A DNA stretch of 64,000 nucleotides from NCBI GenBank assembly GCA_022772305.1, contig JALFAQ010000054.1, forward strand, positions 43,432 to 107,431. Direction: 5' to 3'. Each line of letters begins with the position of its first letter. The first letter of the stretch is position 1. Source of the stretch: Corynebacterium glucuronolyticum. GTDB taxonomy: Bacteria; Actinomycetota; Actinomycetes; Mycobacteriales; Mycobacteriaceae. Shown piece by piece: positions 1 to 64,000 of the stretch. Both the position numbers and the translations under genes were made by a program. The notes under the pieces are model-generated. The model ran no database searches. It was not told the origin of the DNA and saw nothing but the letters and a program-made list of their open reading frames with translations.

Positions 1-181
1 CGATGCTGAGAAGCTGGCTGAGAACTACGGCGCTCTCCTCGACGAGATCAACCGTCTGAAGCCGAGCTCCTCTAAGGGCATCTACGTCAAGAAGATCACC
101 GTTGCCGCCACCAATGGCCCTGGTATCCAGGTTGATCCCTCGGTGCAGAAGAACTTCGCTGAGGTTAAGACCGAGGTTTAA
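1..181 (+). CDS. rplA: 50S ribosomal protein L1, C-terminal part
   Basis: This is the end of an open frame that enters from the left edge and stops with TAA at 179-181. About 59 residues are visible, including [12 protein letters not shown] and GPGIQVDPS, typical of the L1 C-terminus. L1 binds 23S rRNA at the L1 stalk and, in many bacteria, represses its own operon. A strong terminator follows, so this is the last gene of its transcript. The following rplJ-rplL genes are separated from it by two unrelated genes, a split seen in corynebacteria. The 5' part lies outside the window. Confidence 0.93.
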
Positions 182-257
182 GACAAGGCTTAAAACGCCG
201 AGCCCACCGTAACCGGCCCACAAAACCGGTACGGGGGGCCGTCGACAAGCTACATAG

Positions 258-293
258 AGCTCACCTCCAGCGTGGAGGTGAGCTTTTTGTTTT
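258..293 (+). terminator. Rho-independent terminator after rplA
   Basis: A perfect 12-bp stem (258-269 with 273-284) closes a GCG loop and is followed by a T-rich tail at 284-295. It ends the rplA transcript before the gene at 350. Confidence 0.9.
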
Positions 294-349
294 TGCGGGA
301 TAAAATACTAGGTGGTAAGCGATAAATTCTCCAGTAACGAGGATCGTGA

Positions 350-1735
350 ATGACAAATTTTGAATATAAAGCCGAGGTGAACCCCTTCCTCGGTGCGCCT
401 GGTATGGCCTGCATGCATGGTGAAGCGCAGTCGTCGGACTGCTCGCCGGTGCCGGGCCCCGGGGCAGGTCCGTGGGATGTGACGCACATCGACATGGGTG
501 GTGCCTGCCCGACTATCATGGTGGGAACCGACGGTTTTGTGCAGGTGTTGGTGACGCAGCGGTTCGGTTCGAAGCTGACGTTCCTGCAGCCGAAGGTGGC
601 GATCCTTGATCCGGAGACCGGGAGCACCCTCGGTAGCCTCGAGGTCCCGAAGGGCGCTCTGCTGGGTGGCGTGTATGCCTACATTGACCACCAGGATCGG
701 ATGGTGTTTGTCGATGGTTCGAACACGCTGCTCCGCGTCGCGCACTCCGCGGACGGCACGCAGGTGTACGTGGACGAGCGCATTTCCCTTAACCGCTTCC
801 TGTCCCAGTATGCGGGCGACCAGGTTGTCGGTGTGGTCCCGGATTGGCAGGGGCGCGTGTGGGTGGCCTCCGCACACGGCGCGATCGGTGTGGTGGACAG
901 TAAGCGTCGGGAGATCCGGTCGATCTTCCTCAACAAGCACGTCGCGATCGGAAGCGAGACTCCCTTCGAGACCGTCGACAACTCCATCTCTGCCTGCCCG
1001 CGTGGCGTGTCTGTGGTGACATCGCACGCGATATACATGCTGGAGGCAGACGACAACGGCACCCCGCGCATCGTGTGGTACGCCGGCTACGACCGCGGGA
1101 CGGCCCGCAAGCCGGGGCAGCTGTCCTGGGGCTCGGGGGCGTCGCCGACGTTTTTCGGCCCGACAGGCTCGGACTACGTCATGCTCACGGATAACGCCGA
1201 TGAACAGGAGAATCTCCTGGTCTACGAGACGGAAACGGGCCACCTTGTCGGTCAGACGGGCGTCTTCGAGCCGGGCACGTCCGGCACGGAATGCTCGGCC
1301 ATCGGTGTCCACAACTCCATCGTCGTGGGCTCAACCTACGGCTACCCTTACCCCCGCTACCCCGAGGGGGCCGGCCCGTCTGTCCCCGCGAACGCCCTCT
1401 TCGCGCCCGGTCTCGAGCGCTACGATGTCACCCCCGGAGGCCTCACGCCCGTGTGGAAACGCGCGGATGTCTACTCTGCGGTTGTTCCCCGCTTGTCGAC
1501 GGCCGACGGATACATCTACGTCTGTGAGCGCCGGCGGTTTGGGCTGGTCAATGGCTCGGTCATTGCGGGTTCCATCATCGATATGGAAACCGGCGAGACG
1601 GTCTACACGCAGGACTTCCCAGGGCTCGTCACGGTCTTCGGCGTTGATACGCTGCAGATGGTGGGCACGATTGATAACAACGGCACGTGGTGGCAGGGCA
1701 CCATCGGTGGCATCTTCAAAATCACAAAGAAGTAG
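350..1735 (+). CDS. Hypothetical beta-propeller-like protein
   Basis: This 461-residue protein belongs to no family I can name with certainty. It has no signal peptide or membrane segment. Repeating units of the type D-P-E-T-G-S-T-L, D-S-K-R-R-E-I and D-M-E-T-G-E-T, spaced along the chain with many glycines and aromatic residues, suggest a PQQ-like or YVTN-like beta-propeller. The ATG at 350 follows a weak GAGGA at 338-342, and a -10-like TAAAAT lies at 301-306. The stop is 6 bp before the Tat-exported protein at 1742, so the two are probably co-transcribed. A cytoplasmic propeller paired with an exported partner is unusual. The propeller fold is inferred, not shown by a motif. Confidence 0.65.
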   Translation: MTNFEYKAEVNPFLGAPGMACMHGEAQSSDCSPVPGPGAGPWDVTHIDMGGACPTIMVGTDGFVQVLVTQRFGSKLTFLQPKVAILDPETGSTLGSLEVPKGALLGGVYAYIDHQDRMVFVDGSNTLLRVAHSADGTQVYVDERISLNRFLSQYAGDQVVGVVPDWQGRVWVASAHGAIGVVDSKRREIRSIFLNKHVAIGSETPFETVDNSISACPRGVSVVTSHAIYMLEADDNGTPRIVWYAGYDRGTARKPGQLSWGSGASPTFFGPTGSDYVMLTDNADEQENLLVYETETGHLVGQTGVFEPGTSGTECSAIGVHNSIVVGSTYGYPYPRYPEGAGPSVPANALFAPGLERYDVTPGGLTPVWKRADVYSAVVPRLSTADGYIYVCERRRFGLVNGSVIAGSIIDMETGETVYTQDFPGLVTVFGVDTLQMVGTIDNNGTWWQGTIGGIFKITKK

Positions 1736-1741
1736 GTAGTC

Positions 1742-2281
1742 ATGACTCTTTCTCTTTCCCGTCGCGCGTTCCTCGCCGGCTCGGCCACCGTGGCTGCCGC
1801 CGCGTCGCTGCCGGCTGTGTCCCTCGCACAGGAGTCCCCGGGCATCTCGTTCACGGTCGGTTCGGTCGTCGCCGACGGCCAGGCGCTCGCCCTCCCCATC
1901 GCCGTGACACTCAACCTCGACACGGACCTCCCCGCCGGCACCGCGCTCACACTCTTCGTCCGCGCGCTGGACGTTTCCGGTCTGGTCGCCGGCCCCTCGT
2001 CTATCGCTCCTCGCTTGTCGACGCTCAGCCCTACCGCCGAAAACGCAGGCGAATATTCCTTCGCCCTCCCTGAGGACATCCCTGCCCACACGCCTGTTTC
2101 CTTAGAGTTGTTGTGGAAGACTGGCCTTTCCAACTTCCGTGCCGTTCCGCGCACCCAGGTGCTGGCAGCGGTGGTGCTTCCCGGCGAGTCCTACCGTGAG
2201 GTACAGTCCGAGGAATTCATCTGCGAGGGCGCCCCGGTTGGTCCCATCTTGTCGACGGGTTCGTCCCTGTTGTCCAGCTAA
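1742..2281 (+). CDS. Tat-exported hypothetical protein
   Basis: The 179-residue protein starts with a twin-arginine signal, S-R-R-A-F-L at about residues 6-11. An Ala-rich hydrophobic stretch and a probable cleavage site near VSLAQ (about residues 27-31) follow. The mature part of about 150 residues is rich in beta-type sequence (GSVVADGQALALPIAVTLN) and resembles a small immunoglobulin-like domain. I recognise no catalytic motif. Export in folded form through Tat is a known property of such signals. It forms a two-gene unit with the preceding gene, starting 6 bp after its stop. No hairpin terminator is obvious before the L10 leader. Confidence 0.7.
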   Translation: MTLSLSRRAFLAGSATVAAAASLPAVSLAQESPGISFTVGSVVADGQALALPIAVTLNLDTDLPAGTALTLFVRALDVSGLVAGPSSIAPRLSTLSPTAENAGEYSFALPEDIPAHTPVSLELLWKTGLSNFRAVPRTQVLAAVVLPGESYREVQSEEFICEGAPVGPILSTGSSLLSS

Positions 2282-2329
2282 TTTGCAATACTCCTGCGGC
2301 GGCTGTATGGTCTATCCACGAAGTTTGTA

Positions 2330-2550
2330 AGAGAGCGTGTCACATGTTCTCGGTTCAAGTTTCACCGTAGACCGTCGGTCAGCCGAAAGGCTCGAAGGTT
2401 TCCTCATAAAACAGGAAACGGCCCACGCAGGAGTCACTTGCAACACCTTCCAATGTTTTGAATTGGTTTGTGCCCTGTGCTCTTGCACGGGGCATTATTT
2501 GTGCCCTGTGACGGACAAATGTTTTAGAAACCGTTTAATGGAAGGAGGCG
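2330..2550 (+). promoter_or_regulatory. Ribosomal protein L10 leader (autoregulatory mRNA)
   Basis: The 274 bases before rplJ hold a structured leader of the kind to which L10, or the L10-(L12)4 complex, binds to repress the rplJL operon. I see the CGCAGGAGT segment (about 2427-2435) typical of L10 leaders. A hairpin follows at 2471-2494, with TGCCC pairing GGGCA, then ATTATTT, which can act as an attenuator. Boundaries are approximate. The upstream in-frame ATG-like starts of a longer open frame are part of this leader and not of the protein. Confidence 0.65.
2471..2500 (+). terminator. Attenuator-like hairpin in the L10 leader
   Basis: TGCCC at 2471-2475 pairs with GGGCA at 2490-2494, extended by a TGT/ACG wobble stem, and is followed by ATTATTT. 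Its place 55 bp before rplJ fits leader attenuation. It is weaker than the operon-end terminators in this window. Confidence 0.45.
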
Positions 2551-2555
2551 AGGAA

Positions 2556-3065
2556 ATGGCAAACCCGAAGAATACTGCGGAGCTGGCCAAGCTCAAGGAG
2601 TACTTTGACGAGGCTGATTCTCTGGTACTCACCGAGTACCGTGGTCTGACTGTTCAGCAGATCACTGATTTCCGCACTGATCTCGGTAAAGACGTGAAGT
2701 ACCACGTCGCCAAGAACACCCTCATCAAGCGAGCCGCAGCTGAGGCTGGCATTGAGGGCCTTGATGATCTCCTCACCGGTCCTACCGCTGTCGCCTTTAT
2801 TAAGGGCGAGGCAGTGGATGCTGCCAAGGCCATGAAGAAGTTCGGCTCCAGCAATGAGAAGTTCATTGTGAAGGGCGGATACATGGACGGTGCTCCTCTG
2901 GACGCCGACCAGGTCAAGGCACTTGCAGACCTCGACGACCGCGAGACCACGCTGGCCAAGCTGGCTGGCGCCCTGAAGGGCAAGATGACGCAGGTTGCTG
3001 GCCTGTTCTCTGCTCCTGCATCTCAGGTCGCACGTCTTTCCGCTGCACTGCAGGAAAAGAAGTAA
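2556..3065 (+). CDS. rplJ: 50S ribosomal protein L10
   Basis: L10 forms the base of the ribosomal stalk and carries L7/L12 dimers. The 169-residue product starts MANPKNTAELAKLKEYF and shows the L10 pattern V-L-T-E-Y-R-G-L-T, K-N-T-L-I-K-R-A and L-T-G-P-T-A-V-A-F. I chose the ATG at 2556 because GGAGG lies 8-12 bases upstream and the family begins here. The longer open frame from 2337 runs through the leader RNA. rplL follows after a 90-bp gap, and the pair forms the usual rplJL unit. Confidence 0.96.
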   Translation: MANPKNTAELAKLKEYFDEADSLVLTEYRGLTVQQITDFRTDLGKDVKYHVAKNTLIKRAAAEAGIEGLDDLLTGPTAVAFIKGEAVDAAKAMKKFGSSNEKFIVKGGYMDGAPLDADQVKALADLDDRETTLAKLAGALKGKMTQVAGLFSAPASQVARLSAALQEKK

Positions 3066-3155
3066 GTCTTCCTTTCCGCCAGGATCGATAATTTCATCAC
3101 CATTTACCTCCCCGGGCATGTGCTCGGAAACACAAACTGAAAGGACTTGACCGTT

Positions 3156-3542
3156 ATGGCTAAGTACACCAACGAAGAGCTCATCGAAGCTTTCAAGGAA
3201 ATGACCCTCATCGAGCTCTCTGAGTTCACCAAGCTGTTCGAAGAGACCTTCGACGTTACCGCTGCTGCTCCGGTTGCCGTTGCTGCTGCAGGTGCCGCTG
3301 GCGGCGAGGCTGCTGCTGAGGAAGAGAAGACCGAGTTCGACGTCGTGCTCGAGGATGCCGGCGCCAAGAAGATCGGCGTGATCAAGGCTGTCCGCGAGAT
3401 CGTCTCCGGCCTGGGCCTGAAGGAAGCCAAGGAGCTCGTTGAGGCTGCTCCGAAGGCTATCCTCGAGGGCGCTTCCAAGGAGGACGCTGAGGCTGCTAAG
3501 ACCAAGCTCGAAGAGGCTGGCGCTTCCGTTTCCCTCAAGTAG
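3156..3542 (+). CDS. rplL: 50S ribosomal protein L7/L12
   Basis: The 128-residue acidic stalk protein recruits translation GTPases such as EF-G and EF-Tu. The N-terminal dimerisation part ([18 protein letters not shown]) is followed by an Ala/Gly hinge (about residues 35-55). The conserved C-terminal domain has [21 protein letters not shown] and P-K-A-I-L-E-G. The ATG at 3156 fits the family start. An in-frame TTG three codons upstream is less likely. A strong terminator follows. Confidence 0.96.
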
Positions 3543-3561
3543 TCTTCACAGACATACTTCA

Positions 3562-3600
3562 TCCCCCCGCCCGGATTTCTTTCCGGCCGGGGGGATTTTT
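3562..3600 (+). terminator. Rho-independent terminator after rplL
   Basis: ATCCCCCCGCCCGG pairs with CCGGCCGGGGGGAT around a short T-rich loop and is followed by TTTTT at 3596-3600. It ends the rplJL transcript and lies directly before a repeat array. Confidence 0.9.
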
Positions 3601-3620
3601 GCATGCCCAGCTTTCCTTTC

Positions 3621-3960
3621 GCGGCCCAGCAGGTTCTGATTTCCGCCCAGCGCATTCCGCTTGGGCCACTTTGTGTACGGTTATCATCCCGTTTGCGGCC
3701 CGTCCCTGTTTGAATCTCGTGTGGCTTGTACCCGATGGGCTGCGTTGTGGTTTGTGTGCACGCAACGTGGCCCAGCTGTCGGTGTAGTCCATGTGGCTTC
3801 CGTCCCTTGGGCCGCGTTGCGTACGACCCTTATCCCGTTTGCGGCCCGTCCTTGTTTGAATCTCATGTGGCTTGTACCCGATGGGCCGCGTTGTGGTTCT
3901 TCCGCACCCAATGCGGCCCAGCCCCGCCGGAAGCTCAAGGGCCTTCAACTGGCTGGGCCG
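3621..3960. repeat. Phased GCGGCCC/GGGCCRC repeat array A
   Basis: No convincing gene lies between the rplL terminator and 4014. The region holds ten heptamer sites in alternating orientation: GCGGCCC-type at 3621, 3695, 3767, 3841 and 3913, and GGGCCRC-type at 3663, 3737, 3809, 3883 and 3955. Every reverse-to-forward step is 42 bp. Forward-to-reverse steps are 32, 30, 32 and 30 bp. A 63-bp stretch at 3689-3751 recurs at 3835-3897 with three differences, so part of the array was duplicated. Some sites are degenerate (GTGGCCC, GGGCTGC). Open frames across the array are GC-rich shadows. Confidence 0.85.
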
Positions 3961-4013
3961 TGAAAGAGACGCAGGTTCATGGATTCAACCTTTCTCGATG
4001 TACAGTAGGTGCC

Positions 4014-4931
4014 ATGCTTCCACGTTCTCGCGTTATATCCGCTCTGCTTATCGGTTTGGGTTTGGCTCTGCTGGTGTGGGGCCTTGTTACGCCTAGGTTC
4101 ACACAGGTGGGGGAGAACGTCCCCGTGGCGCACGGCGAGCTGACGTATACGCTGCGCGATGAGAACGCGATGAGTTTGGCGCCGGCGGAGATGGCGACGA
4201 AGATCGAGCCGGTGGAAGAGCAGCTGCATGTCGTGTACACCTCGCCGATCACGAATGAGGAGGCGACGGTCCGCGTTGGTCTGTCTGCGCGGCGGACGGA
4301 GCGGGCGACGGATCTGGAAGGCCTGCTCAAAGCGGAGGTCTATAGCTACAGGTTCGACCGCATGACGGGGGAGTCCATGACACCGGCAACAGTGTCCGAG
4401 CAGCTTGCGAGCCCTGTGGCCACCGTCGATGTGGATGGGCTGTGGTTCGCTTTCCCGCCGAATGCTGACGCAGACGAGTATCCGCTTTTCGACGCCACCC
4501 TCCGGGCCTCCCGACCTGCAGTAAAGGAGTCGACGGAAGAGGTTGACGGCCGTGAGGTTGTTACCTACAAGCAGGAATTTGCGCCGGAAGCGGTGGGGGA
4601 GACTGAGGATTCCTTGCCAGTGTTGTACCATGGCGCCAAGCGCGAAATAGTCGTCGACAAGGCCACCGGAATCGTCGTCGACATGACAGCCAAGATTGAG
4701 GATTACTACCTCACGGACGGCGAGCGCCAAGATGTCCTTCTCTTTGAGGGCGGGCTCGACCCGGAAGAATCGGCAGAGTTGCGTGCTATCGCCAGTGATG
4801 TGGCGGATCCATCGGCATGGCGGACGGCGAACTGGGTGGCAGCAGGTCTCGGAGGAGTACTTGCTTTGCTGGGTGTGCTGGGAGTTTTCGGAGTATTTGA
4901 CAAACGTCGAAAAGAGCACTTTACAAATTAG
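4014..4931 (+). CDS. DUF3068 (porin PorA-family) membrane protein
   Basis: The 305-residue protein has an N-terminal membrane segment (about residues 5-25, ALLIGLGLALLVWG). A large extracytoplasmic domain and a second membrane segment near residues 270-295 (AAGLGGVLALLGVLGVFG) follow, then a short basic tail. This two-anchor layout, and the D-Y-Y-L-T-D-G-E-R stretch late in the domain, match the actinobacterial DUF3068 family, whose role is not established. A DUF3068 gene before rpoB is found in corynebacteria. The ATG at 4014 was chosen because upstream in-frame codons lie in the repeat array. No strong ribosome-binding site is visible, so a leaderless message is possible. Confidence 0.72.
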   Translation: MLPRSRVISALLIGLGLALLVWGLVTPRFTQVGENVPVAHGELTYTLRDENAMSLAPAEMATKIEPVEEQLHVVYTSPITNEEATVRVGLSARRTERATDLEGLLKAEVYSYRFDRMTGESMTPATVSEQLASPVATVDVDGLWFAFPPNADADEYPLFDATLRASRPAVKESTEEVDGREVVTYKQEFAPEAVGETEDSLPVLYHGAKREIVVDKATGIVVDMTAKIEDYYLTDGERQDVLLFEGGLDPEESAELRAIASDVADPSAWRTANWVAAGLGGVLALLGVLGVFGVFDKRRKEHFTN

Positions 4932-5146
4932 TCGGCATGGGCTATGGTGATTTGTTGCGCTAGATTCGGTGGCCGATGTTTTGAAGGCCTTGATCAGAGG
5001 ATGGCGAAAGCCGGAATTTGACAAGGTCATTCAGTGCTATCTGGGCACCGAAACCTATAGCAGACCGAAAGCTTTACAAAACCAAGCGGTCAGGTGCTCA
5101 AATAGTGGGGTGCTTCTGACCGCGCGAGGTGCTGGAAGGATGCATC

Positions 5147-8100
5147 TTGGCAGTCTCCCGCCAGACCAATATCAACGTTAAGAACCCTGGAGCTCCTAAG
5201 CGATACTCGTTCGCGAAGATCAAGGAGCCCATTGGGCTACCTGGATTACTAGACCTACAGCTGAATTCCTTTGCTTGGCTCGTTGGCACGCCTGAGTGGC
5301 GTGAGCAGCAGAAGGCTGAGAAGGGCGAGGATTACAAGGTAACGAGTGGCCTTGAAGATATCCTCGAGGAGCTTTCTCCTATTCAGGACTTCTCTGGCAA
5401 CATGAGCCTGTCCCTCTCGGAGCCGTACTTCGAGCAGGTAAAGGCAAGTGTTGATGAGTGCAAAGAGAAGGACATCAACTACTCTGCGCCGCTGTACGTG
5501 ACGGCCGAGTTTGAGAACAAGGACACCGGCGAAATTAAGTCGCAGACGGTGTTCATCGGCGATTTCCCGATGATGACCCCGAAGGGCACCTTTATTGTCA
5601 ACGGCACCGAGCGTGTTGTTGTTTCTCAGCTTGTTCGTTCCCCGGGCGTGTACTTCGATGAGACTCTGGATAAGTCCACGGAGCGCCCGCTGCACGCTGT
5701 GAAGGTTATCCCTTCGCGCGGTGCATGGTTGGAAATCGACGTCGATAAGAAGGACACCGTTGGTGTTCGTATCGACCGCAAGCGTCGCCAGCCGGTGACT
5801 CTCCTCCTCAAGGCCCTGGGATGGACCGAGGAGCAGATCCGTGAGCGCTTCGGTTTCTCCGAGATTATGATGTCCACGCTGGAAAACGACGGCGCAGCCT
5901 CCGAGGATGAGGCTCTGCTCGAGATTTACCGCAAGCAGCGCCCGGGTGAGCAGCCCACGCGTGACCTTGCGCAGGCTCTGCTGGAGAACAGCTTCTTTAA
6001 GCCCAAGCGTTATGACCTGGCCAAAGTGGGCCGTTACAAGGTCAACCGCAAGCTGGGACTCGGTGGCGACGACGACGGCGTGAAGACGCTGACCGAGGAA
6101 GATATCGCTACCACCATTGAGTACCTCGTGCGCCTGCACGCCGGTGAGCGGACGATGACGTCCCCGGACGGCGTGGAGATTCCGCTCGAGACGGATGATA
6201 TTGACCACTTCGGTAACCGTCGCCTGCGTACCGTAGGCGAGCTGATCCAGAACCAGGTGCGCGTTGGTCTGGCGCGCATGGAGCGTGTGGTGCGCGAGCG
6301 CATGACCACGCAGGATGCAGAGTCGATCACGCCGACGAGCCTGATCAACGTGCGTCCCGTGAGTGCAGCTATCCGCGAATTCTTCGGAACAAGCCAGCTC
6401 TCCCAGTTCATGGACCAGAACAACTCTCTGTCCGGCCTGACGCACAAGCGTCGCCTGTCGGCTCTTGGCCCTGGCGGCCTGTCGCGTGAGCGCGCTGGCA
6501 TTGAGGTTCGTGACGTGCACCCGTCCCACTACGGTCGCATGTGCCCCATTGAGACCCCTGAGGGGCCGAACATTGGCCTCATCGGTTCGCTGGCTTCCTA
6601 CGCCCGCGTTAACCCGTTCGGCTTCATCGAGACGCCGTACCAGAAGGTGGAAAACGGCAAGATCATCGATCAAGTCGATTACCTCACTGCTGATGAGGAA
6701 GACCGTTACGTCATCGGCCAGGCTGATACCGAGCACGATGAGAACGGCGTTATTACCCAGCAGCGCAATGAGGTTCGTCTGAAGGACGGCGCCATTGAGG
6801 TTGTTGGCCCGGAGTCCATCGAGTACATCGATGTGTCCCCGCGCCAGATCGTGTCCGTTGCTACGGCCATGATTCCGTTCCTCGAGCACGACGATGCTAA
6901 CCGTGCCCTCATGGGTGCGAACATGCAGCGCCAGGCTGTGCCGCTGATCCGTTCCCAGTCGCCGTACGTTGGCACGGGCATGGAGGCCCCGGCTGCATAC
7001 GATGCTGGCGACCTGGTCATCAACGAGCACGCCGGTGTGGTTGAGAACGTGTGCGCTGACTTCATCACCGTGATGAGCGATGAGGGCAAGCGTGACACCT
7101 ACATGCTGCGCAAGTTCGAGCGCACGAACCAGAACACGTGCTACAACCAGAAGCCGCTGGTAGACATCGGAGACCGTGTGGAAAAGGGCCAGGTTATGGC
7201 CGACGGCCCGGGTACTCACGATGGCGAGATGTCCCTTGGTGTGAACCTCCTCGTGGCGTTTATGCCATGGGAAGGCCACAACTACGAGGACGCCATCATC
7301 CTGAACCAGCGTGTGGTGGAGGAGGACATCCTCACCTCGATCCACATCGAGGAGCATGAGATTGATGCCCGTGACACCAAGCTTGGTGCCGAAGAAATCA
7401 CCCGCGAGATCCCGAACGTGTCTGAGGACGTGCTCAAGGACCTCGACGAGCGAGGCATCGTCCGCATTGGTGCTGACGTCCGCGACGGCGACATTCTCGT
7501 CGGTAAGGTCACCCCGAAGGGCGAGACCGAGCTGACCCCTGAGGAGCGCCTGCTCCGCGCCATCTTCGGTGAGAAGGCTCGCGAGGTTCGCGATACCTCC
7601 CTGAAGGTTCCGCACGGTGAGACCGGCAAGGTAATCGGCGTTTCCCGCTTCTCCCGTGACGAGGGCGACGAGCTTCCTCCGGGAGTCAACGAGATGATCC
7701 GCATCCACGTTGCTCAGAAGCGCAAGATTCAGGACGGCGATAAGCTCGCTGGCCGCCACGGCAACAAGGGTGTTGTGGGCAAGATCCTCCCGCAGGAGGA
7801 TATGCCGTTCATGGAGGATGGCACCCCGATCGACATCATCCTGAACACGCACGGCGTTCCGCGTCGTATGAACATCGGTCAGGTGCTCGAGGTTCACCTC
7901 GGCTGGCTGGCGAAGGCTGGTTGGGCCATCGAAGGCGATCCTGACTGGGCCAAGCGCATCCCCGAGGAGCTGCGCAACGTCCCGGCTGATTCGCTGGTGG
8001 CAACGCCGGTGTTCGACGGTGCGACCAACGAGGAGATCGAGGGTCTGCTCGGCTCCACGTTGCCCGACCGCGATGGCAACCGGTTGGTTGATAAGTTCGG

Positions 8101-8614
8101 TAAGGCAACGCTTTTCGACGGTCGGTCCGGCGAGCCCTTCAAGTACCCGGTCTGTGTGGGTGAGAAGTACATGCTCAAGCTGCACCACCTCGTGGACGAG
8201 AAGATCCACGCCCGCTCGACTGGTCCGTACTCCATGATTACCCAGCAGCCGCTGGGTGGTAAGGCTCAGTTCGGTGGCCAGCGCTTCGGTGAGATGGAGG
8301 TGTGGGCCATGCAGGCATACGGCGCGGCTTACACCCTGCAGGAACTCCTGACCATCAAGTCCGACGATGTTAACGGCCGTGTTCGGGTGTACGAAGCGAT
8401 CGTGAAGGGTGACAACATCCCCGATCCTGGTATCCCGGAATCCTTCAAGGTGCTGCTGAAGGAGCTGCAGTCCCTGTGCCTCAACGTGGAGGTTCTGTCC
8501 GCTGACGGAACGCCTGTTGAGATCAGCGGTGCAGATGACGACGAGTTCGAATCGGCTAGTGCGTCCCTGGGCATAAACCTGTCCCGTGACGAGCGCGCAG
8601 ACGATATCGCATAG
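5147..8614 (+). CDS. rpoB: RNA polymerase beta subunit
   Basis: This is the beta subunit of RNA polymerase, about 1155 residues. The rifampicin-binding segment around residues 414-446 keeps the sensitive-type residues: [11 protein letters not shown], then [11 protein letters not shown]. Other landmarks are [40 protein letters not shown] and the C-terminal [19 protein letters not shown] favour the TTG at 5147. It has GGAAGGA 7 bases upstream (5133-5139), and TTGGCAG-TCCCGCCAG matches the mycobacterial TTG start. A GTG at 5129 would add six residues, as in some corynebacterial annotations, but has no ribosome-binding site. rpoC follows after 97 bp. Confidence 0.97.
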
Positions 8615-8618
8615 CAGG

Positions 8619-8639
8619 TAGGCGGGTAGAACCCGCCTG
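8619..8639 (+). other. Hairpin between rpoB and rpoC
   Basis: A perfect 8-bp stem (AGGCGGGT at 8620-8627 with ACCCGCCT at 8631-8638) closes a three-base loop. There is no T-run, so it is not a terminator. It could stabilise rpoB mRNA or be a processing site. Confidence 0.5.
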
Positions 8640-8711
8640 CATTCGAACCGAAAATTACTCTTAAAAAGACGAAAAGCCTCGTGTGAAAGACACGAGTGAA
8701 AGGTTTTAACT

Positions 8712-11700
8712 GTGCTCGACGTCAACTACTTTGACGAACTCCGCATCGGCCTTGCCTCCGCTGACGACATCCGTCGTTGGTCCAAGGGCGAGGTGAAGAA
8801 GCCGGAGACCATTAACTACCGCACCCTGAAGCCGGAGAAGGACGGCTTGTTCTGCGAGCGTATCTTCGGACCTACCCGCGACTGGGAGTGCCAGTGCGGT
8901 AAGTACAAGCGCGTACGTTACAAGGGCATCATCTGTGAGCGCTGTGGCGTTGAGGTGACCAAGTCCAAGGTGCGCCGTGAGCGTATGGGCCACATTGAGC
9001 TGGCCGCGCCGGTCACGCACATCTGGTACTTCAAGGGTGTCCCGTCCCGCCTGGGCTACCTTCTGGACCTTGCTCCGAAGGACCTGGAGCGCGTTATTTA
9101 CTTCGCCGCCAACATCATCACCACGGTGGATGAAGAGGCTCGCCACGACGACCTCACGACCCTCGAGGCCGACATGCTTCTGGAGAAGAAGGATGTGGAG
9201 GCTGACGCTGAGGAGGAAATCCAGGAGCGTTCCCAGAAGCTCGAGGAGGACCTCGCTGAGCTGGAGGCCAACGGTGCCAAGGCTGACGCCCGTAAGAAGG
9301 TGCAGTCTGCTGCTAACCGTGAGATGACCCACATCCGCCAGGCCGCTGAGCGCGAGATTGAGCGTCTCGACGAGATCTGGAACACCTTTGTCAAGCTCGC
9401 CCCGAAGCAGATGATCATCGACGAGACCATCTACGAGGAGCTCGTTGACCGCTATGAGGATTACTTCACCGGTGGCATGGGTGCTGAGGCCATCCAGACG
9501 CTGGTCCGCAACTTTGATCTTGATGCCGAGGCAGAAAACCTCCGCACCATCATCAAGGAGGGCAAGGGTCAGAAGAAGATGCGCGCCCTCAAGCGCCTCA
9601 AGGTTGTCGCTGCGTTCCAGCGTTCCGGCAACGACCCGGCATCCATGATCCTTGATTGCATCCCGGTCATCCCGCCGGAGCTGCGCCCGATGGTTCAGCT
9701 CGACGGTGGCCGCTTTGCTACCTCGGACCTGAACGACCTGTACCGTCGCGTGATTAACCGCAACAACCGCCTCAAGCGCATGATCGACCTCGGTGCCCCC
9801 GAGATCATCGTCAATAACGAGAAGCGCATGCTGCAGGAATCCGTCGATGCCCTGTTCGACAACGGTCGTCACGGCCGTGCCGTTACGGGTCCGGGTAACC
9901 GTGCACTGAAGTCCCTGAGTGACCTGCTCAAGGGCAAGCAGGGCCGTTTCCGTCAGAACCTGCTGGGTAAGCGTGTCGACTACTCCGGCCGTTCCGTGAT
10001 TATCGTCGGCCCGCAGCTGAAGCTGCACGAATGCGGTCTGCCGAAGCTCATGGCCTTGGAGTTGTTCAAGCCGTTCGTGATGAAGCGCCTCGTGGAAAAC
10101 GAGTACGCACAGAACATCAAGAGCGCAAAGCGCATGGTGGAACGTCAGCGCCCCGAGGTGTGGGACGTGCTGGAAGAGGCTATTTCCGAGCACCCGGTGA
10201 TGCTGAACCGTGCTCCTACGCTGCACCGCCTGGGTATTCAGGCCTTCGAGCCAAAGCTCGTTGAGGGTAAGGCTATTCAGCTGCACCCGCTGGCCTGTGA
10301 GGCCTTCAACGCCGACTTTGACGGTGACCAGATGGCTGTTCACCTGCCGCTGTCCGCTGAGGCACAGGCTGAGGCCCGCATCCTCATGCTGGCTTCCAAC
10401 AACATTTTGTCCCCGGCATCCGGCAAGCCGCTGGCAATGCCGCGTCTGGACATGGTGACCGGCCTCTACTTCCTGACGATGGATAAGCGTGAGGACGAGA
10501 TCGGTGGCCAGGGTCGTTACAAGCCGGCCACGACGGATCACCCGGCAGAGGGCGAGTACTCTTCCGTGGCCGAGGCCATCATGGCCTACGACCGTGAGCA
10601 GATTGGTCTGCAGGCGCCCATCCGCGTCCGCATTTCCCACCTGCGCCCGCCGGCCGATATCGAGGCCGAGCAGTTCCCCGATGGCTGGCAGCGTGGTGAC
10701 ACCTGGACAGCTATGACCACCCTGGGTCGCATCTACTTCAACGAGCTGCTGCCGTGGAACTACCCGTACCTTGAGGGCGTCATGGTCCGCAAGGGCGGCG
10801 GCGAGGGCAAGATCCTCCTTGGTGACGTGATTAACGATCTTGCTGCCAAGTACCCGATGATCACCATCGCGCAGACGGTGGACAAGATGAAGGACTGTGG
10901 CTTCTACTGGGCCACCCGCTCCGGCGTGACCATCACCATGAGTGACGTGCTTGTTCTCCCGAACAAGAAGGAGATCCTCGAGCGTTACGAGAAGGCCGCT
11001 GCCGAGGTGGAGAAGAAGTACTGGGTCAAGGGTGCCCTTACCCAGCGCGAGCGCTACGACCGCCTCGTGGAGCTGTGGAAGGACGCCACCGACGTCGTCG
11101 GTAAGGCTGTGGAGAACCTGTACCCGGATGACAACCCGATCCCGATGATCGTGAAGTCGGGTGCTGCCGGTAACATGCGCCAGCTGTGGACGCTGGCCGG
11201 CATGAAGGGCATGGTTGTGAACTCCCGCGGTGAGTACATCACTCGCCCGATTAAGACGTCGTTCCGTGAAGGCCTGAACGTGTTGGAGTACTTCAACAAC
11301 TCCCACGGTTCCCGTAAAGGCCTGGCCGATACGGCTCTGCGTACCGCTGACTCCGGTTACCTCACCCGTCGTCTCGTGGATGTGGCGCAGGACGTCATCG
11401 TCCGCGAGGAGGATTGTGGTACCCACCAGGGTGTCCGCGTTGCTGTCTGCCACGCGCAGCGCGATTCTGAGGGCAACGTTGTGGGCTACGAGCGCGACGG
11501 TCTCATCGAGACCTCCGTTTCCGGCCGCGTTCTCGCGCAGGATGCTACCGATGCCGACGGTAACGTTGTGCTCGAGGCCGGTTCTGATCTCACCGATACG
11601 CACATCGACACGCTGGTGGAGAAGGGCGTTGAGCAGATCAAGGTCCGCTCCGTTCTAACCTGCCAGACCCCGTCCGGTGTGTGCGCGAAGTGCTACGGCA

Positions 11701-12725
11701 AGTCCATGGCTTCCGGTCACCTCGTGGACATCGGCGAGGCTGTCGGCATCGTCGCCGCGCAGTCGATTGGTGAGCCTGGTACCCAGCTGACCATGCGTAC
11801 GTTCCACCAGGGTGGTGTCGGTGGGGACATTACCGGTGGTCTACCGCGTGTCCAGGAGCTGTTCGAGGCCCGCGTGCCCAAGAACAAGACCCCGATCGCC
11901 GAGGTGTCCGGTACGGTTCACCTCGAGGATGATGGTTCGAACTTCTACACCCTCACTATCGAGCCTGACGACGGTTCCGAGGACAAGGTGTACGAGAAGC
12001 TCTCGAAGCGTCAGGGCCTTGCTCAGATCACCGTTCCTCTGCCCGGCATCCCCGGCGCCACGACGGATCGTGCAATTGCCGACGGCGACCATGTGGAGAT
12101 GGGTGACCGTCTCCTGCGCGGTCCAGCTGATCCGCACGATGTCCTCGCTGTGCTCGGACGTCGCGGTGTGGAGAAGCACCTTATCGACGAGGTTCAGGCC
12201 GTGTACCGGACCCAGGGTGTGGCCATCCACGACAAGCACATCGAGATCATCATTCGCCAGATGCTGCGTCGTGCGACGGTCATCGACCCAGGCACCACGG
12301 ACTACCTGCCTGGCACCCTCGTAGACATCTCCGAAGCGAAGATCGTCAACACCGAGGTACGCAAGGAAGGCGGCACGCCTGCCGACCTCCGCGTGGAGAT
12401 CATGGGTATCACCAAGGCCTCCCTGGCAACCGAGTCCTGGCTGTCGGCCGCCTCCTTCCAGGAGACCACCCGAGTTCTGACGGATGCAGCTATCAATAAG
12501 CGCTCCGACAAGCTCATCGGTCTGAAGGAGAACGTGATCATCGGTAAGCTGATCCCGGCTGGTACGGGCATCTCGCGCTACCGCAACATCTCCGTCAAGC
12601 CGACGGAGGCAGCACGCAATGCGACCTACGCAATTCCGACGTACAGCGACGCCGTCTATGGCGGCGAAGATGCATACGCCGAGTACACGGGCGCTTCCGT
12701 GCCACTGGACGATACGACCTTCTAA
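8712..12725 (+). CDS. rpoC: RNA polymerase beta-prime subunit
   Basis: The 1337-residue beta-prime subunit carries the active-site Mg-binding motif N-A-D-F-D-G-D at about residues 535-541. The N-terminal zinc ribbon uses C60, C62, C75 and C78 (CQCGKYKR...CERCGVEV). A second cysteine cluster is seen at C-G-T-H-Q-G-V and [18 protein letters not shown]-type and [11 protein letters not shown] motifs mark the C-terminal conserved regions. The insertion pattern is actinobacterial. The start is the GTG at 8712, with GAAAGG 9-15 bases upstream. It is co-transcribed with rpoB and ends at a strong terminator. Confidence 0.98.
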
Positions 12726-12743
12726 AAGGTCGCTGACCGACTA

Positions 12744-12786
12744 AAAAGGTGGATCCCACAAACGTGGGATCCACCTTTTTTGCTTT
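12744..12786 (+). terminator. Rho-independent terminator after rpoC
   Basis: AAAGGTGGATCCCAC and GTGGGATCCACCTTT form a near-perfect long stem around AAAC, followed by a run of six T. It closes the rpoBC transcript. Confidence 0.93.
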
Positions 12787-12827
12787 TCCTGTGGCGAGCT
12801 CAGCAGATTGGCTGTACCCTGGGTCGC

Positions 12828-13250
12828 ATGACTGATAAGCATAACCTTAACTCTGAAAACAACAACACCGGATCCCATACCTTCCCGGGCAACGAGCATG
12901 AGCGCGTAACCCCGGAGTTCCACACGGAGGAAGCCCCGGAGCGCGTGGAGAAGGTCGTCCCCGCGCAGGAGACCCACGTTGAGCGCATCAACGAGCAGCC
13001 AGTAGTTGAGGCACACCGTGAGCGCCCGCAGCGCGTGGTAGAGGACACCGAGAAGAAGGGGTCTGCCCTTCCGTGGATCATCGGTATCATCGTCCTGCTG
13101 CTCCTCGCAGGCTTTCTGTGGTGGCTGCTCGGTGGCCAGAACGACGAGGCCGCCGTCGAGCCCAGCACCACGACGGTGGATGTGACCACCCAGGTTACCG
13201 AGACCGTTTCCCCGGAGGCATCCCCGGTTGAGGAAACCCCCGCCCCCTAA
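12828..13250 (+). CDS. Hypothetical single-pass membrane protein
   Basis: The 140-residue protein has a hydrophilic, charged N-terminal half rich in Glu, Arg and Val (about residues 1-80). One membrane segment follows (about 82-103, ALPWIIGIIVLLLLAGFLWW), then a Thr/Pro/Glu-rich tail ending in PVEETPAP. The charge pattern suggests the N-terminus is in the cytoplasm and the low-complexity tail lies in the cell wall. I know no function. The ATG at 12828 is the only start beyond the rpoC terminator that fits. A TGTACCCT box ends about 10 bases before it, so a leaderless message is possible. Confidence 0.65.
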   Translation: MTDKHNLNSENNNTGSHTFPGNEHERVTPEFHTEEAPERVEKVVPAQETHVERINEQPVVEAHRERPQRVVEDTEKKGSALPWIIGIIVLLLLAGFLWWLLGGQNDEAAVEPSTTTVDVTTQVTETVSPEASPVEETPAP

Positions 13251-13263
13251 GCAATGAGGACCG

Positions 13264-13292
13264 CTAGCCCCTGCATATGCACGGGCTTTATT
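13264..13292. terminator. Probable bidirectional terminator
   Basis: AGCCC at 13265-13269 pairs with GGGCT at 13283-13287 across the palindrome TGCATATGCA, and TTTATTTATT follows on the plus strand. It lies between convergent genes ending at 13250 and 13292. Confidence 0.5.
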
Positions 13293-13837
13293 TATTCGAA
13301 GTGCACTTCAACGCCACCGAAGAGGGCGAGGCCATCGATGTAGACGGTGGGGGAGCCCGGGGTGGCCGCAAATTCCCCTTCCGTTCCGAAGCCCCCGAAG
13401 ATGCCGTGGCCACGGATATCGATCGTCATGCCACGCGGGGCATAGATATCAATGCCCCCGAAGACGGCGACGCAGTTGATGACAGTAGGGTTAGTTTCGA
13501 AGCGGACGTTTCGTAGATCGATATCGATGCCCCCGAAGATAGCAACGGGGGTGTAGCGCTTTCCGCATGCCCATGCGCCGGAACGGACGGTACCCCCGAA
13601 AATGGCTAGGTCAGTGGTGCGACCGGTCAGGGCTGGGGGAGTGGGGGTGGAGACCTCGGGCTCCTGAAGATCGTCGACAAGCGAGATGAGATCACCCATC
13701 GTCGTCGCGGAACAAGCCGTAGAACAGCGGGTATCGAACTCAGATACGCTGAGCTGGCCGGTTTCGACGGCGCTGCGGAGGATCTCGAGAGTGGATTCGC
13801 GGTCTTTATCTGTCGCACGGCGATCGGGGTGAGTCAC
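13292..13837 (-). CDS. DUF1707 / LiaF-like C-terminal domain protein
   Basis: The 181-residue protein starts with a DUF1707-type segment (residues about 4-55: T-D-K-D-R-E-S-T-L-E-I-L, then G-Q-L-S-V-S-E-F-D-T-R). The rest is a LiaF C-terminal-like beta-solenoid in which a hydrophobic-FGG strand turn occurs five times (AIFGGTV, AIFGGIDI, AVFGGIDI, GIFGGFGT, ALFGGVEV). LiaF-type domains belong to cell-wall antibiotic stress responses in Firmicutes. In actinobacteria the DUF1707 fusion is common and its role is unknown. There is no membrane segment. The start is GTG at 13837. The gene stands alone, convergent with 12828-13250 and divergent from the PAS gene. Confidence 0.72.
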   Translation of the reverse strand: MTHPDRRATDKDRESTLEILRSAVETGQLSVSEFDTRCSTACSATTMGDLISLVDDLQEPEVSTPTPPALTGRTTDLAIFGGTVRSGAWACGKRYTPVAIFGGIDIDLRNVRFETNPTVINCVAVFGGIDIYAPRGMTIDIRGHGIFGGFGTEGEFAATPGSPTVYIDGLALFGGVEVHFE

Positions 13838-13983
13838 GGCTACAGTCTAGCCAAACGGGGGAGGTTTCGACTGTAAAGCTAAGGAAATCACATGTGCTGG
13901 TGATAAGGTATAAAAGTTCGAGGTCACTCCTTTTTAGGGTGGCTGCCCCCCCCAAGAGAAGCGATTGTGGAAAATATTGCACC

Positions 13984-15303
13984 ATGACTGACCAGAAGCA
14001 TGACGTTGGCCCGCAGCAGATCTTTTTCTCTGTCACTGACGATAAAGGCGTAATCACCGATGCCAACTCGGTATTCGTGAACATCTCCCGCTACCCCCGT
14101 GAGGACCTCAACGGTTCACCGCACAACATTATTCGTAACCCCGAAATGCCGGGTGGCGCGTTCCGCCTCATGTGGGACAACCTGGAAGCCGGGAAGCCTT
14201 TCATTGCCTACGTGCGCAACCAGGCGAAGGACGGGCTGCCTTACGAGGTGCTTTCTACGGTCACACCGCTGGTCGAGGGCGGCTACCTCTCGGTGCGTAC
14301 CCGCGTGAGCGATCCGGACTTCGCATCGAAGATCTGGTGGTTGTACGGCGAGACGCGTGCGAAGGAAGATGAGCTTTTGGGTGACGGAAAGAACCGTCGA
14401 GAAGCTGCGGAGATGGGGGCGCACTTCATCGACAAGAAGGTCGGTGACTACAACTTCGCCAGCTACGAAGAAGCACAACGCTTCATTCTGCCGCACGAGA
14501 TCGCGGCGTGGGAGAAGAACTTTGGCGATACGGCCGTTACCGATGTCACCGAGGGAGATCTCGTCCCGCTGTCGCGCGCGGTAAGTCAGCTGCGCACGGA
14601 GGAAGAGGCCTGGTCAAGCAGACAGGACGCGATGGCAGAGCTGGCCAATCGCCTGACGGACGTGGCGGGGAAGACGAAGGAGTCCCTCGACCACACCGCG
14701 GAGCTGAAATCCCAGGCCGATGCTTGGAGCGACAAGCTCACGCCGATGGAATCCATCCCGCTCAACGTTGCCGTGTCGATGGGCAGCATCGTCTCCGAAT
14801 ACGTCGATGACCTCGCCACCAAGCTTGCTGATCTAAAGACATGCATCGAGACGGCCCGCTTCACCATTGCGCTTGCACGCGTGCAGACCCACTCCCTGGC
14901 CAGCTTCGTCCGCGAAACCGCTGACGGCTACCCGGGCATTCCTTCTATGAAGACCCTGACCAGCGCCCTGACCACGGAAGTCGAGGCAATGGGTAAGGAC
15001 GTGGAGGCGTACACGCAGAACCTTGCGCGGTGCGAGCGCCGCCTGCGCGCCGTGCTTAGTCTCGTGGAGATTCCGCAGCAGATGATCATGGACTGGTGGA
15101 AGAACGTGCAGGAGTTCGGCCCCTCCATTGAGATGCCGGAACTCATTAGTGCTGTGGCCGCAGAAATAGAGTCCACGGGCACGATGGTGACGGAACTGAA
15201 CGAACTTCTGGGGCAGTTGAGCACTATTGAGCAAAAGAGCCCGCAACAGATGTTGCATGTACTGGACACGGTGGACGCTGAAGTGCGAAAGCTGCAGGTC
15301 TAG
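13984..15303 (+). CDS. PAS-domain sensor protein, Aer-like N-terminus
   Basis: The 439-residue protein has a PAS domain at about residues 10-115. It contains D-A-N-S-V-F, R-N-P-E-M-P and MWDNLEAGKP, which resemble the flavin-binding PAS domain of aerotaxis receptors. The remaining 320 residues are mostly helical, without membrane segments, HAMP, kinase, GGDEF or chemoreceptor signalling tip. The C-terminal helices resemble coiled coils. A soluble redox or oxygen sensor that acts by protein contact is plausible. No partner is adjacent. Corynebacteria are non-motile, so a chemotaxis role is unlikely. The ATG at 13984 fits the PAS start. Upstream in-frame codons at 13894 lie in non-coding sequence. 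Confidence 0.7.
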   Translation: MTDQKHDVGPQQIFFSVTDDKGVITDANSVFVNISRYPREDLNGSPHNIIRNPEMPGGAFRLMWDNLEAGKPFIAYVRNQAKDGLPYEVLSTVTPLVEGGYLSVRTRVSDPDFASKIWWLYGETRAKEDELLGDGKNRREAAEMGAHFIDKKVGDYNFASYEEAQRFILPHEIAAWEKNFGDTAVTDVTEGDLVPLSRAVSQLRTEEEAWSSRQDAMAELANRLTDVAGKTKESLDHTAELKSQADAWSDKLTPMESIPLNVAVSMGSIVSEYVDDLATKLADLKTCIETARFTIALARVQTHSLASFVRETADGYPGIPSMKTLTSALTTEVEAMGKDVEAYTQNLARCERRLRAVLSLVEIPQQMIMDWWKNVQEFGPSIEMPELISAVAAEIESTGTMVTELNELLGQLSTIEQKSPQQMLHVLDTVDAEVRKLQV

Positions 15304-15574
15304 TAGGTGGGGTTTGGAATTTTTCCACTGACAATGTAGTGTGCTATTCCAGTCCCGTTTACGTTTCGGGAGCGAGAATCACCCAGTAGGCCAGCGAGAG
15401 CGGCTGACTGGGTTTCGCACGGTTAAAATACCTTGGGTTTTCGCACAAAAGCTTGAAGTTTCATGTCGGACGGTCTGCAGGGGCCGTCGCCCGCGGCCTA
15501 TCGCAAGAGGGCTCACGAAAGTCGGGTCGTCGAGCGTCAGGCTAAAAAAGACAATTTTTGAGGAAAGACGGTTA
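15304..15574 (+). promoter_or_regulatory. rpsL upstream region
   Basis: The 271 bases before rpsL hold no gene. A possible promoter lies near 15320-15350 (TTTTCC about 18 bases before TATTCC). A GC-rich leader follows, then AGGAAAGA at 15560-15567 as ribosome-binding site. The in-frame extension of rpsL to 15341 is part of this leader. Confidence 0.35.
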
Positions 15575-15946
15575 ATGCCAACAATTCAGCAGCTGGTCCG
15601 TAAGGGCCGCCACAGCAAGAAGTCGAAAGTGAAGACCGCTGCTCTGAAGGGTTCCCCTCAGCGTCGCGGCGTGTGCACCCGTGTGTACACCACCACCCCG
15701 AAGAAGCCGAACTCTGCTCTCCGTAAGGTTGCTCGTGTTCGCCTGACCTCCGGTATTGAGGTTTCCGCTTACATCCCCGGTGAGGGCCACAACCTCCAGG
15801 AGCACTCCATGGTGCTCGTTCGCGGCGGCCGTGTGAAGGACCTCCCGGGTGTTCGTTACAGGATCATCCGCGGCTCCCTCGACACCCAGGGTGTGAAGGA
15901 TCGCAAGCAGGCACGTTCCCGCTACGGCGCGAAGAAGGAGAAGTAA
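15575..15946 (+). CDS. rpsL: 30S ribosomal protein S12
   Basis: The 123-residue product starts [12 protein letters not shown] and contains [11 protein letters not shown] and [11 protein letters not shown]. These are the two segments where streptomycin-resistance changes occur, and both have the sensitive-type lysines. S12 sits at the decoding centre. The ATG at 15575 matches the family start and has AGGAAAG upstream. rpsG follows after 6 bp and fusA and tuf lie downstream, the classical str region. Confidence 0.97.
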
Positions 15947-15952
15947 TAAACA

Positions 15953-16420
15953 ATGCGTAAAGGTAAGGCACCCCAGCGTCAGCTGGTAAAGGACCCGGTT
16001 TACAACTCCGCTCTCGTTACCCAGCTGGTTAACAAGGTTCTCGTCGACGGCAAGAAGGCTACCGCCGAGCGCATCGTCTACGGAGCCCTTGAAGCTTGCC
16101 GGGAGAAGACCGGTACCGATCCGGTCGGCACCCTGGAGAAGGCTCTGGGCAACATTCGCCCGGAACTAGAGGTTCGTTCCCGCCGCGTCGGTGGCGCTAC
16201 CTACCAGGTTCCGGTTGAGGTTCGCCCCGGCCGCGCCAACACGCTCGCTCTCCGCTGGCTCGTGAGCTTCACCCGTCAGCGTCGTGAGAACACGATGGAA
16301 GAGCGTTTAGCAAACGAGATCCTCGATGCTGCTAACGGCCTCGGTGCTTCCGTCAAGCGCCGCGAGGACACCCACAAGATGGCAGAGGCCAACCGCGCCT
16401 TCGCTCACTACCGCTGGTAG
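15953..16420 (+). CDS. rpsG: 30S ribosomal protein S7
   Basis: The 155-residue S7 nucleates assembly of the 30S head and contacts the E-site tRNA. Seen are [40 protein letters not shown] and [12 protein letters not shown]. The length is normal. It starts 6 bp after rpsL, with AGGAG lying within the end of rpsL, so the two are co-translated. Confidence 0.97.
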
Positions 16421-16578
16421 GAATTTTTTCGGTCATCCGCTTCCCGTCATGCGAGGGAGCGCCTGTGATGGCAAGATAAACAAACGTACAATATCCAAAA
16501 CGGTATTTTCTCCGCTGTGGCCGGCAATCGGCACTGTCGGTGGGGAACTGCCGCAACAATACGATTTGGGGAACTACT

Positions 16579-18702
16579 GTGGCACAAGAAGTGCTTAAAG
16601 ATCTTCACAAGGTCCGCAATATCGGCATCATGGCTCACATCGATGCTGGTAAGACGACCACGACCGAACGTATCCTGTTCTACACCGGCATCAACCGCAA
16701 GGTTGGCGAGACCCACGACGGTGCCTCCACCACGGACTGGATGGATCAGGAGAAAGAACGCGGCATTACGATTACCTCCGCCGCCGTGACCTGTTTCTGG
16801 AATAACCACCAGATTAACATCATCGATACCCCTGGCCACGTGGACTTCACCGTGGAAGTGGAGCGTTCGCTCCGCGTCCTCGACGGTGCAGTTGCCGTGT
16901 TCGACGGCAAGGAGGGCGTGGAGCCCCAGTCCGAACAGGTGTGGCGTCAGGCTGCTAAGTACGACGTTCCGCGTATCTGCTTCGTAAACAAGATGGACAA
17001 GCTCGGTGCAGACTTCTACTACACCGTTCAGACCATCATCGACCGTCTGGGTGCTAAGCCGCTCGTTATGCAGCTCCCGATCGGTGCCGAGGATGCCTTC
17101 GACGGCGTCGTCGACCTGCTCGAGATGAAGGCCATCACCTGGCGCGGCAAGGTGGACGTGGGCGCAGAGCCGACCATTGAGGAGATCCCGGACGATCTCA
17201 AGGAAAAGGCTCAGGAATACCACGAGAAGCTCATTGAGACTGTTGCTGAGTCCGACGAGGCTCTCATGGACAAGTACTTCTCCGGCGAAGAGCTGACCAT
17301 GGACGAGATCAAGGGCGCTATCCGCAAGATGACGGTTGCTTCCGAGATCTACCCGGTTTACTGCGGTACCGCATACCACAACAAGGGTGTCCAGCCGCTG
17401 CTCGACGCTGTTGTTGATTACCTGCCTAACCCGCTGGACATCGGCGAGGTTCACGGCCACAAGATGGGCGATGAGTCCACCGAACTGACCCGTAAGCCTG
17501 ACGAGACCGCACCGTTCTCCGCTCTCGCCTTCAAGATCGCGGTTCACCCGTTCTTCGGCAAGTTGACCTACGTGCGTGTCTACTCCGGCAAGATCGAGCC
17601 CGGCAGCACCACCTTGAACTCCACCAAGGACAACAAGGAGCGCGTCGGCAAGATCTTCCAGATGCACTCCAACAAGGAGCAGCCGGTTGACGTTGCTCAC
17701 GCTGGTAACATCTACGCCTTCATCGGCCTCAAGCACACCACCACTGGTGACACGCTGTGTGACGAGCACGATCCGATCATCCTCGAGTCCATGGACTTCC
17801 CGGATCCGGTTATCGAGGTCGCCATTGAGCCGAAGTCCAAGGCTGACCAGGAGAAGCTCGGCACCGCCATTCAGAAGCTTGCTGAAGAGGACCCGACCTT
17901 CACCGTGAAGCTCGACGAGGAGACCGGCCAGACCGTCATCGGCGGCATGGGCGAACTTCACCTCGACATCCTTGTTGACCGCATGAAGCGCGAATTCAAG
18001 GTTGAGGCTAACGTGGGTGCCCCGCAGGTTGCTTACCGCGAGACCATCCGCAAGCCCGTGGAGAAGTTGGAATACACCCACAAGAAACAGACCGGTGGTT
18101 CCGGCCAGTTCGCTAAGGTCATCATCTCCATCGAGCCGTACAACCCGGATCCGGACACCCTGGAAGAGGGCGAGTCCCCGATCTACAAGTTCGAGAACGC
18201 CGTTACCGGTGGTCGCATCCCGAAGGAATACATCCCGTCCGTCGATGCCGGTATTCAGGACGCTATGCAGTACGGTTACCTCGCCGGCTTCCCGCTGGTT
18301 AACATCAAGGCAACCGTTCTCGACGGACAGTACCACGAGGTTGACTCCTCCGAGATGGCCTTCAAGATTGCCGGCTCCCAGGCTCTGAAGGAAGCTGTTG
18401 CTAAGGCAAAGCCTGTTCTACTTGAGCCGATCATGGCAGTTGAGATCACCACGCCCGAGGAGTACATGGGCGAAGTTATTGGTGACGTGAACGCCCGCCG
18501 TGGCCAGGTCAGCGCAATGGAGGATCGCTCCGGCGCTAAGGTGGTCAAGGCTAAGGTGCCGCTGTCCCAGATGTTCGGCTACGTTGGTGACCTGCGTTCC
18601 AAGACGCAGGGTCGCGCCAACTACACCATGATCTTCGATTCCTACGGCGAGGTTCCCTCGAACGTGGCTCAGGAGATCATCGCCGAGCGCACCGGTAACT
18701 AA
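16579..18702 (+). CDS. fusA: Elongation factor G
   Basis: EF-G drives translocation on the ribosome with GTP. The 707-residue protein has G1 AHIDAGKTT near residue 20, G3 D-T-P-G-H near 84-88 and G4 N-K-M-D-K. Domain II follows, then domain IV with GGSGQFAKV and the C-terminal [14 protein letters not shown]. The GTG at 16579 is the family start (A-Q-E-V-L-K-D-L). A weak TTGGGG lies 12 bases upstream. It is separated from rpsG by 158 bp without a clear terminator. Confidence 0.97.
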
Positions 18703-19008
18703 GAACTCCATCATGGCCATCCTTTCCGGGGAGGGATCTCCTGCCCGGGAAGGTACACGGGGTAACGGTCTGCTGACCTACAAGAGTTAGTGCTTGCGGG
18801 TGAGCTGGCCGTTACTCCTAAGGCCAACAGTGACGTGCTAGTTTGAAAATGTCCACGGAACTACCTAGGATTATGTAACTGGCACAAAAATTATCTGTGC
18901 CCTCTGCCTGCCAGTAACTATTGACGGCGGCGGGCATAGACAATGTAAGTATTAATCAACTTGTGGCTGCGAGATCCGTGGCCACCGCGAGTCCAGGAGG
19001 ACAAAGAA
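18703..19008 (+). promoter_or_regulatory. fusA-tuf intergenic region
   Basis: The 306 bases hold no gene. Near 18721-18753 an imperfect GC-rich hairpin is seen (CCTTTCCGGGG against CCCGGGAAGG) without a T-run. A possible tuf promoter has TTGACG at 18921-18926 and a -10-like TGTAAG at 18944-18949, a 17-base spacer. AGGAGG at 18995-19000 is the tuf ribosome-binding site. Confidence 0.45.
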
Positions 19009-20199
19009 GTGGCAAAGGCGAAGTTCGAGCGTACCAAGCCGCACGTTAACATTGGTACCATTGGTCACGTTGACCACGGTAAGACCACTACCACCGCTGC
19101 TATCACCAAGGTGCTGGCAGACCGCTTCCCCGACCTTAACGAGTCGACCCCGTTCGACAACATCGATAAGGCTCCGGAGGAGAAGGAGCGTGGCATTACC
19201 ATCAACATCTCCCACGTGGAGTACCAGACGGAGAAGCGTCACTACGCACACGTTGACGCCCCGGGTCACGCCGACTACATCAAGAACATGATCACCGGTG
19301 CTGCTCAGATGGACGGCGCAATCCTCGTGGTTGCTGCTACCGACGGCCCGATGCCGCAGACCCGCGAGCACGTGCTCCTCGCCCGCCAGGTGGGCGTCCC
19401 CTACATCCTCGTTGCTCTGAACAAGTGCGACATGGTTGACGATGAGGAGCTCATCGAGCTCGTCGAGATGGAGGTCCGTGAGCTTCTGGCTGAGCAGGAC
19501 TACGACGAGGATGCTCCGATCGTTCGCATCTCCGCTCTGAAGGCTCTCGAGGGCGACAAGAAGTGGGAAGACTCCATCATGGAGCTCATGGATGCTTGCG
19601 ACAACTCAATCCCGGATCCGGTTCGCGACATCGACCACCCGTTCCTCATGCCTATCGAGGACATCTTCACCATCACCGGCCGTGGCACCGTGGTTACCGG
19701 CCGTGTCGAGCGTGGCAAGCTGAACATCAACGAGGACGTTGAGATCATCGGTATCAAGGACAAGGCAATCGCCACCACCGTTACCGGCATCGAGATGTTC
19801 CGCAAGCAGATGGACTACACCGAGGCTGGCGACAACTGTGGTCTGCTTCTCCGTGGTACCAAGCGCGAAGAGGTCGAGCGTGGCCAGGTTGTTATCAAGC
19901 CCGGCGCTTACACCCCTCACACCAGCTTCGAGGGCTCTGTCTATGTTCTGTCCAAGGACGAGGGCGGCCGCCACACGCCGTTCTTCGACAACTACCGTCC
20001 GCAGTTCTACTTCCGTACCACTGACGTGACCGGTGTTGTGAAGCTCCCTGAGGGCACCGAGATGGTTATGCCTGGCGACAACGTCGACATGACCGTTGAG
20101 CTCATCCAGCCCGTCGCTATGGACGAGGGCCTGCGCTTCGCTATCCGCGAGGGCTCCCGCACCGTCGGCGCTGGCCGTGTTACCAAGATCATCAAGTAA
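19009..20199 (+). CDS. tuf: Elongation factor Tu
   Basis: The 396-residue EF-Tu delivers aminoacyl-tRNA to the ribosome. Motifs are GHVDHGKTT (G1), D-A-P-G-H-A-D-Y (G3), N-K-C-D-M (G4) and the C-terminal [16 protein letters not shown] end. The start is GTG at 19009 with a strong AGGAGG 9-14 bases upstream; A-K-A-K-F-E-R-T-K matches the family. The long distance from fusA and the terminator behind it suggest that it can be made from its own promoter. Confidence 0.98.
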
Positions 20200-20220
20200 C
20201 ACTAGCTTTTAGCTCCTTAG

Positions 20221-20254
20221 CAAAACCCTCGACCTTTTGGTCGGGGGTTTTCTT
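20221..20254 (+). terminator. Rho-independent terminator after tuf
   Basis: AAAACCCTCGACC pairs with GGTCGGGGGTTTT around TTTT, followed by TTTTCTTG. It closes the str region. Confidence 0.92.
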
Positions 20255-20278
20255 GTGCCTTAAGTATTATCAATTAGT

Positions 20279-21136
20279 ATGAACAGTATGACTGCGAAAA
20301 GCTCAACTCCCGCCCGCAAGCCCCACGTCTCACCGTGGGTCCCCAACCAGCACGGTGCTTGGTCCATGCTTATCGGCCCGGCGATCGTCGCCACCGTCGC
20401 ACTCGTCGTCGCTCTGACTCAGGGCGCCTCTCCTGAGCCAGGACTCGCGGTCATCGCCCTCATCTGCATCATTGTCGCCTGGATCATGGGCTACTTCACC
20501 TTCTTTGCCTTCGGTCTCTGGGTGAAAGCCCGCAACCCCAAGCGTCGGCACCTCTACGCCAAGCCGATGGAGGTCTACGGCCCGATCTGCGCAGTCGTCT
20601 GCATCATCGCGGTACTTCTCTACCCGCGCCTCATGGTCTGGGCCATTCCCTTCGCCATCCTCATTTCTGTCGCGGTCTTCGAGACCTGGCGCGGCCGCCC
20701 CCGCTCCCTCCTTTCTGGCTTTTCGACGACCGTTGCTTCCGCTTTCATCATCCCAGCGGCCCTCCACTTGGTTACCCGCCCCGCAGGTCCCATATTCGCC
20801 GTCACCATCTTCATCGCCCTCTACCACTTCTCGACGACGATGTACGTCAAATCCGTCATCCGCAAACGCGGCGACAAATGGTTCCGCATCGCCTCCATCA
20901 CCTACCACGCCGCCTGCCTCGTCGCAGCCCTCGTCGCTGCAGTCCTCTGCCCGAAGGCCTACGTGCTCCTGTGCCCGCTGGTCATGGCAGCCTGCCTTTA
21001 CCGCGCAGTTCGCGTCCCCAGCCTGCAGGACCAGGGCAAAACCTTCACGGCCCGGCAGATCGGCATGTGGGAGGTCCCCATCACCATTACTGCCTATGTC
21101 CTCGCCCTCTGGGGCCTCATCGACATCCTCCTCTAG
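20279..21136 (+). CDS. YwiC-like integral membrane protein
   Basis: The 285-residue protein starts its conserved part with P-W-V-P-N-Q-H-G-A-W-S-M-L, the signature of the YwiC-like family. It has about seven to eight membrane segments between residues 30 and 283. The family is of unknown function, and the NQHGAW motif recalls prenyltransferase-like or quinone-related membrane enzymes only distantly. It begins 80 bp after tuf behind the tuf terminator, so it needs its own promoter. ATG at 20279 or 20288 could be used; neither has a strong ribosome-binding site. Codon use is very C-rich in wobble positions. Confidence 0.75.
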   Translation: MNSMTAKSSTPARKPHVSPWVPNQHGAWSMLIGPAIVATVALVVALTQGASPEPGLAVIALICIIVAWIMGYFTFFAFGLWVKARNPKRRHLYAKPMEVYGPICAVVCIIAVLLYPRLMVWAIPFAILISVAVFETWRGRPRSLLSGFSTTVASAFIIPAALHLVTRPAGPIFAVTIFIALYHFSTTMYVKSVIRKRGDKWFRIASITYHAACLVAALVAAVLCPKAYVLLCPLVMAACLYRAVRVPSLQDQGKTFTARQIGMWEVPITITAYVLALWGLIDILL

Positions 21137-21157
21137 CCCCGCCCTTTCTTCTCGTTT

Positions 21158-21572
21158 GCGGCCCGTCCCTTCCTATTCGCCGTCCCCAGTCTCCCCGTCG
21201 GGCCACTTTCTATTCCATCAATCCGCAATGTGGCCCATCCACGGTAAGCCTCTCAGTGTTCCGCGCCCGTTGGGCCGCGTTCGGGATGCCGGCGTTCCTT
21301 TCGCGGCCCAGCCTTGCCATTTAGCTTGCACTCGCAATCCGTCGGGCCACTTTCTATTCCATCATTCTGGCTCATCCGCTGAGATACTCCGGCTACGTGT
21401 TCAACCATGGGCCGCTTTGCGTATTCCTGGGGTAGGGGAGAGTCCTTTTGCGGCCCAAGGATGTCAGAGACAATGCGCATCAGTTCTGACTGGGCCGCAA
21501 AAGGACAACGCACCGAACGTTTTGTGGCCCGACCCCTTCCAAACCAAAACCACGGAGATCTGCCTGGGCCGC
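21158..21572. repeat. Phased GCGGCCC/GGGCCRC repeat array B
   Basis: The gap between convergent genes ending at 21136 and 21642 holds an array. Reverse sites lie at 21158, 21230, 21303, 21367 (degenerate, CTGGCTC), 21450 and 21524. Forward sites lie at 21200, 21272, 21344, 21409, 21492 and 21566. Reverse-to-forward steps are 42, 42, 41, 42, 42 and 42 bp. Forward-to-reverse steps are 30, 31, 23, 41 and 32 bp. A 26-bp identical stretch starting two bases before 21200 recurs at the same place relative to 21344, 144 bp later. No credible gene is present. Confidence 0.85.
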
Positions 21573-21593
21573 ATATGAGCGCGGGCCGAAATA

Positions 21594-21634
21594 GAAAAAG
21601 AGCGCAACCGGGGAACGGTTGCGCTCTTTTGCGT
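21594..21634 (-). terminator. Rho-independent terminator of the Asp23 cluster
   Basis: A perfect stem of AGAGCGCAACCG and CGGTTGCGCTCT (21599-21627) around GGGAA has T-runs on both sides. On the minus strand CTTTTTCTATTT follows. It lies just behind the minus-strand gene ending at 21642. Confidence 0.88.
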
Positions 21635-21641
21635 GGAGCAG

Positions 21642-22208
21642 TTAGTCGGCGTTGCGCTGCACGGGCTCCATGTGGAGGCGGAAGCGGGAGTCGACATCGA
21701 CGTCGCGAATTGCTTCGCGGAGGTCGAGGTTGGCCTGTTCGATGCGTTCGCGAATCTGGACTGAGTTCACGCGCGGGTCGGCGGTGATAGTGAAGTCCAT
21801 GATGGGGCGATCGCGGAACTCCTTGACCGAGGCACCGGCATTTTCCACAAAGGGAATGTCCTCGAAGGATTTGGCAATGGCATCAGCGACGCGGCCGAGG
21901 GCCAGGGTGATGTTGCCGTCTTTGTTGGATGCAGATGACGGGACGCGGTTGACGGTCTTGCGGGTGAAGTTGCTCAGGATCAGCCAGAGGCCGAGGATGA
22001 TCGCAACAATACCGATGAGACCGAGGAGCCAGGGGTAGGCTGGGGCGTCGGAAAGTGTGCGCCAAGCCTCTTGGTCTGCAAATTCAGTGGCGTACTGGGC
22101 GTACGGGTTGTTGAAGTGCAAAGCGATGAGGAGGGCACCGACTGCGGCGAACAGCAGGAAACCGAGAAAGGCGATGATGCGGTTAAATGCGGCTAGGCCT
22201 CTGTTCAT
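21642..22208 (-). CDS. Alkaline shock response membrane anchor protein AmaP-like
   Basis: The 188-residue protein has two membrane segments (about residues 10-30 and 57-80). The C-terminal domain of about 100 residues contains GNITLALGRVADAIAK, V-K-E-F-R-D-R-P and DVDSRFRLHME. This fits the AmaP family, which anchors Asp23-type proteins to the membrane in Staphylococcus. It is the last gene of the minus-strand Asp23 cluster. Its start is next to the stop of the DUF6286 gene (they share one base), so the two are translationally coupled. Confidence 0.7.
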   Translation of the reverse strand: MNRGLAAFNRIIAFLGFLLFAAVGALLIALHFNNPYAQYATEFADQEAWRTLSDAPAYPWLLGLIGIVAIILGLWLILSNFTRKTVNRVPSSASNKDGNITLALGRVADAIAKSFEDIPFVENAGASVKEFRDRPIMDFTITADPRVNSVQIRERIEQANLDLREAIRDVDVDSRFRLHMEPVQRNAD

Positions 22209-22777
22209 TACTCAGTCACTCCTTCCGGTTCCTTGACATGCACAGTGAGGGTCGGTGCACCTGCCACATGGGCGAGGTGCGGGGTGAGGTGATCCGTTAC
22301 GCGGCGGGTGAGATCCTCCGCGGTGGCGGTATCGCCATCGACGCTGACGGTGATGTGCTTTGGTGTCACAGTCGAATGTGCGTGGAGGACACCGGGCACC
22401 TTTTCTGCCTGCGCGGTGCACAGGCGAGCGATGTCGATCGGACGCATCCACAGCGACGTGGCGGATTCGATCTTCCGGTGGGTGCTCTTTCGTGGCCAGA
22501 AGGTCACGCAAAGGAGCACGAGGGCGATCACGCACAGCAGGATGCCCACGGGGAACATCCAATCCTGGTAGGTCAGGTTGCCAAGCCAGGAGTACACAGG
22601 CTCCAGCCAGCTGGATGCTGACGTGTTCCCGTACAGTACCCAGAACTCGCGACCGATGATGATGGCAAACGCGATGAGGAGGATACCGAGGATGACGGAT
22701 ACCCACTTGGCACCGGGGTCGCGAACAGGTTCGGAACCTAGGTACGAGCTAGTGGAAATTGTATCGACCTCGTTCAT
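22208..22777 (-). CDS. DUF6286-type membrane protein
   Basis: The 189-residue protein has two membrane segments (about residues 25-47 and 74-93, FPVGILLCVIALVLLCVTF). A C-terminal domain of about 90 residues follows, with the alternating pattern seen in Asp23-like folds (T-V-T-P-K-H-I-T-V-S-V-D-G-D). This matches DUF6286 proteins found in actinobacterial Asp23 clusters. The role is unknown; a membrane partner of the Asp23 proteins is inferred. Its ATG at 22777 lies inside the end of the upstream gene (29-base overlap). Confidence 0.65.
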   Translation of the reverse strand: MNEVDTISTSSYLGSEPVRDPGAKWVSVILGILLIAFAIIIGREFWVLYGNTSASSWLEPVYSWLGNLTYQDWMFPVGILLCVIALVLLCVTFWPRKSTHRKIESATSLWMRPIDIARLCTAQAEKVPGVLHAHSTVTPKHITVSVDGDTATAEDLTRRVTDHLTPHLAHVAGAPTLTVHVKEPEGVTE

Positions 22778-23795
22778 TGCACAGCACCTCCTTTACGCGG
22801 TTCTTGTTAATGGCAATGGGCTTCAGCGGGTGGTGTACAACCTGCGGCCGAACAGCTGGAATCCCGCGAGAAACAATCTGGGGAGACACAACGCGAATGG
22901 GCGGTGGTGTACGAACCGGAACGGGCTGAATGGGTGGCAGCGCTGCGACGCTGCGCACTCGGGACTGCACCGTCGTCGGGTGAATAAGCGGGCGGGGCTT
23001 CTTCACCTGCGGCGAAATGGCCTGCACGGGGAGCGGAGTCGTGGGGGAGACAACTCGGGTGGTGCGGTTCACGCGCGGAGAGGTGGGGGTTACCGGCTCG
23101 GGGGCGTGGATCGACATGACTGGCTTGGCGTTCGGCTGGGAAGTCGGACGCACGAAGCGGGGCTCGGGTGTCTCTGGAATCCAGGGCTCCGGAATCGTTC
23201 CCGCATTAATGGCGCGGAGCACGGGCTGGCGGCCACGATCGATGGGACGCAAGTCGGGGAGGTGTCCGCGATCGATGGGGCGAAGTGCCTGTTGCTCCTT
23301 CACTGTGGGGGACACGGGGTTGGTTTCCGTGTACCGGACGGGAGTGATGACCGGGTCAAGGTCGAATTGCAGGAGATTGTTCATCGTCACGCGGTTCGGC
23401 ACGTTTACAACGGGGCCGACCGCCACGTTCACCGTGACGTTTTCAATGCCAGTAAAACGGCTGATCCAGGTGCGCACCGTATCGCGAACTGTCTCGGCGA
23501 CGGCGGTGACGGGCGAGGGCCACGTCACGGCGATCGTGGAGTCGATCGATACGCTGCTGTCGGCTTCGTCGGAATCGATGTTGAACCGTGGGTAGGAGCG
23601 CCCGGTGATTATCTCCAGGCCGGAGGAACGTTGTACTACGCCTGGCACGGACAAAATCGCCTGCTGGACAATGGTGGACAAGGCACGCTCCGTGAAGTGG
23701 TTCAAGCCACGCTTGTTTGCAAAGTCCGTGGGCACCTCAGCCACCTCCGGCAGGTCTGCCGACGGTAATGCTTCGGTTTTCTCGGGGGTCGTCAC
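22749..23795 (-). CDS. Asp23/Gls24 family protein with long Pro/Arg-rich tail
   Basis: Residues about 30-140 form an Asp23/Gls24 domain: F-T-E-R-A-L-S-T-I-V, then V-P-G-V-V, DSTIAVTWPSPVTAVAETV and V-T-V-N-V-A-V. The remaining 200 residues are an unusual basic, proline-rich tail. It contains RPIDRG-type repeats (about residues 190-215) and recurring V-V-S-P or I-S-P elements. The normal Asp23 length is 110-180 residues, so the tail is the oddity. It may bind the envelope or a partner. The start is GTG at 23795. It lies 3 bp after the small DUF2273-like gene and overlaps the next gene by 29 bases. Confidence 0.68.
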   Translation of the reverse strand: MTTPEKTEALPSADLPEVAEVPTDFANKRGLNHFTERALSTIVQQAILSVPGVVQRSSGLEIITGRSYPRFNIDSDEADSSVSIDSTIAVTWPSPVTAVAETVRDTVRTWISRFTGIENVTVNVAVGPVVNVPNRVTMNNLLQFDLDPVITPVRYTETNPVSPTVKEQQALRPIDRGHLPDLRPIDRGRQPVLRAINAGTIPEPWIPETPEPRFVRPTSQPNAKPVMSIHAPEPVTPTSPRVNRTTRVVSPTTPLPVQAISPQVKKPRPLIHPTTVQSRVRSVAALPPIQPVPVRTPPPIRVVSPQIVSRGIPAVRPQVVHHPLKPIAINKNRVKEVLCNERGRYNFH

Positions 23796-23798
23796 AGG

Positions 23799-23990
23799 TT
23801 ACCCCCTGCCACGGTTGCCGAGTGAATCCACGAAGGTCCGGATATCGAAAGTACCGTCTAGTTGGGCTCCTACGAGGCCGCCGATAATGGCGAACACCAA
23901 AGCGAGGAAGAATCCTCCCACGCCGCCGGTGAGGGCAGCGAGGGCGAGCAGCAAGCCAGCGAGGAGTCCAACGAATGTTTTGTTCATCAT
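23799..23990 (-). CDS. Small DUF2273-like membrane protein
   Basis: The 63-residue protein is almost entirely hydrophobic, with two short membrane segments (about 6-23 and 27-43, rich in Gly and Leu), and ends in a charged tail. Position and size fit DUF2273, a small membrane protein regularly found in Asp23 clusters. It likely interacts with AmaP-type proteins, by inference. Two ATG codons are adjacent at 23990 and 23987. Confidence 0.6.
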   Translation of the reverse strand: MMNKTFVGLLAGLLLALAALTGGVGGFFLALVFAIIGGLVGAQLDGTFDIRTFVDSLGNRGRG

Positions 23991-24017
23991 ATATGCATCA
24001 TTCTTTAGATAGTCGAA

Positions 24018-24302
24018 CTATTGGGCATCGCCAAAGATTACGTCTACGGGGAGATCAACGTGTCGGGCTACGACTGCGCGAACCTTCTCGGCTACTCGGT
24101 ACAGATCCTCGCCTGCTGCATAGTCGCATACGAGGTGCACCTCGAGGCGAGAATCTCTTACGCGGAGTCCCTGCACTTTCGTGCCGGGGTAGAGCAACGC
24201 AACTTCGCCGAACTGCCCACTGTGCATGTCATTGACACCCGTGACAGAGGTAATCTCCGTCACCAGGTCCTCAGCGACTTCTAGCGGAACAGACTGGGTC
24301 AC
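24018..24302 (-). CDS. Small Asp23-like protein
   Basis: The 94-residue protein consists of a single Asp23-like alpha/beta domain (E-V-A-E-D-L-V-T-E-I-T-S-V-T-G-V, then LEVHLVCDYA and V-A-E-K-V-R-A-V-V). It lacks a membrane segment. It lies between two Asp23-family genes in the same direction, which supports the call. The start is GTG at 24302, 12 bp downstream of the first gene's stop. Confidence 0.55.
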   Translation of the reverse strand: MTQSVPLEVAEDLVTEITSVTGVNDMHSGQFGEVALLYPGTKVQGLRVRDSRLEVHLVCDYAAGEDLYRVAEKVRAVVARHVDLPVDVIFGDAQ

Positions 24303-24314
24303 GTGTCGTGCTCC

Positions 24315-24818
24315 TTAGCGGTAGTTCTTGGTGCCCTCGATGGCGGTGGTCTCCTCCGACTCTTCCTCCTCCAACTCGAGGTGGACATCGTGGACGGTAA
24401 CGTTCACGGAGTTAACAGTTAGGCCGGTCATGCGCTCAACAGCGTTGATGATGTTCTGGCGGATAGCCTCGGCGAGCTCGTGGATGGCAACGCCGTACTC
24501 GGCGACGATGGCAACCTCCACGTCAGCTGAGTTCTCGTCGGTGTGGACGGAAACACCCTGCTGGATGTTGGTGGAAGCGCCGACGGTGTCGCGCAGTGCG
24601 CCAACCATACGGGCAGCCTGGCCGCCGAGTGCGTACACACCGGAAACCTCGCGGGCAGCCATGCCGGCGATCTTGGAAATGACGGAGTCCTCGATGGCGG
24701 TGTAGCCGTGGGAGGTTGCCTTGGCGTTCTCAGACTCGAAGTCGGCGTTCTGGGTGACGGGCTTGGTAGCGTCCTTGTTATCCTGTGCGACGGCCTTCGA
24801 GGTGTTATTCTGTGCCAT
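24315..24818 (-). CDS. Asp23/Gls24 family envelope stress protein
   Basis: The 167-residue protein has a 40-residue polar N-terminus and a complete Asp23 domain: T-A-I-E-D-S-V-I-S-K-I-A, then AAREVSGVYALGG, VEVAIVAEYGVAIHELA and G-L-T-V-N-S-V-N-V. It ends in an acidic tail (LELEEEESEE). Asp23-family proteins form a layer on the cytoplasmic face of the membrane and respond to envelope or alkaline stress. It is the first gene of the cluster. I chose ATG at 24818 because AAGGAG lies 9 bases upstream. A longer frame runs to 25076 through non-coding sequence. Confidence 0.82.
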   Translation of the reverse strand: MAQNNTSKAVAQDNKDATKPVTQNADFESENAKATSHGYTAIEDSVISKIAGMAAREVSGVYALGGQAARMVGALRDTVGASTNIQQGVSVHTDENSADVEVAIVAEYGVAIHELAEAIRQNIINAVERMTGLTVNSVNVTVHDVHLELEEEESEETTAIEGTKNYR

Positions 24819-25390
24819 GGAAGTTTTCTCCTTGCCTAAAAAATGGGGAAATAGTTTGTGTAGCTGCAGATTTGCGGATAAATCAGCAACTACGTTCAAT
24901 CCTAATGAAAAACATGTAACAAATGGGTAACGATTATTTCGTGCCTGAACAGCGTGCCTGAACAGGTCGTATACTGCACAAAAGTCACAAAAGCACTGTT
25001 CGTACGGTGACCGCAAGGGGAGGGGAGACCGGTGTGGGCCGGGCGTCGACAAGCGGAGAAAAGAAAAGTTTTGCAATTTCTGGGGGCATATGTTTTAATG
25101 TCCAGGTTGCCAATTGAGCGCCAGTTTGCGCGGATATTGGGAACAGTGATTTTCCGGCAAGGTCTGGAAGCCAGAAACTGGCTCACGTGTAATTCAACAG
25201 TGGTTCGTAGGCGATTATATTCGATTATATTATGGTGCCTTCATGTAGATGAAGAGCTGCCACCCCATGTCTATCCTCTGTTGCAACCGGCGTGAGTACC
25301 ACGGACTGGACAACGTTATAGAGATTTTTAACCATCAGCTCCCACCAACCAGGTAATACTGATGTGGGACGAGCGAGGAAGAGGATAAGC
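24819..25390. promoter_or_regulatory. Divergent control region of asp23 cluster and S10 operon
   Basis: The 572 bases between the divergent genes contain no convincing gene. They hold an adjacent 13-bp direct repeat at 24940-24952 and 24953-24965 (CGTGCCTGAACAG twice), a good promoter at 25071-25099, and an adjacent 10-bp repeat at 25212-25231. The long leader before rpsJ (about 280 bases from that promoter) may be the target of L4 or another autoregulator, as in other bacteria. This is inferred from position. Confidence 0.6.
25071..25099 (+). promoter_or_regulatory. Probable sigma-A promoter of the S10 operon
   Basis: TTGCAA at 25071-25076 and TTTAAT at 25094-25099 are separated by 17 bases. 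This is the best promoter match in the region. Transcription would start near 25106, giving a leader of about 285 bases before rpsJ. Confidence 0.55.
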
Positions 25391-25696
25391 GTGGCGGGAC
25401 AAAAGATCCGCATTAGGCTCAAGGCCTACGACCACGAAGCGATCGACACATCTGCGAAGAAGATCGTGGAGACGGTCACCCGTACCGGTGCCCGTATCGT
25501 TGGCCCCGTGCCGTTGCCCACAGAAAAGAACGTCTACTGTGTTATTCGTTCTCCCCACAAGGACAAGGACTCGCGCGAGCACTTCGAAATGCGCACGCAC
25601 AAGCGCATGATCGAGATTCTCGACCCGACCCCGAAGACCGTTGACGCTCTTATGCGCATCGATCTTCCGGCCAGCGTCGATGTCAACATTCAGTAA
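25391..25696 (+). CDS. rpsJ: 30S ribosomal protein S10
   Basis: The 101-residue S10 (NusE) sits in the 30S head and is also a partner of NusB and NusG. Seen are [27 protein letters not shown] and the [12 protein letters not shown] segment. The GTG at 25391 gives A-G-Q-K-I-R-I-R-L, the family start; GAGGA lies at 25381-25385. The upstream nine codons of the frame are leader. It is the first gene of the S10 operon. Confidence 0.97.
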
Positions 25697-25729
25697 CTGC
25701 GAGCGAGCTTTTCTTCCGGAGAATGAACA

Positions 25730-26380
25730 ATGAGTGAAAATGAGATCAAGGGCATTCTGGGCACCAAGCTCGGCATGACCCAGGTCTTTGACGAGGACAA
25801 CCGGGTTATTCCGGTTACCGTCGTTGAGGCCGGGCCGTGTGTGGTCACCCAGATTCGCACCGTTGAAACCGATGGCTACAACGCTATCCAAATCGCATAT
25901 GGCGAAATCGACCCCCGCAAGGCTAAGAAGCCACAGGTGGGTCACGCAAAGAAAGCTGGCGCTACCCCGCGTCGCCACGTGGCAGAGATTCGTATGGACG
26001 ATGTGTCCGGTTACGAGCTCGGCCAGGATGTGACCGTCGACATCTTCGAGGGCGTGAACCTCGTGGACGTCACCGGCACCACCAAGGGCAAGGGTTACGC
26101 CGGCGCAATGAAGCGCCACGGCTTTGCAGGCCAGGGCGCTGCCCACGGTAACCAGGCTGCTCACCGTCGCGTCGGCGGTATCGGTGCTTGCGCAACCCCC
26201 GGTCGCGTGTTCAAGGGCACCCGCATGGCTGGTCGCATGGGCCAAGATCGCGTCACCACTCAGAACCTCAAGGTTCAGAGGATTGACGCCGAGGCCAATC
26301 TCATCCTGATCAAGGGTGCAATCCCGGGTAACCGCGGTGGCCTCGTGACTGTCAAGACCGCAGTGAAGGGCGGTGCATAA
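25730..26380 (+). CDS. rplC: 50S ribosomal protein L3
   Basis: The 216-residue L3 is a core 50S assembly protein near the peptidyl-transferase centre. Motifs are [30 protein letters not shown] and [14 protein letters not shown]. The length is normal. The start ATG has CGGAGAA upstream, 33 bp after rpsJ. Confidence 0.97.
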
Positions 26381-26382
26381 GC

Positions 26383-27063
26383 ATGAGCAACCTAGTACTC
26401 GATGTCCATACCGCAGACGGCAAGACCGACGGAACCGTCGAGCTTCCCGCCGAACTGTTTGACCGTAAGGTGTCTGTTGCGCTGCTCCACCAGGTTGTGA
26501 ACGCACAGCTTGCTGGCGCACGTCAGGGCACGCACTCCACGAAGACTCGTGGTGAAGTTTCCGGCGGCGGCAAGAAGCCGTTCCGTCAGAAGGGAACCGG
26601 TCGCGCTCGCCAGGGCTCGATCCGTGCTCCTCACTTCACCGGCGGCGGTATCGCGCACGGCCCGAAGCCGCGCGATTACTCGCAGCGCACTCCTAAGAAG
26701 ATGAAGGCTGCCGCTCTCCTGGGCGCACTTTCTAACCGTGCACGCACCGGTCGCATCCACGCGATCACCGAGGTCGTTGCCGGTCAGAAGCCGTCCACCA
26801 AGGCTGCCCGTACCTTCCTGGAGTCCATCACCGACCGCAAGAACGTGCTCGTCGTCGTTGGTCGCGAGGATCAGACCTCCCGTCTGTCCGTCCGCAACCT
26901 CCCCGGCGTTCGCTTCTGCGGCCCCGAGCAGATCACCACGTTCGATGTCCTCAAGGCTGACGACGTGATCTTCTCCGTCGAGTCTCTGCACAAGTTCATT
27001 GAACTTAAGTCCAAGAGCTCCCTGGTGAAGAAGGCTGCCACGACCAAGGAAGAGGAGAAGTAA
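26383..27063 (+). CDS. rplD: 50S ribosomal protein L4
   Basis: The 226-residue L4 lines the exit tunnel through its long loop ([17 protein letters not shown] at about residues 63-80) and represses its own operon in some bacteria. The C-terminal half has [10 protein letters not shown] and NLPGVRF. The start is 2 bp after the rplC stop. Confidence 0.96.
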
Positions 27064-27366
27064 ATGGCTACCATTGCAGATCCCCGCGATATCATCATCG
27101 CGCCTGTGGTTTCCGAGAAGTCCTACGGTCTCACCGAGCAGGGTCAGTACACCTTCTTCGTGGCCAAGGACTCCACCAAGCCGCAAATCCGGCACGCCAT
27201 CGAGGAGATCTTTGACGTGAAGGTTACCTCCGTGAATACCCAGAACCGCGAGGGCAAGCGCAAGCGCACTCGCACCGGCGGTTTCGGGCGCAGGAAGGCT
27301 ACAAAGCGCGCCATTGTCACCCTCCGCGACGGCGATTCCATCGACATCTTCGGCGGTTCCGTCTAG
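27064..27366 (+). CDS. rplW: 50S ribosomal protein L23
   Basis: The 100-residue L23 forms the docking site for trigger factor, SRP and SecY at the tunnel exit. Visible are [24 protein letters not shown] and the [10 protein letters not shown] loop. Its ATG is directly after the rplD stop. Confidence 0.96.
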
Positions 27367-27408
27367 GCCCCCGAGGTTTAGACCGGAAAAGATAAGGACG
27401 TATTAACT

Positions 27409-28251
27409 ATGGCTATTCGTAAATATAAGCCGACAACCCCGGGCCGCCGCCAGTCTTCTGTGTCTGAGTTCGAGGAGATCACTCGCTCGACTCCAGAGAA
27501 GTCTCTGCTGCGTCCCCTGCCCAAGAAGGGCGGCCGTAACACTCACGGCCACATCACCACCCGTCACAAGGGTGGCGGACACAAGAGGCGCTACCGCGTC
27601 ATCGACTTCCGCCGCAACGACAAGGACGGCGTGCCGGCAAAGGTCGCTCACATTGAGTACGACCCGAACCGCACCGCTAACATTGCGCTGCTGCACTACG
27701 TCGACGGCGAGAAGCGCTACATCATCGCACCGCGTGGCCTGAAGCAGGGCACCATCGTTGAGTCCGGCGCTACCGCCGACATCAAGGTGGGCAACAACCT
27801 TCCGCTTCGTAACATCCCCGCTGGTACGACGATCCACTGCGTGGAGCTCAAGCCCGGTGGCGGTGCCAAGATGGCCCGCTCCGCTGGTACCTCCATCCAG
27901 CTTCTCGGTAAGGAAGGCAAGTACGCGATTCTGCGTATGCCCTCCTCCGAGATCCGTCGTGTAGACATCCGCTGCCGCGCCACTGTTGGCGAGGTTGGCA
28001 ACGCGGACCAGATCAATATCCGTTGGGGCAAGGCCGGCCGTATGCGCTGGAAGGGCGTTCGCCCGACTGTCCGTGGTGTTGTGATGAACCCGGTTGACCA
28101 CCCGCACGGTGGTGGTGAAGGTAAGACTTCCGGTGGTCGCCACCCTGTGTCCCCATGGGGCCAGAAGGAAGTTCGTACCCGCAAGCCGAACCGCCCGAGC
28201 GATCGCATGATTATGCGTCGTCGTCGCAGCAACAAGAGCAAGAAGCGCTAA
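27409..28251 (+). CDS. rplB: 50S ribosomal protein L2
   Basis: The 280-residue L2 supports subunit association and the peptidyl-transferase centre. Seen are [29 protein letters not shown] and the conserved [14 protein letters not shown] loop, whose histidine is important for activity. The C-terminus is basic ([11 protein letters not shown]). It is 42 bp after rplW. Confidence 0.97.
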
Positions 28252-28267
28252 GAGGAGGTAACTTAGA

Positions 28268-28543
28268 ATGCCACGCAGCCTAAAGAAAGGCCCGTTTGTA
28301 GACGAGCACCTCCTCAACAAGGTAGATGCTCAAAACGAAAAGGGGACCAAGCAGGTCATCAAGACCTGGTCCCGTCGTTCCACGATCCTTCCGGATTTCA
28401 TTGGTCACACTTTCGCCGTTCACGACGGCCGGAAGCACGTGCCGGTGTTTGTCGATGAGTCCATGGTTGGACACAAGCTCGGCGAATTCGCACCGACCAA
28501 GACGTTCAAGGGTCACGTTAAAGACGATAAGAAAGGGCGGTAA
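28268..28543 (+). CDS. rpsS: 30S ribosomal protein S19
   Basis: The 91-residue S19 works with S13 in the 30S head. Motifs are [22 protein letters not shown] and the [13 protein letters not shown] end. AGAGGAGG lies 10-16 bases before the ATG. Confidence 0.97.
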
Positions 28544-28547
28544 GTAA

Positions 28548-28910
28548 ATGACTGATCAGATTACGTCCGCTCGCGCTACCGCGCGCTTCGTCCGCGTCTC
28601 TCCGATGAAGGCTCGCCGCGTCATCAACTTGGTTCGCGGCAAGTCCGTTTCCGAGGCGTTGTCCATTCTGAAGTACGCTCCGCAGGGTGCTGCTGAGCCG
28701 GTGGCCAAGGTTGTTGCTTCTGCAGCAGCTAACGCCGAGAACAACTTCGGCCTGGATCGTAGCTCGCTGGTCATCTCCGAGGCATACGCCAACGAGGGCC
28801 CGACCATGCGCCGGTTCCGCCCGCGCGCACAGGGTCGTGCATTCCACATCCGCAAGCGCACGAGCCACATCACCGTGGTTGTCGAGGAGAAGAAGGAAGG
28901 GGCCAAGTAA
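28548..28910 (+). CDS. rplV: 50S ribosomal protein L22
   Basis: The 120-residue L22 reaches into the exit tunnel with a beta-hairpin. It shows [18 protein letters not shown] and [12 protein letters not shown], the hairpin region. It starts 4 bp after rpsS and overlaps rpsC by one base. Confidence 0.96.
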
Positions 28911-29662
28911 TGGGCCAGAAAATCCATCCTCATGGCCTCCGTCTGGGCATCACCTCAGATTGGAAGACCCACTGGTACGCAGATAAGAAGACGTACTCGG
29001 ACTACGTTGCCGAGGACATCAAGATTCGCGAATTCCTGTCCAAGGGCCTCGACCGCGCCGGCATCGCCGACGTCCTCATCGAGCGCACCCGCGACCGTGT
29101 TCGCGTCGACATCCACACGGCCCGCCCGGGTATCGTGATTGGACGTCGCGGTACTGAGGCTGACCGCATCCGCGGCGAGCTCGAGAAGCTCACCGGCAAG
29201 CAGGTAGCCCTGAACATCATCGAGGTTAAGAACATCGATGCCAACGCTCAGCTGGTGGCACAGTCCATCGCCGAGCAGCTTTCCAACCGTGTCGCTTTCC
29301 GTCGTGCTATGCGCAAGGCTATCCAGTCTGCAATGCGTCAGCCGCAGGTCAAGGGCATCAAGGTTGTGTGTGCTGGCCGTCTCGGCGGTGCCGAGATGTC
29401 CCGCGTTGAGCGCTACCACGAGGGTCGCGTTCCGCTGCACACCCTTCGTGCCGAGATCGACTACGGAACCTTTGAGGCTCACACCACCTTCGGCCGTATC
29501 GGTGTCAAGGTGTGGATCTACAAGGGCGATGTCGTCGGTGGCCGTCGCGAGAGCGAAATGAATGCACCTGAGAATCGTCGTGGCCGCGGTAACCGCGGTG
29601 GCCGTCCGCGTCGCGGTGGCCAGCGTCGCCAGCGTGCAGAGCAGAAGAAGCAGGAGGCTTAA
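28910..29662 (+). CDS. rpsC: 30S ribosomal protein S3
   Basis: The 250-residue S3 belongs to the mRNA entry site and has mRNA helicase activity with S4 and S5. The start [11 protein letters not shown], the KH motif ([12 protein letters not shown]) and [14 protein letters not shown] are conserved. The C-terminal extension of about 35 residues is rich in Arg and Gly, usual for actinobacteria. Confidence 0.97.
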
Positions 29663-29668
29663 ACACCA

Positions 29669-30085
29669 ATGCTTATTCCAAAGCGCGTTAAGTACCGCCG
29701 TCAGCACCGCCCGACCCGTCGTGGCGTTGCTAAGGGTGGCACCCGCATTACCTTTGGTGATTACGCCATCCAGGCTCTTGAGCCGGCTTACATCACCAAC
29801 CGTCAGATCGAAGCTGCACGTATTGCCATCAACCGCCACGTTAAGCGTGGTGGCAAGGTATGGATCAACATCTTCCCGGATCGTCCTCTGACCCAGAAGC
29901 CGCTCGGCGTTCGTATGGGTTCCGGTAAGGGCCCCGTGGAGAAGTGGATTGCCAACGTCAAGCCCGGCCGCATTCTCTTTGAGATGAGCTACCCGGACGA
30001 CGCCGTGGCAATTGAGGCTCTGCGCCGCGCCGGCCAGAAGCTTCCGTGTAAGTTCCGTATCATCAGCAAGGAGGATCAGTTCTAA
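29669..30085 (+). CDS. rplP: 50S ribosomal protein L16
   Basis: The 138-residue L16 helps to place A-site tRNA. Seen are [24 protein letters not shown], and [11 protein letters not shown]. It starts 6 bp after rpsC and its stop overlaps the rpmC start. Confidence 0.97.
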
Positions 30086-30315
30086 TGGCAGCTGGTATCC
30101 CCGCCTCCGAGCTTCGTACCCTAGACAACTCCCAGCTGGTTGAGCGTCTCAAGGAGTCGAAGGAAGAGCTCTTCAACCTTCGTTTCCAGCACGCTACCGG
30201 TCAGCTGACCAACAACCGCCGTCTGGGTGTTGTGAAGAAGGACATCGCCCGCATCTACACGGTCATCCGTGAGCGCGAGCTGGGCCTGTCCAACGTTCCG
30301 GAAGCTGAGGCATAA
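30085..30315 (+). CDS. rpmC: 50S ribosomal protein L29
   Basis: The 76-residue L29 lies near the tunnel exit beside L23. It is a two-helix protein with [14 protein letters not shown] and [11 protein letters not shown]. It overlaps rplP by one base, and rpsQ follows after 2 bp. Confidence 0.95.
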
Positions 30316-30317
30316 TC

Positions 30318-30590
30318 ATGACTGAAAATTCTGAGAAGAAGAAGGGTGCTCGTCGCGTCCGCGAAGGCTACGTTGTCTCTGACAAGATGCAGAAGACCAT
30401 CGTTGTCGAGCTCGAGGACCGTAAGCAGCACGCCCTCTACGGCAAGACCATGCGCTTTAACAACAAGGTTAAGGCACACGACGAGGACGAAATCGCCGGC
30501 ATCGGTGACCGCGTTCGCATCGAGGAGACTCGTCCGCTTTCCAAGGACAAGCACTTCCGTCTTGTTGAGATCATCGAGAAGGCTAAGTAA
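30318..30590 (+). CDS. rpsQ: 30S ribosomal protein S17
   Basis: The 90-residue OB-fold protein S17 binds 16S rRNA. It contains [15 protein letters not shown], and [13 protein letters not shown]. It is the last gene of the S10 transcript here; the spc genes rplN onward begin 10 kb downstream after a terminator. Confidence 0.96.
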
Positions 30591-30611
30591 CTCCTAACTT
30601 TTCGACGACTC

Positions 30612-30645
30612 CCGCCCGGCCCCTACTGGGGCCGGGCTTTTTCAT
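30612..30645 (+). terminator. Rho-independent terminator after rpsQ
   Basis: GCCCGGCCCC pairs with GGGGCCGGGC around TACT, then TTTTT. It ends the S10 operon and directly precedes a repeat array. Confidence 0.92.
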
Positions 30646-30660
30646 GCCCACCTCCGCCTT

Positions 30661-30971
30661 GTAGCCCATCCGGTTCCTTTTGGGAGGCATTCTTCATCTC
30701 GTCTGCGGCCCTTGTACTTCCAGCTTCTCTTCCTTTTACATCGGTTGGGCCGCTTTCCGTTGCAGGCGCGTCTGGATTGCGGCCCTGGCGGGTTTCGATC
30801 CGCGTCCTCTTGTCTGCCGTTGGGCTGCGCTTGTTTCTTCCATCCGGTTTGCGGCCCATCTGGTTCTTGCTTGTCGACGTTGGATTCCCCTCGGGCCGCA
30901 TCGCGTACTTCTTCATCTCGTCTGCGACCCATCCCACTGAGTCCCTCAGGTGTGTGCAGGGTTTGGGCCAC
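30661..30971. repeat. Phased GCGGCCC/GGGCCRC repeat array C
   Basis: No credible gene lies between the S10 terminator and 31107. Reverse sites lie at 30661 (GTAGCCC, isolated), 30705, 30779, 30851 and 30924 (GCGACCC). Forward sites lie at 30747, 30822 (GGGCTGC), 30893 and 30965. Reverse-to-forward steps are 42, 43, 42 and 41 bp. Forward-to-reverse steps are 32, 29 and 31 bp. A 13-base segment before the site at 30705 (CTTCATCTCGTCT) recurs before that at 30924. Confidence 0.82.
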
Positions 30972-31106
30972 GATGTGTGTTAGTACCTGAGGATGAAAGC
31001 CCTACAAAAGCAGCATGTGTTTGTGTAGCTTTGATTGAAAGCAAATTATGTAAGAGGGGTGCACTCGATTGCTCCAAGGTGTGCTAGCCCCCAGAAGGGA
31101 CTATCC

Positions 31107-32024
31107 ATGAAGATGCAATCAATAATGTTCACGTTACTTTCGATTCCGTTGCTGTTGGCCGGTTGCTTTGCACCAGGCGGGGAGAACAACGCGGAGAAAC
31201 TAGAGCCGGCAACGATCACCTCGACGGTCACTAGCGAGGAGAAGCCGGCAGGTAGCACATCGTCACAGTCCCAGCCAGCAATCCGCGAAGTGGACCCGCA
31301 GAAGTTTTACTCCGTTGACGCGTATGGCAATGACGTATGATCCGTGTCGTTTCGGGCTGGAGATCTACTTTGCCAATTTCGCACGCCTCACGGTGTTGAT
31401 GGGGCAGGCTGCATGGTGAAGAAATGGGAGGATGCGCCACGTAATCTGGAGCCTGACAAGAACTTCTTCGGAGCGCCCCTTAACTTTATCAGTGGGGGCG
31501 AAGAGTCCTTCGAGGCTCATTACATGGTGACAATTCTTCCCGACGGTGGAACTCCCACGGACACCACCATTAACGCCGGTGAGAAAACCACTATCAACGG
31601 ATTCGAGATTTCAGTTGATGAGAACGACACTGTAACGGTGAGACATGGGGACAACTTCTTCACCTTTGATGGGACATTGACCACGCAGAGCTGGTCGCAG
31701 CAACCTGATACAAATGGCTGGTCAGCACCGGGTGCGTATTATGGCAGAGTTATGGACGAGTTTGGTGAGCGCGATTACTTCGTGGGGTATGAAGGCGGTA
31801 ACTGTGAAGTGGGGCTAGAAGCCGTGCGCCAATACAATACAGAACTTGCAAATGGCGGAGGAGAAGGCGTTACCGGATTTTGGGACAACGGCTCGTGGCA
31901 GTGCCTCGGGGACGAAACCTACGCTCCTGATATAGCTGGAGTGGATCGAATGGTGTACTGCAAGCTCGGTGATTCCGGCGATCTGTGGGGTGCCAATCCG
32001 TCAAAGTATCCGAACCCCCAGTAG
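31107..32024 (+). pseudogene. Lipoprotein gene interrupted by in-frame TGA (copy 1)
   Basis: An ATG at 31107 with AGAAGGGA upstream starts a lipoprotein signal with lipobox L-L-A-G-C (cysteine near residue 20) and a Ser/Thr/Glu-rich linker. The frame stops at TGA 31338-31340, then continues without shift for 227 codons to 32024. That second part carries a conserved domain (F-E-I-S-V-D-E-N-D, F-F-T-F-D-G-T-L-T-T, S-W-S-Q-Q). Alignment with copy 2 places the TGA where copy 2 has Trp (Y-G-T-Q-M-W), so a TGG to TGA change explains it. The domain is not known to me; it looks like an extracytoplasmic beta-domain with four cysteines. Sequencing error or read-through cannot be excluded. Confidence 0.75.
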
Positions 32025-32238
32025 TGGCACTTGCTGTCTGGGATTACTGAAAGCCTTGTGTAGCAGCGCGAATGAAGTGCGACCCAAGCCCCACGAGAAA
32101 TTGGAAACATCGATTGCAGCTGGGCCATGTTTGAGCAATTCCCAAATTCTGGAAACCCAAGAGACCGGGAAGCCTAGTTTCGCAGTGCTAAATGTGAAAG
32201 TACGTAAAGGTGCTAACAGGGCTTTTACCGTAGCGACC

Positions 32239-32265
32239 GTAGAGATCGTAGAGATCGTAGAGATC
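32239..32265 (+). repeat. Three tandem 9-bp repeats
   Basis: GTAGAGATC occurs three times in direct succession (32239-32247, 32248-32256, 32257-32265), about 50 bp before the second lipoprotein copy. Such short repeats can slip, but these do not lie in a reading frame I trust. The remaining 32025-32312 region shows nothing else. Confidence 0.85.
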
Positions 32266-32312
32266 CTCGATCGACAATGGAAGTAAAGACCAAGGCAGGG
32301 AAAGGAACCACC

Positions 32313-33222
32313 GTGAAGATTGCGTCGAAAATGTGGGCAATTGTGACGATCCCGCTGCTGCTGGTCAGTTGCTCTGCGCCGGGAGCGGATACGAATGCGG
32401 AAAATGAGGAGCCGGTGACCCTCACTACGACGGTTACGAGTGGGGAAGTGCCCGCAGAATCCATGTCGAAGGGCTCGCCTACAAAGACCACCGAGCCGAA
32501 GTAGCAGGCTGAGGTTGATTCGCAGAAGCTTTTTAGGACGAATAGCTACGGTACTCAGATGTGGGTGATGGAGATGCGTGGCGGCGATGTGGTCTGCCTG
32601 TTCGACGAGTGTTCAACGCAAACAGGGACAATGTAAATGCGCCACGAAATGTGGAGTCGGATCCTTTCCTTTTTGGGGGCGGAATACGGCATTATCTTGG
32701 GCGATCAATCGGGCTTTGCGCCTACTAAGTTGTTGACTTCCATGCCCGATATTGGTGGCTATCCCGTCCCCTTGAATCCGGGGGGAGAAGACGTCTATCC
32801 AGGGGTACGAGATTTCGGTCGATGAGGATGACGTTGCCACGGTTCGCAGGGGTTCCCAATTTTTCACCCTCGACGGCACGCTGACCACGGATAGCTGGTC
32901 GCAACATCCTTACAAAAACGGGTGGTCTGATCCGGGGAATGTCTACAGGCACGACAAGGGGCCGTTGGGTGATGACCGGGTGTTCTTCGTCGGCAGGAGG
33001 CGTGGCAACTGCGAGGCGAACCTGGAGACGTTCCGCAAGTACGGGGAGGCGCTCAACAACGGCGAGGGTGGCGGAAACTTTCAAGCTGTGAAAAAACCGG
33101 GGTGGGAGTGTTCGCTGTCCACCCCCTATGCCACGGGCATTAGCACCTCGCAAGGCAAGGAATGGTGTGAAACAGACGGCCAGGGGGAGATATGGGTCAC
33201 TGACCCGACGAAGTCGCTCTAA
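32313..33222 (+). pseudogene. Lipoprotein gene with nonsense and frameshift (copy 2)
   Basis: A GTG at 32313 with GGGAAAGGA upstream opens a lipoprotein signal with lipobox L-L-V-S-C and a linker like that of copy 1. TAG at 32502-32504 interrupts it in frame. The same frame then continues with E-V-D-S-Q-K-L-F and Y-G-T-Q-M-W to TAA at 32634. The homologous sequence continues in frame +2 (N-A-P-R-N-V-E at 32636) and later in a third frame from about 32806 to 33222 (Y-E-I-S-V-D-E-D-D, D-G-T-L-T-T-D-S-W-S-Q). At least one stop and two shifts make this a true pseudogene. Copies 1 and 2 are a tandem duplication. Confidence 0.8.
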
Positions 33223-33490
33223 TTGAGCCTAAAATACAGAGATTTCCCCTACTGAACTACCTTTTTAACTCATAACGGGGGTATGTTGTGAAAAGGTCAG
33301 ACATGCACTGTGATTTTGGGGTGTGGGGTGGTCACCTATTGCCCTATTCTTGGTTAGCCCAAAAAGGGTGAGTAAGCTCAAAGTGTTCAACGAAACCAAA
33401 AGCGTCCGCAGGAGATGACTGTGGGACAAGGAGAATGTGTACACGTAGTTCTTTGAGAGTCTGGGTGGCATAAGTTAAAAGGAGGCTGGT

Positions 33491-34834
33491 ATGTCTGCAG
33501 AAGAATTCACCCCATTTACGTTGTTGTGGGATGTGGGTTGGATATCACTTTTGATGGTGATCGGTAACACGCTTCGCAGGCGGGTCGGCCTCTTCCAGCG
33601 TCTGCTCATGCCGGCGTCGATCACGGGTGGCATTCTGGCTCTTATCCTGGGGCCGCAGGTTCTGGGGTGGATTCCGTTCTCGGATTCGATGGGAACCTAC
33701 ACCACACTGCTCATCGCATTCGTCTTCGCATCGATGGCCTATTCGATGGAGCTCGGCGGGGGTGTGGCGAGGAATGCGCGCAACATGTGGGCGTATTCGA
33801 CGTCGATGTTTCTGGGGCAGTGGGGGCTGTTCATCGTCCTGGGTATGTACGTGCTGGATCCGATTTTCCACACGGGTGAATGGTTCGGAATGATGCTACC
33901 GGTCGGCTTCGTCGGTGGCTTCGGTACGGCGGCGGCTGTTGGCTCGGCCCTCCAGGAGGCGGGCGCGCCCGATGCAGCGTCGCTCGGTTTCACGTCGGCG
34001 ACAGTGGGAACGGTCGCGGCGATTGTCGGTGGCATGATTTTCTCGGCGTGGGGTATCCGGACGGGGCGCACGAGCGCGATTCCGCAGCGACTGCCGTGGG
34101 ATTTGCGCACGGGATACATCGAGAACTTGGAAGATCGCCCGGCGGTTGGCCACGCGACGACGAACCCGTCGGCGATTGAGCCGATCACCTTGCATATTTC
34201 GGTGGTGACGCTGACGGTGCTGGCATCCGATATGGTGGTGAACGTCATCAAGGATATGTTCCCCACGGTGAGCATTCCGCTGTTCGCGATGTCGTTCGTC
34301 ATGGGTCTGGCCGGCCGCATCTTCCTCAAGGTGGTTCGTCACCCGTACTTCCTGGATAAGGACCTCATTGCTGCGAACTCGGGTGCGGCGACGGATTACC
34401 TCATCGCGTTCGGTGTCGCATCGATTGCTCCGTCGGTGGTTGTCACGTATTGGCAGCCGTTGCTCATCATGTTCGTCCTCGGAGTTGTGTACTGTTTCGT
34501 CGTCTTCCGCTTCCAGGCGCCGATGTACTTCGGCGACCGCTGGTTGGAGCGTGGCCTGTTTACGTGGGGTTGGGCAACGGCTGCGGTCGCGACGGGTATC
34601 GCTCTGCTCAAGATCGTCGATCCGAAGCTGAAGTCCGGCACGCTTAACGAGTACGGCGTCGCCTACGTCGGGTTCGCGCCGTTTGAAATCGGTATTACTA
34701 TTCTGGCCCCGATGGCGTTTGCCTTCGGTTGGATGGCCGGCCTCGGCTGGGTATCGGTTCTCCTCGGCCTGGTTATCGCCCTCTTGCCAAAGCTCCTGCA
34801 CTGGGAGTACACGCCACCGAAGGTCCGCTCTTGA
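33491..34834 (+). CDS. Sodium/glutamate symporter-like membrane carrier
   Basis: The 447-residue carrier has about ten to twelve membrane segments in two halves. Glycine-rich reentrant-loop motifs include G-G-F-G-T-A-A-A-V-G (about residues 138-147), similar to the GltS GGHGTA loop, and A-A-N-S-G-A-A-T-D-Y in the second half. This is the ESS (GltS) fold. The loop differs from the canonical motif, so glutamate as substrate is uncertain. AAAAGGAGG lies 10 bases before the ATG, a very strong ribosome-binding site. The 268-base upstream region has no gene. It stands alone. Confidence 0.72.
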   Translation: MSAEEFTPFTLLWDVGWISLLMVIGNTLRRRVGLFQRLLMPASITGGILALILGPQVLGWIPFSDSMGTYTTLLIAFVFASMAYSMELGGGVARNARNMWAYSTSMFLGQWGLFIVLGMYVLDPIFHTGEWFGMMLPVGFVGGFGTAAAVGSALQEAGAPDAASLGFTSATVGTVAAIVGGMIFSAWGIRTGRTSAIPQRLPWDLRTGYIENLEDRPAVGHATTNPSAIEPITLHISVVTLTVLASDMVVNVIKDMFPTVSIPLFAMSFVMGLAGRIFLKVVRHPYFLDKDLIAANSGAATDYLIAFGVASIAPSVVVTYWQPLLIMFVLGVVYCFVVFRFQAPMYFGDRWLERGLFTWGWATAAVATGIALLKIVDPKLKSGTLNEYGVAYVGFAPFEIGITILAPMAFAFGWMAGLGWVSVLLGLVIALLPKLLHWEYTPPKVRS

Positions 34835-35002
34835 GATGGGCGTGGGTGTGGATAGGGTTTTTGAACTCTGCTCACCGTCGGTGGGTCGATCCAGTTGCTT
34901 GTCGACGATTCGGTGCACGGTTTCCGATACCTCACCCTCGCCACGGGTGTAGCTATCTGGGCCGTCACCCTCGTGAAGTAGTTTCCCCGCAGGCTTCCAC
35001 TC

Positions 35003-35185
35003 GTGGATTTCTGGAAGGGGAGCTATACAGGCTTTTCCATTGCCTATGTGGTGGCGAGCGTGGACCTTGCTGCGCTGTGGCAAGTCCTCGCCCCACTGTT
35101 TTTCGTCATCATTGTGTATACGGTTTTCCTGGAAAACGACAGATTTATGACGTGGTTGGATGACCAAGACCCAACTACGGAATAG
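35003..35185 (+). CDS. Small membrane protein, possibly a gene remnant
   Basis: A 60-residue frame starting at GTG 35003 holds one or two membrane segments (about residues 10-45, ending V-I-I-V-Y-T-V-F-L-E-N-D) and an acidic tail. The same frame is open upstream from about 34866 to a single TAG at 34979-34981, and that part (FRYLTLATGVAIWAVTLVK) looks membrane-like as well. A TGG to TAG change in a protein of about 100 residues would explain this. There is no good ribosome-binding site at 35003. I call it a small membrane gene or a remnant of one. Confidence 0.4.
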   Translation: MDFWKGSYTGFSIAYVVASVDLAALWQVLAPLFFVIIVYTVFLENDRFMTWLDDQDPTTE

Positions 35186-35189
35186 GATA

Positions 35190-35221
35190 AAGGCCACCGA
35201 AAAAACGGTGTCCTTTTTGTC
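35190..35221 (+). terminator. Weak hairpin terminator
   Basis: AAAGGCCACCG and CGGTGTCCTTT form a stem with one mismatch around six A, followed by TTTTTG. It separates the small plus-strand frame from the convergent minus-strand GTPase gene at 35230. Confidence 0.55.
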
Positions 35222-35229
35222 GTCTCGCG

Positions 35230-36813
35230 TTAGCTTGCCGCTTTCTTCATCGCTTCGAGGAAGGAAATATAGCGGTTTCGGATCTCCATAAGTGGGGCAA
35301 CGACGGTGTCCTCGGAAATCTCGGCGACCTCGTTGCGGATGGCTCGTTTGGTGCGGTTTTTAATTCCCGCGCCGATGGCCCACCCGAAGGCGCCGGTGAA
35401 TAGTCCAAGCACGAGGCCGATGAGGAGGCCGGTAAGGATGAGTAGCGTCGGCACCGGCCAGCCCTCTACCTCGGGAATGCGGGGCTCCATAATCGGTGCG
35501 ATCACACCGGGAAGGAAAGCAATGACGAGGTACCACAGCACGCCGACGAGTGCGGCGAGCAGTCCGATCCACTGGAAGAACGTAAAGATTCCCCAGCCCT
35601 TACCCGGTTGGGCGGGTAGCTCGGTGCGGGCGACAGCACGGTCGAGCTGGTCGGGGAGGTCATCGACGATCTCCTCGGTGTGATCGAAAAGTGCGGAGGA
35701 CCAGCTCGTCGGCAGGCCCTGTGCAGCGGTATCGGCGAAGGCGCGTACGCCCTTGTTTGCCACCGCGCGTGACGACGCATCAAGAGCAGGCATAGAGGAG
35801 CGGTGCACGCCCAGCTCATCGGCTTCCTCCCGCAACCCGAGCCGCTTCAGCGGATCAGCACGGAAGCGAGGGATCCAGCTGGTAAGAAGCCATCCGGTCT
35901 TCTGTCCCAAACGCTTGCGATAGGCTGCTGCTGTGACGTTGGCGATGGAGTCCGCGCCGGCGGCCTTGGCCAGGTAGGTGTCCAATTCCTTCTTTGCACC
36001 GCGGGGTACATCTCCAGGCACCTTTTGTTCTGCCCAGGGCTGGGTAATGGTGTCGATGTCGGCGGCGATGCGCTTTTCTTGCGCCACGTGTGACTGCGCC
36101 ACGCGGGCGATCTCCTTGCGCAGTTCCTCCACACCAGCACCGGTTTTGGCACTGGTGGGGATGACGCGGACGCGGGACAACCCATCGTCGATAAGCAACT
36201 GGTGGAAGGAGCGGGCGACGTCCCGCATATCGTCTTTTGTCAGCTTGTCAGCCTTGTTCAAAACAGCGAGGGTGACGGAGCTGTGCGAGGCGTGGGGACG
36301 GATGAACTCGTCGTGGATAACGCTGTCCGCGTACTTTTCTGGGTCGGTGACCCACACGAGGACATCTACCTGCCCGGCGAGGCGCTCGGCAACGGCGCGA
36401 TGCTTGGGCTCTACCGAGTCGAAATCGGGGAGATCGAGGAGAATGAGCGGGCTGCCATGGAAGGTTCCGGTGCGCATCCTCCGATCTTCTACCTGCAACC
36501 AGTTGAGCAGTTCCTCAGAGCCCTCGGGTTCCCAAATGGCTGCGAGGGGAGAGGACGTCGTGGGTCGACGGGCAGCGGCCTTCCCCAAATCCTCGCCGAC
36601 GACCGCGTTGAACAGGCTCGTCTTGCCGGAGCCCGTGGCACCAAAAAAGCCGACGACAGTGTGAGAACCGGAAAGCTCGCGACGCTGTGCCGCCTGCTCC
36701 GTGACATCCGTGATGGCCTCCTGCTCGTGCGGAGAAAGATAGCCGTGGCCGAGGTCAGCTGCAGTATGCAGCGCGTCGAGCCTCTCGGTGAGGGTAGTCT
36801 TCTTGCCAAACAT
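35230..36813 (-). CDS. Dynamin-like GTPase with membrane segments
   Basis: The 527-residue protein has a P-loop G-A-T-G-S-G-K-T-S (residues about 58-66), G3 D-L-P-D-F-D (127-132) and G4 N-K-A-D (near 185). A helical middle follows. Two membrane segments lie at about 415-440 and 455-480, with a short tail ending E-A-M-K-K-A-A. This resembles bacterial dynamin-like or YfjP-type GTPases that act on membranes. It starts one base after the stop of a second GTPase gene (36814-38508), so both are made together, probably as partners. The two share the G-domain but differ in length and tail. Confidence 0.72.
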   Translation of the reverse strand: MFGKKTTLTERLDALHTAADLGHGYLSPHEQEAITDVTEQAAQRRELSGSHTVVGFFGATGSGKTSLFNAVVGEDLGKAAARRPTTSSPLAAIWEPEGSEELLNWLQVEDRRMRTGTFHGSPLILLDLPDFDSVEPKHRAVAERLAGQVDVLVWVTDPEKYADSVIHDEFIRPHASHSSVTLAVLNKADKLTKDDMRDVARSFHQLLIDDGLSRVRVIPTSAKTGAGVEELRKEIARVAQSHVAQEKRIAADIDTITQPWAEQKVPGDVPRGAKKELDTYLAKAAGADSIANVTAAAYRKRLGQKTGWLLTSWIPRFRADPLKRLGLREEADELGVHRSSMPALDASSRAVANKGVRAFADTAAQGLPTSWSSALFDHTEEIVDDLPDQLDRAVARTELPAQPGKGWGIFTFFQWIGLLAALVGVLWYLVIAFLPGVIAPIMEPRIPEVEGWPVPTLLILTGLLIGLVLGLFTGAFGWAIGAGIKNRTKRAIRNEVAEISEDTVVAPLMEIRNRYISFLEAMKKAAS

Positions 36814-38508
36814 CTACTTTCCGCCCTTCGCCTGGTTGTGCACGTGGGAGACTGCCTCGGAGGCGAGCTCGGTCAGCGTCGCCGCCGGAGTGCCATCACC
36901 GAGATGATCGGTGAGGAGGTAGTACCGTTCCGCCTCATCGGCAAACAGTGCATTGACGCGCTTGTTCAGCGATGCGCGGGCCTTGTTGGCCATCCGCCGG
37001 ACGGCATCCTCACCGAAGATGGTCTCCAAAAGCTTCTGGCCGACGACGGCGGAACCGCCGGCGATCGCGACCTCACCACCGGTAAGACCCGCTGTACCGG
37101 CAAAGACGACGAGCATAAGAGCGACGGTTGCGGCGTTAATGCCGAAGCTCATGATGCGCGCCTTCATCCGCTTGTCGCCGGCGCTATCTTCAATGTCGCG
37201 CATGAGCTCGCCTTGCCATTCGCGCACAAGCGAGGACGCGCGGTCACCGATGTCCCGGCTGGCATGTGCGAGGGTTGGATCAGCGCCCTCCCGCAACATC
37301 GGTGCGTTCGAACCGATATAACCCCACGAGCGCGTCGCGCCGGTCTCCGCGGCATCGACGATGACGGCGTGTAGTCCCTCTTCAATTTCCGTCTCGACTT
37401 CGCGCACCGGCTCCGGCTGGCCGGAGAAGAACCGGCCGATGCGGTCGATGGCCTGCGCGTACAGGCGCTCGACCGTGCGGAAAACGTCCGAGGTTCCCAC
37501 GAAGTCCTGCCAGCGGTTAAGCACCTCCTTGCGCAGGAGCTGCCCATCGCTCGTTGCTTCCAATACCTGTCGCGTCGCGGCCTCGTAGTTGTCCGCAATG
37601 CCTTCATTGAGCTGCTCGGCGAACGTTTCCTGCTGCCTTTTCACCGTGGCGATGGCCGTTACTCGCTCTTCAAGCTTTCCGACGGCCCCAAACAGCGTCT
37701 TCCCTGCCATCTCACGGCGTGCCGCAGCATCCGCGGCAAGCGTTGACAATCGGTTCGACAGCTCCGCAACGTGCTTGTGGGGGAGGAGCTCCTCGATGTG
37801 TCCTGCATCGGGAATGACGATGAGTTCCGCCTCGTGCAGCTGGGCCTCGTCCATCATCCGGCGTAAGTCGTTCGGTACAGAATTACCGGAATCATCCTCC
37901 ACCTTGTTGAGGACGACGATGACTTGGAGGTCGCGCCCGGCTGCGTCGTGGAGGAAATTCCACACAAGCTGATCGGCGTAGCGCGCCGGGGTGGTGACGA
38001 AGATCCACAAATCCGCCGCGGCAAGGAGCTGGGTCGCGAGTGCCCGGTTGCGATCCTCAATGGAATCGAAGTCCGGGGCGTCGAGAAGCGCAAGACCGGG
38101 AGTAAGACTATCGGCGACGACCGTGCGCAGGCTCGTCGCCTCGGGATTCTGATCGGGATCCCCGTGCTCGCGCGCGAGCCCCGGCAGGACGTGTGGCGAG
38201 TTGAACCACTCGGCATCCGCCGGGTTGGAGACAAGCACGGGCTGCCTCGTTGTCGGCCTAATCACCCCGGAGCGGGACACGCGCTTGCCCACCAGAGCAT
38301 TGACGAGCGTGGACTTGCCACTGCCCGTGGAACCGCCGATGACGGCAAGGAGAGGCGCATCGACGTTTTTCAATCGAGGCAGGATGTAATCGTTAATTTG
38401 GTCGATGATCGCCTCGGTCTCCCGCTTGGATTCAGGGTCGGTGGAAAAACCGACACCTTTCAATCCGTCGCGGAGGCGGACGATTGTGTCCAGTGCGTTG
38501 TCATTCAC
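36814..38508 (-). CDS. Dynamin-like GTPase, partner of the downstream GTPase
   Basis: The 564-residue protein carries a P-loop G-G-S-T-G-S-G-K-S-T (residues about 58-67), G3 D-A-P-D-F-D-S and G4 N-K-V-E-D. Long helices follow. A hydrophobic pair (A-A-T-V-A-L-M-L-V-V-F-A-G-T and G-G-E-V-A-I-A-G-G) lies near residues 455-495, and a coiled-coil-like C-terminus ends the protein. It is the first gene of the GTPase pair. I chose the GTG at 38508; longer frames run through the divergent promoter region. Paired dynamin-like GTPases are known to act as hetero-oligomers in several bacteria, which suggests but does not show the same here. Confidence 0.72.
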   Translation of the reverse strand: MNDNALDTIVRLRDGLKGVGFSTDPESKRETEAIIDQINDYILPRLKNVDAPLLAVIGGSTGSGKSTLVNALVGKRVSRSGVIRPTTRQPVLVSNPADAEWFNSPHVLPGLAREHGDPDQNPEATSLRTVVADSLTPGLALLDAPDFDSIEDRNRALATQLLAAADLWIFVTTPARYADQLVWNFLHDAAGRDLQVIVVLNKVEDDSGNSVPNDLRRMMDEAQLHEAELIVIPDAGHIEELLPHKHVAELSNRLSTLAADAAARREMAGKTLFGAVGKLEERVTAIATVKRQQETFAEQLNEGIADNYEAATRQVLEATSDGQLLRKEVLNRWQDFVGTSDVFRTVERLYAQAIDRIGRFFSGQPEPVREVETEIEEGLHAVIVDAAETGATRSWGYIGSNAPMLREGADPTLAHASRDIGDRASSLVREWQGELMRDIEDSAGDKRMKARIMSFGINAATVALMLVVFAGTAGLTGGEVAIAGGSAVVGQKLLETIFGEDAVRRMANKARASLNKRVNALFADEAERYYLLTDHLGDGTPAATLTELASEAVSHVHNQAKGGK

Positions 38509-38552
38509 ACTCCCATTGTTCCACGAACACCGTGCGGGTGAGACCTCTATAC

Positions 38553-38584
38553 TTGTCTTTGTTTTCGTATTCTGTGTATATAAA
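38553..38584 (+). promoter_or_regulatory. Promoter of the YkvI-like gene
   Basis: TTGTCT at 38553-38558 and TATATA at 38577-38582 are separated by 18 bases. It lies in the 88-bp divergent region and points to the carrier gene. Transcription would start about 8 bases before the GTG at 38597, so the message may be almost leaderless. Confidence 0.5.
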
Positions 38585-38596
38585 ATTTTGAAATAG

Positions 38597-39961
38597 GTGT
38601 TCCACTGTGTGGAAAACATATTGGTAATTGGGCTCGCGTATTTTGGGCTCACCGTCGGGGCGGGGTTCGCATCGGGGCAGGAGGTGCTGCAGTACTACGT
38701 GTCCTACGGCACGTGGGGGCTCGCCGCCGGACTCATTGTCCTTCTTCTCATGCCGATTACCGCGATGGTGATTTTGCAGTACGGCAGTTATTTCCGGGCC
38801 ACCAGTCACGGCAAGGTATTTGATAACGTCACCTCCGCCTTCACTGCCCGGTTCCTGGACTATACGCTCACCGGGTCGCAATTCTGCTTGGGCTTCGTCA
38901 TGATGGCGGGTGCGGGCAGTAACCTCAACCAGCAGTTCGGCCTGCCGCTGTGGGTCGGCTCCGTCATCATGGCCCTGCTCGTCCTGGCTGCGGGCATGCT
39001 CGACGTGGAAAAGATCACCAACCTCGTCGGCGGAATCACCCCGTTCATGCTGCTGCTCATCCTCGTCGCTGCCGTCAACGCGATCATGTCCGGCCCGGGC
39101 GATCTTGCCCACGTCTCGGAGATCGCGCAGCAGTCGGTTGATCAGCCCCTGCCCAATTGGTGGCTGAGCGCCCTGAACTACATTGGTGTCGCGATGCCGT
39201 CGGGAATCGCCATGGCCTTCATTATTGGTGGTAACAACTGGCGTCCGAAAGAGGCCGGTTGGGGAGGCTTCTTCGGTGGTGTACTCTTCGCCACGATTCT
39301 CCTCATAATGGCGGTCGCCCTGCTGTTCCGTGTGGAAGATGTCGCCGACGCCGACCTGCCCACGCTGCTCCTCATCACGCAGGTGCACCCGGCACTGGGG
39401 CCCATCGCGGCAATTGCCACCTACCTCATGATCTTCTCCACCTGCCTGTCCGTCATGTACTCCATGGGCAGGCGCGTCTCGGTGGGGAACCAGAAGGCTT
39501 TCCGCCTGCGCTACGCCATCCTCGTCGGTATCGCGTTCCTCCTTAGCTTCTTCCCCTTCACCGAGCTGGTGAACAAGATCTTCCCCATCATGGGCTGGCT
39601 GGGCATCATCATGGTCTTCATCCTTCTGGCCGCGTGGCTCCTCAGCGGTCGACAGGACATCTACACGGAGGGACATCGCCGCGATAAGATCCGCGCCCTC
39701 ATCCTCCGCAAGCTCGACCCGGAGGAAAAATTCTCCAGTCGCGACTGGATGCAGCTCACCACCGCGCTTCGCGGCTCGGAGATCGACGCTGCTGAACTCC
39801 GTGACGGTTTGACGGAGGAGGCCGTTCAGGAGCTTCACGACGATGAGTCGTCCGATTTCACCAAAGAAGACTTCGACGAGGCTGAGCTGTGGGCCGATGC
39901 AAGTCGCCGTCCTCTGGTCAAAGGCGAGGTGCGCATTGTCGACGAAGAGATGCCTGAATAA
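38597..39961 (+). CDS. YkvI-family membrane carrier
   Basis: The 454-residue protein has about eleven membrane segments (residues 8-350) and a polar C-terminal tail of about 100 residues rich in Asp and Glu. The start of TM1 (V-G-A-G-F-A-S-G-Q-E-V-L-Q-Y) carries the unwound-helix pattern of the LeuT/APC superfamily and matches YkvI-like proteins, whose substrate is unknown. The GTG at 38597 lacks a ribosome-binding site; a GTG at 38609 (E-N-I-L-V-I-G-L) is an alternative start. The acidic tail is longer than the fold requires and may be regulatory. Confidence 0.7.
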   Translation: MFHCVENILVIGLAYFGLTVGAGFASGQEVLQYYVSYGTWGLAAGLIVLLLMPITAMVILQYGSYFRATSHGKVFDNVTSAFTARFLDYTLTGSQFCLGFVMMAGAGSNLNQQFGLPLWVGSVIMALLVLAAGMLDVEKITNLVGGITPFMLLLILVAAVNAIMSGPGDLAHVSEIAQQSVDQPLPNWWLSALNYIGVAMPSGIAMAFIIGGNNWRPKEAGWGGFFGGVLFATILLIMAVALLFRVEDVADADLPTLLLITQVHPALGPIAAIATYLMIFSTCLSVMYSMGRRVSVGNQKAFRLRYAILVGIAFLLSFFPFTELVNKIFPIMGWLGIIMVFILLAAWLLSGRQDIYTEGHRRDKIRALILRKLDPEEKFSSRDWMQLTTALRGSEIDAAELRDGLTEEAVQELHDDESSDFTKEDFDEAELWADASRRPLVKGEVRIVDEEMPE

Positions 39962-40045
39962 CACCGACGTAGTGAGCTAATAATAGGTACACTGGCAAAG
40001 GTAGATGTAGTTAATGCGAGACCTTATGAAGAAAGGGTGACACAC

Positions 40046-40582
40046 ATGTCGCTACTTACCTCCGCCGCTTTCCGTCTAATTCCGGGCGCTTTCATCCTCA
40101 ACTCCGGTATCGGCAAGCTTGGTATGGACGAGAGCTCCTCCGCCGGCCTGCAGAACATGGCCGCTACGGGTATTCCGCTGATGAAGGAAATCCCCACTGA
40201 GAAGTTCGGCGAGTTCATTGCTTACTCCGAGATTGGCATCGGCGCCACGCTGCTGGCCCCGTTTGTTCCGGATCGCCTGGCCGGCATGATTCTTACGCCG
40301 TTTGCAGCAGGCCTGCTGTCCATGTACTTCGGCAATCCGGAGAACACGGAAGACGATGGCATTCGTCCATCCCAGGAGGGCCAGTTGCTGGCTAAGGACT
40401 CCTTCCTCCTCGCCATCGGTCTGGGCCTTGCATTCAAGGGCAAGGACGACAAGAAGACCAAGAAGGAAAAGGCCATCGAAGCTGCTGAGGAAAAGGCTCA
40501 GCGCGTAAAGAAGGACGTTGAGAAGGGCGCAGGCAAGCTCTGCAAGAATCTCAACCTGAAAAAGCTGCCGTTCTTCAACTAA
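40046..40582 (+). CDS. DoxX-like small membrane protein
   Basis: The 178-residue protein has three to four membrane segments (about residues 5-120) with F-R-L-I-P-G-A-F-I-L-N-S-G-I-G-K-L at the start, recalling DoxX-family proteins. A lysine-rich cytoplasmic tail follows (about 130-178, KKTKKEKAIEAAEEKAQRV, coiled-coil-like). I chose ATG at 40046 because GAAAGGG lies 9 bases upstream; a GTG at 40037 is too close to it. The function is unknown. A terminator follows. Confidence 0.55.
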   Translation: MSLLTSAAFRLIPGAFILNSGIGKLGMDESSSAGLQNMAATGIPLMKEIPTEKFGEFIAYSEIGIGATLLAPFVPDRLAGMILTPFAAGLLSMYFGNPENTEDDGIRPSQEGQLLAKDSFLLAIGLGLAFKGKDDKKTKKEKAIEAAEEKAQRVKKDVEKGAGKLCKNLNLKKLPFFN

Positions 40583-40593
40583 GTTCTCCGCGA

Positions 40594-40630
40594 TTCCCCG
40601 TCACATTGTGGCGGGGTTTTGTTTTTGGCG
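40594..40630 (+). terminator. Rho-independent terminator
   Basis: CCCCGTCAC pairs with GTGGCGGGG (one wobble) around ATT, then TTTTGTTTTT. It closes the DoxX-like gene before the rplN promoter region. Confidence 0.88.
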
Positions 40631-40759
40631 GGGGGCGTGGTAAATTGTCTCCCGTTGCCCAGTTGGGTGCGCGCTAGCGTGCCATAAAGGGTGACAGGCC
40701 AGGTACGTTCCGGTCGGTAATCGGGCGTACGAAAATTTCCAGGTCAAGGAGACTTAATC

Positions 40760-41128
40760 GTGATTCAGCAGGAATCGCGCCTCAAGGTCGCCGACAACAC
40801 GGGTGCTCGTGAAATTCTCTGCATCCGCGTCCTCGGTGGTTCCACTAGGCGTTTTGCTGGCATCGGCGACACGATCGTCGCTTCCGTTAAGGATGCCACC
40901 CCCGGCGGCAATGTGAAGGCCGGCGAGGTTGTCAAAGCAGTTATCGTCCGCGCTAAGAAGGAGACCCGTCGTCCCGACGGCTCCTACATCAAGTTCGACG
41001 AGAACGCAGCCGTACTCATTAAGAACGATGGCGAGCCCCGCGGTACCCGTATCTTCGGACCCGTTGCTCGCGAGCTTCGTGACAAGAAGTTCATGAAGAT
41101 CGTTTCTCTCGCACCGGAGGTGATCTAA
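40760..41128 (+). CDS. rplN: 50S ribosomal protein L14
   Basis: The 122-residue L14 lies at the subunit interface. Seen are [16 protein letters not shown] and K-A-V-I-V-R-A-K-K. The GTG at 40760 has AAGGAG 8-13 bases upstream. It is the first gene of a short rplN-rplX-rplE unit with its own promoter. Confidence 0.97.
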
Positions 41129-41131
41129 CCT

Positions 41132-41446
41132 ATGAAGATTCATAAGGGAGATACCGTTCTCGTAATCGCTGGTAAAGACAAGGGCGCCAAGGGTAAGGTT
41201 ATCCAGGCGTTCCCGAAGACCAACAAGGTTCTCGTTGAGGGCGTTAACCGCGTGAAGAAGCACGTGGTTAACTCCGCTCCTGAGCGTGGCGCAGAGTCCG
41301 GTGGAATTGTTACGCAGGAAGCTCCTATCCACGTCTCTAACGTCATGATCGTTGATGCAGATGGTAACCCCACCCGCGTTGGTTACCGCATCGATGAAGA
41401 CGGCAAGAAGGTTCGTGTTTCCAAGAAGAGCGGGAAGGATCTGTAA
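41132..41446 (+). CDS. rplX: 50S ribosomal protein L24
   Basis: The 104-residue L24 is an assembly initiator of the 50S subunit. It has a KOW motif ([16 protein letters not shown] at residues 5-20) and the N-R-V-K-K-H segment. It starts 3 bp after rplN. Confidence 0.96.
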
Positions 41447-41448
41447 GA

Positions 41449-42033
41449 ATGTCTGAAAATTACACCCCCCGTCTCAAGGCCATCTACAAGGATCAGATCC
41501 GTGAGCAGCTGAACAACAAGTTCAACTACGACAACGTGATGCAGATCCCCGGTCTGACCAAGATCGTTGTGAACATGGGCGTCGGCGAGGCAGCTCGTGA
41601 CTCCAAGGCCATCAACGGTGCACTCGAGGATCTTACCCTCATCACCGGTCAGAAGCCGGAGCTCCGTCGCGCACGCAAGTCCATCGCTAACTTCAAGCTC
41701 CGCGAGGGCATGCCGATTGGTGCCCGCGTTACGCTTCGTGGCGACCGTATGTGGGAATTCCTCGACCGCCTCCTGACGGTTGCTCTTCCCCGTATTCGTG
41801 ACTTCCGCGGTCTTTCCGACCAGCAGTTCGACGGCCACGGCAACTACACCTTCGGTCTCACCGAGCAGACCATGTTCTACGAGATCGACGTTGACAAGAT
41901 CGACCGTCAGCGCGGTATGGACATCACCGTTGTCACCACCGCCACCAACAACGAGGAAGGCCGCGATCTTCTGCTTCGCCTAGGCTTCCCGTTCAAGGAC
42001 AAGGACGGCGTCAAGCAACAGCCGCAGGACTAA
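41449..42033 (+). CDS. rplE: 50S ribosomal protein L5
   Basis: The 194-residue L5 binds 5S rRNA. Seen are [32 protein letters not shown] and F-R-G-L. It begins 2 bp after rplX. The usual next gene, S14, is absent; a terminator and 13 kb of other genes come before rpsH. Confidence 0.97.
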
Positions 42034-42055
42034 TCCTCGCTAGACTCTGATGCTT

Positions 42056-42090
42056 TTCACCCTCACCAATTGGTGAGGGTGATTTTTTAT
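42056..42090 (+). terminator. Rho-independent terminator after rplE
   Basis: TCACCCTCACCA pairs with TGGTGAGGGTGA around ATT, then six T. It ends the rplN-rplX-rplE transcript and precedes a repeat array. Confidence 0.92.
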
Positions 42091-42142
42091 GCCTCCTGCA
42101 GGCATCTCACGCACTTCATCCCGATTTAGCTCTTGACGCTTT

Positions 42143-42401
42143 GTGGCCCAGTGACCGCCGAACCCCGTGTGCATGGGAGCCACCGGGCCGCAGTTGATTC
42201 CGGATGCGACAGCCTGCATCCAGTGTGCGGCCCAATCACTACGGGAGCACGAGAGTTCGGGTGCGCACGGGCCACCTTTTGAACTTCGCGCGTCCTTCCT
42301 TACTCGCTTTGCGGCCCGAGGTTTCTCAAACCCCGACAGCTCGGATACGGATGGGCCGTAGTGGATACCGGAGCAGAGGGCTGGCATCCGCTTTGTGTCC
42401 C
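42143..42401. repeat. Phased GCGGCCC/GGGCCRC repeat array D
   Basis: The gap between convergent genes (42034-42627) holds the most regular array. Reverse sites lie at 42143 (GTGGCCC), 42227, 42311 and 42395 (GTGTCCC). Forward sites lie at 42185, 42269 and 42353 (GGGCCGT). All six steps, in both orientations, are exactly 42 bp. An isolated GTGGCCC lies at 42502. The sequences between the sites are unrelated. Frames across the region are not credible genes; 42402-42627 shows nothing else. Confidence 0.85.
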
Positions 42402-42627
42402 ATCGATCCCCGAACCCTGATACCTTGGCAGCAGATAAGTCATCTTCCAACGGTTTCCTCCGCATCTCACCAGCCGAGCCTCCGCAATGCTAAAAACCAT
42501 AGTGGCCCAGCGCACCCCGCTCAGAAACAAGGCAGCGCGGAATAGCTCATCCCGATACAGCGGCATAGTAAAAGCCACCCAGTTTCCCAGGTGGCCATGC
42601 AGGTCAGAGACTAAATCCTCTGGGTGG

Positions 42628-44346
42628 TTACTTCTTCCAACCGATGTTCTGTGGCTTCACAATGGCGAAACCGAAGGCGCCCTGGTTGGCAAGGTTTTCC
42701 TTCTGCGCGATGATGTCGGGGCCGGCGTACATCGGGACGATGCCGTAGCGTTCGATGAACTCGGGCTCGAGCTCGTTGGAGCGCTTGGTCTGCTCTTCGC
42801 GGGTGGGCAGTTCCTGCAGTTCGGCGATCTTGGCGTCGCCCTCAGCGTCGCCGGTGGAGGAGACGTTGAGGTCGGAGTCGGAGCCGAAGGTCTGGTCGAA
42901 GTAGGCGACACCGAACGGGTCAGAGGAGGTGAATCCCATGGGGAACAGGTCGAAGTCGCGCGCGGTGTAGATGTTGGAGAATTCGCTGGAGGGGCGCTCC
43001 TCGATCTTGATGTCCACGCCGATTTCCTTCATCATCTTCTGGAAGGCGGTTGCGGTGTTGCGGGTGATTTCCTCGGCACCGGTGAGGACGTAGCGTAGGG
43101 AGAGCTTTTCGCCGTCCTTTTCCCGGATTCCGTCGCTGCCCTTTTCCCAGCCTGCTTCGTCGAGGATTGCGTTGGCCTCGTCGGGGTCGTAGCTGACTAC
43201 CTTGGAGAAGTTGTCCTCGTAGGCGGGCTGGAAGGAGTGGATGATGAAGGATCCGGGGGGAGTCTCGTTGTAGGGGAGGCCGTTGAACCAGATCTTGGAG
43301 AGGGTCTCACGATCCATGCCCTTGACGATGGCCTCGCGGACCTCCTTGTCAGCAAGCTGCGGAGTCTTGGCGTTCAGGGTGAGCAGCGAGATCTTCGGCT
43401 TGTGGCTGATCTTCTTCTCCACGCCGCTCATGCCGTCGATGGCTGCCCAGCGGTCGCGGGAGCTGACGCTGGTCGAGTCGATTTCGCCGTTCTTGAAGGC
43501 GTTGATGGAGGCGTCTGCTTCCATCTGGCGGTAGATACGCTGGTCAAGCTTGCCCTTGTCGCCCCACCAGTTGTCGTTGCGCTTGAACACAGCCTCGCCC
43601 TTGTTGAAGTCGACGTAGTCGACGGTGTACGGGCCTGCGCCCCATTCGGGGTGCACCTTGTTCACGTAGTCGTTGTAGTTGGCGGGGTCTTCGAGCGCCG
43701 GGTGGGCGGGCTCATTGAAGAGGGACTGCCACCAGGGGTAGGTGCCGCGGAAGGTGACTACCGCCTGCTTGTCGTTGTCGCCTGCGGTGACGGAGGTGAT
43801 GCGGTCGTAGCCGTCGGTGGCGTTCGGCTTGTAGTCGTCGCTTTCGCCGTTGTTGATCTTCCAGGTGGCGTGGAAGGTCTTCCAATCGATGGGGGTGCCG
43901 TCGTTGTACGTTGCTTCGTCGCGGATGGTGTAGGTGACGACGGTGTTCCCGTCAACAATGTCTTCCTTCACGTCGGTGAGGTAGTCATCGTTGAGGGAGA
44001 AGTTGCCTTCGCCATCGAAGAGTATGAACTGGGGGTTGTACCAGCGCCAGAGATTGAGGGTGTACAGCGGGGCATCCGCGTGGTGGCGGTTTTGCTGTGT
44101 GGAGATCTCGGAGATGGCGGTGACGAGCTTGCCGCCGTCCTTGACCTGGTCGTAGGGCGTTTCGTTGTAGTCGGCCGCTGGGATCTCCATCATGTCCGAG
44201 TCTGCGCCTGTTTGGGCGCTATTCGACGACTTGTTGGAGCCGTTGGCACTCGAGTCACCCTGGGGGTTGCTTGCGCAGCCTGTGAAGACGAGGGCGGATG
44301 CGGCGACGATAGCCGCTAATTTGGTGGGTAAGGGGCGTACTTTCAT
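42628..44346 (-). CDS. Peptide ABC transporter substrate-binding lipoprotein (1)
   Basis: The 572-residue lipoprotein has a signal with lipobox V-F-T-G-C (cysteine near residue 24) and a family-5 solute-binding fold (DppA/OppA type). Motifs include P-Y-T-V-D-Y-V-D-F-N-K-G and V-R-E-A-I-V-K-G-M-D-R. It ends F-G-F-A-I-V-K-P-Q-N-I-G-W-K-K. It is a close paralogue of the protein encoded at 44589-46295 (similar along the full length). It lies at the end of the minus-strand transporter block. The upstream hairpin at 44535-44560 suggests a partly separate transcript. The start ATG at 44346 was chosen by the signal sequence; a longer frame extends upstream. Confidence 0.85.
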   Translation of the reverse strand: MKVRPLPTKLAAIVAASALVFTGCASNPQGDSSANGSNKSSNSAQTGADSDMMEIPAADYNETPYDQVKDGGKLVTAISEISTQQNRHHADAPLYTLNLWRWYNPQFILFDGEGNFSLNDDYLTDVKEDIVDGNTVVTYTIRDEATYNDGTPIDWKTFHATWKINNGESDDYKPNATDGYDRITSVTAGDNDKQAVVTFRGTYPWWQSLFNEPAHPALEDPANYNDYVNKVHPEWGAGPYTVDYVDFNKGEAVFKRNDNWWGDKGKLDQRIYRQMEADASINAFKNGEIDSTSVSSRDRWAAIDGMSGVEKKISHKPKISLLTLNAKTPQLADKEVREAIVKGMDRETLSKIWFNGLPYNETPPGSFIIHSFQPAYEDNFSKVVSYDPDEANAILDEAGWEKGSDGIREKDGEKLSLRYVLTGAEEITRNTATAFQKMMKEIGVDIKIEERPSSEFSNIYTARDFDLFPMGFTSSDPFGVAYFDQTFGSDSDLNVSSTGDAEGDAKIAELQELPTREEQTKRSNELEPEFIERYGIVPMYAGPDIIAQKENLANQGAFGFAIVKPQNIGWKK

Positions 44347-44534
44347 GATGGTTTGGACTCTCCTTCCAGGAACAGTGGCAACGGTCGCTGCCGGGGTTCC
44401 GCTATTAGCACAGTTAATTAGTCGGCTCAAAGCGTTTTAAAACACACTATGCAAAACTAATAGATATAAGGGTATCTAGAGTTAACCTAAATTTCAGCAG
44501 TTTACTCGAAAAACTTGGGAAAACTACCAAGAAA

Positions 44535-44575
44535 TAGCCGACGGTATAGCTACCGTCGGCTGTATGTTATTTAAT
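44535..44575 (-). terminator. Hairpin between the two binding-protein genes
   Basis: A perfect stem of AGCCGACGGTA and TACCGTCGGCT (44536-44561) around TAGC lies 30 bp behind the minus-strand gene ending at 44589. Only a moderate T-rich tail (CTATTTCTT) follows on that strand, so partial termination is likely. Confidence 0.65.
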
Positions 44576-44588
44576 TGTTGAACGAAGG

Positions 44589-46295
44589 CTACTTCTTCCA
44601 GCCAATGTCCTGCGGGCGAACAACAGCGTAGCCGTACGCACCAACGTTGGCCATGCCCTCCTTCTGCGCACGGATCTCCGGCCCACCGAACTCAGGGATG
44701 AGGCCGTGGCGGGCGAGGAATTCCTTCTCCAGCTCGTTGGAGCGCTCACTTTGCTCCTCACGGGTCGGCAGCTCCTGCAGTTCCTTGATCTTGGCATCGC
44801 CCTCGGCATCACCGGTGGAGGAGAGGTTCAGCTGCGAATCCGAGCCGTAGTACTGGTCGAAGAACGCAACAGCGTAGGCATCACCGGCGGTGATACCCAT
44901 GGGGAGGATATCGAAGTCGCGGTTAGTGGACACCTCAGACCACTTGTTACCTGGCAGCTCCACGACCTCGATGTTGATGCCCACATCCTTCAGCATGCGC
45001 TGTGTTGCCGCTGCGGTGTTGCGGGTGATCTCATCGGAGCCGACGAGCATGTAGCGGAAGTCCAGTACCTTGCCGTCCTTCTCGCGGATCCCGTCGCCGT
45101 TCATCTTCCACCCGGCATCCTCGAGAATCTGGTTAGACTTCTCGGGATCGAACTGGACAACCTCGCTGTATAGGTCCTTGTACTGGGGCTGGAACGTCAT
45201 GAACATGAAGGATCCTGGCGGGTCCTCGCTCACGGGGAGACCCTGGAACCAGATCTTCGCCAGCGTCTGCCTGTCGATGGCGCCGGCCAGAGCCTCACGC
45301 ACCTCGAGCTCGTCCAGGCCCGGGGACTTGGCGTTGAGGGTGAGCAGGGAGATGAACGGGCGGTGGCCGAACTTCAGCTCAATGCCGTCCATGCCGTTGA
45401 CCTTCTCATACCGGTTGCGGGCACCGGCACTGGTGAAATCAATCTCGCCGTTCTTGAAAGCGTTGATCGATGCATCCGGGTTCATCTGGCGGAAAATACG
45501 GCGGTCAAGCTTGCCCTTGTCGCCCCACCAATCGGAGTTGCGTTCGAAGATGACCTCGCCCTTGTTGAAGTCCGCGGATGCCACCGTGTACGGGCCGGCG
45601 CCCCACTCGGGGTGCAGCTCGTTGACGTAGGCATCATAGTTGGCGGGATCCTGTAGAGCAGGGTGGGCGAAGAAGTTAAACAGGGAAACCCACCACGGGT
45701 AGGCACCGTTGAAGGTGACCACAGCCTGCTTATCGCTGTCACCCGGTGTAACAGACGTGATGCGGTCGTAACCGTCGGTGGCGGCGGGGGAGAAACCATC
45801 GTTTTCGCCGTTGTTAATCTTCCAGACGGTCTCGAAGCTCGTCCAGTCAATCGGCGTGCCATCGTTGTAGTGGGCATTTTCGTTGATGGTGTAGGTGACG
45901 ACGGTGTTGCCGTCCACCATGTCTTCCTTCACGTCGGTGACGTAGTCCGGGTTGGGGGAGAAGTCACCTTCTGCGGTAAACAGTGAGACAACGGGGTTGT
46001 ACCACTGCCACAATGTGCGGGTGTACGTCGGTGCGTCGGCGTGCCATACGTTTTGCTGCGGGGAGACCTCGTCGATGGCGGAAATAATCTCGCCACCGTC
46101 CTTGACCTCCTCGTAGGGGGTTTCGTTGTAGTCGCCGGCAGGGATGTCTGCGCGATCCATCTCCTGTGACTGCGAACTACCGGAACCGTCGGCTCCATTC
46201 GCACCGGTGCCCTGCTGTGAGGCGCAGCCGGTGAGAATCATGGCGCTGGTGCAGACGACGGCTAGAACCGCCTGCGCCGTCTTCTTTATCTTCAT
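44589..46295 (-). CDS. Peptide ABC transporter substrate-binding lipoprotein (2)
   Basis: The 568-residue lipoprotein has lipobox I-L-T-G-C near residue 24 and the same family-5 fold as its neighbour at 42628-44346. It ends Y-G-Y-A-V-V-R-P-Q-D-I-G-W-K-K. Segments such as G-D-A-E-G-D-A-K-I and T-R-E-E-Q are shared with the paralogue. It lies 74 bp behind the ATP-binding gene, in the same direction, and is probably the main binding protein of the transporter. The duplication may allow different peptide ranges. Confidence 0.87.
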   Translation of the reverse strand: MKIKKTAQAVLAVVCTSAMILTGCASQQGTGANGADGSGSSQSQEMDRADIPAGDYNETPYEEVKDGGEIISAIDEVSPQQNVWHADAPTYTRTLWQWYNPVVSLFTAEGDFSPNPDYVTDVKEDMVDGNTVVTYTINENAHYNDGTPIDWTSFETVWKINNGENDGFSPAATDGYDRITSVTPGDSDKQAVVTFNGAYPWWVSLFNFFAHPALQDPANYDAYVNELHPEWGAGPYTVASADFNKGEVIFERNSDWWGDKGKLDRRIFRQMNPDASINAFKNGEIDFTSAGARNRYEKVNGMDGIELKFGHRPFISLLTLNAKSPGLDELEVREALAGAIDRQTLAKIWFQGLPVSEDPPGSFMFMTFQPQYKDLYSEVVQFDPEKSNQILEDAGWKMNGDGIREKDGKVLDFRYMLVGSDEITRNTAAATQRMLKDVGINIEVVELPGNKWSEVSTNRDFDILPMGITAGDAYAVAFFDQYYGSDSQLNLSSTGDAEGDAKIKELQELPTREEQSERSNELEKEFLARHGLIPEFGGPEIRAQKEGMANVGAYGYAVVRPQDIGWKK

Positions 46296-46369
46296 TATTC
46301 TTCCTAATCCTCCTGGGTGTGAGAATTGATCGGGGGAAATGCAACGTTGCAGTGTGCGCGCCGGGGCTA

Positions 46370-48421
46370 TCAGCTAGCGTGGCGCCAGTGGCAGGCGAAG
46401 AAGTGGTCCTTTTCGCCATCCTGCTCCATGGGCGGAGTCGTTCCGTTGCATAGGTCTTGTTGGCTTGCGTCGAGTTCCCGGAACAGCGGGCAGCGCGTAC
46501 GGAACGCGCACCCTTCCGCCTTCTCCGTGGGGGAGGGGAGAGAATCGGGGAGCAAAATGCGTGTGCGCTGGCGCTCCAAATCCGGATCCGGGATGGGAAT
46601 GGCCGACAGCAGCGCTTGCGTGTACGGGTGCTGCGGGTTATCAAAGAGCGTGTTCGTCTCGCCCTGTTCCACGAACCGGCCGAGGTACATGACGGCCACA
46701 CGGTCGGAAATGTGGCGGATGACGGACAGGTCGTGAGCCACAAAGAGGTAGCTGACACCGAGGCGAGCCTTTAGCTCGTCGAGAAGGTTGAGCATGCCCG
46801 CCTGAATCGACACGTCGAGGGCGGACACAGGCTCGTCGAGCACGATGAGCTTCGGCTCTGCGGCGAGTGCGCGTGCAAGGGAGATGCGCTGACGCTGTCC
46901 GCCGGAGAAGTGGCCGGGGAACCGGTCGATGTGCGCCGGGTTCAGTCCCACCAGGTCCATGAGCTCGGCGACGCGCTCGTCCTGGTCGCCTTCCCAGCCG
47001 AGGGCATCGAGGGGTTCCTTGATGATCTCGGACACGGTCAGGCGCGGGTCGAGGGCCCCCATGGGGTCCTGGAACACGATCTGGATTTCCTTGCGCAGAA
47101 GGTGCCGTTCCTTCTTCGGCATGCCGTTGATGTCATGGCCACCGATGGAGATACGCGTGGGATCCTCAGGCTTCATGTCCATGATCTCGAGCAGGGTGGT
47201 GGTCTTGCCGCAGCCGGACTCGCCCACGATGGCGAAGCACTCGCCCTGCTTGATGTTGAAGGTGAGACCACTGACGGCGTAGACGCTGCCTACGCGGCGT
47301 TTGAACATGGCGCCCTTAATGAGCGGAAACGTCTTGGTCAGGTCGTGCACGTCGAGGATGGTCTTACGCTCCTCTCGGGGCACATCTGCAAACGCGCTGA
47401 CGGGTGCGTCCTTCGCAGGGAAGATCTCATTCCCCTCCAGGTGTCCGCCAGCGATTTCGTTGGCGCGCACGCAGGCGACGGAGTGGCCGGGTTCGATCTC
47501 GGTGATCTCCGGCTCCTTCTTCAGACATGTCTCGGTGGCGATGGGGCAGCGCGGTGCGAAGGTGCACTCGTCGGGAAGATTCACGACGATCGGCGGGGCG
47601 CCTTCAATCGTGGTGAGGGCCTTTTTTTCGCGCTTGGCCACGCTCGGGATCGCGCCCAACAAGCCGATGGTGTACGGCATGTGTGGGTTCTTGAACACGG
47701 TGTGGACATCGGACATTTCCACGGGGCGGCCGCCATACATGACGAGCACGTCATCGGCGGTGCCGGCCACAACGCCGAGGTCGTGGGTAATCATGATGGT
47801 CGCCGCGTTGGTTTCTCGCTGCGCCTTCTTGATGAGCTCCAGGATCTGTGCCTGGATGGTGACATCGAGGGCGGTGGTGGGCTCGTCGGCGATGAGGACG
47901 CGCGGGTTGTTGGCAATCGCGATGGCGATGACCACACGCTGGCGCATACCGCCGGAGAACTCGTGGGGAAAGCTCTTTGCACGGACCTTGGGATTGGGGA
48001 TGCCCACTTCGTCGAGAAGCTCAACAGCCTGCGCCCAGGCCTTGTCCCGGGAGATAGACTGGTGCGTCTGTAGAGCCTCGACGATCTGGTCACCGACGGT
48101 GAAGACGGGGGTGAGTGCTGACAGCGGGTCCTGGAAGATCATGCCGATCTCCTTGCCACGGAACGCGCTCATCTCCTTGTCTGTCTTGCCCAGGAGCTCC
48201 TCGCCGCCGAGTTTGACAGAGCCTGTGACACCGGCGTAATCCGGCAGCAGACCCATGACGGCGAGCGAGGTGACGGACTTACCTGAGCCGGACTCGCCCA
48301 CGATGCCGAGCGTGCGACCGGGGTAGAGGTCGAAATTCACACCACGGACGGCATCCACCTGGCCTGCTTCGGAGGGGAAGGAGACGTGTAGGTCGCGGAC
48401 TTGAAGAATAGGGGAATTCAT
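46370..48421 (-). CDS. Peptide ABC transporter, fused double ATP-binding protein
   Basis: The 683-residue protein joins two ABC domains, DppD-like and DppF-like. The first has Walker A G-E-S-G-S-G-K-S (near residue 40) and F-S-G-G-M-R-Q-R. The second has G-E-S-G-C-G-K-T (near 405) and F-S-G-G-Q-R-Q-R, with V-L-D-E-P Walker B. Each half ends in the oligopeptide-type Cys motif (F-A-P-R-C-P and F-R-T-R-C-P). The start overlaps the stop of the permease gene by one base, so translation is coupled. One fused protein instead of two separate ATPases is common in actinobacteria. Confidence 0.9.
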   Translation of the reverse strand: MNSPILQVRDLHVSFPSEAGQVDAVRGVNFDLYPGRTLGIVGESGSGKSVTSLAVMGLLPDYAGVTGSVKLGGEELLGKTDKEMSAFRGKEIGMIFQDPLSALTPVFTVGDQIVEALQTHQSISRDKAWAQAVELLDEVGIPNPKVRAKSFPHEFSGGMRQRVVIAIAIANNPRVLIADEPTTALDVTIQAQILELIKKAQRETNAATIMITHDLGVVAGTADDVLVMYGGRPVEMSDVHTVFKNPHMPYTIGLLGAIPSVAKREKKALTTIEGAPPIVVNLPDECTFAPRCPIATETCLKKEPEITEIEPGHSVACVRANEIAGGHLEGNEIFPAKDAPVSAFADVPREERKTILDVHDLTKTFPLIKGAMFKRRVGSVYAVSGLTFNIKQGECFAIVGESGCGKTTTLLEIMDMKPEDPTRISIGGHDINGMPKKERHLLRKEIQIVFQDPMGALDPRLTVSEIIKEPLDALGWEGDQDERVAELMDLVGLNPAHIDRFPGHFSGGQRQRISLARALAAEPKLIVLDEPVSALDVSIQAGMLNLLDELKARLGVSYLFVAHDLSVIRHISDRVAVMYLGRFVEQGETNTLFDNPQHPYTQALLSAIPIPDPDLERQRTRILLPDSLPSPTEKAEGCAFRTRCPLFRELDASQQDLCNGTTPPMEQDGEKDHFFACHWRHAS

Positions 48422-49494
48422 TATGCCTTACCTCCAGCAGCAGAGTTTGGATCGAGGGCATCGCGGAGACCATCGGCGAAGAAGGCCACCGACACGGTCA
48501 GCATGGTGAGGATGCCAGCGGGGAAGAAGAACTCCCACGGGGAGGCTTCCACGTTATTGGCACCGTTGGCCAGGAGCGTACCGAGGGACACATCGGGGAT
48601 CTTCACGCCCAGTCCCAGGAAGGACAGGCCCGTCTCACTCATGACGGCCGACACCACACCGAGGGTAAGGTAGATGGCCAACAGCGAAGCGATGTTGGGG
48701 ATCATGTGGCGCATGACGATCTTCCACGTGGGCACACCCATGTAGCGGGCGGCAGCGATGAATTCGCGTTCACGAACGGAGATGGACATGGACCAAATGA
48801 CACGGGCGCTGAACATCCAGCCGAAGGCGATGAGGACGATGGTCAGGATCTTCCAGTCACCGCCGGAGCCACTCACCATCAGGCCGATGAGGAGGAAGGA
48901 CGGAATGACGAGGAGGAAGTGAATCAGCGTCAGGATGATCTTCTCCGCAGTGCCACCAAGCAGTGCCGCGGTGGTGCCCACGATGGCGGCGATGACGATA
49001 GTGGCAATGGACACGGCGGAGGCGATGATCATTGACCTACCCAGACCGTGGACAGCCATGGCGAACAGGTCATTGCCGGCAGAGGTGGTGCCAAAGTAGT
49101 GCTCGCTGTTCGGGGGAACCGCCAGGGAGAGGAAGTCCGGATCATCGTAGGACCACGGGGTGAGGAACTTTCCAAAGATAGCGAACAGCAGCAGGATGAC
49201 GAGGACGAAAAAGCCGACGACGGCTGGTTTGTTGCGTGTGAAGCGGCGGAAGTACAGCGTGGACTTCTTCATTGGCTTGGCCACAGAGTGGTCAGCGACC
49301 GGTGAGTTGGGATCCTGCATCGCCTCCAGGCGACGGAGATCATCCATCTCGTCTTCCACCGTGGCGGTCACACCGGCCTGGTTGGTCGGATCCGAATGGG
49401 GGCTGAAGTCACCGGTGGGGTTGTTCAGTGCGGATGCCGGAGGCAGTGGTGGCTCCAGGCCCTTGTCCAGGTATTCAGGCTTTCTTTCAGACAT
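48421..49494 (-). CDS. Peptide ABC transporter permease (DppC type)
   Basis: The 357-residue permease has a polar N-terminal tail of about 75 residues. About six membrane segments and the inner-membrane loop motif (A-A-R-Y-M-G-V-P-T-W-K-I-V-M-R-H, near residue 245) follow. The N-terminal P-L-P-P-A-S-A-L-N-N stretch is longer than in most DppC proteins. It pairs with the permease at 49495-50478, whose stop lies next to its start. Confidence 0.88.
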   Translation of the reverse strand: MSERKPEYLDKGLEPPLPPASALNNPTGDFSPHSDPTNQAGVTATVEDEMDDLRRLEAMQDPNSPVADHSVAKPMKKSTLYFRRFTRNKPAVVGFFVLVILLLFAIFGKFLTPWSYDDPDFLSLAVPPNSEHYFGTTSAGNDLFAMAVHGLGRSMIIASAVSIATIVIAAIVGTTAALLGGTAEKIILTLIHFLLVIPSFLLIGLMVSGSGGDWKILTIVLIAFGWMFSARVIWSMSISVREREFIAAARYMGVPTWKIVMRHMIPNIASLLAIYLTLGVVSAVMSETGLSFLGLGVKIPDVSLGTLLANGANNVEASPWEFFFPAGILTMLTVSVAFFADGLRDALDPNSAAGGKA

Positions 49495-50478
49495 TTAGCT
49501 CACCCTCACTCGTGGGTCAAGGAAGACGACGAACAGGTCGGACAGCACGGCGCCGATGGCGGTCATGAGGGCACCGAAGGCGGCCACGCCCACCGCGCCG
49601 TGGATGTCGTTCTTCTGGATGGTCTCAAGGAAGTAGCTGCCCATGCCGTTCCAACCGAAGATGGTCTCCGTCATGATGGCACCGGTGAAGATGCCGGGGA
49701 TGGAGAAGGCGATGGAGGTTGCCACGGGAATGATGGACGTGCGCAGCGCGTGGCGTCGAATAGCCTGCGCCTTGGTCAGGCCCTTGGCGCGGGCGGTGCG
49801 GACGTAGTCGGCATCGATGTTGTCCAGCAGCATGTTGCGTTGCATCAGGTGGTAGCTCGCGTACGAGATGATGAGCAAACAGATGGTGGGCAGGATGAGG
49901 TGCTGGAAGCCGTCGACAAGCTGGTTGAAGAAGCCTTCGACACCAATCGAGGATGCGCCGGTGACGTAGAACACGGGCTGGCCGGCCATGCGGTTGATGG
50001 TGATGGCGATCCAGACGACGAGGACGGAGGCCACAACTACGTGGGTGTTTAGCGTGATGAGGGAGACAACCATCCAGCCGCGGTCGGCGGGCTTATCCTT
50101 GCGGGATGCGGTGAATACGCCGAGGGCGATACCGATCACCACGGAGAGGAATGTGGCGAGCAGGAGCAGCCGGGCGGAAACCCAGATGCGGTAGGAGATT
50201 TGCTCGTTGATGGAGTCACCCAGGGGGCTGGAACCCCAGTTCCAGTGGAAGAGGATTTGCGAAAGCCAGTTCCACCAGCGTTCCAGGATGGGGACCTTGT
50301 CGTTGAGGTTGAGTGGTTCAAGGATCGCGTCAATGCGTTCTTCTGGCACAGGCGGGCGACGGCCCGCGTAATTAGAGCGTGGATTGAGGAAGCTTGATGC
50401 CAAGAAATACGTAATGTTCACGGCGACGAAGATCATGGCGAACCAGCTGGCCGCCTTCTTCAGCATGTATTTCAGCAT
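49495..50478 (-). CDS. Peptide ABC transporter permease (DppB type)
   Basis: The 327-residue permease is the first gene of the minus-strand transporter operon. It has about six membrane segments and the permease loop motif (A-R-A-K-G-L-T-K-A-Q-A-I-R-R-H). The start is ATG at 50478. The region upstream (50479-50737) is A+T-rich and should hold the promoter, but I cannot place a clear -35/-10 pair. Confidence 0.88.
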   Translation of the reverse strand: MLKYMLKKAASWFAMIFVAVNITYFLASSFLNPRSNYAGRRPPVPEERIDAILEPLNLNDKVPILERWWNWLSQILFHWNWGSSPLGDSINEQISYRIWVSARLLLLATFLSVVIGIALGVFTASRKDKPADRGWMVVSLITLNTHVVVASVLVVWIAITINRMAGQPVFYVTGASSIGVEGFFNQLVDGFQHLILPTICLLIISYASYHLMQRNMLLDNIDADYVRTARAKGLTKAQAIRRHALRTSIIPVATSIAFSIPGIFTGAIMTETIFGWNGMGSYFLETIQKNDIHGAVGVAAFGALMTAIGAVLSDLFVVFLDPRVRVS

Positions 50479-50737
50479 GTTTCTGCCTTGCTAGTCTCGG
50501 TTCAGTCGCCTGTCTTGTAGGCGACCTCTCGTGCGTCACTATCTGGTCAAGATCAATAGGCCCACTCTTGTGGGTGTTGTCACAATCGTAAAACACAGTG
50601 ATTGTTGACGGGGGTTGTTCAACACGTGAATACAATAACCAGTGGGGAATAGTATACATTCAGGCGTATTTTAACTGGTGTTTGCCTGGCTGTTTCTCAA
50701 AACTTGCACAGAAAAGGGGTTTGTATCGGCGGAATAA

Positions 50738-50775
50738 TTACCACCCGTGGGGGTGGTAAGTCTTAAATATAAGAC
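50738..50775 (-). terminator. Two adjacent perfect hairpins behind fdhD
   Basis: TTACCACCC pairs with GGGTGGTAA (50738-50759, loop GTGG), and GTCTTA pairs with TAAGAC (50760-50775, loop AATA). On the minus strand they follow fdhD by about 165 bases, and TTATTCC follows, so they may terminate the fdh operon. The rest of 50479-50940 shows no gene. Confidence 0.5.
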
Positions 50776-50940
50776 GCAGCTTTTGTCTGCTTCGTGAAGT
50801 TGATTGACCTAGAACAGGTGTGGTCTGACCTTTGTTTTGGGGTATGCCATGAGGCTTTGGTGGCCTCCGCTGCCCCTGAAAATGCATAAACGCGCGGGCG
50901 TTCCCTTGGCTTCCGCGCGTCTATACACGTGCGAAAAACG

Positions 50941-51792
50941 CTAGGAGAGCTCCCCGGAATAGAGATTAAACCTATCCGGTCGCACGAAACCGGCAAGGAA
51001 CATGCCGTGCGTGCGGGCGAGCTCCACGGCAAGCGAGGTGGGTGCACCAACGGCGACGAGGCCGGGGATGCCCGCCATGAGTGCCTTTTGCACCAACTCG
51101 AAGGAGGCGCGCGAGGACATGACCAGGATGGAATCCCGGGCGGGAATGAGTGGCTCGGGCTCCTCCAAAAGGAGCGAGCCGACGAGTTTGTCCAGGGCGT
51201 TGTGCCGCCCCACGTCTTCCCGCACAGCGTGCAGTTCCAAGCCAGCATCGGTCGCAGTGAAAAGCGCAGCGGCGTGCGAACCGCCGGTTTTCCTAAACGC
51301 CGGCTGCTTTTTCCGCAGCTGTGCAGGTAATGTTGCGACTTCTGCAGGTATGAACGGGCGCGGTTCGAATGGGTGAGGTAAGCGCTTGGAAAGCTGCTCA
51401 ATGGAAGCCGTACCGCAGACCCCGCACGCCGACGTGGTCAGTGTGTTCCGAGAGGCCGTATCGAGTGCGACCGTTGTTGCCGCGGCGGCGTTGCGCAGAT
51501 CGATATCCAGCACGTTGTACGTGTTCACGCCGTCAGCGGTGGAACCCGCGCAATATCGGGCGGAGAACACGTCATCCTTGCTGGTGATGAGGCCCTCGGA
51601 GTAGAGGAATCCATGGGCCCACTCGACGTCATGGCCGGGCGTGCGCATCGTCGTGGTGAGCGCCGTACCCCCGACACGCAGTTCCAGCGGTTCCTCGACG
51701 ATGACGGTATCCGCACGAGCGTCCGTCGAATAGCCCCCGTCACCAGTTAGTTCAACTTGGGTGACGGGGAAACCAGTGGTGATCCGACCCAT
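50941..51792 (-). CDS. fdhD: Formate dehydrogenase accessory sulfurtransferase FdhD
   Basis: FdhD transfers sulfur to the molybdenum cofactor of formate dehydrogenases. The 283-residue protein has the catalytic C-G-V-C-G loop (C123 and C126), then G-G-S-H-A-A-A-L-F and V-R-E-D-V-G-R-H-N-A-L-D-K. These are complete FdhD signatures. It starts 6 bp after the fdhF-like gene and is the last gene of the fdh operon. Confidence 0.95.
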   Translation of the reverse strand: MGRITTGFPVTQVELTGDGGYSTDARADTVIVEEPLELRVGGTALTTTMRTPGHDVEWAHGFLYSEGLITSKDDVFSARYCAGSTADGVNTYNVLDIDLRNAAAATTVALDTASRNTLTTSACGVCGTASIEQLSKRLPHPFEPRPFIPAEVATLPAQLRKKQPAFRKTGGSHAAALFTATDAGLELHAVREDVGRHNALDKLVGSLLLEEPEPLIPARDSILVMSSRASFELVQKALMAGIPGLVAVGAPTSLAVELARTHGMFLAGFVRPDRFNLYSGELS

Positions 51793-51798
51793 AACTCC

Positions 51799-54108
51799 CT
51801 AATCAGCGTCCTGGTCAAAATCGTGAGCGGAAACTCCCAGGGGCTCGAGGCGGACGGGGGTGGACTTCGACACCGGAGTGTGCGACTTCTTCACAAAGCT
51901 CTCCAGTGGGATGAGCACGTTGGCCTCTGGCATGTAGGCTGCGACGCAGCCCATCGCCGTGTCGTACTCGACGACGCGGAAATTCGGTGCGCGACGCTCA
52001 CCATCGGGGGCGATGGAGACGAGGTCCACCAGGTCGCCACCCTTGAGGCCGAGCTTGTAGCAGTCCTGCGGGTTCACAAACACAACGCGGCGACCGTTCT
52101 TCACACCACGGTAACGGTCGTTGAGGCCGTAAATCGTGGAGTTGTACTGGTCGTGGGAGCGGATCGTGTTGAGGAAGAAGTACCCCTCGGGGATCTCTAC
52201 TACCTCGAGCTTGTTCACCGTCAGGTGGGCCTTGCCATCCGGGGTGGTGAAGTTACGTTCACGCGGCCCGTTGGGGAGCAGGAAGCCACCGGGGTGCTTG
52301 ATGCGCTCGTTGTAATCGTCGAAGCCAGGAATCGTGGCCTCAATGTGGTTGCGCACCACTGAGTAGTCATCGATCATCGGGCGCCAGTAGCCGTCCTCCG
52401 GGAACAGGCGATCACCGATCTCGCCGAGGATTTCCACCTCAGAGCGCAGGTCAAGGTCCTCGTTGTGGCGGGACTTGCCGCCGGAAGCGTGGACTGCACC
52501 CTGGGAATCCTCCACTGTCACGACCTGGCGGCCGGACAGCTGCTCGTCCAGGTCCGTGCGGGCCTTGGTCGGCAGAATGAGGGACACCTTGCCCGGGTGG
52601 GCGTGTGTGTTGTTCAGCTTGGTGGATACGGACACGGTCATGTCCATGGAGTCCATCGCGTGCTCACACGCGCCGGTGTCGCTGGTGACGCGTACGAAGT
52701 TGCCGCCGAGCTGCCAGAAGAAGCTGGCCTTGCCTTCCTTCATGCCACGCAGCGCATCGACCGTGGACCAGCCGGGCTCGCGGGGGCAGGTGAAGCCGAA
52801 TTCCTTCTCCAGTGCCTTGTAGAAGGTCTCGGGCATTTCCTCAGCAATACCAACGGTGCGGTCCCCCTGCACGTTGGAGTGGCCACGCAGCGGAGCGGTG
52901 CCCGCGCCGGGCTTGCCGATGTTGCCGGTGAGCAGTAGGAAGTTGGCGATCTCCTGGATTGTTTCGATGGAGTTCTTGTGCTGCGTAAGGCCCAGCGTCC
53001 AGGAGACGATGACGGAGCCAGCCTGCTCCACCATGTCGGCCACCTCCTGCACGTCGTGCATGGTCAGACCAGTCGCCCGCAGGTAGTCCTTATCGTCGAG
53101 GCTCATGATGTTTGCAATGGCCTCGTCTGCGCCAACGCAGTACTTATCTAGGAACTCGTGGTCAATCGCATCGCGACGGATGAGCTCGCGGTTGAGCGCG
53201 AGGAAGAACGCGTGGTCGCCAGCGGACTTAATCTGCAGAAAGCGGTCCGAAATATCGGTGCGACCGCCGAGGATATGCTCGGGGTTCTGCGGCTCCTGGA
53301 AGCTGTTGGTGTACGTCTCATTCAGCGGGTTGATCGTGACGATCTTGCCACCGCGGTCCTTAATTTCCTTCAGCACCGTCAGCATGCGCGGGTGGTTCGT
53401 ACCCGGGTTCTGGCCGACGGAAATGACAAGGTCCGTGACCTTGAAATCGGCGTAGGTGACGCTTCCCTTGCCCAAACCGACCGTGGGGGCGAGAGCCTTA
53501 CCTGTGGAATCGTGGCACATGTTTGCGCAGTCCGGCAGGTTGTTGGTGCCGTAGCGACGCGCCAGCAGCTGGAACATGTACGCCGGCTCGTTCGCGGTAC
53601 GGCCGGACGTGTAGAAGATAGCCTTGTTCGGGTCATCCAGCGTCTTCAGGTAATCGACGATCGTGTTGAAAGCCTTGTCCCAGCTCACCGGGTGGTAGTA
53701 ATCGTCGGTGCCGTCGTACATCATCGGGGTGGTGATGCGGCCTTGGCGTCCGAGCCAGTAATCGGTCTTCTGGCGCAGGTCAGACACGGAGTAGCGCTCG
53801 AAGAACTCGGGGTCGACGCGGCGGCGGGTGGTCTCCTCCGCGACGGCCTTTGCGCCGTTCTCACAGAACTCGACGATGTTGCGGTCGCCCATCGGCGGCT
53901 CCGGCCAAGCGCAGCCGGGGCAGTCGATGCCACCGGGCTGGTTCATCGTCAGCAGTGGTAGGAGGGCATTCTCCGGCACGGCGAACTTCATAGCGGTGAG
54001 CACACCGGGGATGCCTGCGGCGAGACGGTGTGGGCGTTCAATCTTAGGGTTATCGAATCGATTTTGCTTACGCGGCTGGCGGCGCTTATTGTCCACGGTC
54101 TTAGTCAT
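51799..54108 (-). CDS. fdhF: Molybdopterin oxidoreductase, FdhF/YdeP family
   Basis: This 769-residue protein is a molybdopterin enzyme alpha subunit of the FdhF/YdeP type. C198-H199 in D-C-A-N-M-C-H-D-S-T-G aligns with the selenocysteine-His pair of E. coli FdhF, so cysteine is the likely Mo ligand. Only C-P-G-C (C63, C66) and C82 remain near the N-terminus, with an odd spacing for the usual [4Fe-4S] motif. Y-G-L-N-D-R-Y-R-G-V and N-P-Q-D-C mark the C-terminal cofactor domain. Formate as substrate is inferred from the family and the adjacent fdhD. A -10-like TACAAT lies at 54115-54120 (minus), so the message may be leaderless. Confidence 0.85.
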   Translation of the reverse strand: MTKTVDNKRRQPRKQNRFDNPKIERPHRLAAGIPGVLTAMKFAVPENALLPLLTMNQPGGIDCPGCAWPEPPMGDRNIVEFCENGAKAVAEETTRRRVDPEFFERYSVSDLRQKTDYWLGRQGRITTPMMYDGTDDYYHPVSWDKAFNTIVDYLKTLDDPNKAIFYTSGRTANEPAYMFQLLARRYGTNNLPDCANMCHDSTGKALAPTVGLGKGSVTYADFKVTDLVISVGQNPGTNHPRMLTVLKEIKDRGGKIVTINPLNETYTNSFQEPQNPEHILGGRTDISDRFLQIKSAGDHAFFLALNRELIRRDAIDHEFLDKYCVGADEAIANIMSLDDKDYLRATGLTMHDVQEVADMVEQAGSVIVSWTLGLTQHKNSIETIQEIANFLLLTGNIGKPGAGTAPLRGHSNVQGDRTVGIAEEMPETFYKALEKEFGFTCPREPGWSTVDALRGMKEGKASFFWQLGGNFVRVTSDTGACEHAMDSMDMTVSVSTKLNNTHAHPGKVSLILPTKARTDLDEQLSGRQVVTVEDSQGAVHASGGKSRHNEDLDLRSEVEILGEIGDRLFPEDGYWRPMIDDYSVVRNHIEATIPGFDDYNERIKHPGGFLLPNGPRERNFTTPDGKAHLTVNKLEVVEIPEGYFFLNTIRSHDQYNSTIYGLNDRYRGVKNGRRVVFVNPQDCYKLGLKGGDLVDLVSIAPDGERRAPNFRVVEYDTAMGCVAAYMPEANVLIPLESFVKKSHTPVSKSTPVRLEPLGVSAHDFDQDAD

Positions 54109-54114
54109 GCCACC

Positions 54115-54144
54115 ATTGTATAGGTATAGGCAAACGTTGCGGAA
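54115..54144 (-). promoter_or_regulatory. Possible promoter of the fdhF gene
   Basis: On the minus strand TACAAT occupies 54120-54115, and TTCCGC lies about 18 bases upstream (54144-54139). Transcription would start near the ATG at 54108, giving a leaderless message. Ribosome-binding sequence is lacking. A second -10-like TATAAT lies near 54148. Confidence 0.4.
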
Positions 54145-54158
54145 TTATAACTAAAATA

Positions 54159-54192
54159 GGTGGGTGACCAGTACGTTCTGGCCACCCACCCA
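54159..54192 (-). terminator. Terminator between the DUF6457 gene and fdhF
   Basis: GGTGGGTG-CCAG pairs with CTGG-CACCCACC with one mismatch around a six-base loop. On the minus strand it is followed by CTATTTTAG. It lies 10 bases behind the DUF6457 stop, so only part of the transcription would reach fdhF. Confidence 0.6.
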
Positions 54193-54201
54193 GGGCTAGT
54201 T

Positions 54202-54480
54202 TCACTTCTCGTCGGAGGGGTACTTTTCCTCGATGACCTTGACCAATGTCTTGATCGATTCGAGTGCGCGGTCGCTGATCACCTTCGCGTCGGCGGCCGC
54301 CCCCACCTGGCCTGCGGACACACCCACGAGGAACGCCGTCAGTGGTGCCGCCGGCCGCGACGGCCCGTGCGCCACGTGCTTCGTCAGGTCGAGCAGGTCG
54401 TTGATCCTTGGCTGCAGCACCTCGTAGTCAACGTCCAGCTGCCTCGCCGCTTCCCGCAGCCATTCCTCAAAGTCACCCAT
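54202..54480 (-). CDS. DUF6457 protein beside fdhF
   Basis: The 92-residue soluble protein is helical: E-E-W-L-R-E-A-A-R-Q-L, I-N-D-L-L-D-L-T-K-H-V-A-H-G-P-S-R-P-A-A-P, and F-L-V-G-V-S-A-G-Q. This matches DUF6457, which lies beside fdhD/fdhF-like or mobA-like genes in actinobacteria. A role in molybdenum cofactor delivery or enzyme maturation is inferred from this position. It is the first gene of the minus-strand fdh block, and the divergent rpsH unit follows after 1.1 kb. Confidence 0.7.
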   Translation of the reverse strand: MGDFEEWLREAARQLDVDYEVLQPRINDLLDLTKHVAHGPSRPAAPLTAFLVGVSAGQVGAAADAKVISDRALESIKTLVKVIEEKYPSDEK

Positions 54481-54611
54481 GGTCTATCCTTCCTTTTCGC
54501 TTTTCGACGTGCAGGTCCTCCCACACCGTCACCATATATATAACAGTGTAAACCGAATTACGCTCCTCCGTCGCCCACCAGCTCCAGCCCTCATCCACCC
54601 ACATCTGCTTC

Positions 54612-55139
54612 GCGGCCAGGCAGCTCCCATCGCCCGGGTGACGGGAGCGGCATGGGCCACATTGCGTGCGCGCATCATTTCTACTGCAGCTTCTGCGGCC
54701 CGTTTCGTTCACCTGACTCGTGCTTCTCGTCCTCCTGGGCCGCCCTTCCGTACGTAGCCCTGGTCGAAGAAAACTTTTGCGGCCCAGCTCCCTCCTGCCA
54801 CTAGCCTCTCAGCCATCCTTGGGCCGCATTCGATGCCTGCCCGTCTGCTTTGCAGCCCAACCGACCTCATCGCTAGAGTGCCGGGGAGGCGACGGGCCAC
54901 ATTGCGTACATTAAACTCGCCCCAAGAATCATTTGCGGCCCGTTCCTTCCAAAGCACTCGTGCTTTTCCAGCGTCTGGGCCACATTTGATTACGACGGGG
55001 GCGGTTTGCAGCCCATCCGTAGACATCGCCCGGGGCCGGAGAGGGGGATGGGCCGCATTCCGTACAAGAGACTGTCCAAAGAAATAGTTTGCGACTCAAC
55101 TCCGTGAGATAACCCGACCTTCCGCCACTGCTGGGCCGC
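54612..55139. repeat. Phased GCGGCCC/GGGCCRC repeat array E
   Basis: The divergent gap 54481-55577 holds the longest array. Reverse sites lie at 54612 (GCGGCCA), 54695, 54779, 54852 (GCAGCCC), 54935, 55008 and 55091 (GCGACTC). Forward sites lie at 54654, 54737, 54821, 54894, 54977, 55050 and 55133. All seven reverse-to-forward steps are exactly 42 bp. Forward-to-reverse steps are 41, 42, 31, 41, 31 and 41 bp. There is no credible gene. 55140-55577 is the rpsH leader region and shows nothing else firm. Confidence 0.86.
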
Positions 55140-55577
55140 ATTGCAGCGTGTAGCTATGCACCACCCCAATGGAGGGAAAGGGAGGGTCAGTGTAGCGTTG
55201 GGGCGGAGCTGAGAAAACGGCAGTTAACCGGCCTAAAAGTGGGGATTTGGGTTTTTGGTGTGACGCGTGTAGCCTTGGCTCCCAGGGTTTGCCCGCTGGT
55301 TTTGTGTGCCGTTTTTACGGTTCGCAAGAAAAGTGAGTGACCTTTGTAAAACGAAGAATCAACTTTGTTGTAGGCCCTCCGCCTATGTGCACTGATGAGT
55401 GTGCAGAAGCGTCCACAGTTTTTTATACGGCAGCGAGCTTTCTGGTTATTGAATTAGTCAAGCGGCTAGTGGCCGTCGAGGCGCTGTGATAACGCTGGGT
55501 GGTGACGAGTGATCGTCGAAAAGCCTGGGAAACCGGGTGTAATGGGAACCGCAACGAGAAAGGTATGTCGATCACTC
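55140..55577 (+). promoter_or_regulatory. rpsH operon upstream region
   Basis: The 438 bases hold no gene. A G+C-poor part (55200-55470) probably contains the promoter, but I cannot fix a -35/-10 pair. GAGAAAGG at 55556-55563 is the rpsH ribosome-binding site. The in-frame extension of rpsH to 55509 is leader. Confidence 0.35.
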
Positions 55578-55976
55578 ATGACTATGACTGATCCTATTGC
55601 TGACATGCTGTCTCGTGTGCGTAACGCTAACCACGCTTACCACGAGACCGTGTCTATGCCGTCTTCCAAGATCAAGGTGAACATTGCGAACATCTTGAAA
55701 CAGGAAGGCTACATTTCTGACTTCAAGGTCGAGGATGCTCGCGTTGGCAAGACGCTTACGCTTGATCTCAAGTACGGCCAGAACCGTCAGCGTTCCATCG
55801 AAGGTGTTAAGCGCGTTTCCAAGCCTGGTCTCCGCGTTTACGCTAAGTCCGACAACCTGCCGCAGGTCCTCGGCGGCCTGGGCGTGGCTATTATCTCCAC
55901 GTCCCAGGGTCTGCTCACCGACCGTCAGGCTCACGAGAAGGGCGTAGGCGGGGAAGTCCTCGCTTACGTCTGGTAG
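55578..55976 (+). CDS. rpsH: 30S ribosomal protein S8
   Basis: The 132-residue S8 binds central 16S rRNA and often represses the spc operon. Seen are [27 protein letters not shown] and [13 protein letters not shown]. The ATG at 55578 matches the corynebacterial family start. It opens the rpsH-rplF-rplR-rpsE-rpmD-rplO unit. Confidence 0.97.
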
Positions 55977-55995
55977 AAGGAGGCTGAAGACTTAA

Positions 55996-56532
55996 ATGTC
56001 ACGTGTAGGTAAGAACCCGGTCGCTCTGCCGAAGGGTGTCGAGACCACCATCAATGGCCAGCACATTTCTGTAAAGGGCCCGAAGGGCACGCTCGAGATC
56101 AACATTCCCGAGCCGATCGAGGCCAAGGTTGAGGACGACAAGATCGTCGTTACTCGCCCCGACGAGAACCGCAAGAACCGCGCACTCCACGGTCTGTCCC
56201 GCTCCCTCATCAATAACATGGTTGTTGGTGTGACTGAGGGCTACAAGATCAACATGGAGATCTACGGCGTGGGCTACCGTGTCCTGCAGAAGGGCTCCAA
56301 CCTGGAGTTCTCCCTGGGCTACTCCCACCCCGTCCTCATCGAGGCTCCGGAAGGCATCACGTTCGCAACCGATGGCCAGACCAAGTTCTCCATCGAAGGC
56401 ATCGATAAGCAGAAGGTAGGCCAGATCGCGGCTAACATTCGTCGTCTGCGCAAGGACGATCCTTACAAGGGTAAGGGCATCCGCTACGCAGGTGAGCAGA
56501 TTCGCCGCAAGGTCGGAAAGACGGGTAAGTAA
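55996..56532 (+). CDS. rplF: 50S ribosomal protein L6
   Basis: The 178-residue L6 lies near the factor-binding site. It contains [18 protein letters not shown] and the C-terminal [17 protein letters not shown] lies 14-20 bases before the ATG. The stop overlaps the rplR start by one base. Confidence 0.96.
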
Positions 56533-56933
56533 TGAGCAACGAGAACAATCAGAAGCGTCTGCCTGTGGGCAAGGACGTGTCCACCCGTCGTCGGGCGGCT
56601 CGCGCTCAGAGGCACTTCCGCATCCGCAAGAATCTCCGTGGTACCGCCGAGGTTCCGCGGCTTGTCGTCCACCGTTCCTCCCGCCACATGCACGTTCAGA
56701 TCATCGACGATATCGCTGGTCGCACGCTCGCCGCCGCATCCTCCATCGAGGCAGAGGTGCGCGCTGTCGAGGGTGACAAGAAGGCTCGTGGCGCCAAGGT
56801 TGGCGAGCTCATCGCTGAGCGCGCCAAAAAGGCAGGAATCACCAAGGTCGTCTTCGACCGCGGTGGCTACAAGTACCACGGCCGCGTCGCTGCGCTGGCA
56901 GAGGCCGCGCGTGAAGGTGGTCTGGAATTCTAA
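56532..56933 (+). CDS. rplR: 50S ribosomal protein L18
   Basis: The 133-residue L18 binds 5S rRNA with L5. Seen are [26 protein letters not shown] and [16 protein letters not shown]. It is translationally coupled to rplF. Confidence 0.96.
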
Positions 56934-56964
56934 TGTTTACTAAGACCGAAGGAAAGGAAGCGTA

Positions 56965-57588
56965 ATGCCGGGACGTGAACGTCGCGATGACGACAACCGC
57001 AAGAACGACCGCAACCAGCGTCGCGGTAATCGCCGCGACAACCGCAAGGACAAGAACGCACAGGACGAGCGTAATCAGTACATTGAGCGCGTAGTTACCA
57101 TCAACCGCGTGTCCAAGGTGGTCAAGGGTGGCCGCCGCTTCAGCTTCACCGCACTCGTTGTGGTTGGCGATGGCAAGGGCATGGTTGGCGTTGGCTACGG
57201 CAAGGCTAAGGAAGTTCCCGCCGCAATCCAGAAGGGTGCTGAAGAGGCTCGCAAGAACTTCTTCCGCGTTCCGCTGGTCGGTGGCACCATTCCTCACCGT
57301 GTTGAGGGCCGCGCAGCCGCAGGCAAGGTTATGCTTCGCCCGGCTTCCGAAGGTACCGGTGTGATCGCCGGTGGCGCTGCTCGTCCGGTGCTGGAGTGCG
57401 CTGGTGTTCAGGACATTCTCTCCAAGTCTCTCGGCTCCGACAACGCCATCAACGTTGTTCACGCAACCGTTTCGGGCCTGAAGTCTCTGGCTCGTCCCGA
57501 GGAAGTTGCCGCACGCCGTGGCAAGTCCCTCGACGAGGTTGCCCCGCCGCACATTCTTCGTGCACGCTCTGGTCAGGAGGTTAAGTAA
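56965..57588 (+). CDS. rpsE: 30S ribosomal protein S5
   Basis: The 207-residue S5 supports decoding accuracy and mRNA unwinding. The polar N-terminus (residues 1-35) is rich in Arg, Asn and Asp, longer than in E. coli and typical of actinobacteria. [16 protein letters not shown] and [10 protein letters not shown] follow. AAAGGAAG lies 5-12 bases upstream of the ATG. Confidence 0.96.
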
Positions 57589-57591
57589 CCC

Positions 57592-57777
57592 ATGGCTCTG
57601 AAGATCACAATGAAGAAGGGCGTCGTCGGCGCCAAGCAGAAGCAAAAGGATACGCTGCAAGCTCTCGGCCTGCGTAAGATCCACCAGTCCGTCGTCCGCC
57701 CGGATGACGCCTCTGTTCGCGGTATGATCCGCGTTGTGGACCACATGGTTGAGGTCGAGGAAGTAGCAGGGGAGTAG
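57592..57777 (+). CDS. rpmD: 50S ribosomal protein L30
   Basis: The 61-residue L30 has the usual bacterial length with [14 protein letters not shown] and M-V-E-V-E-E at the end. It starts 3 bp after rpsE, with AGGAGG within the end of rpsE. Confidence 0.95.
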
Positions 57778-57784
57778 GTAAAAA

Positions 57785-58300
57785 ATGAGCGAAGACGTAA
57801 TCAAGCTCCACGACCTTCGCCCTGCACCGGGCTCCAACAAGGCTAAGACCCGCGTTGGTCGCGGTGAAGGTTCGAAGGGTAAGACCGCTGGTCGCGGTAC
57901 CAAGGGCACGGGCGCACGTAAGAATGTGCACGCTGCGTTCGAGGGTGGCCAGATGCCGATTCACATGCGCCTGCCTAAGCTCAAGGGCTTCAAGAAGTAC
58001 AACCAGGTTGTCTACGAAGTAGTTAACGTCGCAGACCTGGAGAAGTACTTCCCGCAGGGTGGCACCATCACTATCAAGGATCTGCAGGATCGTCGCATCG
58101 TTAAGAAGCGTCGTCCCGTCAAGGTCCTCGGCGACGGTGACCTGAGCGTGAAGTTCGACATCACGGCTAACAAGTTCTCCAAGTCCGCTAAGGAAAAGAT
58201 CGAGGCTGCCGGTGGCTCCGTCACTGAGGTCTACTTTGCCAAGGCTGACAAGACTGGCCGTAGCCTGAAGGAAGCTGCCAAGGCAGAGTCCGAGGACTAA
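57785..58300 (+). CDS. rplO: 50S ribosomal protein L15, with C-terminal extension
   Basis: L15 supports late 50S assembly. Seen are [38 protein letters not shown] and [11 protein letters not shown]. With 171 residues it is about 20 longer than most L15 proteins. The extra tail (E-V-Y-F-A-K-A-D-K onward) is charged and helix-like. A terminator follows, so secY is on a separate transcript. Confidence 0.95.
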
Positions 58301-58311
58301 TCGTCACTTCT

Positions 58312-58358
58312 TCAACACCCCTATCCCGGTGCTTACCGAGGTAGGGGTGTTGTCTTTT
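58312..58358 (+). terminator. Rho-independent terminator after rplO
   Basis: CAACACCCCTA pairs with TAGGGGTGTTG around a longer loop and is followed by TCTTTTGC. The rest of 58359-58533 shows no gene. Confidence 0.85.
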
Positions 58359-58533
58359 GCAATCTGGCAGCCAGGAAGCCAGATTGTTGGGCAAGCGAAG
58401 CAGCCCGATGACATAGAAAATCAGACTAGAACGACCTCCGAGCATCCAACTTTGCTAGCGAAATAAATGCAGCGTTATTTTTTAGGCTAGCGCAATTAAA
58501 TTTGAATGCCGTTAGCCGTGCCAATTTGATCTG

Positions 58534-60132
58534 CTACTTAGTCTCCAGTGGGCGAGCGGGGCGATTGGCGAAATCACGCAATTTCACAGTTGTGCCTTTC
58601 GTTCTTAGCGCAACAACGGTTGCATTATCCTCCGCGATCTTCGGGGTGCTGTAAACAATGACATCATTGAGTTCCGGCAAGCTTGCGAGGTTGGCAGGCA
58701 GCGTGGTGAGGTTCTTACCCAGAAGTTGAGTCCTTTTCAGCTGCTTGAGGTTGCCTACCCATTCAGGAACGGCCGTTTCATCTTCAAAGTTGATGGTCAT
58801 GCCAGTCACCAATGTGACCCACTCCGGTACAGAATCAGTCGGGACTTGCCCCGTAATCGTGAGGTAGAGCAGGTTGCTGAGGTATTTTTTGTCACCTTCT
58901 CCGTCTATCGTCCGGATCTGGGGTGCAACCAGTTCAAGCTGGTCGCCAGAAACAGTAAGGCCTTGCGCGCCTGAAACGTCCAGGGGCAGAGCCGTCAGCG
59001 GGTTGTTGGCAATCCCGACAGACATCAGGCCTCCGAAATCCTTTGCTGACTCTGGAAGCGTTGTCAGCTTGTTGTTGGAAATCATCAATTTACTAAGGTC
59101 TCTGAGTTGGCCTATAGATTCTGGCAAGGCCGTCAGCTGGTTGTCGTATGCCGAGAGGGTGACGATCTTCGTTTGTTCTTGGCCAAACTCAGGAAGAGCA
59201 GTGATCTTATTCCTGTCCACCTGGTAGTACTTCAGGTTGGAGAGCCTGGAAACTGAGGATGGGATGGCGGTCAGCTGATTGCCTTGAAGATTCAGACGTT
59301 CCAATTTGGACAGATTGCCAATGGATTCCGGCACATCAGTCAGCTTGTTAAATGTGACTTCTAAGTCGGTCAGGTTTGAGAGATGCCCGATTGACTCCGG
59401 TAGCGCAGTCAGTTTGCCACCCGTAAAATTCAACGTCTCGAGCTTCGTGAGATTTCCGATGGAGTCGGGTAGAGACGTGATGGGTTCTTGCCAGAACCAG
59501 AGCATTGTAGCTTCTGTGGCGTACTGAATTCCCTCTAGTGACTTAATGCCAGTTTCAGGTGGTGTGCTGATTGAAGCCAGTGTCTTCATCTGCTCAGCAG
59601 TGATCGGATCGTCGAGATCAGCCTCAGCCTTGCCAAAGTATTGTTTGTTCAAAATTTGCCGGAATTTTTCATCCGGGACCACACCCTTGACTGCCGGTTC
59701 TGGTTTTTTACTGGTGGTAGGTGTCGGGTCCGGAGATGGCTCGCTCGGAGCCGGACTTGTCGTGGCTTCTGTTGTCATTGACGGCTTGGGAGTCGGCGTC
59801 GGCTTCTTTTTGTCGTCGTTTGCATCATTTGAACTGCCGGTGTCCTGGGTTAGTCCCACCGATAGGCCGATGATCAGCGCAAGAAGAGCAACCACTCCAC
59901 CTACTGCCGATGGAACGGGAATCCTCGTTCCGAATACATCAATGGTCTGGTCAAGTCCGAGCGGTGCTGCATATGGCACAACGGCGACTGATTCGTCCGG
60001 TAAAGCCTTGGGTTCTTGTGCGGACGCCGGTGGTACGACAACCGCAGTGCTGAAAAGCGCGAGGCTAACACAGGTCGCTTGTGCCGCCTTGAGTACTTTC
60101 CGGGATGAAACTCCCGGTGACTGCAATTTCAT
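58534..60132 (-). CDS. Leucine-rich-repeat membrane/secreted protein
   Basis: The 532-residue protein has a signal peptide (about residues 1-38, ending P-P-A-S-A-Q-E). A strong hydrophobic segment (77-96), a Pro/Thr/Ser-rich linker (about 108-148) and seven or more 23-residue leucine-rich repeats (about 215-385) follow. The repeat pattern is L-P-E-S-I-G-x-L-x-x-L-x-x-L. A further domain has W-V-T-L-V-T-G and L-K-R-T-Q-L. If the signal is cleaved, the next hydrophobic segment would place the repeats in the cytoplasm, so the topology is uncertain. The start ATG at 60132 was chosen by the signal. It is divergent from the two-component system. Confidence 0.8.
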   Translation of the reverse strand: MKLQSPGVSSRKVLKAAQATCVSLALFSTAVVVPPASAQEPKALPDESVAVVPYAAPLGLDQTIDVFGTRIPVPSAVGGVVALLALIIGLSVGLTQDTGSSNDANDDKKKPTPTPKPSMTTEATTSPAPSEPSPDPTPTTSKKPEPAVKGVVPDEKFRQILNKQYFGKAEADLDDPITAEQMKTLASISTPPETGIKSLEGIQYATEATMLWFWQEPITSLPDSIGNLTKLETLNFTGGKLTALPESIGHLSNLTDLEVTFNKLTDVPESIGNLSKLERLNLQGNQLTAIPSSVSRLSNLKYYQVDRNKITALPEFGQEQTKIVTLSAYDNQLTALPESIGQLRDLSKLMISNNKLTTLPESAKDFGGLMSVGIANNPLTALPLDVSGAQGLTVSGDQLELVAPQIRTIDGEGDKKYLSNLLYLTITGQVPTDSVPEWVTLVTGMTINFEDETAVPEWVGNLKQLKRTQLLGKNLTTLPANLASLPELNDVIVYSTPKIAEDNATVVALRTKGTTVKLRDFANRPARPLETK

Positions 60133-60631
60133 TGTTTTCCTTTCGGAATGCTCTTGTGAGTGGAAAATATTGTCCTGAGACTGCAACGACGTGTCGTTTT
60201 CGTCACGGCACGGGGTGTAAGCAGCTATAGCGCCATCGTAAGCGGGTTTTCGCGAGTAAATCCGCATTGAAATGCCCCCAGATGTAGTGCCACCGAGTTT
60301 TGTGGCATCGATTGGCCTCAGTCACAGGCGGTAAAACTGGATTGCACTGCCGTAAGCCTCAGGCAGTCCTAGAAGAATGCTCTGCTTGGTGGTGCCGGGC
60401 TTATGAAAGAAACTCCGGGTGAGACTACCTTGTCTCTTACTTCTTGCGTGGCCTGTCTTTCATAGGAACTACCGGACCCTATTATTAGATAACGTCAAGC
60501 CCCCAAAAATGGTGGCACTTCAATTTGTAGGCCGGTTTAGTGAGGTCGTGGCGTTGCAATTATTTTTCCGTGGGGGTGAAAACTCATTTTTACATGGAGT
60601 TGGCAGTCTTGCTGACGTAATATTTAACACT
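60133..60631. promoter_or_regulatory. Divergent control region of LRR gene and two-component system
   Basis: These 499 bases lie between the divergent starts and hold no gene. A -10-like TAATAT at 60618-60623 is 8 bases before the regulator ATG, which suggests a leaderless message. A five-base stem, CTGCC with GGCAG, lies near 60346-60365. A binding site for the regulator is expected here, but I can name no repeat. Confidence 0.45.
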
Positions 60632-61324
60632 ATGGCCAGGAAAGACGATGTCAATGTTGCGGTGATCGATGATCACGATGTTGTGCGACTTGGCGTTGTC
60701 CATATCCTGGAATCCGTCCCGAAAATAAACGTTGTGTGCGCGGCCGACAATGTGTCGGATGTCATTGAGTGTCTTGAGGGCCTTCCTCGCAGCAGCGAAG
60801 AGAATGCACCCGCAGCAGTAGTACTGCTTGACCTGCGCCTCAGCGACGGGTCGATGCCCGCCGAAAACGTGCTGGAGCTGCGGCGGGCCGGGTGCAAAGT
60901 CATCATCTTTAGTTCTGCGGATCGTCCATTTCTGTTGAGGGAAGCCTTGGGGGCGGGAGTGTCAGCGCTGTTCAATAAGTCTGACGACATTTCCCACCTG
61001 CCAGCACTAATCCGGGAGGTCGCGAACGGGGCCACCGTTTTCAGCTCTGATTATGCAAGCGTGATGTATGACGATGAACACTTCAGCGGAGTCGAACTCA
61101 GTGAGAAACAGCTACAGGTTCTCCGGCTCATTGCGAAGGGCATGGTTGTGAAACAGGTCGCCCGCGCGTTGAACCTGACGGAAAACACCGTCAACGATTA
61201 CCTTAAGCGGATTCGCCGGAAGTACGTCCTTGCTGGAAAAAACGCGGGGACGCAGGTGCAGCTGCAACTATGTGCAATGGAAGACGGTTACGTGGCTTAT
61301 CCCACGGATTTGGTTCGAGGTTAG
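60632..61324 (+). CDS. Two-component response regulator, NarL/FixJ type
   Basis: The 230-residue regulator has a receiver domain (residues about 8-130) with acidic pair D13-D14, phospho-acceptor D67 in L-L-D-L-R-L-S-D, and K in A-L-F-N-K-S-D. A LuxR-type helix-turn-helix follows (about 158-215: L-S-E-K-Q-L-Q-V-L-R-L-I-A-K-G, then N-L-T-E-N-T-V-N-D-Y-L-K-R-I). The start is ATG at 60632; upstream frames are non-coding. The kinase gene begins 18 bp after its stop, so they form one operon. Target genes are unknown; the divergent LRR gene is a candidate. Confidence 0.88.
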   Translation: MARKDDVNVAVIDDHDVVRLGVVHILESVPKINVVCAADNVSDVIECLEGLPRSSEENAPAAVVLLDLRLSDGSMPAENVLELRRAGCKVIIFSSADRPFLLREALGAGVSALFNKSDDISHLPALIREVANGATVFSSDYASVMYDDEHFSGVELSEKQLQVLRLIAKGMVVKQVARALNLTENTVNDYLKRIRRKYVLAGKNAGTQVQLQLCAMEDGYVAYPTDLVRG

Positions 61325-61342
61325 GCTCAAGGCTGGTCCAGC

Positions 61343-63496
61343 GTGAACCCACTTTTTGAGGACCCACCACGGGCGCCGGAAAATGGCGTGTGCCCCTCGG
61401 GAATTAAAGCGCGGGCGGTGACGCAGGAATACATTCTTCGCGTCATTCTCACCGTCATCTTCTGTGGTTGGTTGTGGTCATTGTCCAACGGCACAAGGCG
61501 GTTCTTTGAGGTTTTCCACGGCACCTTTAACACCAGTGTTGTGCTTCTCATTGTTGCCTTCTTCCTCACCTCCGCGATTCCGTTGTATGCGCTGTTCAAA
61601 AACCGACTTCATGTCTATCGTCGTGCGACGTGGGTATTCCTCATTGTTGGGTTGACGCTTTTCAGTGTGTACGGCATTGAGAAGGTGATAGGGCTACCGA
61701 ACGTAGACGCGCTCTACCTCGGAGATCTGACGAGCCATTTAGGTGTTGCTATCGTCGTCGTTTTCCCCGTGCACATCGGCTTGCCGTTGGGGGTGATTAC
61801 CATCGCCGGTGGAATGATCGCTGATTACGGCATTCCCCGGGATATCCAGTCGTTGCTGGTGCAAATCAATGCCGTGTTTCTGGCCGCGCCCTTCATTGTC
61901 GCTACCGTGCACGGTATTCGAACCACTCGCTTCATTGACAAGCAGCTCGATGCTGTGTGGAAGCATTCTCTGCAGGTCAGCTGTGTCAACTCGTTGGTGG
62001 CAGCAGAGAATCGGTTCCTGTCATTCGTTCATGACGACGTTTTCCCCTATCTTATGGCGTATGCGAACCGGTTTACTGCCGAGAAATACACTATCGAAGA
62101 CCATTTCTCCGCGACACCAGAAGTTTCTGAGCCGGTTCCGCTCGCCGAGATGATTGCCATGCTGCGTCGCCTCGATCCGTCAATTCCGATTACGGTTCAG
62201 GCTGATGGCGATCCTCGGCGCATTCTTCTGGCTGGTCCCGTTGCTGAGGGGTTCATCACGGCCACTGCTCAAGCCATTCGCAATTCGGAGCTCCACGCTC
62301 CTTCGGCTTCTCGACGAGTAGTCGTTCGTGCGCGAAATTCCTACCTAGCAATCGATATCCGGGACGCGGGTAATGGCTTCGATCTGAGCGAAGTCGTTCC
62401 GAATAACGTTGGGTTGCGTGTGTCCGTCATTGAGCGGCTAGCGTCCGTTGGTGGCAGCGCCAAGGTGATGAGTGCTGAAGGGAAAGGAACTCGAATCCTT
62501 CTGCGCTGGTCCCCAACGCCAGAGAAGCTTCATGAGGCAGGTAAGGTCGTCGACCTGCGGATGGGAGTTCTCCTTCATCCACTGACAGGTGTCGTTTTCA
62601 GCATCTACACGTGTGTTCTGGCCTTTGTCAGTTCACGGACCCCACAACTCGGATGGCGCTGTGTGTCACTGGGAGCTTTTATTCTCGCCTCCACTCTCAT
62701 CTTCCGCAGGGGGAAAACGTTTACACCTCGGTGGCTTATCGGCTTCCTCTTGCTTGTCGCCTTCTGGGCGGGCTACCTGGAAAAGTCAACGATATTGTGG
62801 ATAAATTGGCCGGAGGAGTGGTTCCGTTGGCCATTCATCATTCTCCTCATTTTTTTGGCGTTGTGTTCGGAATTGCTCTTGGCATGGGGTACGCTGGCAG
62901 CGCTATTTACCGGACTTTTCATCTTCCACGTTCCGAACCTCCTCTACATGGACTTCATTCTGACTGCGGTCATTGTCGCCTCACTCGTGCCGTTTATTAT
63001 GGCCCGGGCACAGAAGGCTCTGCTGAATATCAGCGACTCTGACTTTGAAGTGGCCTCCAATTATGCGAAGGGCCAGGCAGAGGCGTATACCCGCGATCTC
63101 ATGGCGTGGGTGCAGGCCCAGCTCGATGCAGTCACCACGCCGGAGGAGCACCGACTCCTGGAGCTGCGGCTTCGCGACGCCATCAAAAGTCCCGTCCTTC
63201 TTCACCCCGAAATTGTTGAAGCAGTATGGCAGGCGCGTGCGCGCGGTGCGACAATCACACTTCGCGACCGACTGTCCACACGATTCACGGACTCGATGGA
63301 TCCCAGATTTCTTGAAAAGATCAACCAGCCTCAAGACTTTAGGAAAGACCTGTCCTTATTCTCTGCATCTAACTCCGAAATAGATGTACCGAAGGTGGTT
63401 GCAGCTCTTGGCTCGGCCAGGGCTGATGACCAGATAAGCGTGACTGTTGAGTCTAACGGTGGGGTGCACTTAGACAAGGTTACGGGGGCCTGGTAA
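61343..63496 (+). CDS. Sensor histidine kinase of unusual layout
   Basis: The 717-residue protein has five or six membrane segments (about residues 30-190). A short HisKA_3-like helix with likely phospho-acceptor H230 in F-V-H-D-D-V-F-P follows, then an HATPase domain with N-box N313 (A-I-R-N-S-E-L-H-A), G1 D341-A-G-N-G and G2 E-G-K-G-T (379-383). A second set of four or five membrane segments (about 410-552) and a soluble C-terminal domain (553-717) of unknown fold follow. In most kinases the ATPase domain is last. Start is GTG at 61343. The partner is the regulator upstream. secY begins 44 bp after its stop. Confidence 0.8.
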   Translation: MNPLFEDPPRAPENGVCPSGIKARAVTQEYILRVILTVIFCGWLWSLSNGTRRFFEVFHGTFNTSVVLLIVAFFLTSAIPLYALFKNRLHVYRRATWVFLIVGLTLFSVYGIEKVIGLPNVDALYLGDLTSHLGVAIVVVFPVHIGLPLGVITIAGGMIADYGIPRDIQSLLVQINAVFLAAPFIVATVHGIRTTRFIDKQLDAVWKHSLQVSCVNSLVAAENRFLSFVHDDVFPYLMAYANRFTAEKYTIEDHFSATPEVSEPVPLAEMIAMLRRLDPSIPITVQADGDPRRILLAGPVAEGFITATAQAIRNSELHAPSASRRVVVRARNSYLAIDIRDAGNGFDLSEVVPNNVGLRVSVIERLASVGGSAKVMSAEGKGTRILLRWSPTPEKLHEAGKVVDLRMGVLLHPLTGVVFSIYTCVLAFVSSRTPQLGWRCVSLGAFILASTLIFRRGKTFTPRWLIGFLLLVAFWAGYLEKSTILWINWPEEWFRWPFIILLIFLALCSELLLAWGTLAALFTGLFIFHVPNLLYMDFILTAVIVASLVPFIMARAQKALLNISDSDFEVASNYAKGQAEAYTRDLMAWVQAQLDAVTTPEEHRLLELRLRDAIKSPVLLHPEIVEAVWQARARGATITLRDRLSTRFTDSMDPRFLEKINQPQDFRKDLSLFSASNSEIDVPKVVAALGSARADDQISVTVESNGGVHLDKVTGAW

Positions 63497-63540
63497 AGTT
63501 TGGGCGTTGACTATCTAATGATTCGACCGGAGGAACCAGC

Positions 63541-64000
63541 TTGTCTGCAATTCTTCAGGCGTTTAAGGATCCAGATCTTCGCAAGAAGCTTCTTTTTACG
63601 CTGCTGATGATTATCCTGTACCGCGTAGGTGCACAGATCCCGTCTCCTGGCGTGGATTACGTTTCCATCGCGGGCAAACTGAATGAGCTCACCGAAGGAC
63701 AGTCCAATGTCTACTCGATGATCAACTTGTTCTCTGGTGGCGCGCTGCTGCAGCTGTCAGTCTTTGCCATCGGCATCATGCCGTACATTACGGCGTCGAT
63801 TATCGTCCAGCTGCTCACCGTCGTGATTCCGAAGTTTGAAGAACTGAAGAAGGAGGGGCAGTCGGGTCAAACCAAGATGACGCAGTACACCCGCTACCTC
63901 ACCGTGGCGCTTGCTTTGCTGCAGTCTTCGGGCATCGTCGCTCTGGCTGCGCGTGGCCAGCTGCTCGGACCATCCGTGCGGGTGCTTCGTGAAGGCCACA
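63541..64000 (+). CDS. secY: Protein translocase subunit SecY, N-terminal part
   Basis: The visible 153 residues start S-A-I-L-Q-A-F-K-D-P-D-L-R-K-K-L-L-F-T and contain R-V-G-A-Q-I-P-S-P-G-V-D and I-G-I-M-P-Y-I-T-A-S-I-I-V-Q-L-L. These are membrane segments 1-3 of the SecY channel pore. The start is TTG at 63541, with GGAGGA 8-13 bases upstream. It runs off the right edge. Its promoter must lie within or downstream of the kinase gene. Confidence 0.96.
   Translation, partial: MSAILQAFKDPDLRKKLLFTLLMIILYRVGAQIPSPGVDYVSIAGKLNELTEGQSNVYSMINLFSGGALLQLSVFAIGIMPYITASIIVQLLTVVIPKFEELKKEGQSGQTKMTQYTRYLTVALALLQSSGIVALAARGQLLGPSVRVLREGH

What the first reader, a model, noticed from the sequence alone, without database searches (positions are those of the whole stretch)
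3621..55139. Five intergenic arrays of a helically phased alternating inverted heptamer
In five gaps the sites GCGGCCC (reverse) and GGGCCRC (forward) alternate strictly. The start-to-start step from a reverse to the next forward site is 42 bp in 22 of 25 pairs that I counted by hand, with the others 41, 41 and 43. Steps from forward to reverse fall at 29-32 or 41-42 bp, with one of 23. 42 and 31.5 are four and three turns of B-DNA, so the sites face the same side of the helix. Spacer sequences mostly differ while spacer lengths are kept. Geometry rather than simple duplication therefore seems to be selected. The layout resembles BIMEs (alternating REP units with fixed linkers), but the heptamer is not one I recognise. 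It may serve as a multi-site platform for a dimeric DNA-binding protein, a gyrase or nucleoid-protein site, or an RNA hairpin array.
Basis: partly seen in the sequence, partly recalled or inferred. Interest (0 to 1): 0.95.

Follow-up and report, generated by a model that had tools for sequence, protein, structure and literature searches.

The report
Phased site arrays marking chromosome domain
In two sister bacteria, dozens of short inverted DNA sites spaced by near-whole turns of the double helix fill gaps between genes along one stretch of about 190-230 thousand bases and almost nowhere else, and they are likely docking tracks for a still unknown protein that would mark or fold that part of the chromosome.

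Summary
The window has five intergenic arrays of alternating GYGGCCC (R) and GGGCCRC (F) sites. Counting in-phase single-mismatch sites, the R->F step is 42 bp in 20 of 23 pairs; 14 exact pairs have step 42, against a mean of 0.005 in shuffles. The genome has 43 such 49-bp units. Of 241 other genus genomes, only sister species G116 (RpoB 99%) has many (31); 16 have one each. In G116's closed chromosome 50 of 52 units (<=1 mismatch) lie in one 187-kb stretch, 6.5% of the chromosome. Own contigs with units map there or just to its left. Sixteen array gaps are shared, yet most spacer sequence has turned over while heptamers, orientation and spacing are kept. Heptamers do not covary and no RNA fold is supported. 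Best reading: double-stranded DNA platforms for an unidentified dimeric protein, restricted to one chromosome domain. They resemble BIMEs in layout and matS in distribution, but fail the REP tag, hairpin and dispersal tests, and are not parS. Binder unknown; function inferred. A selfish satellite is the main rival.

The parts
3621..3961 (.). Array 1: 10 sites, R-F 42 (x5), F-R 32/30/32/30; after rplL (ends 3542) and a terminator-like hairpin at about 3563-3600; the next + frame (ends 4931) can start at about 4014
   Evidence: orthologous array in G116 at 462197-462537 (10 sites)
21158..21572 (.). Array 2: 11 sites; convergent gap (left gene ends 21136 +, right gene 21642-22208 -)
   Evidence: orthologous array in G116 at 479824-480379 (17 sites)
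30705..30971 (.). Array 3: 8 sites, downstream of rpsQ (ends 30590) after a terminator-like hairpin
   Evidence: orthologous array in G116 at 489427-489665 (7 sites)
42143..42508 (.). Array 4: 7 in-phase sites, all steps 42, plus a lone R at 42502; convergent gap after rplE (ends 42033), next gene 42628-44193 -
   Evidence: the orthologous 154-bp gap in G116 (498694-498849) has no array
54612..55139 (.). Array 5: 13 sites, F-R steps 31 and 41-42 mixed; upstream of rpsH (55584 +), the called gene on the left being on the - strand
   Evidence: orthologous array in G116 at 512054-512555 (13 sites)

Best explanation
The arrays are dyad sites (GYGGCCC-35 bp-GGGCCRC, dyads joined mostly by 24- or 35-bp linkers) confined to one 190-230-kb stretch of the chromosome in two sister species, and they likely act as double-stranded DNA platforms on which an unidentified dimeric protein would assemble along one face of the helix to mark or fold that domain. 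Shown: the geometry, the intergenic and gene-end placement, the domain restriction, the sharing of 16 gaps between two species, the turnover of most spacer sequence with heptamers kept, and the lack of pairing covariation in the heptamers. Inferred: that a protein binds; that it is dimeric (each half-site is one arm of a dyad, with a motif at the dyad centre, two turns from each heptamer, that looks weakly palindromic by eye); that neighbouring dimers sit on one helical face and cooperate; and that host selection on a domain-level task (condensation, segregation or insulation, comparable in logic to matS/MatP) keeps the arrays where they are.
For: Domain: in the closed G116 chromosome 50 of 52 units with <=1 mismatch lie at 330,668-518,119; the 2 outside (2,590,850 and 2,595,353) are fewer than the 6 of the reversed control. 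In stretches fetched from it, 55 step-42 pairs lie in 320-520 kb, 0 in 440 kb of flanks and 0 in 400 kb elsewhere; reversed controls gave 3, 0 and 6 in the three stretches scanned. The eight own contigs with exact units map to 320.7-524 kb of G116, except C14, which maps to 273.7-286.1 kb. Maintenance: 16 of 17 array gaps of G116 carry an array in the own genome, which has 5 more. Spacer-plus-linker identity between orthologous arrays averages 0.43 (201 unit pairs) against 0.41 for non-orthologous ones (3429) and 0.29 for shuffles, although 24 of 36 flanking blocks are 80-90% identical (range 69-96). Among 246 half-sites the last four bases GCCC are 99% invariant and mismatches gather in the first three positions (sites were admitted with at most one mismatch, so only the pattern, not the level, is informative). 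dsDNA: the variable C/T position has 93 like pairs against 97.8 expected over 140 pairs; U-G and C-A combinations are equally common (18 and 17 of 113). Phasing: peak at 10.4 bp. Placement: arrays in 10 of 30 convergent gaps, 5 of 125 tandem, 2 of 29 divergent (Fisher p 2.8e-5; my own gene calls).
Against: No binder was found; 37 domain proteins of G116 without a hit in the fetched stretches of two relatives were only read by eye, one TetR-like regulator being the only DNA-binding candidate I saw. The trait is in 2 of 242 genomes, so it is no core function of the genus. Six of 22 array gaps are occupied in one species only, so single arrays are dispensable. Two own arrays lie left of G116's leftmost, at the equivalents of about 322.8 and 285 kb, so the left border is not fixed. 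Turnover is not complete: some orthologous units are still alike (0.81 at C45 25682, up to 0.71 at C20), so part of the sharing is plain descent. Array sizes correlate only weakly between species (rho 0.45, p 0.10, n 14). Domain restriction could come from local spread; similarity falls faintly with distance (rho -0.04 and -0.05, p about 0.06 in each genome) and units of arrays less than 5 kb apart are slightly more alike. In the small F->R step-42 set (15 pairs) two non-heptamer positions pair more than chance (p 0.03 and 0.009 among 108 position tests).
Confidence: 0.45

Rival explanations
1. A non-autonomous, satellite-like selfish element: units amplify within gaps by slippage or conversion and spread locally, and the heptamers are kept because the amplifying enzyme needs them. 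The host has no use for them; gene-end placement reflects tolerance.
For: Within-array amplification is visible: repeated near-identical units at G116 407382-407726 and an alternating two-unit pattern at 479896-480307, and identical spacers at own C3 11297 and 11443. Units of one array are more alike than units of different arrays (0.61 against 0.42 in G116; 0.46 against 0.40 in own). Presence/absence differences exist: 6 of 22 gaps, for example own C3 11173, where the two G116 genes overlap.
Against: No Y1 transposase in the own genome (other transposases were not searched). Array 1 has no similarity to phage or plasmid records. Sixteen shared gaps with most spacers turned over but heptamers kept is not what dead copies would show. 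A plain selfish element gives no reason for a domain with nothing on either side.
Confidence: 0.3
2. Gene-end roadblocks or supercoil-handling sites in a heavily transcribed region (BIME-2-like gyrase or topology sites, or insulation of convergent transcription).
For: Arrays favour convergent gaps; 11 of the 14 G116 arrays with a + gene on their left start 15-84 bp after its stop. The domain includes rplL-rpoBC, str, S10 and spc operons (named by eye). BIMEs bind gyrase in E. coli (passage of PMC2267715).
Against: Many array neighbours are not ribosomal genes (galE-, hemC-, rmlA-like by eye). The alpha operon at 525-528 kb lies just beyond the border without arrays. Highly expressed genes elsewhere would need them too, and G116 shows no excess outside the domain.
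Confidence: 0.15
3. RNA hairpin arrays in 3' untranslated regions (terminators or RNA stability elements).
For: R..F and F..R are inverted repeats and could pair; arrays lie at gene ends. Two non-heptamer positions in 15 F->R step-42 pairs pair more than chance.
Against: No covariation at any heptamer position, and several flanking positions pair less than chance. Consensus fold no better than column-shuffled controls on either strand. Unit orientation shows no evident tie to gene direction by eye. No Rfam match at gathering score in the window. Three window arrays follow a separate terminator-like hairpin.
Confidence: 0.05
4. Replacement centromere: the chromosomal ParB of this clade has switched from parS to the arrays.
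For: The 16-bp parS with <=1 mismatch is absent from both array-bearing genomes but occurs 9 times in relative G098.
Against: G116 keeps the 14-bp parS core GTTTCACGTGAAAC at three places within 41 kb of oriC, with changes only in the outermost bases, and has an ordinary-looking parA-parB pair beside dnaA; the core was not searched in the own genome. One ParB_N protein in each of six genomes, no extra paralogue. The array domain is 0.33-0.52 Mb from oriC in G116.
Confidence: 0.03

Closest known systems
BIME / REP elements (bacterial interspersed mosaic elements)
   Same: Intergenic; alternating orientation with regular spacing; proposed roles in protein binding and chromosome organisation (passages of PMC2817692)
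   Different: Unit is a 7-bp half-site in a 49-bp dyad with a 35-bp spacer, not a 20-40-bp hairpin; no GTAG tag enrichment; no pairing covariation; no Y1 transposase; confined to one domain instead of scattered
matS sites of the Ter macrodomain (MatP)
   Same: Sequence-specific sites restricted to one chromosome domain (abstract starts in the listing; detail recalled)
   Different: Arrays of many phased sites, about one array per 11 kb, rather than single sites; domain on one arm at 0.33-0.52 Mb from oriC, not at the terminus; no MatP-like binder sought or found
parS clusters bound by ParB
   Same: Clustered sites in a limited stretch, on one side of oriC as in C. glutamicum (ten sites in 35 kb, passages of PMC7083940)
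   Different: Different sequence; far from oriC; parS cores and ParB are also present in G116
Plasmid iteron or partition-site arrays (for example heptad arrays of the omega repressor; recalled)
   Same: Short repeated sites for dimeric proteins, phased along the helix
   Different: Chromosomal, in about 20 separate gene gaps, 31/42-bp steps instead of contiguous heptads; array 1 has no match in the plasmid collection

Membership tests
BIME/REP | Regularly spaced repeats in alternating orientation, intergenic | tested here: met
   256 of 271 steps alternate; six clusters of 2-3 sites fall in called genes, none of four or more
BIME/REP | GTAG-type (or CGTC) tag at the foot of the palindrome | tested here: not met
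   GTAG within 20 bp outside or inside the heptamer in 8-13 of 309 half-sites per side and strand, CGTC in 11-22; my rough expectation at equal base use is about 20
BIME/REP | Each unit an imperfect hairpin | tested here: not met
   no heptamer covariation, no consensus fold above column-shuffled controls
BIME/REP | Scattered genome-wide | tested here: not met
   50 of 52 units in 187 kb of 2.87 Mb in G116
BIME/REP | Associated Y1 transposase (RAYT) in the genome | tested here: not met
   PF01797: 0 matches in the own genome, found in 5 of 14 control genomes; not every REP genome need have one (recalled)
matS/MatP-type domain sites | Sites restricted to one chromosome domain | tested here: met
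   own genome
matS/MatP-type domain sites | MatP or other known domain-organising binder | not tested
   no search for MatP was run; no binder identified
parS/ParB | 16-bp parS consensus near oriC, bound by ParB | tested here: not met
   no site with <=3 mismatches to parS at 300-540 kb of G116; parS cores lie near oriC instead; binding not testable
CRISPR | Direct repeats of about 21-40 bp with unique spacers | tested here: not met
   sites alternate in orientation and are 7 bp long; spacers share a weak consensus
Structured RNA | Covarying paired positions or Rfam match | tested here: not met

The most novel reading that the evidence does not exclude
A bacterial counterpart of centromere-type satellite DNA: fast-evolving arrays in which mainly the protein-contact heptamers and their helical spacing are selected, marking a single 0.2-Mb chromosome-arm domain for an as yet unknown DNA-binding protein that arose in one clade of the genus, beside a normal ParB-parS system.
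Probability: 0.35. Interest if true: 0.93.

Novelty: new variant of a known kind. Interest (0 to 1): 0.82.

Why it matters
Domain-specific DNA signals in bacteria are few (matS, parS and similar), and I know of no intergenic repeat array confined to one chromosome-arm stretch. If a protein binds here, these two species give a ready system to ask how a chromosome domain is defined, how a new site family spreads and is kept, and what selection on geometry looks like. It also warns that such repeats may break assemblies: the own genome's domain lies on eight contigs, several with arrays at or near contig ends.

Tried and rejected
Lost-parS idea: 0 parS (<=1 mismatch) in both array genomes against 9 in G098 looked like a centromere switch. 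Reading G116's oriC region showed three parS cores with two outer mismatches and a normal-looking parAB, and no second ParB. Rejected.

RNA hairpins and terminators: rejected on covariation and folding.

RAYT/REP origin: no Y1 transposase, no tag. Phage or plasmid source: array 1 alone was used as query, no match. Five single hits in viral contigs and 22 single hits in 22 records of the named genome collection look like chance; records very near the window's genome may be left out there.

A different family with the same geometry in the nearest relatives: none in 200-kb stretches of G098 and G095, where 94 and 90 of 182 G116 proteins have a hit. A second step-16 motif in the domain is repeat DNA of a long repetitive gene.

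Clade-specific domain proteins: 37 proteins read by eye only; no Pfam scan was run. Literature: the listings showed no description of this array; only open-licence papers are held.

Full report
What is there. The window (G000:C3:43432-107431, 58.6% GC, genome 2.61 Mb in 92 contigs) carries the rplJL-rpoBC, str, S10 and spc region, genes named by eye. Five gaps hold arrays of R (GYGGCCC) and F (GGGCCRC) sites at 3621-3961, 21158-21572, 30705-30971, 42143-42508 and 54612-55139.

Chance. Exact sites give 14 R->F pairs at step 42; 200 dinucleotide shuffles give 0.005 on average and 1 at most. Genome-wide the exact pattern GCGGCCC-N35-GGGCCRC occurs 36 times and its reverse 0 times. With free spacing (20-50) there are 52 against 9 in the reversed control; 44 of the 50 listed have the 35-bp spacer. 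F->R pairs: 41 against 11.

Geometry. Over both genomes that have the arrays, with single-mismatch sites accepted only if in phase (this favours the phase), R->F steps are 42 in 124 of 149 and 41-43 in 141 of 149. F->R steps are 29-33 in 91 and 41-43 in 15 of 116. Site positions within 39 clusters of four or more sites (310 sites; one cluster, own C3 31161, is probably chance) are most coherent at 10.4 bp (0.61), with F->R classes one turn apart. The half-site extends to about C-C/G-n-A-A-Y-GCGGCCC-R. Units oriented by likelihood, which inflates asymmetry, share a weak central motif CnCTCG at the dyad centre, 21 bp from each heptamer; spacers are diverged rather than unrelated.

Not an RNA. 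Across 140 R->F and 91 F->R step-31 pairs, the two half-sites do not covary at any heptamer position; the variable C/T position has 93 like pairs against 97.8 expected. In 15 F->R step-42 pairs two positions outside the heptamer pair more than chance (p 0.03, 0.009; 108 tests in all). U-G and C-A combinations are balanced (18 and 17 of 113), and RNAalifold energies do not beat column-shuffled controls on either strand. No Rfam match at gathering score in the window.

Where else. In 242 genomes of the genus (own included) only own (43) and G116 (31) have many units; 16 others have one each, in line with control counts. RpoB, found in 236 of the 242, places G116 at 99% identity and the next genome at 86%. 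G098 and G095, next in rank, have hits to 94 and 90 of 182 G116 proteins in the 200-kb stretches fetched, largely in order, and show no inverted-heptamer family there. Named genomes and viral contigs gave only single scattered hits; array 1 had no match in phages or plasmids.

One domain. G116 is a closed 2,866,769-bp chromosome starting at dnaA-dnaN. Its units with <=1 mismatch number 52, all listed; 50 lie at 330,668-518,119 and 2 near 2.59 Mb; the reversed control has 6. In fetched stretches 55 step-42 pairs lie in 320-520 kb, 0 in 440 kb of flanks, 0 in 400 kb elsewhere; reversed controls gave 3, 0 and 6. Of the eight own contigs with exact units, C66, C20, C45, C28, C89, C3 and C4 map to 320.7-524 kb and C14 to 273.7-286.1 kb. 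The own arrays therefore span the equivalent of about 285-518 kb, with two arrays left of G116's leftmost. Most alignment breaks fall at arrays.

Two species compared (gaps matched by eye from the alignment blocks). Of 17 array-bearing gaps in G116, 16 have an array in the own genome; the exception is 407382-407800, where own C89 has none. The own genome has five more (C66 2376, C89 2548, C3 11173, C3 85574, C14 451). At C3 11173 the G116 genes overlap, a clean presence/absence difference. Spacers and linkers of orthologous arrays are 0.43 identical, non-orthologous 0.41, shuffled 0.29, although 24 of 36 flanking blocks are 80-90% identical. A few orthologous units are still alike (0.81 and about 0.7). 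Over 310 sites 235 are exact and 75 have one mismatch, with 11 expected alternate sites missing; mismatches gather in the first three heptamer positions while GCCC is 99% invariant. Admission required at most one mismatch, so these levels are partly built in. Similarity between arrays falls only faintly with distance (rho -0.04 and -0.05, p about 0.06).

Placement. In G116's 322-518 kb, arrays sit in 10 of 30 convergent, 5 of 125 tandem and 2 of 29 divergent gaps (my own gene calls; Fisher p 2.8e-5). Eleven of 14 arrays with a + gene on their left start 15-84 bp after its stop. Neighbours include many non-ribosomal genes.

Mechanism. I take the arrays as dsDNA platforms for a dimeric protein that assembles along one helix face and marks or folds the domain. 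The binding, the dimer and the domain-level task are inferred. A selfish satellite comes next: within-array amplification is plain and six of 22 gaps differ between species. Host maintenance is favoured because positions persist while most of the sequence except the heptamers and spacing turns over. Gyrase or roadblock roles are possible; RNA and ParB-centromere readings were tested and fail.

Papers. PMC2817692, PMC2267715 and PMC7083940: passages. MatP papers: search listing with abstract starts only.

Noticed in passing
G116:C1:195254-207454 (L120-L121): A CRISPR-like array: 91 steps of exactly 61 bp between repeats containing ATCCCCGCAGGTGCGGGG.
   Followed up: partly
L027:1501-1549 and four more places in G052 (same order, another family): Five 49-bp palindromes GCGGCCC-35-GGGCCGC, most with longer stems, spread over the whole chromosome; same outer heptamers and spacing as here, probably unrelated.
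   Followed up: partly
G116:C1:399221-399672 (L103): Where own contig C89 has an array, G116 has a different tandem repeat, roughly 100 bp per unit by eye.
   Followed up: no
G116 parS, L187-L188: 2826001, 2841551, 2842703: parS cores in G116 differ from the consensus only in the outermost bases, and just three (<=2 mismatches) were found in 87 kb left and 40 kb right of oriC, against nine sites with <=1 mismatch in G098.
   Followed up: partly
L112:1799-2299 (G116, between rsmG and yidC): A tandem repeat in an oriC-proximal gap that reads as a repetitive open frame.
   Followed up: no
G116:C1:418675-423093 and own C14:5699-8200: Very long Asp-rich repeat proteins; in G116 their DNA repeats give a spurious step-16 inverted motif.
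   Followed up: no
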